A stretch of DNA of 21,461 nucleotides from Lentisphaeria bacterium (lineage in GTDB: Bacteria; Verrucomicrobiota; Lentisphaeria; Oligosphaerales; Oligosphaeraceae), in contig JAEEXV010000387.1 of the NCBI GenBank assembly GCA_016287975.1, positions 1 to 21,461 on the forward strand, in the 5' to 3' direction. This document shows positions 1-21,461 of this stretch, one piece after another. The notes under the pieces were generated by a model, which saw only the letters and a program-made list of their open reading frames with translations, was not told the origin of the DNA and made no database searches. A program made the translations under genes and the position numbers. Position 1 is the first letter of the stretch; the number at the start of each line of letters is the position of its first letter.

Positions 1-2
1 AG

Positions 3-377
3 AAAACCTGCGGCATCGATGGCCTCAAAGAGGTGCTTCGCATCACCGGGCGGGATGTCTACCGCTCCCTCCGCGAGAAACTCGCGAAGGGCGATTCCTC
101 GGAGCTCATCGAGCACCTGTGCTGGTTCTTCCACCGCGAGGGCGCGCCCTTCCAGCTGACGGTCCGGGACAACGAGATCCGTTTCGAGGTCTTCGAGTGC
201 CCCGCCCACAAGCAGCTGCGCAAGATGGGGCTGGAGCCCGCCCCCTTCAACTGCCTGCAGACCTCGGAGGTCAACGCCGGAATGTGCGAGGGCACCCCCT
301 GGAGCAGCACCGTCGAGCACCTCGGCCCCGGCCACTGCATCCAGATCTTCACCCGCAGTGAGGAGAAACCCGCATGA
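3..377 (+). CDS. Cys-rich small protein, 5'-partial, possible ATC-hydrolase-like fold
   Basis: The reading frame is open to the left window edge, so the N-terminus is missing; an internal GTG at 33 is available but the upstream codons (KTCGIDGLKEV) read as protein. The visible 124 residues carry several Cys, with motifs FECPAHKQL, PFNCLQ, AGMC and PGHCIQIF. The pattern of a Cys-Pro after a beta strand, a middle Cys pair and a final Gly/Pro-x-Cys near the C-terminus recalls the L-2-amino-thiazoline-4-carboxylate hydrolase-like family, but I cannot confirm this. The next gene has the same pattern, so the two look like divergent paralogues. The stop overlaps the next start as ATGA, which implies translational coupling. 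No signal peptide can be judged. The function is unknown; a Cys-based metal or redox role is equally possible. Confidence 0.7.
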   Translation, partial: KTCGIDGLKEVLRITGRDVYRSLREKLAKGDSSELIEHLCWFFHREGAPFQLTVRDNEIRFEVFECPAHKQLRKMGLEPAPFNCLQTSEVNAGMCEGTPWSSTVEHLGPGHCIQIFTRSEEKPA

Positions 378-886
378 TTCCCAGCGACCATTTCGTGCGC
401 GCCTACAACGAGATCTTCAAGTATCTCGACCAGCGCGGCCTCCTGCAGGACTACTTCGACGACATCGCCCGCTACGCCTCCACCCGCGATCTCGCCCGGT
501 TCAAGGCAGGCGGCATCCAGGCCGTCTACGACTACTATCTCGTCATCCGAAAGGAGGAAAACTGCGAACTCGAACTGGAGTTCCGCGACGGCGAACTCGT
601 CCTGAACATGACCCGCTGTCCCAGCCTCTCGAAGGTCCTCGACAACGACGCCGCCCCCTGCCCCAAATACTGCCTCCACTGCCCCGGCTGGACGCATCCC
701 GTCTATGCCGCCGCCGGCATCTACTCCGTCTATGACCTCTGTGAGCCGGACCAGCCCCACTGCTGCACCTGGCTCTACGATGACCTCGAGCGCGCCCGCG
801 CCAAATGCCGCGAACTGCGCCAGACCATCCCCGCCGAGCGCATCCGCATCAACTTCACTATGCCGGAAGACGGCCAGGACAAATGA
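374..886 (+). CDS. Cys-rich protein, paralogue of the upstream gene
   Basis: This 170-residue protein starts at the ATG inside the ATGA overlap with the gene before it and ends in an ATGA overlap with the transporter after it. The N-terminal 70 residues look helical; the middle has a beta strand ending in MTRCPSLSKVL, followed by PCPKYCLHCPGW, then YDLCEPDQPHCCTWLYDD and a charged C-terminal helix with one more Cys. The order (RCP motif, clustered Cys, HC near the end) mirrors the upstream protein, supporting common descent. It may be related to L-2-amino-thiazoline-4-carboxylate hydrolase-like proteins; this is a weak guess from the RCP and terminal Cys spacing. There is no signal peptide or membrane segment, so it should be cytosolic. 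Tight linkage to a BASS permease and a GntR regulator suggests it acts on, or senses, what that permease carries. Confidence 0.72.
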   Translation: MIPSDHFVRAYNEIFKYLDQRGLLQDYFDDIARYASTRDLARFKAGGIQAVYDYYLVIRKEENCELELEFRDGELVLNMTRCPSLSKVLDNDAAPCPKYCLHCPGWTHPVYAAAGIYSVYDLCEPDQPHCCTWLYDDLERARAKCRELRQTIPAERIRINFTMPEDGQDK

Positions 887-1803
887 CGCGCGCGCTCACC
901 CGACCACTGCTGATCCTCGCCGCCTTCGTGCTGGGTTTTTTCTGCCCGGGCCTCGGCGAACTCAAAGGCGCAGTAAAGTACCTGCTTATCCTGATGCTGT
1001 ACTTCTCCTGCGTCAACATCCGGCTTGCCGAACTCCGGCTGCGCGCCGCCCACTGGCGCATCCTCGCCTTCAACCTCCTCTTCGCCATCGCCGTCTGGGG
1101 CGGCTTCCGACTTTGCGCCCCCCGCCTCCTCGCCGACGCCTGCTTCTTCACCGCCGTCGCCCCGACCGCAAACGCCGCGCCCGTCATCATGGGCTTCCTT
1201 GGCGGCAATGTCCCCTTCGTCGTGACCGCCGTCCTCGTCACCAACCTCGGCATCGCCCTCGCCTTCACCGCCCTGCTCCCTCTCGTCACCGGAAACTTCC
1301 AACTCGGATTCCTCGCCAAGGTCGTCTGCGACCTCCTCCTCGTGGTCGGCGTGCCCATCCTCGCCGCCGCCGCCACCCGACGCCTCTACCAGGACAAGCC
1401 CGCCCTCCGCAAGGGCCTCGGGCAATTCTCCTTCCTCCTCTGGATCGGCGTCCTCCTCATCCTGACCGCCAGCACCTCCGGCGTCATCCGCTCCGGAGAC
1501 GGCGGCCTCACCCTGCGGCAGCTGCTGTTCATCGGAGCGCTCTCCCTGCTCATCTGCGCATGCAACTTCACGGTCGGGAAACTCCTTGGCGGAAGCGACT
1601 TCCGGCGCGAGAGCAGCCAGTCCCTCGGCCAGAAGAACACCACTTTCACCGTGCTCTTCGCGCTGAATTACGCAGGCCCCGCCGCCGCGATGGGCCCCGC
1701 CTTCTACATCCTCTGGCACAACCTCTGGAACGGCGCCCAGATGCTCGCCCACGACCTGCGCGCACGCAGGGAAGCCTCCCCCGCACCGCCCCCGAATCCA
1801 TGA
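883..1803 (+). CDS. BASS-family (bile acid:sodium symporter-like) permease
   Basis: A 306-residue integral membrane protein with roughly nine or ten hydrophobic helices and short polar links. The segment SLGQKNTTFTVLFAL followed by a Pro/Ala-rich stretch and FYILWHNLWNGAQM matches the late helices of the COG0385 sodium-dependent transporter family, where a Gln-Asn motif lies in the crossover region. ATAPTAN-like AVAPTANAAPV near residues 90-100 fits the first crossover helix. BASS transporters use sodium to import organic anions; the substrate cannot be read here. I chose the ATG at 883 because it overlaps the previous stop as ATGA; an upstream in-frame start would only add residues overlapping the previous gene. 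The stop overlaps the GntR start in the same way, so regulator and permease are co-translated. A sugar-acid or similar anion would suit the neighbours. Confidence 0.82.
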   Translation: MTRALTRPLLILAAFVLGFFCPGLGELKGAVKYLLILMLYFSCVNIRLAELRLRAAHWRILAFNLLFAIAVWGGFRLCAPRLLADACFFTAVAPTANAAPVIMGFLGGNVPFVVTAVLVTNLGIALAFTALLPLVTGNFQLGFLAKVVCDLLLVVGVPILAAAATRRLYQDKPALRKGLGQFSFLLWIGVLLILTASTSGVIRSGDGGLTLRQLLFIGALSLLICACNFTVGKLLGGSDFRRESSQSLGQKNTTFTVLFALNYAGPAAAMGPAFYILWHNLWNGAQMLAHDLRARREASPAPPPNP

Positions 1804-2519
1804 CCATCCGCAAACGCAAAAAGAAGAATACCCTGGGCTGCACGATCGACGCGATCGGCGAATACATCCGCGCAAACCACCTCCAGGAAGGCTCGCCGCT
1901 GCCCACGGAAATCGAACTGTCCCGGCAGCTCGGCGTCAGCAGGAGCATCCTGCGCGAGGCGCTCCAGCATTTCCGCACTCTCGGCATCATCACCGCCAAG
2001 AGCCGCACCGGCGCGCATCTCAACCGCCTCTTCCCGGAAAACCCCTTCGAAAGCTACCACCCGTTCCTGCTTTCCCAGCCCGGCATCCCCAAAAAGGTCG
2101 TCCAATTCCGCGGCATCATCGAAACCGGCGTCGCTGACCTCATCGTCAAAAGCGCCACCGCGACAACGCTGCGAATGTTGCGCGCGCACAACGACAAACT
2201 GCGCGACGCCAAGGTGTTCACCACCCGCATCAAGGAGGACGACCTCTTCCACGTCACCATGCTCCAGTGCGTACAGAATCCCTTCGTCGACTGCATCGTC
2301 CCCCTCTTCACCGACTGCTTCCTGCAAATCATGCACGTCATGGACGAGCAGCATGTCCCCACGCCGCTCGAAGTCGTCGTCCGGGAGCATGACGAGATCA
2401 TCAGCTGCATCAAGCACAAGGACACCGATGGTCTGCGCAGGCTCCTCTATCACCATAACGAGGCCAACGTCGCCTTCTTCGACACGTTGGAGCGCCAATC
2501 CACCCCGCCGCAAAAATAG
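1800..2519 (+). CDS. GntR-family transcriptional regulator, FadR/FCD subfamily
   Basis: The 239-residue protein has an N-terminal winged helix-turn-helix (about residues 10-75) with PLPTEIELSRQLGVSRSILR and the wing sequence GIITAKSRTGAHL, followed by an all-helical FCD effector domain (about 90-230). FCD metal-ligand positions appear as DDLFHVTM, the REHDEII helix and a late HHNEAN segment, so a metal-assisted carboxylate ligand is plausible. FadR-type regulators usually repress catabolic genes until a sugar acid, fatty acyl or amino-acid derivative binds. The start overlaps the permease stop by ATGA. No operator can be seen because the promoter of the operon lies left of the window. The likely targets are its own operon and possibly the esterase downstream. 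The large ORF extending upstream in this frame is read-through of the permease region, not protein. Confidence 0.9.
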   Translation: MTIRKRKKKNTLGCTIDAIGEYIRANHLQEGSPLPTEIELSRQLGVSRSILREALQHFRTLGIITAKSRTGAHLNRLFPENPFESYHPFLLSQPGIPKKVVQFRGIIETGVADLIVKSATATTLRMLRAHNDKLRDAKVFTTRIKEDDLFHVTMLQCVQNPFVDCIVPLFTDCFLQIMHVMDEQHVPTPLEVVVREHDEIISCIKHKDTDGLRRLLYHHNEANVAFFDTLERQSTPPQK

Positions 2520-2531
2520 GAGTGCCAAGCC

Positions 2532-3317
2532 ATGTGGAAACAACTGCATTTGGGATTGCTGCTGATGCTTGCCGCCATTGCCATCGCCGCGCGTGAGCGC
2601 ATCGTCATCATGAGCGATTCGACCGCCGTCGACTACCGCGGCCAGAAGAATGCCATCGCCAAAACCGCCGCGTGGGAGCCGATGGCGGGATGGGGCACCT
2701 ACGCCGCCCTCGCCCTCAAGCCCGACGTGGAGATCTTCAACCGCTCCTCCGGCGGCCTCAGCAGCAAGACCTACTATGAAAAAGTCCTGCCCAAGGCAAG
2801 CATCTGCTTCTGCAAGGGCGGCTGGCTGCTCCTGAGCTTCGGCTCCAATGACGCCCGCCCGCACCCGAAGTTCGACCGCGCGACCGACCCCAAGACGACC
2901 TTCCCGGAATACATGGGAAAGATCGCGGACGCCGCGAAACAGGCCGGAATGCGCGTCGTCGTGATCAGCCCCCTGCCCATCTGCACCTTCACCAAGGGCA
3001 AATGGGACAACTCCCTCTTCGCGCCCTACGCCGCCGCCGCCAAAAAGTTCGCCGCCGACCACGGCTACGACTTCATCGACGCCTTCCAACTCGTGACCGC
3101 CGCCCTCCAGGGAAAAAGCCAGGCGGAAATCCAGTCCTACTACATGTTCCTGGAACGCGGTGCCTCCCCCAACTGGCCCAAAGGACGGCGAGACCCCCTG
3201 CACTACAATGAAAAGGGCGCGCAACTCGTCTGGACGCTCCTGCGCCAGGCCATCGCCAAGGACATCCCGGAACTCGACAAGCTCTTCCAGCCCCTGCCCA
3301 AGGAAAACGCAAAATGA
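2532..3317 (+). CDS. Secreted SGNH hydrolase, rhamnogalacturonan acetylesterase type (CE12-like)
   Basis: The 261-residue protein begins with a signal peptide (MWKQLHLGLLLMLAAIAIAA). SGNH blocks are visible: block I as SDST around residue 28 (Ser nucleophile kept, first Gly replaced by Ser), a GWG segment, block II as NRSSGGLSS, block III as GSND near 104, and block V as DPLHYNEKG near 221-229 with the Asp and His of the triad. The DST...GWG...N-S-GG order is typical of rhamnogalacturonan acetylesterases, which remove acetyl groups from pectic backbones outside the cytoplasm. GGAG at 2519-2522, overlapping the previous stop, lies nine bases before the ATG and supports this start. The gene ends in an ATGA overlap with the next gene. 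Another polysaccharide deacetylase activity is possible. Confidence 0.85.
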   Translation: MWKQLHLGLLLMLAAIAIAARERIVIMSDSTAVDYRGQKNAIAKTAAWEPMAGWGTYAALALKPDVEIFNRSSGGLSSKTYYEKVLPKASICFCKGGWLLLSFGSNDARPHPKFDRATDPKTTFPEYMGKIADAAKQAGMRVVVISPLPICTFTKGKWDNSLFAPYAAAAKKFAADHGYDFIDAFQLVTAALQGKSQAEIQSYYMFLERGASPNWPKGRRDPLHYNEKGAQLVWTLLRQAIAKDIPELDKLFQPLPKENAK

Positions 3318-4609
3318 GAATCGCGTGGTTCAGAAAGGTCATCTCCCCCGAGGTCGGCACGGACCTCGCGGGCTACTATCTGCATGACCGCTCCGAGCAG
3401 AAGCTCGACGACCTGGAGGCCTGCGGCCTCCTCATGGAGCACGACGGCGCGCGCCTCCTCCTCATCAGCCTCGACCTGCTCGGCCTCGACCACTGGTTCA
3501 TCCAGCGCGTACGACAGGCCTGCGCGGCGCGCCTCGGCATCCCCGACCACGCCGTCATGCTCACCTGCACCCACACCCACACCGGCCCCCACTCGCGCAC
3601 CCTGAACGCCGCCACCGAGTCCGAGCACCTGAACCGCCCCTATCTCGAACAACTGGAGCAGGTTCTCCTCAACGCCGTGGACGGTCTCACCGACCTGCGC
3701 GAATGCGAGACCTACTACTACAGCGCCTGGTGCGACGAAAACCACAGCCGCCGCTATGTCACCGCCGACAACTACGCCTCTTTCACCCCGCACCGCCGCG
3801 AACTCCTCCCCGACTGCAACCGCTTCTTCGCGGACAAGGAACTCGGCGTGCTGATGTTCCTCGCGCCCGGCTCCCCGCGTCCCCTCTACGTCATCGGCAA
3901 CTACGCCGCCCACCCGCTCGCCGGGCACGCCCCCGGCCTCGGCGGACTGCGCATCTCCGCCGACTATCCCGGCGCCTTCCGCGAATACCTCCGCGCCGAA
4001 ACCGGCGCCGAGGCCATGTTCGTCACCGGCGCCGCCGGCGACATGGTCCCCAAGGAGGACGAACTCGGCTCCGACGCCTTCCGTCGCATGGGCGTCAACC
4101 TCGCCAAGGCCACCATCGGCGCCGTCATCGACGCGCAGCGCAACCCCGCCCGCTTCCGCCTCGACGACCCGCGCCTCGGCAGCACCAGCCAAATCGTCCA
4201 GATCCCGTTCCGCAAAGGCGTCGTCGGCAACCCGAAGCGCCTCCCAGCGGAATACCTCGGACAGGATCACGCCGACCTCGAAATCCAGTGCCTCGCCGTC
4301 GGCGACATCTGCTTCGTCGGCGTCCCAGGCGAACTCTGCGCGGAACTCGGCCAGGAGATCAAGTGGCACAGCCCATTCCGCCGCACCTTCATCGCCTACA
4401 ACTCAACCGCCTACATCTCCTACATGGGCCCCGCCAACTTCCTCGTGCAGGGCGGCTACGAGGCCCGCTGCCAGCGCCTCGCCGCCTCCAGCGGCCTCGC
4501 CCTCGTCAACGCCGCCGTCCAGACCATGGACGCCCTCCGCGGCCAACTCTTCCCCGATGCAGGCGAACCCGACGCGGACTGGCTTGTGAAACTCCCCCCG
4601 AACAGCTGA
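3314..4609 (+). CDS. Neutral/alkaline ceramidase-fold protein, catalytic Ser not conserved
   Basis: A 431-residue protein matching the N-terminal domain of the neutral/alkaline non-lysosomal ceramidase family: THTHTGPHS (about residues 87-95), NYAAHPLAG, SADYPGAFRE and GAAGDMVP (about 238-245). The His residues in the first two motifs are zinc ligands in the family. In true ceramidases the last motif is GD/N-x-SPN with the nucleophilic Ser; here that Ser position is Val and the following Asn is Lys, so ceramide hydrolysis is doubtful. It has no signal peptide, unlike secreted ceramidases, and is coupled by ATGA to a secreted acetylesterase gene. Similar proteins are common near glycan genes in Planctomycetota and Lentisphaerota with unknown substrates. 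A cytosolic metallohydrolase acting on a sugar-derived compound is a reasonable inference. It is the last gene of the operon. Confidence 0.8.
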   Translation: MRIAWFRKVISPEVGTDLAGYYLHDRSEQKLDDLEACGLLMEHDGARLLLISLDLLGLDHWFIQRVRQACAARLGIPDHAVMLTCTHTHTGPHSRTLNAATESEHLNRPYLEQLEQVLLNAVDGLTDLRECETYYYSAWCDENHSRRYVTADNYASFTPHRRELLPDCNRFFADKELGVLMFLAPGSPRPLYVIGNYAAHPLAGHAPGLGGLRISADYPGAFREYLRAETGAEAMFVTGAAGDMVPKEDELGSDAFRRMGVNLAKATIGAVIDAQRNPARFRLDDPRLGSTSQIVQIPFRKGVVGNPKRLPAEYLGQDHADLEIQCLAVGDICFVGVPGELCAELGQEIKWHSPFRRTFIAYNSTAYISYMGPANFLVQGGYEARCQRLAASSGLALVNAAVQTMDALRGQLFPDAGEPDADWLVKLPPNS

Positions 4610-4635
4610 GGCACGCCCCGCCCCGTGTCGTGTGC

Positions 4636-4696
4636 CGGGCCGCTCTCGCACCTTGCAATGCCCCGAAAATGGTTGCCACGGCGGCCTCGCCGTGGC
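4636..4696 (+). repeat. 61-base direct repeat, copy 1, with stem-loop
   Basis: It matches 4749-4809 with a single difference (G at 4672 region versus A at 4785 region context, in ...AAAATGGTTG versus ...AAAATAGTTG). The 3' part folds: GCCACGGC (4675-4682) pairs perfectly with GCCGTGGC (4689-4696) around a GGCCTC loop. It lies 27 bases after the ceramidase-fold stop and could act as a transcript end or stabiliser. Confidence 0.85.
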
Positions 4697-4748
4697 GGCT
4701 CGGTGAATGGGCGGCAGTCGATTCCAAAGCCCTGGCTGCGTTTTGTTG

Positions 4749-4812
4749 CGGGCCGCTCTCGCACCTTGCAATGCCCCGAAAATAGTTGCCACGGCGGCCT
4801 CGCCGTGGCAAC
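4749..4812 (+). repeat. 61-base direct repeat, copy 2, with longer stem-loop
   Basis: This copy is offset 113 bases from copy 1. Its palindrome is longer: GTTGCCACGGC (4785-4795) pairs perfectly over 11 bases with GCCGTGGCAAC (4802-4812), loop GGCCTC. No T-tract follows, so it is not a classical rho-independent terminator. The element resembles bacterial REP-type intergenic palindromes. Confidence 0.85.
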
Positions 4813-4859
4813 AACTTCTGGCATGAAAACGGCGGTGATTGCGGGGAACAGCGCCGCCT

Positions 4860-4883
4860 GGAAAAGCGGCACAAGCCCCGCGC
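4860..4883 (+). repeat. 24-base direct repeat, copy 1
   Basis: It starts GGAAAAGCGGC and is repeated at 4945-4968 with two mismatches. The second copy begins at the end of the 4927-4946 hairpin. No function is evident. Confidence 0.65.
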
Positions 4884-4918
4884 CTCCACCCATTCCCCAT
4901 CGTTTTTTCTCCCCCCGT

Positions 4919-4946
4919 GTTCTGTGCCGGGCCGTTTTCGGCCCGG
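4919..4946 (+). repeat. Dispersed palindromic element with TTTT loop
   Basis: CCGGGCCG (4927-4934) pairs with CGGCCCGG (4939-4946) around TTTT. The 27 bases 4919-4945 recur at 18950-18976 with one mismatch, and a diverged copy occurs at 6526-6551. The flanking GTTCTGTG is also conserved, so this is a repeated unit and not a chance hairpin. Confidence 0.8.
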
Positions 4947-4985
4947 AAAAGCGGCGCAAGTCCCGCGCAACCCCCGTTCACTCCC

Positions 4986-6512
4986 ATGCTTTTCTTCGAT
5001 GAAGATTCCGACTGGCGCTTCTACGACATAGAAGCGGGTACGATGACCGCCTCCGACCTGGACCGCCTGGTCACCCCGCTGGCGGGCACGCAGACCGCCG
5101 CCTTTGTCATCGGCGTCAATTCAAAACTGGCGAATTTCCCCAGCAGGATCTGCGAGAGCTACACCAACAACGGCTTCGACATGGCGGGCGGCATGTCCCA
5201 GCCGTGGATGTGCGGCTTCACCAAAGACCGCTGGAGCTACCGCCGCAGCGCCAACCTCAAGGTGCTGGAGCGCCAGGGCGTCGATTCCAACCAGGCCCTC
5301 ATGGACCGCGCCCGTGCCGCAGGGATGGAGGCGTGGCTGACCATCCGCATGAACGACCAGCACTACGTCTTCCACCCACGCCACCCCATCCACTCCAACT
5401 TCTGGATGAACCACCCCGAACTGCGCGTGCAGTCCCTCGCCCCCGCCAGTGGTTTCGACTACTCCCACGAATGCGTGCGCACCTACTTCGGCGACTTCGT
5501 CTGCGAGGTCATCGACCACTATGACGCGGACGGCTATGTCATCGACTGGATGCGCCATCTCCTATACTTCGACGAGGGCCAGGGCGAGGCCCACATCCCC
5601 GAGATCAACGCGATGATGCAGCGCTTCCGCCGCCACGCCGACGCCGTCGGCGCGCGCCGCGGCAAGCGCCTGAAACTCGTCGCGCGCATCCCCACGACCA
5701 TCCGCAAAAGCCGTTTCCACGGCTTCGACGGCGTCGAATGGGCGAGGCAGGGCTGGGTCGACCGCCTCGTCCTCGCGACCCGCTATCTGCGCGACTATGA
5801 CATCGACCCGCGACCGTGGCAGGAGGCCATCGGCATCCCGAATTTCCCCGTCACTGTCTGCGTCGAGAAGTTCTACTCCCCGTATCCAGGCTATCCGCCT
5901 GGCCAGCCGCAGGGCGTCTCCATGGACGAGCCCTTCGACGAACGCCAGATCCCCTTCGTGCGCGGCGCCTGCCGCGCCGCCCTCGCACGCGGCTCCGCCG
6001 ACATCTACCTCTTCAACTTCATGCGCCCCCGCGTCGATCCCGCCTTCCGATGCCTCTTCGAGGAATGCGGATCCTTCGACACCCTCGTCGGCAAGGAATG
6101 CGCCTTCGACATCACCTACGACGACCTCGACATGGAGGAAGCCGTCTACCTGGACGGCTGGCGCGCGGGAACCACCGACGCCTACTTCGCGGGCTGGCGC
6201 GCCGCCCGCCGCGCCACTGGCGACTACCCCTACCAGCTGCCGCTGCCGCTCGTCCCTGGCGAAGCGGGCACGCTGCGCTTCCACACGGGCCCCGTCCCCG
6301 AAAAGAACCTGGAGGTCGTCGTGCGCCTCCAGGGCGCCCTCGACGGCACCGCCGTCGCCTGCAACGGGCTTCCTGGCACCGCCCTCGGCAACGCCGAATG
6401 GCGCCTACCCGCCGAGGCGCTCGACGGCGACACCGCCGCCGTCGCCATCACCAACGGCAGCCATTCGCAGTACGCCATCCATCGCGCCTCGCTCTTCCTG
6501 AAGCCCCGCTGA
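4986..6512 (+). CDS. Cytosolic GH10-like TIM-barrel protein of unknown substrate
   Basis: A 508-residue protein with no signal peptide. The first ~380 residues look like a (beta/alpha)8 barrel of the GHL10/family-10-like glycosidase type: GMEAWLTIRMNDQH, a strand GYVIDWMRH near residues 183-191 where the acid residue of such barrels sits, then RLKLVARIP, WVDRLVLATRY and ADIYLFNFMRP strands. The last ~110 residues form a beta-sandwich-like domain (LPLPLVPGEAGTLRF onward). The ATG at 4986 was chosen because the upstream in-frame stretch is repeat-rich non-coding DNA; no Shine-Dalgarno precedes it, so the start is less certain. Glycan neighbours on both sides fit a glycosidase, but catalytic residues are not certain and it could be a non-hydrolytic relative. 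Confidence 0.75.
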   Translation: MLFFDEDSDWRFYDIEAGTMTASDLDRLVTPLAGTQTAAFVIGVNSKLANFPSRICESYTNNGFDMAGGMSQPWMCGFTKDRWSYRRSANLKVLERQGVDSNQALMDRARAAGMEAWLTIRMNDQHYVFHPRHPIHSNFWMNHPELRVQSLAPASGFDYSHECVRTYFGDFVCEVIDHYDADGYVIDWMRHLLYFDEGQGEAHIPEINAMMQRFRRHADAVGARRGKRLKLVARIPTTIRKSRFHGFDGVEWARQGWVDRLVLATRYLRDYDIDPRPWQEAIGIPNFPVTVCVEKFYSPYPGYPPGQPQGVSMDEPFDERQIPFVRGACRAALARGSADIYLFNFMRPRVDPAFRCLFEECGSFDTLVGKECAFDITYDDLDMEEAVYLDGWRAGTTDAYFAGWRAARRATGDYPYQLPLPLVPGEAGTLRFHTGPVPEKNLEVVVRLQGALDGTAVACNGLPGTALGNAEWRLPAEALDGDTAAVAITNGSHSQYAIHRASLFLKPR

Positions 6513-6525
6513 ACACGGGCAGCCA

Positions 6526-6551
6526 GTTCCGTGCCGACCCGTTTTCGGGCC
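6526..6551 (+). repeat. Diverged copy of the dispersed palindromic element
   Basis: Aligned without gaps to 4919-4944 it has four differences. Two of them are paired: a G-C pair has become C-G, so the stem CCCG-TTTT-CGGG is kept. It lies 13 bases after the stop of the GH10-like gene. Confidence 0.6.
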
Positions 6552-6572
6552 AGTCGTTTCCTCACCAAAAAT

Positions 6573-6576
6573 GGAG
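6573..6576 (+). promoter_or_regulatory. Shine-Dalgarno deciding the aminotransferase start
   Basis: GGAG sits nine bases before the ATG at 6586 and lies inside the codons that a start at 6571 would use, so 6586 is the better start. Confidence 0.6.
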
Positions 6577-6585
6577 ATCTTTCCC

Positions 6586-7905
6586 ATGACCGATCAAGAA
6601 CTCTACCGCCATGCAAAAACCGTCATCCCAGGCGGCACGGGCTTGTTGAGCAAGCGCCCCGAGATGATGGCGCCAGACCTCTACCCCGCGTACTTCAAGG
6701 CCGCGAAAGGCTGCCGCGTCACCGACTACGACGGCCGCGAATACATCGACTTCGCGACCATGGGCATCGGCGCGTGCCTGCTGGGGTTCAACGACGATGA
6801 GGTCAGCGAGGCGGTCGTCAGAACCGTGCGCGACGGCTCCTTCTCCACCCTGAACCCGCCCGAGGAGGTCGAACTCGCCGACCGCCTTGTCGCGATCCAC
6901 CCATGGTCGTGCTGGGCGCGCTTCGCGCGTGGCGGCGGCGACACCGCCGCCGTCGCCATCCGAATCGCCCGCGCCGCCACGGGGCGCTCGAAGGTGCTGA
7001 TCATCGGCTACCACGGCTGGCACGACTGGTATCTCGCCGCCAATCTCGCCGACCCGAATGAACTCGGCGGCCTCTGGCTCAAGGGCCTCTCCCCCCACGG
7101 CGTCCCCAGGGAACTCCTCGGCACCGCGCTTGTCTGCCTCCACGGCGATTTCGAGAATCTCGATCGGATCCTCCGCCAGCACGGCGACGAACTCGCCGCC
7201 ATCATCTGTGAGCCCTGCCGCCACGAGGAGCCCACGCCAGGCTTCTTGCAGGCCCTCCGCGACGGCTGCGACCGCCACGGCGCCATGCTGATCTACGACG
7301 AAATCACCATCGGCTGGCGATACCGCTTCGGCGGCTCCCACCTCTCGTTCGGCGTCGCCCCCGACCTCGCCCTCTTCTCCAAGGCCCTCGGCAACGGCCA
7401 CCCCATCGGCGCCGTCCTCGGCAACGCCAAGTGCTTCGATGGCGCCTCCAAGGCCTTCCTCAGCAGCACCTACTGGACCGAGCGCATCGGCCCCGCCGCC
7501 GCCCTCGCCACCATCGCCAAGATGGAGCGCACGCAGGTCGCCCAAAAGGTCGCCGCCTTCGGCAACCGCGTGATGAAACTGTGGCAGGAGACCGCGAAGG
7601 CCGTCGCGCTGCCGCTGTCGCTCACCAGCGAATTCGGCTGCCTCGCCTGCTTCAAGTTCGACACCCCTGCCCCCAATGCCGCGCGCACCCTCTTCACCCA
7701 GTTGATGCTCGAACGCGGCTTCCTCGCGGGAACTGGCTTCTACCCCGCCCTCCCCCACGGCGACCGCGAATTCGACCTCTACGCCGCCGCCGTCCGCGAG
7801 GTCTTCGCCATCCTCGCGCCCCTCGCGCAGGAAGGCGAGGCCGCCATCCGCGCCGCCCTCAGGGGTCCTGAGGCCCACACCACCTTCCAGCGGCTTGTCA
7901 AGTAG
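6586..7905 (+). CDS. Class-III PLP aminotransferase, glutamate-1-semialdehyde aminomutase-like
   Basis: The 439-residue protein has the fold type I, class-III pattern: IPGGTG at residues 10-15, GCRVTDYDGREYIDF (the entry strand shared with glutamate-1-semialdehyde aminomutase), YHGWHDWY, the PLP-ring Asp in YDEITIGWR (Asp238) and the Schiff-base Lys in FSKALGNGHPIGAV (Lys266). Such enzymes move amino groups or isomerise amino aldehydes; those in sugar clusters often act on keto-sugars or on amino acid side products. An early-chain RGGGDTAAVAIRIAR replaces the usual SG-T/S-EA-x-x-A-xR-x-AR region (G-DTA for SEA), which is common in non-HemL members. The heme enzyme itself is therefore unlikely. 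It follows the GH10-like gene by about 70 bases and may be co-transcribed. Its substrate is unknown. Confidence 0.85.
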   Translation: MTDQELYRHAKTVIPGGTGLLSKRPEMMAPDLYPAYFKAAKGCRVTDYDGREYIDFATMGIGACLLGFNDDEVSEAVVRTVRDGSFSTLNPPEEVELADRLVAIHPWSCWARFARGGGDTAAVAIRIARAATGRSKVLIIGYHGWHDWYLAANLADPNELGGLWLKGLSPHGVPRELLGTALVCLHGDFENLDRILRQHGDELAAIICEPCRHEEPTPGFLQALRDGCDRHGAMLIYDEITIGWRYRFGGSHLSFGVAPDLALFSKALGNGHPIGAVLGNAKCFDGASKAFLSSTYWTERIGPAAALATIAKMERTQVAQKVAAFGNRVMKLWQETAKAVALPLSLTSEFGCLACFKFDTPAPNAARTLFTQLMLERGFLAGTGFYPALPHGDREFDLYAAAVREVFAILAPLAQEGEAAIRAALRGPEAHTTFQRLVK

Positions 7906-7915
7906 GAGGTCCGTC

Positions 7916-8092
7916 ATGTTGCAATTCTGGTGTGTCGTTGAGAACGAATTCGCCTACGTCCGCGAGGTCCTTTCAGGATGTTTTTGGCACGCTTGTAATC
8001 GACTGACGCACTATCCAAATACTTCGCAAGTTCAGGATCCTGGCAGTGGCGGTTGTCTCTGGAACGGCTATTTTATGGCCAGCGACAAATGA
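7916..8092 (+). CDS. Small ORF with strong Shine-Dalgarno, possible gene remnant
   Basis: AGGAGG at 7904-7909, overlapping the aminotransferase stop, lies six bases before the ATG at 7916, the best ribosome site in the window. The 58-residue product starts MLQFWCVVENEFAYVREVL, plausible as protein, but from about position 7980 the DNA becomes AT-richer and the translation (HYPNTSQVQDPGSGGCLWNG) looks random. The simplest reading is the 5' end of a gene once co-translated with the aminotransferase, now truncated. A genuine small protein cannot be excluded. I recognise no family. Confidence 0.35.
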   Translation: MLQFWCVVENEFAYVREVLSGCFWHACNRLTHYPNTSQVQDPGSGGCLWNGYFMASDK

Positions 8093-8126
8093 GAGGGGGC
8101 GCAACCACAACCAAGGAAACCGCAAC

Positions 8127-8444
8127 ATGGGAGCCAAAGTCTTTATGCTGAAGAATGCACTCGCGAAAATCATCGGCGGCGGCATCGGATTCGCCATCAT
8201 TCACGCCATCGTGTTCTGGATCGCCTTCTTCCAGTGCGGCGGCTTCAGGGATTCCGCCAGCAGCATCTGGCAGGGCATCACCACCAGCGGCAGCGCCTGG
8301 ACGACCGTCCTGAAATGGACTGGCTTCCCGCTGTCCTGCATCAGTGCCTCGGGGGCGGCCTTCGTCTGCGTCATGATCCTCAACTCGATCCTCTGGGGCG
8401 CCGTCGTCGGAGTGATCGTCGGATTCATCTTCGGGCGGAAATAG
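8127..8444 (+). CDS. Small two-helix membrane protein, hypothetical
   Basis: The 105-residue product has two clear hydrophobic segments, IIGGGIGFAIIHAIVFWIAFF (residues about 15-35) and FVCVMILNSILWGAVVGVIV (about 80-100), joined by a Ser/Thr/Trp-rich loop. AAGGA at 8113-8117 lies nine bases before the ATG at 8127, which supports this start over upstream in-frame codons. Third-position GC fits real coding here, unlike the ORF before it. The gene stands between the aminotransferase region and a hairpin, with no obvious operon partner. I recognise no family. Confidence 0.65.
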   Translation: MGAKVFMLKNALAKIIGGGIGFAIIHAIVFWIAFFQCGGFRDSASSIWQGITTSGSAWTTVLKWTGFPLSCISASGAAFVCVMILNSILWGAVVGVIVGFIFGRK

Positions 8445-8460
8445 AAGCCCGCGCACCGTC

Positions 8461-8492
8461 CAGGGGCTGGCGGCCAGGCCGTCCAGCCCCTG
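8461..8492 (+). terminator. Strong GC hairpin, candidate terminator
   Basis: CAGGGGCTGG (8461-8470) pairs perfectly with CCAGCCCCTG (8483-8492), 16 bases after the small membrane protein stop. The downstream run is only GTTCTTT, so it is a weak intrinsic terminator at best, but its place at a gene end fits. Confidence 0.5.
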
Positions 8493-8540
8493 CCGAGTTC
8501 TTTGATACAGGCTATATTATCGCTTTCGCCTTTGTCCCCA

Positions 8541-8560
8541 GCCCGCCACTACAGGCGGGC
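8541..8560 (+). repeat. Stem-loop upstream of the aspartokinase gene
   Basis: GCCCGCC (8541-8547) pairs with GGCGGGC (8554-8560) around a six-base loop, 39 bases before the aspartokinase start. It may affect the leader of that mRNA. No leader peptide or known riboswitch core is seen around it. Confidence 0.4.
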
Positions 8561-8598
8561 CTGCCTCCTGTCCCGTGTCCAATCCGAGAAATCCTGTC

Positions 8599-9999
8599 AT
8601 GCATACTGTAGAAAAGATCGGCGGCACCTCAATGTCGCGTTTCGGGGAAGTGATGCGCAATGTCATCATCGGCCATCGCAAGCCTGAAGACCTCTACAAC
8701 CGCATCTTCGTCGTCTCCGCATACGGCGGCATCACCAATCTCCTCCTCGAGGACAAGAAGACTGGACAGCCTGGCGTCTACGGCAAGTTCGCCGCCGAGG
8801 ATCCCAGCTGGGAACAGGCCCTCGAGGCCGTCCGCCAGCGCATGCTCGAATACAACCGCTCCTTCGTCAGCGTCGGCCTCGACCAGGACGCCGCCGCCGA
8901 ATTCGTCAACACCCGCATCGACGGCATCGGCGAATGCCTGCACGACCTGGTGAACCTGCGCTCCTTCGGCCATTTCGACCACCGCAGCTATCTGCCGCAG
9001 ACCAGGGAACTCCTGAGCGCGGTCGGCGAGGCGCAGAGCGCCTTCAACGCGACCCTGATGCTCCAGCGCAACGGCGTCAACGCGAAGTTCGTGGATCTCA
9101 CGGGCTGGCGCAACGACTACATCCCGAAGTTCGACGAGGCGATTCTCAAGGCCTTCGAGGGCATGGACTTCAGCAAGGTGATGCCGATTGTCACAGGCTA
9201 CGTCAAGTACGACGAGGGCATCATGACCCGCTTCGACCGCGGCTACAGTGAAATCACCTTCAGCAAGATCGCGGTGCTGACCCGCGCGCAGGAAGGCATC
9301 ATCCACAAGGAATACCACCTGTGCACAGGCGACCCCAAGCTCATCGGCACCGACAAGGTCAAGATCATCGGCAACACCAACTTCGACATCGCCGACCAGC
9401 TCTCGGATCTCGACATGGAGGCCATCCACTCCAAGGCATCCAAGGAAATGGAGCAGTGCGGCATCCCGATCCGCGTCAAGAACGCCTTCGACCCCGAAAA
9501 CCCGGGCACCCTCATCTCCTGCGACTACGTCTCCCAGGTCCCACGCGTCGAAATGATCTGCGGACGCAACGACATCGTCGCCATCGAGGTGCTCGACCCC
9601 GAGATGGTCTCCAAGCCTGGATACGACTACAACCTGCTCCAGAGCCTCGCGGAGTTCAAGATCAGCTACATCACCAAGACCACCAACGCCAACACCATCA
9701 CCCACTTCGTGCCCGCCAAGAAGCAGCCCATCGGGGGATGCGTGGAGGACATCAAGCGCCGCCTGCCTGGCGCGCAGGTCTCGACGGCCCCCGTCGCCAT
9801 CGTCTCGGTCATCGGCACCAACATGAAGATCCCTGGCTTCCTCGCGACCGCCGCGCGCGCCCTCTACGAGGCGAAGATCAACACCCTCGCCATGGTGCAG
9901 TCCCCGCGCCAGGTCAACATGCAGTTCATCATCGACCGCCGCGACTTCCAGCAGGCCCAGTGCGTCCTGCACAAGGTCTTCGTCGAGGATCCGAAATAA
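8599..9999 (+). CDS. Aspartate kinase, resembling the ectoine-cluster type (Ask_Ect)
   Basis: The enzyme phosphorylates aspartate, the first step to lysine, threonine, methionine and diaminopimelate. The 466-residue protein opens with VEKIGGTSMSRFGEVM (the K-x-GGTS nucleotide/aspartate motif), then IFVVSAYGGITNLLLE, VDLTGWR, FDRGYSEITFSKIAVLT near residue 212, EGIIHKEYH, RVKNAFDPENPGTLI and TNANTITH near 363, with C-terminal ACT-like segments to the end. These phrases match, from memory, the specialised aspartokinase found beside ectABC genes rather than LysC or ThrA, whose motif is G-R-G-G-S-D-T-T-A. No ectoine gene is in the window. ATG 8599 is preferred to GTG 8575 because MHTVEKIGGTS is the usual start of this subtype. 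The membrane protein gene follows after 12 bases. Confidence 0.88.
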   Translation: MHTVEKIGGTSMSRFGEVMRNVIIGHRKPEDLYNRIFVVSAYGGITNLLLEDKKTGQPGVYGKFAAEDPSWEQALEAVRQRMLEYNRSFVSVGLDQDAAAEFVNTRIDGIGECLHDLVNLRSFGHFDHRSYLPQTRELLSAVGEAQSAFNATLMLQRNGVNAKFVDLTGWRNDYIPKFDEAILKAFEGMDFSKVMPIVTGYVKYDEGIMTRFDRGYSEITFSKIAVLTRAQEGIIHKEYHLCTGDPKLIGTDKVKIIGNTNFDIADQLSDLDMEAIHSKASKEMEQCGIPIRVKNAFDPENPGTLISCDYVSQVPRVEMICGRNDIVAIEVLDPEMVSKPGYDYNLLQSLAEFKISYITKTTNANTITHFVPAKKQPIGGCVEDIKRRLPGAQVSTAPVAIVSVIGTNMKIPGFLATAARALYEAKINTLAMVQSPRQVNMQFIIDRRDFQQAQCVLHKVFVEDPK

Positions 10000-10011
10000 C
10001 CTGGCATCGCC

Positions 10012-10437
10012 ATGCTCCACCTGCTGCTCGCCGGACTTTCACTCCTCGCCCTCGTCTTCTGGGGCGTCTACGTGTGCGTCTCGTTCCTGCCACTGCGGGT
10101 CGGGCGGCGGGCATACAAGGCCGCTCTTGCCTTGACCATGCTCTATCTGCTGGGGCGCATCGCCTATTTCGCCATCGCCCCAGGCGCCGCCGCAAAGCAT
10201 GACTTCCTCTTTATGAACTACCTCGACGGCGGCTTCGCCGCCGCCTTCCTGACCCGCGCCATCCTCCTGGCCATCCACCGCAAATGGCCCATCCCGCGCT
10301 GGCCTGGAATCGCCGCCCAGATCGTGCTCTTCGCCGCCCTCTGCTTCCTCTGCACCCCCGCGATGCGGCAGCTCCAGAAGGGCCCCGCCGCCCCGAATAC
10401 TCCCGCCCCCGCCGCATCGACCGCCAGCGCATCATGA
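10012..10437 (+). CDS. Four-helix integral membrane protein, hypothetical
   Basis: The 141-residue product has four hydrophobic segments (about residues 1-26, 35-56, 64-85 and 97-115) and an Ala/Pro/Ser-rich tail. The start follows the aspartokinase stop by 12 bases, and the stop overlaps the CoaBC start as ATGA, so it is co-translated with that gene. I recognise no family. Its place between aspartokinase and coenzyme A synthesis hints at nothing specific; small membrane proteins of this kind are often lineage-specific. Confidence 0.72.
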   Translation: MLHLLLAGLSLLALVFWGVYVCVSFLPLRVGRRAYKAALALTMLYLLGRIAYFAIAPGAAAKHDFLFMNYLDGGFAAAFLTRAILLAIHRKWPIPRWPGIAAQIVLFAALCFLCTPAMRQLQKGPAAPNTPAPAASTASAS

Positions 10438-11606
10438 GCGGACATCGGATCATCGTCATCACGGACGGGGCGGCGGCGCTGCTCCACACCCCGCCGCTGC
10501 TGGCGGCGCTGCGGCGCAACGGCCATTCCGTCAAGGTGGCCCCCACTGGCTATGACGGCGCCTCCGCGCTCGCCTTCGTCGGCGAACTGGGCTGGGCCGC
10601 CCTTTCGGGCCATCCCGCCCTGGATCTCTCCCGCCTGACGCCAGAGACGCTGGGCTGGGCGGAACTGGTCGTCCTCGCCCCTGTCTCGCCCGCCGTCCTC
10701 CAGGTCTTCCGCCAAGGCAGCGCCCTGGCGCTGCTGAAGCAGTCCGAACGGCCAGTGCTGGCCGCGCCCGCGCATCTGCCTGGGGACGGCGCGGATGCCG
10801 CGCTCGACGCATGGATCCGTGAACTGCCGCCTGGCAGCCGCCTCCTGGAGGGGCGGCCAGAGGAACTCATGGCACTGGGCGCGATGGGCAACGTAGTCTT
10901 GGCGCCAGTGCCGACGGTGGTCGAATGCGCCGAGGCGATGCTCTCCGCGCAGCCGCTCGCGGGCGAACGCGTCCTGGTCACCGCGGGCCCCACCGCCGAA
11001 GACCTCGACCCCGTGCGATATCTCACCAACCGCTCCAGCGGCAAAATGGGCGTCGCCCTCGCCCTCGCCGCCGTGCGCTTCGGCGCCCGCGCGACCATCG
11101 TCCACGGCCCCATGGCCACCGCCCTGCCGCGCGTCCCAGGACTCGACGCCGTCCCCGTGCGCTCCGCCCGCGAAATGCACGACGCGGTCGCGGCCCGCTG
11201 GCAGGATGCCACCATCGCGATTCTCGCCGCCGCCGTCGCCGACTTCACCCCCGACCACTGCGCCCCCCAGAAGCTCAAGAAGCACGGCGACGCGGGGCTC
11301 ACCCTGCAACTGGTGCGCACCGCCGACATCCTCGCCGAACTCGGCGAGCGCTGCCCGCGCCCGTTCCTCGTCGGCTTCGCCGCCGAAAGCGACGACGTCG
11401 AGATCAACGCCCTCGCCAAGCTCCGCCGAAAGCACTGCGACCTCATCTGCGCCAACGACATCCGCGCCCACGACACGGGCTTCGCCGTCGACACGAACCA
11501 GGTCACCATCTATGACCGCGACGGCACCCGCACCCCCCTCCCCCTCCTCTCCAAGCGCGCGACCGCCGAAGCAATCCTCGACTATATCGCCCGCCGAACG
11601 CCATGA
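10434..11606 (+). CDS. coaBC: CoaBC-type protein: intact CoaB ligase domain, degenerate CoaC domain
   Basis: Normal CoaBC joins cysteine to 4'-phosphopantothenate (CoaB) and decarboxylates the product with FMN (CoaC). The C-terminal half (from about residue 176) is a standard CoaB: VLVTAGPTAEDLDPVRYLTN, RSSGKMG near 200, AAAVADF, KLKK near 280, VGFAAES and DLICANDI. The N-terminal ~170 residues keep the flavodoxin-like frame (GHRIIVITDGAAALLHTPPLLAALR, AALSGHPALD, WAELVVLAP) but lack the CoaC signatures: the catalytic His region is LTPETLGW, PxMNxxMW is replaced by APAHLPGDG, and the substrate-clamp Cys loop (ACG) is GAMGN. Decarboxylation is therefore unlikely from this chain, and a separate CoaC may exist elsewhere. 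The start at 10434 overlaps the previous stop (ATGA). Confidence 0.87.
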   Translation: MSGHRIIVITDGAAALLHTPPLLAALRRNGHSVKVAPTGYDGASALAFVGELGWAALSGHPALDLSRLTPETLGWAELVVLAPVSPAVLQVFRQGSALALLKQSERPVLAAPAHLPGDGADAALDAWIRELPPGSRLLEGRPEELMALGAMGNVVLAPVPTVVECAEAMLSAQPLAGERVLVTAGPTAEDLDPVRYLTNRSSGKMGVALALAAVRFGARATIVHGPMATALPRVPGLDAVPVRSAREMHDAVAARWQDATIAILAAAVADFTPDHCAPQKLKKHGDAGLTLQLVRTADILAELGERCPRPFLVGFAAESDDVEINALAKLRRKHCDLICANDIRAHDTGFAVDTNQVTIYDRDGTRTPLPLLSKRATAEAILDYIARRTP

Positions 11607-11615
11607 AAGCCACCG

Positions 11616-14600
11616 CTATTTTGCGGGGAAGACGGCCCCGTCGCCAGGGGCGAGGGTGACTTCGGGCGGCAGGCCTGAAAGTCCCAGTTTGGCGGCGTCG
11701 AGGCGGAAGCGCTGCGGGCGGCGTCCGTGGTTCATGAGTACGAGGAGCCATTTGCCCTGGCCGTCGGAGAGCAGCGCGGCGTCGGCCTCGGGAAGCCCCG
11801 CGGCGGCAAGGCGTTCGGGGTGGTTCTCGCCGCGCAGGAAGAAGGGCTCGTATCGGGCGAGGATGCTTGCCGCGCGCGAAATGGCGGTGTAGCTGCGTCC
11901 GTCCAGGTTGGGCAGGTAGTAGACGAAGAACCCTGCGGTCGCATCCGCGGAGCGCCGCAGCAGTTGCGCGAGGGTGACGGGCGGGACGGGGCGCTTGTCG
12001 CCGAACTCGTAGGGGCGCGTGTACGCTCCCAGCGCCAGCGGCGTGCGCGGCAGCGCCTTCCGCGTGGCGGTGAGGACGGCGAGGTCGCGGCCGTATCCCG
12101 CGATGGCCAGGTCGATGCGCCCGTCGAGTTTGCGCCAGTCCACGCCGAAGAAACTGCAGTTCTCGTCGCTCTGGTAGCCCGAGTAGACCGAGAAGACGAT
12201 GCCTGGCAGCGCCTCGTGCGCGGCCTTGCAGAGGAGTTCGGCGAGGTCGGCGAAACGCGTGGTCATGTAGTCCGTCCAGGCGTCGAAGTGCCTGGCGGCG
12301 ATTTCGGCGGCATTCGGGACGCCGGGGAGCCTGGCGGCCTTGGCGAAGTCGGCGCGGCACTCGTCGCAGAAGCAGGCGATGGGCGCGTCGAGGACGCGGA
12401 ACTCGTAGTCCCAGCAGAGATGCTCGACCATCCCCCAGCGCTTTTGCCAGGCGGGCAGGCTTTCGACGATGTACTTGCGGCACTCGGGCGCGGTCAGGAA
12501 CTTGCGCGAGCAGACCAGATGGTCGGAGCGCCTGCCGCGGCGGTCGATCAGCGCGTAGTCGGGATGCTCCTTGAGGAAGGGCACGAAGGAAAAGCACCAG
12601 CGGAAGTTGAAGTAGATGGCGTTGGGCAGTTCCGCATAGTGGTGCTTGTTGGCGGAGGTGAAGCGCGTCGCCCCCAGGTCGCGGAAGAACGCCAGGGTGC
12701 GGCGGGTCAGCGCGAGGTCGTCCAGGGCGCCGAGGCGGAAACTGCTGATGCCGACGCCCAGCGTCTTCGGCTGCGTGCCGCGGATCGCAGGCAGAAAGAC
12801 CAGCGGCACCTTCTGCGGGGCCTCGGACAGGCCGTCGGCGGGACTTTCGGCGTGGAAATAGAAGGCCGACGACTCGGCGGAGACATCCGCGTCGGCCGCC
12901 AGGACAACCGTGTAGTAGCGGTCCGTCGGGAGCGTCTCCGACCACTTGCGGGGCTGGGAGAAGGCGATGCGACGGCGCGTCCAGCCCCGCCCCAATGGCG
13001 ACGGACTCTCCCGCACCGTGGTCTGGTGGTGGTTGATATAGCCGCTGGCGCCGAGGAACTGCACGCCTTCGGGCAGATCCAGCACGAGGGTGTATTCGCT
13101 TGCGGTGCTTCCAGGGAAGCCGCGCGGGCAGAAGAAGAGGTGCTGCACGCCGCCTCGGATCAGATGGAGCGCGTCGGCCTTCCAGTTCGGCCAGAGCTCC
13201 GTCGCTCCGTCGGCCAAGGTGAGTTTCCAGCGGTCCGCCCCCGCCTTGCGCCATCCCTCGGGGAAGGAAATCGGCGCCCCGTCGACGGAGAGGCGCACCT
13301 GCGCCCCCGCAGGCGCCTGCACTTCCAGTTCATTGACGCCGGTCGCGAGAATGGCGCGGCCCGCCGCCGGGCGCCCGTTGCAGAGCAGCCGCGCGCCTTT
13401 CGGCAGCGCCACGTCCATCGTCTGCGCGCTCAACGCCAGGCGGTATTGCGGAGAACGTAGCAGTTCCCGAAGGGACGCGTCGAAGATGCGCCAGCGGAAA
13501 CGGAAGGCGTCCTTGCCGTCGAGTGAAAACGCTGCCTCGCGGTCGGAGTGGACGGTGTGCGGCGGCTTTCGATCAAAGGCGGTCTCCACCCGCAGAAGCA
13601 GTGGCTGGCGGCTCGAAAGCTGGTCGGATTGGATGGCCAGGCGGTTCGCCCCCGGCGCGAACTCCGGCCAGGCGGAGACTCCGGTACCAGGCACATTCGG
13701 CACGAAACGCGCCTCGAAGAAACTCTCGTTCAGGTGAAGGCCGCCGCTGATGGGCGTGTAACTGCTCATCTCCTTCGATGGCCACTCAAAACGCCCGATC
13801 TTGATCTCCCAGGGAATGGCGCCCGGTTTTCCCCCCAGCGCCTTCCACGGAATCGCCACTTCGGCCTCCCAGTAGCCAACCGGCTCCTCCGCATGGACCT
13901 GTACCGCCGCGCGCGCGCCGGATTCCCAGCTTTTGTCCCGCTTCTGCCACATATTGCTCCGCTCATCCCGGCTGTCGAGAATGGCGCCTGCGGCATTCAC
14001 AACGACTTCGCTGACCTCAGAAGGCACCGCCGGATTGGCCAGCAGAATCGCGATGCAGTCATCCTTGTAGATGGCATCCTGGTCATGGGCTGTCACCTTG
14101 CGCTGGAAGGCGTGCATGCGGTTCGCGGAGGGAGCCAGCGCGGGTTCGCCGCAGGAGAAGGCGAGGTAGAGGTTCTCGTCGTCCCACAGCATTCTCGCCA
14201 TCGTCTGTTCGGCGGCGAAAACCGTCCGCCCCATCAACATGAATGGCCCGATGGGGAGGCTGTTGACCCACGCCGCATCATCCAGTTTTCCGTCGATGGC
14301 GGGAGTGCCGCGCCCGACCGCGACGCTGGCGCGATCGGAGACCTGACATGGCATGGCGTCCAACTGCGCGGGCGTCAGCGACGCGTCAGTGGCGATGACC
14401 ACGCGGTCGAGGAAATACTGGGACTGTGCGTCCCCGCCGAAGCGGATGGCGGCTTCCGGAAAGGCATGGCCGGTGGGAATTGGCCCGAAACGCAGCCATT
14501 GCCAGGCGTCGCCCGAGGCGAAACGGACCTCCGGCGCGACAATCTGCAGACTGTCATGATGAATGAGGTTGGCGATGCCGACGCCCTTCCCCTGATGGCG

Positions 14601-15209
14601 CATGCGCGCATAGTAGTAGATGGGAGCCGCAGTCACCGGCACTGGCAGCCGCGCGGCGATGTACCAGCGTTTGCCCCATACGACCTGGGTGTCACCATCC
14701 TTGCGGAGCACGCCATGCCGCCCGGGCATCTCGGCTGCGCGCAGACAAATTGGCGGGACGGCGAGCACCTCCAGGATGCCGACCGACTCCAGCCTCTCGA
14801 GTTTGCACGAGAAGTTCCGCACCTCAAAGGAGGTCTCAGGCGCGCCAGCGGGAACGAAGAGGCTGAAGGAGACCTTGGATGTCGTGTTGGCATAACTGAC
14901 CTCGACGGGCTGCCATTCCCCCGTGAGTTCGAAGACCGGGATGGAGGTGACCTGCCCCAGCTGGCCGCTGACCATCGCCCGCAGTTTTCCGCTTCCGCGC
15001 ACCTCGCAGCGGTATGCAGTCCGCCATCCCGGAATCGCCGGAACCACGGACGAGACGCCGGCATTCGGAGTCGCCGCCCTGCCCTTCAGGATGGCGCCCT
15101 CCAGCGTGCAGGTCCCGCCTTTCATTCCGCGGAAGCCGCTTAACGTCGAAGGGGCGGCAAGACAGCAGAGGGAGGCAAGCAAAAACAGCGAGATGAAGAG
15201 TTGTTTCAT
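11616..15209 (-). CDS. Giant secreted multidomain glycosidase-like protein, paralogue A
   Basis: A 1197-residue protein with signal peptide MKQLFISLFLLASLCCLAA. Approximate order: two N-terminal beta-sandwich regions (25-290); a CBM9-like domain (about 296-510) with VGRGTPAIDGKLDDAAW, MLWDDENLYLAF, DDCIAILL and YWEAEVAIPW; further beta-rich segments (520-810); a C-terminal TIM-barrel-like domain (about 816-1120) with HLCWDYEF near 930 as a candidate acid strand and the CFCDECRADF loop seen in many glycosidase barrels; then a short C-terminal beta domain (VLMNHGRRPQRF). It probably acts on glycans at the cell surface; no known GH family is certain. AAAGGAA (complement of 15219-15225) lies ten bases before the start. 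It is the last gene of the leftward operon, 34 bases after its paralogue. CCGG sites crowd its 5' half only. Confidence 0.78.
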   Translation of the reverse strand: MKQLFISLFLLASLCCLAAPSTLSGFRGMKGGTCTLEGAILKGRAATPNAGVSSVVPAIPGWRTAYRCEVRGSGKLRAMVSGQLGQVTSIPVFELTGEWQPVEVSYANTTSKVSFSLFVPAGAPETSFEVRNFSCKLERLESVGILEVLAVPPICLRAAEMPGRHGVLRKDGDTQVVWGKRWYIAARLPVPVTAAPIYYYARMRHQGKGVGIANLIHHDSLQIVAPEVRFASGDAWQWLRFGPIPTGHAFPEAAIRFGGDAQSQYFLDRVVIATDASLTPAQLDAMPCQVSDRASVAVGRGTPAIDGKLDDAAWVNSLPIGPFMLMGRTVFAAEQTMARMLWDDENLYLAFSCGEPALAPSANRMHAFQRKVTAHDQDAIYKDDCIAILLANPAVPSEVSEVVVNAAGAILDSRDERSNMWQKRDKSWESGARAAVQVHAEEPVGYWEAEVAIPWKALGGKPGAIPWEIKIGRFEWPSKEMSSYTPISGGLHLNESFFEARFVPNVPGTGVSAWPEFAPGANRLAIQSDQLSSRQPLLLRVETAFDRKPPHTVHSDREAAFSLDGKDAFRFRWRIFDASLRELLRSPQYRLALSAQTMDVALPKGARLLCNGRPAAGRAILATGVNELEVQAPAGAQVRLSVDGAPISFPEGWRKAGADRWKLTLADGATELWPNWKADALHLIRGGVQHLFFCPRGFPGSTASEYTLVLDLPEGVQFLGASGYINHHQTTVRESPSPLGRGWTRRRIAFSQPRKWSETLPTDRYYTVVLAADADVSAESSAFYFHAESPADGLSEAPQKVPLVFLPAIRGTQPKTLGVGISSFRLGALDDLALTRRTLAFFRDLGATRFTSANKHHYAELPNAIYFNFRWCFSFVPFLKEHPDYALIDRRGRRSDHLVCSRKFLTAPECRKYIVESLPAWQKRWGMVEHLCWDYEFRVLDAPIACFCDECRADFAKAARLPGVPNAAEIAARHFDAWTDYMTTRFADLAELLCKAAHEALPGIVFSVYSGYQSDENCSFFGVDWRKLDGRIDLAIAGYGRDLAVLTATRKALPRTPLALGAYTRPYEFGDKRPVPPVTLAQLLRRSADATAGFFVYYLPNLDGRSYTAISRAASILARYEPFFLRGENHPERLAAAGLPEADAALLSDGQGKWLLVLMNHGRRPQRFRLDAAKLGLSGLPPEVTLAPGDGAVFPAK

Positions 15210-15340
15210 GATGCGGGATTCCTTTCTGGCGATTCGGCGTTCTTCACTTCATTTCGCGGTGGAAGACGGCGGCGTCACCGGGTGGGATGGTGATTTGCGA
15301 TGGTAGATCGGGCAGACCGAGTTTCGCGGCATCGAGCCGG
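13339..15340. other. CCGG-rich island across the junction of the two paralogues
   Basis: About 21 CCGG tetramers lie here, against about three in the preceding 8.4 kb and about one in the following 6.1 kb (manual count). The island covers the 5' half of paralogue A, the 34-base gap and the last ~100 bases of paralogue B. Its edges do not match gene ends. Confidence 0.65.
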
Positions 15341-18300
15341 AAAGTGCGCGGCTGTACGGCGTGGTTCATGAGGATGAGCAGCCCATTCCCCTTGCCGTCG
15401 GCAAGGAGCGCGGCGTTCTCCTCGGGCAGACCAGCCGCCGCAAGGCGTTCAAGGTGGTTTTCGCGACGCTTGAAGAAGGCCTCGTATTGCGCGATGATGC
15501 GCGAGGCGCGCGCGACCGCCGTGAAACTGCGCCCGTCCATCGACGGCAGGTAGTAGACGAAGAAGCCCGCGTTGGCGTCGGCGGCGCGGCGCAGCAATTG
15601 GGCGAGAGTGAACGGCGGGACGGGGCGTTTGTCGCCGAAGTCGTACGGCGTGACGATGGCGCCGAGCATCAGCGGCGTGCTGGGCAAGGCGGCCCTCGTC
15701 GCGTCCAGCACGCTGCGCACGCGGCCGTATCCTGCGCTGGCCAGGTCGATGCGCCCGTCGAGCTTGGCCCAGTCGACGCCGTATTCGAGTTTGTTCGCGG
15801 GGCTCTGGTAGGCGGAGTAGACCGAGAAGACAATGCCAGGGATCGCCTCGTGCGCGGCCTTGCAGAAGTATTCCGCGAGGTCGGCGAAGCGCGTGGTCAT
15901 GAACTCCACCCACGCGTCGCGGTGCTTGACGATGATCTCCGCGCGCACTGGGACCGTCGGCAGTCTTGCGGTCTTCGCGAAGTCGGCGCGGCACTGGTCG
16001 CAGTAGCAGGCGATTTCCGAGTCGAATGGCCCGCCCAGTTCATAGTCCCAGCAGATGATGGCGAGTTTGCCCCAGGCCGCGTGCCACTTCGGGAAGAACT
16101 CCAGGATGTATCGGCGGCATTCGGGCGTCGTGAGAATGCGCGGGCAGACCTCGTGGTTGGAGCGCGTGCCGTTTCGGTAGACGAGCGCCGCCTCGGGGTG
16201 CCTGGCGAGGAACGGCTTGAAGTGGAAGTTCCACCCCTTGAAGTTGAAGTAGATGGCGTTCGGCAGTTCGTCATAGTGCCGTTGAGTCGCGCTGGTGAAG
16301 CCTGTAAAGCCCATCGAGCGCAGGAACGACAGCATCGGCGGAAGCAGCGTCTGGTCGGTCAGGGCCCCCAGGCGGCTGCAGCTGATGCGCACGGCGAGTT
16401 CTTTGGGCTGCACGCCCTGAATCGGCGGCAGAAAGACCAGCGGAACCTTCTGCGGGGCCTCTGTGATCCCGTCCGCCAGGCTCTCCGCATGAAAATAGAA
16501 GGCGCCCGTTTTCAAGGCGTCCCGCTCTGATGCCTCGATCTGAACGACGATGTACTTCTCCGAGGGATAGTTCTCCGACCATGGACGCTGCCCTGCGACC
16601 GCGACACGCCAGCGCCGCCACCCCTTTCCCAACGGCGAGAAAGGCGCCTCCTGCACGGCGGTCTCGTAGTATCGGATGTAGCCGCTGGCGCCTTGCACGC
16701 GGACGCCCTCAGGCAGGTCAAGCACAATCGCGTAATCGCGGACGGTCTTGCCAGGGAAGCCGCGCGGGCAGAAGAAGAGTTGCTGCACGCCGCCGCGGAT
16801 CAGATGCAGGCCGTCGGACTTCCAGTTCGGCCAGAGCTCGGTCGCCCCGTCGGCGAGGATGAGGCGCCAGCGGTTCGGAGCCGTCCTGGTCCAGCCATCG
16901 GGGAACGGGATGGGCACGCCGTCCACCGCGAGGCGCACGGCGGCCTTTTCGTCGGCGGCGAGTTCCAGTTCGTTGAGGCCCGTGGCGAGGATGGCGCCGC
17001 GGTCGGCGGGACGGCCGTTGCAGAGGAGCCGCGCGCCAGCGGGAAGCGCGACCTCCAGTGTCTCGGCGGAGAGGGCGAGGCGGTAGCGCGGCGAACGCAG
17101 CACTTCCCGTAGCGAGGCGTCGGCGACGCGCCAGCGGAATTGGAAGGCGTCCTTGCCCTCCAGGTTGATGGCGAGGTCGCCCGCGCCATGCACGGCGACG
17201 GGGCGTTGCTTCGCGAAGGTGCTTTCGGCGGTCAAGAGCAGTGGCGACACGCTTTGGAGCGCCAGGCGGTTCGGGCCAGGCGTGAACTCTGGCCACGCCG
17301 TGATGGATGCGCCAGGAAGGCGCTCCGCAAAGCGCAGTTCAATGAAGTCGCCGTCCTGGTGCAGGCCGTCATGCCGAATAGGCTGATAGCCGCTCGTCTC
17401 CTTGGAGGGCTTCTCGATGCGAGACAACTTCGCGTGCCATGGCGCCACTCCAGGCTTGCCGCCCAGCGCCGCCCACGGGATCGCCAGCTCGGCATCCCAG
17501 AAGCCGCCCGTGCTCTCGGTGCGCACCGCAATGGCCGCGCGCACGCCAGATTCCCATGCCGTGTCGCGCTTCAGCCACATGTCCTCACGGGGGCTCGCGC
17601 AGTCCAGGACCGCCCCTGAGGCGCTGACGAGAATGTCGTGCACACGCCGATCTGAGTTCGGATTCACGAGCAGCACCGACACGCAGTCGTCCTGATAGGT
17701 CTGTTTCAATTCGTCGTGCGCGGTGATGTTGCGGCGGAACTCCTGGAGGCGGTTGGCGGCGGGCGTGAGGGCGGATTCGAGGCAATGGAAGAAGACATAG
17801 AGGTTTTCGTCGTCCCACAGCAGCCTCGCGGTGGTCTGCTCGGAGGCGAAACTCATGCGTCCCTGCAGCAGGAACGGCCCCAGCGGAAGACTGTCCCGCC
17901 AGACGGCATCGAGTTCGCCGTCCACTTTCGGCGTGCCGCGCCCGACGGCGACCGCGCCGCCGTCGCCATCCTCCTGGCACGGCACGGCGTCCAGATCGGC
18001 AGGCTTGAGCGATCCGTCGGTTGTGACGACGGTGCGGTCCAGTTGGAACTCGGTGTATTTGCCCTCCCCTCCGATGAATTTGACGGCGACCTCAGGGAAG
18101 GCGAGGTTGGCGGCGACTGGCCCCAGCCGCAGCCATTCCCAGCGGCTGGGACCCGTGCATCGGGCCTCTGGTGCGAGATTCTGCTGGCTCTCGTGGTGGA
18201 TGAGCGCCGCGCCGCCAGGCATCTTTCCGCCGTGGCGCATCCGCACATAGTAGTAGACAGGGCGAGAGGTCAAGGGCACGGGCAGGCACGCCACCACCGA

Positions 18301-18888
18301 ATAGCATCTGCCCCACACGACGGTCAGTCCGTCCCTGCGCGGCGGCGTGGCCAGCAGCTCCTTGTTGGCGAGGCCCATTTCCCCCGTGTCCTTGCGCAGG
18401 CGCGCATGGCGCGCGGGCCGCTCGGCGGCGCGGATGCAGACTGGCGCGACCGCGAGATCCGCCAGTTCTGGCATCGCCTCCAGTTCGGCGGTCAGATTCC
18501 GCAGCTCGAAGGAGGCTTCCGCGCAGCCTGGCGCCAGATACAGCCCGAACGACACGTGCGCGGTCGTCTCCGCATAGCTGATGGCGATGGTCTGCCACTC
18601 CGCGGAAAGCTCCACGGGCACTCGGCTGAACACCCGCCCCTGGCGCCCGTTGACGCTCGCCCGCACCTTGCCGCTCCCCCGCACCTCAACGCAGAAGGTC
18701 GTGCGCCGCCCAGGCGCCACCGCGAAGGCGGCGGCGACGCCCGCGTTCCGCGACGCCGCCCTCCCCTTCAGCACGCCGCCCTCCAGTTGGCAACTGGCGC
18801 CGCCGATGCCACGGAAGCCATTCAATGGCAATGCCTCGGCAAACGCCAGCGCCACCACGGCGAACAACCAGGCCAATATGATTCTCAT
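15244..18888 (-). CDS. Giant secreted multidomain glycosidase-like protein, paralogue B
   Basis: A 1214-residue paralogue of the downstream gene, collinear over its whole length and by eye more than half identical. Signal peptide MRIILAWLFAVVALAFA; I chose this Met because it begins the hydrophobic core, though an in-frame ATG at 18915 adds nine residues. The CBM9-like domain starts near residue 312 (VGRGTPKVDGELDAVW, LLWDDENLYVFF). The barrel has IICWDYEL near 947 and CYCDQCRADF, so the WDYE strand and paired Cys loop are kept in both copies. About 18 extra residues (around GEMGLANKELLATPP) separate it from paralogue A before VVWGR. It lies 107 bases after the pseudopilin gene, a gap that holds a hairpin. 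Likely function is extracellular glycan binding and cleavage; the substrate is unknown. Confidence 0.78.
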   Translation of the reverse strand: MRIILAWLFAVVALAFAEALPLNGFRGIGGASCQLEGGVLKGRAASRNAGVAAAFAVAPGRRTTFCVEVRGSGKVRASVNGRQGRVFSRVPVELSAEWQTIAISYAETTAHVSFGLYLAPGCAEASFELRNLTAELEAMPELADLAVAPVCIRAAERPARHARLRKDTGEMGLANKELLATPPRRDGLTVVWGRCYSVVACLPVPLTSRPVYYYVRMRHGGKMPGGAALIHHESQQNLAPEARCTGPSRWEWLRLGPVAANLAFPEVAVKFIGGEGKYTEFQLDRTVVTTDGSLKPADLDAVPCQEDGDGGAVAVGRGTPKVDGELDAVWRDSLPLGPFLLQGRMSFASEQTTARLLWDDENLYVFFHCLESALTPAANRLQEFRRNITAHDELKQTYQDDCVSVLLVNPNSDRRVHDILVSASGAVLDCASPREDMWLKRDTAWESGVRAAIAVRTESTGGFWDAELAIPWAALGGKPGVAPWHAKLSRIEKPSKETSGYQPIRHDGLHQDGDFIELRFAERLPGASITAWPEFTPGPNRLALQSVSPLLLTAESTFAKQRPVAVHGAGDLAINLEGKDAFQFRWRVADASLREVLRSPRYRLALSAETLEVALPAGARLLCNGRPADRGAILATGLNELELAADEKAAVRLAVDGVPIPFPDGWTRTAPNRWRLILADGATELWPNWKSDGLHLIRGGVQQLFFCPRGFPGKTVRDYAIVLDLPEGVRVQGASGYIRYYETAVQEAPFSPLGKGWRRWRVAVAGQRPWSENYPSEKYIVVQIEASERDALKTGAFYFHAESLADGITEAPQKVPLVFLPPIQGVQPKELAVRISCSRLGALTDQTLLPPMLSFLRSMGFTGFTSATQRHYDELPNAIYFNFKGWNFHFKPFLARHPEAALVYRNGTRSNHEVCPRILTTPECRRYILEFFPKWHAAWGKLAIICWDYELGGPFDSEIACYCDQCRADFAKTARLPTVPVRAEIIVKHRDAWVEFMTTRFADLAEYFCKAAHEAIPGIVFSVYSAYQSPANKLEYGVDWAKLDGRIDLASAGYGRVRSVLDATRAALPSTPLMLGAIVTPYDFGDKRPVPPFTLAQLLRRAADANAGFFVYYLPSMDGRSFTAVARASRIIAQYEAFFKRRENHLERLAAAGLPEENAALLADGKGNGLLILMNHAVQPRTFRLDAAKLGLPDLPSQITIPPGDAAVFHREMK

Positions 18889-18949
18889 GCTGCCCAGATT
18901 TCCCAAGTTTCGCATTTACCTGGCGTGTGCCGACGGGCTTGCCAGTTGA

Positions 18950-18978
18950 GTTCTGTGGCGGGCCGTTTTCGGCCCGCC
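18950..18978 (+). repeat. Dispersed palindromic element, second strong copy
   Basis: GGCGGGCCG (18957-18965) pairs with CGGCCCGCC (18970-18978) around TTTT. It shares 26 of 27 bases with 4919-4945. It lies in the leftward operon between pseudopilin and paralogue B, where it could reduce read-through or protect the pseudopilin mRNA end. Confidence 0.8.
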
Positions 18979-18995
18979 GTCTTTCGCCTTCTCCT

Positions 18996-19712
18996 CTACA
19001 ACTGCTTCCTGATGTAGAAGTTCGCGTTGGAGATCTCAGTCCGTGAGACGGCGGCGGCGTGGCAGTCGCCGAAAACCGCGTTGGCCCTCTTGTTGTGCAG
19101 GAACCACATGCCCTTGCCCGTGGCGCTCATGTTGTCGGGGACGCACAGGTTCCAGGGGTTGCCCCAGCTGCAGCCCTGGTAGGTGAAATCACCGTAGTCG
19201 GTGCTGTTGAAGCGGTCGGCGAAGTTGATGAGGTCGCTCAGGCGCTCCGCCTGCGTGCGGCGCATGGCGACGTAGGGGCCGCCAGGGACGGGCTGCGTGT
19301 ATGGCATCTGGTTGTAGCCATAGTCGGCGTATTTCCAGGCCTTGCGGCCGTAGGGGTTGGTCGGGCAGTCGAGGATGGAGCCTGCCAGGCAGGAGATGGT
19401 CCAGGTCTTTGTCGCCGCCATGTACATGGTCTTGAGGTAGTCGCCTGCGAAGGGGTGCTGCTTTTCATTGCACCAGTAGTAGGAGCCAGAGGTCGGCTTC
19501 GGAACGGTGGCGGGCGCGTAGAACTCGTCGTAGTCGTTGGCGTAGAAGTTCAGGGTCAGGCCAAGTTGCTTGAGTTTGTTCAGGCACGAAATGGCCTTCG
19601 CCTTCTCCCGCGCCTGCGAAAGCGCGGGCAGCAGCATGGAGGCGAGGATCGCGATGATGGCGATGACGACGAGAAGTTCAATGAGCGTGAACAGGGAACG
19701 GATTCTACGCAT
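18996..19712 (-). CDS. Type II/IV pseudopilin-like protein with H-x9-D motif
   Basis: The 238-residue protein has the prepilin N-terminal methylation site and helix ([19 protein letters not shown], residues 8-26) followed by [21 protein letters not shown], the hallmark of the large pseudopilin families of Lentisphaerota and Planctomycetota. The leader MRRIRSL would be cut by a prepilin peptidase before the Phe. The C-terminus contains [14 protein letters not shown]: the His followed by nine residues and Asp of the H-x9-DG motif, but with Cys in place of Gly. The middle is Tyr/Trp/Gly-rich with several Cys. AAGGAG lies about nine bases before the start. Such proteins probably assemble in a type II-like secretion or surface system; being inside a glycosidase operon suggests a role in exporting or displaying those enzymes, or in glycan binding. 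Confidence 0.9.
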
Positions 19713-19744
19713 GGCGGGGGTCTCCTTTGGTTGGGGTGGTGGAA

Positions 19745-20746
19745 CTATCCTTCAAAACAAAACTGGATGAGGCTTTCAAGCGGGGCGGTGGCAAGGCAGA
19801 CCACGGTGTCCGCCGCGCCATAGTAGATCTTGACTTCGCCGTCCCCCCCGACGATGAGGCCGCACGGAAAGATGACCTCCCCCCGAAAGCCCTTGCGCTC
19901 GTAGTCGGTCTCTGGGACGATCAGCGGCGTCTTCGCCATCGCGACGATCTTCGACGGGTCGTCCAAGTCGAGCAGCATGAGGCCAGCGTAGTAGCGGCGC
20001 ACCCAATGCCGTTCCCAGGCGTCCAGCGGCTGGTCGACGACCTCGACGGCATGGAAGGCGGTCAGCCATCCCGCCTTCGTCTTGACAGGCGGGGCGGCGG
20101 GGCCGATCTTGAAGTTCGCGAAGGGGACCTGCGGCGGCATCAGCACCGCCTTGCTTTCGCCCCAGAGGCGCAGGTCGTCGGAACCGCTTGAAATCCAGAT
20201 GCCGTGGACCATCGGGTCGCCCTCGCCGAACGGGCGCTCCAGGCGCATGGCCTTCCCGTGGATCTTCTCAGGGAAAAGCACCATGTTGCGGTTGGTCGGC
20301 ACCGAGATGAAACGGAAGTCGTAATGATGGAAGTCGCGCGTCACCGCAATGCCGCCGCAGGTGCCGTATTTCGAGCGCATCGCCGTGCAGACGCCAAATT
20401 CGCCATTCCCGAGGTCCGTGATGCGCGGGTCGTAGACGCGGTCGATCGCGGGATCGCCGACATCCTGGAACGACAGCACTGGCGACGGCTCGACCTGCCA
20501 GCGCACGCCGTCCTCGCTGTGCGCGAGTCCCAGGTTGGTCTGGAAGCCTGTGTGGTCGCAGATGCCCGCGTAGAAGTCGTCGTAGTCCTTCGGCGTCACG
20601 CCGTAGTCGTTGCGGAAGAGCATCAAGTATTCGCCGCCAGTGCGGATCACGCCCGCGTTGAAGACCAGCGCCGATTCATACGGCAGATCCGCTTTCGAGA
20701 GGACGACGCCGTGGCGGCGGATGAAGGATGGAGTCTGGAAATGCAT
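19745..20746 (-). CDS. GH130-family glycoside phosphorylase
   Basis: The 333-residue protein matches the GH130 five-bladed propeller: [17 protein letters not shown] near residue 105 (the Asp is the proton donor of the family), [51 protein letters not shown], a [10 protein letters not shown] segment and [14 protein letters not shown] at the end. GH130 enzymes phosphorolyse beta-mannosides, giving mannose 1-phosphate; a few members hydrolyse instead. The residue before DPRIT is Tyr, where Glu is frequent, so subfamily is uncertain. No signal peptide, hence cytosolic. The ATG at 20746 is preferred to the TTG at 20761 because it gives an 11-base gap to the upstream stop with a GAGAGAAG Shine-Dalgarno-like stretch before it. 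The gene is second in the visible leftward operon. Confidence 0.88.
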
Positions 20747-20757
20747 GGGGGCTTCTC

Positions 20758-21461
20758 TCAATGGATGGCCGTGAGGCCGTAGCCGCGCAGCGTCTCTGCG
20801 GCCGCGTCAAGTGCCGTCGCGTCTGGCGCGGGCACATCAGGGAGGGTGTCGGGCTGGCCGACAGCGCGGTATTTCGCATGCGCCAGCGAATGGTAAGCGA
20901 GCAGCCGCACGGCGGTGAGATTCCGCAGCGGGGCGAGGACTTCCCCCGCCGCCCGGAGCAATTCGGGGGAGTCGTTGCGCCCTGGCACCAGGATCATCCG
21001 AATCTCGATCGGCTTGCCAGCCTGGTCGAGCCGCCGCAGGTTCTTCAGAATCAACTCGTTGCCGACACTGGTGAGAAGGCGGTGGAGCCCCGAATCCGCG
21101 CACTTGAAGTCGTAGAGGAAGAGGTCGCAGACGGGCAGCACCTGTTCGAAGGCGCTCCAGGGGACATGCCCGCAGGTGTCGCACGCGCAGTGCACGCCCT
21201 CCGCCTGCATCCGCGCGTAGAGCGCCGCGCAGAACTCGGGATGGAGCAGCGGCTCGCCGCCAGAGAGGGTGACGCCGCCGTCGGCGCCGTAGAAGCCGCG
21301 GTCCTCCAGCAATTTCGCCGCCGCCGCCTCCACCGTCATCGGCGTGCCGTACAACTCCAGCGCGCCGTAGAGGCACGCCTCCACGCATTGCCCGCACGCA
21401 CGGCACTGGTCGCGATGGAAGCGGTGGACGCCCCCGTTCACCTGATGGCACGGGCAGACCT
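20758..21461 (-). CDS. Radical SAM activase of a glycyl radical enzyme, 5'-partial
   Basis: The frame is open to the right window edge, so the true start and most of the radical-SAM cysteine motif are missing; the last visible codons give VCPCHQVNGG. Next comes a ferredoxin-type cluster motif CRACGQCVEACLYGAL, then GGVTLSGGEPLLHPEF (the SAM-binding GGE), CDTCGHVP, FLYDFKCAD and RMILVPGRND. This is the layout of pyruvate formate-lyase-activating enzyme relatives with an auxiliary 4Fe-4S insert, which create the Gly radical on a partner such as a diol dehydratase or formate-lyase. The partner should lie just upstream, outside the window. Anaerobic life is implied. An internal GTG at 21441 is not a believable start because it would cut off the cluster cysteines. 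Confidence 0.88.
   Translation of the reverse strand, partial: VCPCHQVNGGVHRFHRDQCRACGQCVEACLYGALELYGTPMTVEAAAAKLLEDRGFYGADGGVTLSGGEPLLHPEFCAALYARMQAEGVHCACDTCGHVPWSAFEQVLPVCDLFLYDFKCADSGLHRLLTSVGNELILKNLRRLDQAGKPIEIRMILVPGRNDSPELLRAAGEVLAPLRNLTAVRLLAYHSLAHAKYRAVGQPDTLPDVPAPDATALDAAAETLRGYGLTAIH

Follow-up and report, generated by a model that had tools for sequence, protein, structure and literature searches.

Introduction

CCGG is the recognition site of HpaII and MspI. Rusinov et al. 2015 (PMC4687349) found the sites of orthodox Type II restriction systems to be under-represented in 850 cases out of 1774, and describe avoidance that remains after a system has been lost. The same text describes 41 Helicobacter genomes combining CCGG systems with CCGG over-representation. 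Thus, a CCGG system need not cause avoidance, which counts against the explanation we favor below. A literature search on Lentisphaeria with restriction-modification and methylation motif found nothing.

Here, we analyzed a 21,461-nucleotide stretch of DNA (the window), a whole contig that is best explained as chromosomal DNA from a gut-type Lentisphaeria (Victivallales-like) bacterium. An initial annotation had counted CCGG by hand, described it as nearly absent from two long blocks within 4947-21461, and proposed either selection against a restriction site or a modification or repair process.

CCGG depletion in the window

The window divides into two CCGG-depleted blocks and two CCGG-normal segments, listed with the scripted CCGG counts and the second-order Markov expectations. 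Genes were taken from codon-position GC and Pfam in block 1 and from Pfam in block 2.

1..4946: CCGG-normal segment 1; 37 CCGG, 41.9 expected; six genes including a GntR/FCD regulator and a GDSL lipase
3314-4609: weakly ceramidase-like protein, in segment 1
4947..13338: CCGG-depleted block 1; 3 CCGG (at 9502, 10031 and 12322), 61.7 expected
4986-6512, plus strand: 508-aa gene, block 1
6571-7905, plus strand: class-III aminotransferase, block 1
8575-9999, plus strand: aspartate kinase, block 1
10012-10437, plus strand: 141-aa gene, block 1
10284-11606, plus strand: CoaBC, block 1
11616-15209, minus strand: 1197-aa gene; 3′ part in block 1, CCGG switch inside the gene
13339..15340: CCGG-normal segment 2; 21 CCGG, 20.4 expected; 5′ half (codons 1-624) of the 1197-aa gene, a spacer and the last ~32 codons of the neighboring paralog
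15341..21461: CCGG-depleted block 2; 1 CCGG (at 20953), 47.5 expected
15244-18915, minus strand: 1223-aa paralog, mostly in block 2; CCGG-depleted save its last codons
18996-19712, minus strand: prepilin-like, block 2
19745-20761, minus strand: GH130, block 2
20758-21441, minus strand: radical SAM, block 2

The nearest named relatives of the aspartate kinase and CoaBC belong to Victivallales/Lentisphaeria. Two plasmids match 90 bases of the aspartate kinase at 81%. Searches of the window for tRNAs and Rfam families gave no match. Segment 1 terminates in a repeat-bearing spacer preceding the ATG at 4986; none of the 194 loci compared contains an exact copy of the spacer's repeat, which lies near 4946.

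The script reproduced the hand counts of the initial annotation exactly for 1-4946 and for both depleted blocks, site positions included, and placed CCGG far under the Markov expectation in both blocks. Within 4947-21461, the depletion forms two blocks rather than one, since 13339-15340 between them holds 21 CCGG. The earlier argument that composition is an insufficient cause also stood, as GGCC, GCGC and CGCG are still common in the depleted blocks; in the first, they were seen 64, 143 and 128 times against Markov expectations of 105.9, 156.2 and 162.4. GGCC shows a mild deficit in each of the four blocks, at 0.49 to 0.71 of its expectation, which is therefore not block-specific. ACGT falls under its expectation in the depleted blocks (7 of 20.0 and 2 of 20.4), in part because the CCGG loss inflates ACG and CGT. 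CTAG is absent from all four blocks.

Synonymous-codon shuffles, with the protein and the codon usage fixed, show that the depletion is caused neither by composition nor by codon usage or protein sequence. The depleted-block genes hold 4 CCGG in 13,593 coding bases against 108.4±6.4 in 500 shuffles, the lowest of which kept 88. The coding parts of 1-4946 and 13339-15340 hold 34 against 35.0±3.3 and 19 against 21.8±3.1, respectively; the codon test sets differ slightly at the segment edges from test to test. A four-segment model of the CCGG rate surpasses a uniform rate by 53 log-likelihood units, with the cuts picked from the data. The intergenic DNA of the depleted blocks has no CCGG in 842 counted bases, too few for a separate test.

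A translational codon-pair bias that happens to bar the CCGG-making pairs might be suspected in a mostly coding sequence where the sites are avoided through codon choice. It is barely credible, as CCGG is scarce in all three codon phases of the depleted blocks and the avoidance ceases inside one gene. Moreover, in a relative of the same class, G049, the DNA left after setting aside ORFs of at least 150 aa is depleted as well (13 of 140.5 expected). Gene calls in the relatives come from a simple longest-ORF script, and this noncoding fraction therefore takes in short genes.

Route of site loss

A CCGG cytosine-5 methylase acting without effective repair would turn CCGG into CTGG/CCAG (or TCGG/CCGA) with no selection at all. 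CTGG/CCAG is indeed 1.45 times commoner in the depleted than in the normal blocks, but ACGG/CCGT shows a larger increase, 1.87 times. For codons that precede GG and are not NNC, the share of T is 0.203 (n=59) in the window; ten GC-matched control pieces give 0.202 (n=331). Before G, the CCA share is 0.152 (n=92) in the window versus 0.200 (n=439) in the controls. CCGG was escaped through a variety of synonymous codons, whatever the codon phase, and the mix resembles ordinary codon choice. G049 leans slightly toward methylation decay: it has two cytosine methylases, T is slightly in excess (odds ratio 1.28, p=0.04), and CCA is in excess as well (1.24, p=0.057). We consider this decay very unlikely as the overall explanation, and for the window the codon shares, being close to the controls, rule out deamination of methyl-C to T as the route of loss.

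The window thus shows two marks of Type II avoidance, under-representation beyond composition and codon usage and loss by any tolerated change, without the mainly CTGG/CCAG replacement of m5C deamination. Between the two proposals of the initial annotation, selection against a CCGG site fits best, and a modification or repair process, in its main form of C-to-T decay, is contradicted for the window by the codon data.

CCGG-depleted relatives

In the first G049 sample of 20 pieces (372 kb; piece L138, which reads as N, was dropped), 32 CCGG were seen of 1315 expected. The second sample of 18 pieces is less extreme with 153 of 910; 11 pieces are at 0.1 of expectation or below and 7 at 0.17-0.53. 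Two of these 18 were picked as methylase carriers, and L175 and L188 have 53 and 50 of the 153 sites. CCGG-bearing patches occur also in G049, where one contig, L141, contributes 6 of the 32 sites to the clustering test. The CCGG-rich genes of G049 are not codon-deviant as a group (median 1.97 versus 1.50, 8 versus 301 genes, p=0.125).

The genomes closest by aspartate kinase (81%) have CCGG at 0.27-0.51 (G002) and 0.35-0.55 (G056) of expectation, and the other relatives mostly at 0.6-0.9. The class survey covered 129 pieces of 1.6-20 kb, several of which come from one genome, 121 of them with at least 10 expected sites, after pieces L003, L004 and L007 of other taxa were dropped.

It could be supposed that the depleted blocks are the foreign part, such as an element adapted to a CCGG-restricting host, in a normal genome. 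Mobile DNA is reported to avoid restriction sites often (PMC6286503, PMC10359461). This is highly improbable, however, with housekeeping-type genes inside the blocks and with G049 depleted over hundreds of kilobases. A megablast of the window against 50,697 phage and 72,556 plasmid records gave no match long enough to be useful, and so no support for a phage or plasmid origin. It is the CCGG-normal segments, 1-4946 and 13339-15340, that seem anomalous, and depletion that seems native.

CCGG-normal segments

The 1197-aa and 1223-aa genes are tandem paralogs with 58% protein identity. Their DNA likeness peaks at 13111..13259 (83%), where runs of 29 and 21 bases are identical, and further exact matches of 20-25 bases lie deeper inside the gene. 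The peak adjoins the CCGG switch and is a candidate crossover zone. The codon usage of segment 2 deviates from the native genes by 3.69 chi2/df, beyond the native spread of 0.93-2.59, and the remaining half of the 1197-aa gene by 0.93. Among 17 coding segments, segment 2 ranks as the most deviant and the other half of the same gene as the most typical. The best reading is that segment 2 was swapped in for half of one of the two tandem paralogs. As to its donor, no relative exceeds 58% over the gene; 127 of 197 genomes gave a match, and those listed among the 127 hold distant family members at 38% or less.

For segment 1, the foreign-codon case is weak. Its pooled codon usage deviates by 2.62 chi2/df (chi2 104.8, 40 df), next to 2.59 for the most deviant native gene, and its single genes at 1.16-1.63 lie within the native spread. 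One segment 1 protein has a 92% relative on another contig.

The patches might instead be assembly joins, in which fragments from a CCGG-tolerant organism of the same community were joined to the contig of a CCGG avoider. The contig seems metagenomic, a repeat-bearing spacer lies at the segment 1 edge and the 29-base paralog match near the segment 2 switch, and a 4.2-kb contig piece is 99.5% identical in two MAGs of the class, which may be mis-binning. Still, the 1197-aa gene stays open and can be aligned across the switch, along its whole length, with both its paralog and P0122, 29 bases are short for mis-joining by modern assemblers, and G049 has a like patchwork. We judge such joins unlikely, and they would leave the CCGG depletion as such untouched.

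Candidate enzymes

The HpaII- or MspI-like gene that the initial annotation suggested looking for did not appear in the window by family searches. The HpaII nuclease family PF09561 was found in none of 12 relatives (1 of 14 control genomes matched) and the MspI family PF09208 in none of 9, in a search without a positive control. The N4/N6-methylase family PF01555 occurs in 2 of 5 genomes searched and was not found in G049. No nuclease or methylase specific to CCGG came to light in these searches, which counts against the favored explanation. The enzyme responsible may belong to a different family, or may have been lost.

Two loci of G049 were considered. Its contig C32 carries, in order, a cytosine methylase, a GHKL ATPase, an Mrr-ResIII helicase, a 193-aa protein and Vsr. 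The operon stretch is CCGG-poor (1 of 8.7 expected), CCGG being its most avoided palindrome, and its ATPase was found in none of the 27 other relatives searched. It resembles, at the GHKL level, the restriction operons with MORC-like GHKL ATPases described by Iyer et al. 2008 (PMC2292703), and is a feature of G049 rather than of the window.

Contig C44 has a nuclease-methylase pair. The G049 C44 and G043 contigs are 99.5% alike over 4171 bases, and the nuclease is 100% identical in G043, which is CCGG-tolerant and so argues against the pair as the cause. Two plasmid stretches of Pelobacter propionicus, one with a 64% homologue, also lack CCGG avoidance.

Discussion

We infer that long selection, most likely by Type II restriction-modification, purged CCGG and that the CCGG-normal segments are recent acquisitions from relatives, an explanation we hold to be probable. 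A Type II system, itself inferred and not found, would cut CCGG wherever its own methylation lapses, and any synonymous change destroying the site would be accepted. The CCGG-normal segments would be imports from relatives not under this pressure, recent when measured against the pace of purging. Segment 2 would have entered by homologous recombination inside the tandem paralog pair, replacing the 5′ half of one. The two segments together carry 58 CCGG, so the site is not lethal there now; the cell either methylates it or no longer has the nuclease.

Self-protection by erasing CCGG rather than methylating it, by a nuclease whose partner methylase is weak or missing and with CCGG absence as the mark of self, is decidedly unlikely. 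If true, the CCGG patches would date from periods with the nuclease off or lost, and CCGG would be a natural watermark of ancestry showing imports down to the half-gene scale.

On the restriction-modification explanation, avoidance of this degree implies that one nuclease has acted for a very long time. Each CCGG-bearing stretch may be readable as a recent arrival, here with one edge within a single gene. If genome-wide, this would allow gene flow in uncultured gut Lentisphaeria to be counted and ordered directly. It also bears on why hosts with methylated DNA still purge their own restriction sites. As a precedent for a tetramer marking imports, Haloferax volcanii was considered and set aside, since the accessible text of PMC2841640 does not state it.

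In comparison with the Type II avoidance in the accessible text of PMC4687349, the window is alike in that a short palindrome is specifically under-represented, graded in related genomes and possibly outlasting its system. It stands at 0.02-0.05 of the Markov expectation against the avoidance cut-off of 0.78 there, which is set on a different measure, Kr. Unlike the avoidance described in that text, the avoidance of the window switches off in discrete segments, once within a gene. The phenomenon is of a known kind but of unusual strength, and its useful part is the marking of imports below the gene scale.

CCGG depletion in the window

The four blocks of the window, 1-4946, 4947-13338, 13339-15340 and 15341-21461, hold 37, 3, 21 and 1 CCGG in a scripted count, against 41.9, 61.7, 20.4 and 47.5 expected by a second-order Markov model. 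The hand counts of the initial annotation agree with these exactly to the site. It also described GGCC, GCGC and CGCG as frequent. GCGC and CGCG are near expectation, and GGCC runs moderately below it in each of the four blocks.

As the initial annotation held, composition alone does not explain the scarcity. With synonymous codons shuffled inside each gene, so that protein and codon usage are preserved, the depleted coding DNA should carry 108.4±6.4 CCGG and carries 4. By the same shuffle, the normal stretches are close to expectation (34 vs 35.0 and 19 vs 21.8). Hence, the depletion is independent of composition and codon usage. In the depleted blocks, GTCGAC and CTCGAG stand at about half of expectation or less, in small counts.

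Gene content

By codon-position GC and family searches, the window is a gene-dense bacterial segment, with Victivallales and Lentisphaeria as the nearest named relatives. It is probably one entire contig, as a protein search places one of its proteins on a contig of 21,461 bases.

3-4609: six genes, including a GntR/FCD regulator, a GDSL lipase and a protein whose one match, to ceramidase, stays below threshold
4610-4985: spacer
after the spacer: a 508-aa gene without clear family, a class-III aminotransferase, aspartate kinase, a 141-aa protein without family match, CoaBC
11616-18915, opposite strand to the preceding genes: two paralogs in tandem (1197 and 1223 aa) that share 58% protein identity
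last genes: a prepilin-like protein, GH130, a radical SAM protein

The tandem paralogs have only a sub-threshold, CBM9-like family match, and the 1197-aa one finds a match in 127 of 197 class genomes, often several per genome. The spacer, at the very edge of the first CCGG-normal segment, contains imperfect direct repeats (66, 28 and 35 bases long) along with hairpins such as CCGGGCCG-TTTT-CGGCCCGG; its core has no exact match among the 194 loci compared.

Routes of site loss

The avoidance touches all three codon phases of the depleted genes. Proline is CCG in 1 of 124 cases before G and in 98 of 164 elsewhere, alanine before GG is GCC in 1 of 32, and arginine is CGG in 2 of 145 cases after C and in 41 of 189 otherwise. 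Escape from CCGG thus takes many synonymous routes.

The initial annotation proposed either selection against the site or a modification or repair process acting on it. The latter, taken as cytosine deamination, should raise the T share among Ala, Thr and Ser (TCN) codons other than NNC before GG, and the CCA share before G. Against ten GC-matched, CCGG-tolerant class pieces, the window shows neither, with 0.203 (n=59) vs 0.202 (n=331) for T and 0.152 (n=92) vs 0.200 (n=439) for CCA, so its replacements do not look like the products of deamination. Therefore, the sites were lost via whichever synonymous change is ordinarily favored, as selection against the site predicts.

Recurrence in a second genome

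The class survey covered 129 pieces, 121 of them with at least 10 expected sites. Only one, from the class relative G049, equals the window in extremity (1 against 80.7), and the next lowest ratios are 0.27 and up. With 19 more pieces, this first G049 sample totals 32 CCGG against 1315 expected across 372 kb, and DNA outside ORFs of at least 150 aa is also depleted (13 against 140.5). The remaining sites cluster, as 11 of 16 within-piece gaps are below 1 kb, where random placement gives 2.5 and never more than 9 in 2000 trials.

A second sample of 18 pieces, chosen in part for methylase genes, has 11 at or below 0.1 of expectation and 7 at 0.17-0.53, with CCGG-free stretches adjoining CCGG-bearing ones. 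Thus, the depletion and the window's pattern of CCGG-bearing patches in a CCGG-free background recur in G049. Its replacements show slight excesses in the deamination direction against 19 control pieces, with odds ratios of 1.28 (p=0.04) for T and 1.24 (p=0.057) for CCA.

Of the six relatives closest by aspartate kinase (81%), two (G002 and G056) show partial CCGG avoidance and the remaining four show less. The whole genome of the window's species is likely depleted likewise. Also scarce in the G049 pieces are GATC (445 against 1557, 0.29), GTCGAC (2 against 99) and CTCGAG (8 against 50). Different palindromes are missing in class pieces L115, L056, L103, L099, L035 and L090, namely GCGC (1 against 35.9, 2 against 18.8), GGCC (6 against 48.9, 6 against 43.6, 1 against 15.1) and ACGT (1 against 18.2).

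CCGG-normal segments as proposed imports

Codon usage was compared with native genes over 17 coding segments, excluding codons open to the CCGG constraint. The coding part of 13339-15340, which includes half of the 1197-aa gene, has foreign codon usage, with a chi2/df of 3.69 above all 16 others, and the other half of this gene is the most typical tested (0.93). The paralogs' most similar DNA stretch, in which runs of 29 and 21 bases match exactly, adjoins the switch at 13339. Since the segment also covers the DNA between the two paralogs and reaches into the final codons of the neighboring one, its donor probably carried the same gene pair. No close donor was among the matches listed from the protein search and the class genomes.

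The case is weaker for 1-4946. Its pooled codon usage (104.8 at 40 df) deviates per df about as much as the most deviant native gene. For one of its proteins, a 92% relative sits on a different contig, and a named relative from Lentisphaeria reaches 66%. We infer that both segments are imports. In G049, a 2805-codon ORF (L188:401-8818) beside CCGG-poor DNA has 38 CCGG sites and a strong codon deviance of 6.80; the CCGG-rich genes of G049 are not codon-deviant as a group (p=0.125).

Candidate enzymes

A Type II system is the likely cause of the depletion. Family searches turned up neither a restriction nor a methylase gene in the window, and no HpaII-family nuclease in 12 relatives; no MspI family was found in 9 relatives by a search of little weight, run without a positive control.

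G049 has two cytosine methylases, on contigs C44 and C32. The former is paired with a nuclease that PADLOC matches to Type II, and the pair looks like a newcomer because G043, which tolerates CCGG, has the identical nuclease. The two contigs with the pair aboard, C44 (L176) and G043's C261 (L177), are 99.5% identical over 4171 bases between two distinct class genomes, reflecting either recent transfer or one contig binned twice.

The C32 methylase lies in an AT-rich operon (L175:3581-9632), where a GHKL ATPase, an Mrr-ResIII helicase, a 193-aa protein without family and Vsr come after it. CCGG is the most avoided palindrome in this stretch (1 against 8.7), and the flanks are CCGG-bearing. The operon is thus a possible lead to a CCGG specificity in G049, and its Vsr would also suppress C-to-T decay. 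Its ATPase is absent from all 27 other relatives searched. The arrangement resembles the restriction operons with MORC-like ATPases described in PMC2292703.

Relation to known site avoidance

The point of most use to specialists is that CCGG may mark imports at sub-gene scale. PMC4687349 reports 41 Helicobacter genomes that carry CCGG systems and in which CCGG is over-represented, which counts against a simple rule that a system causes avoidance. Compared with the restriction-site avoidance treated there, the window's depletion is of the same kind and belongs to this known phenomenon, at unusual strength.
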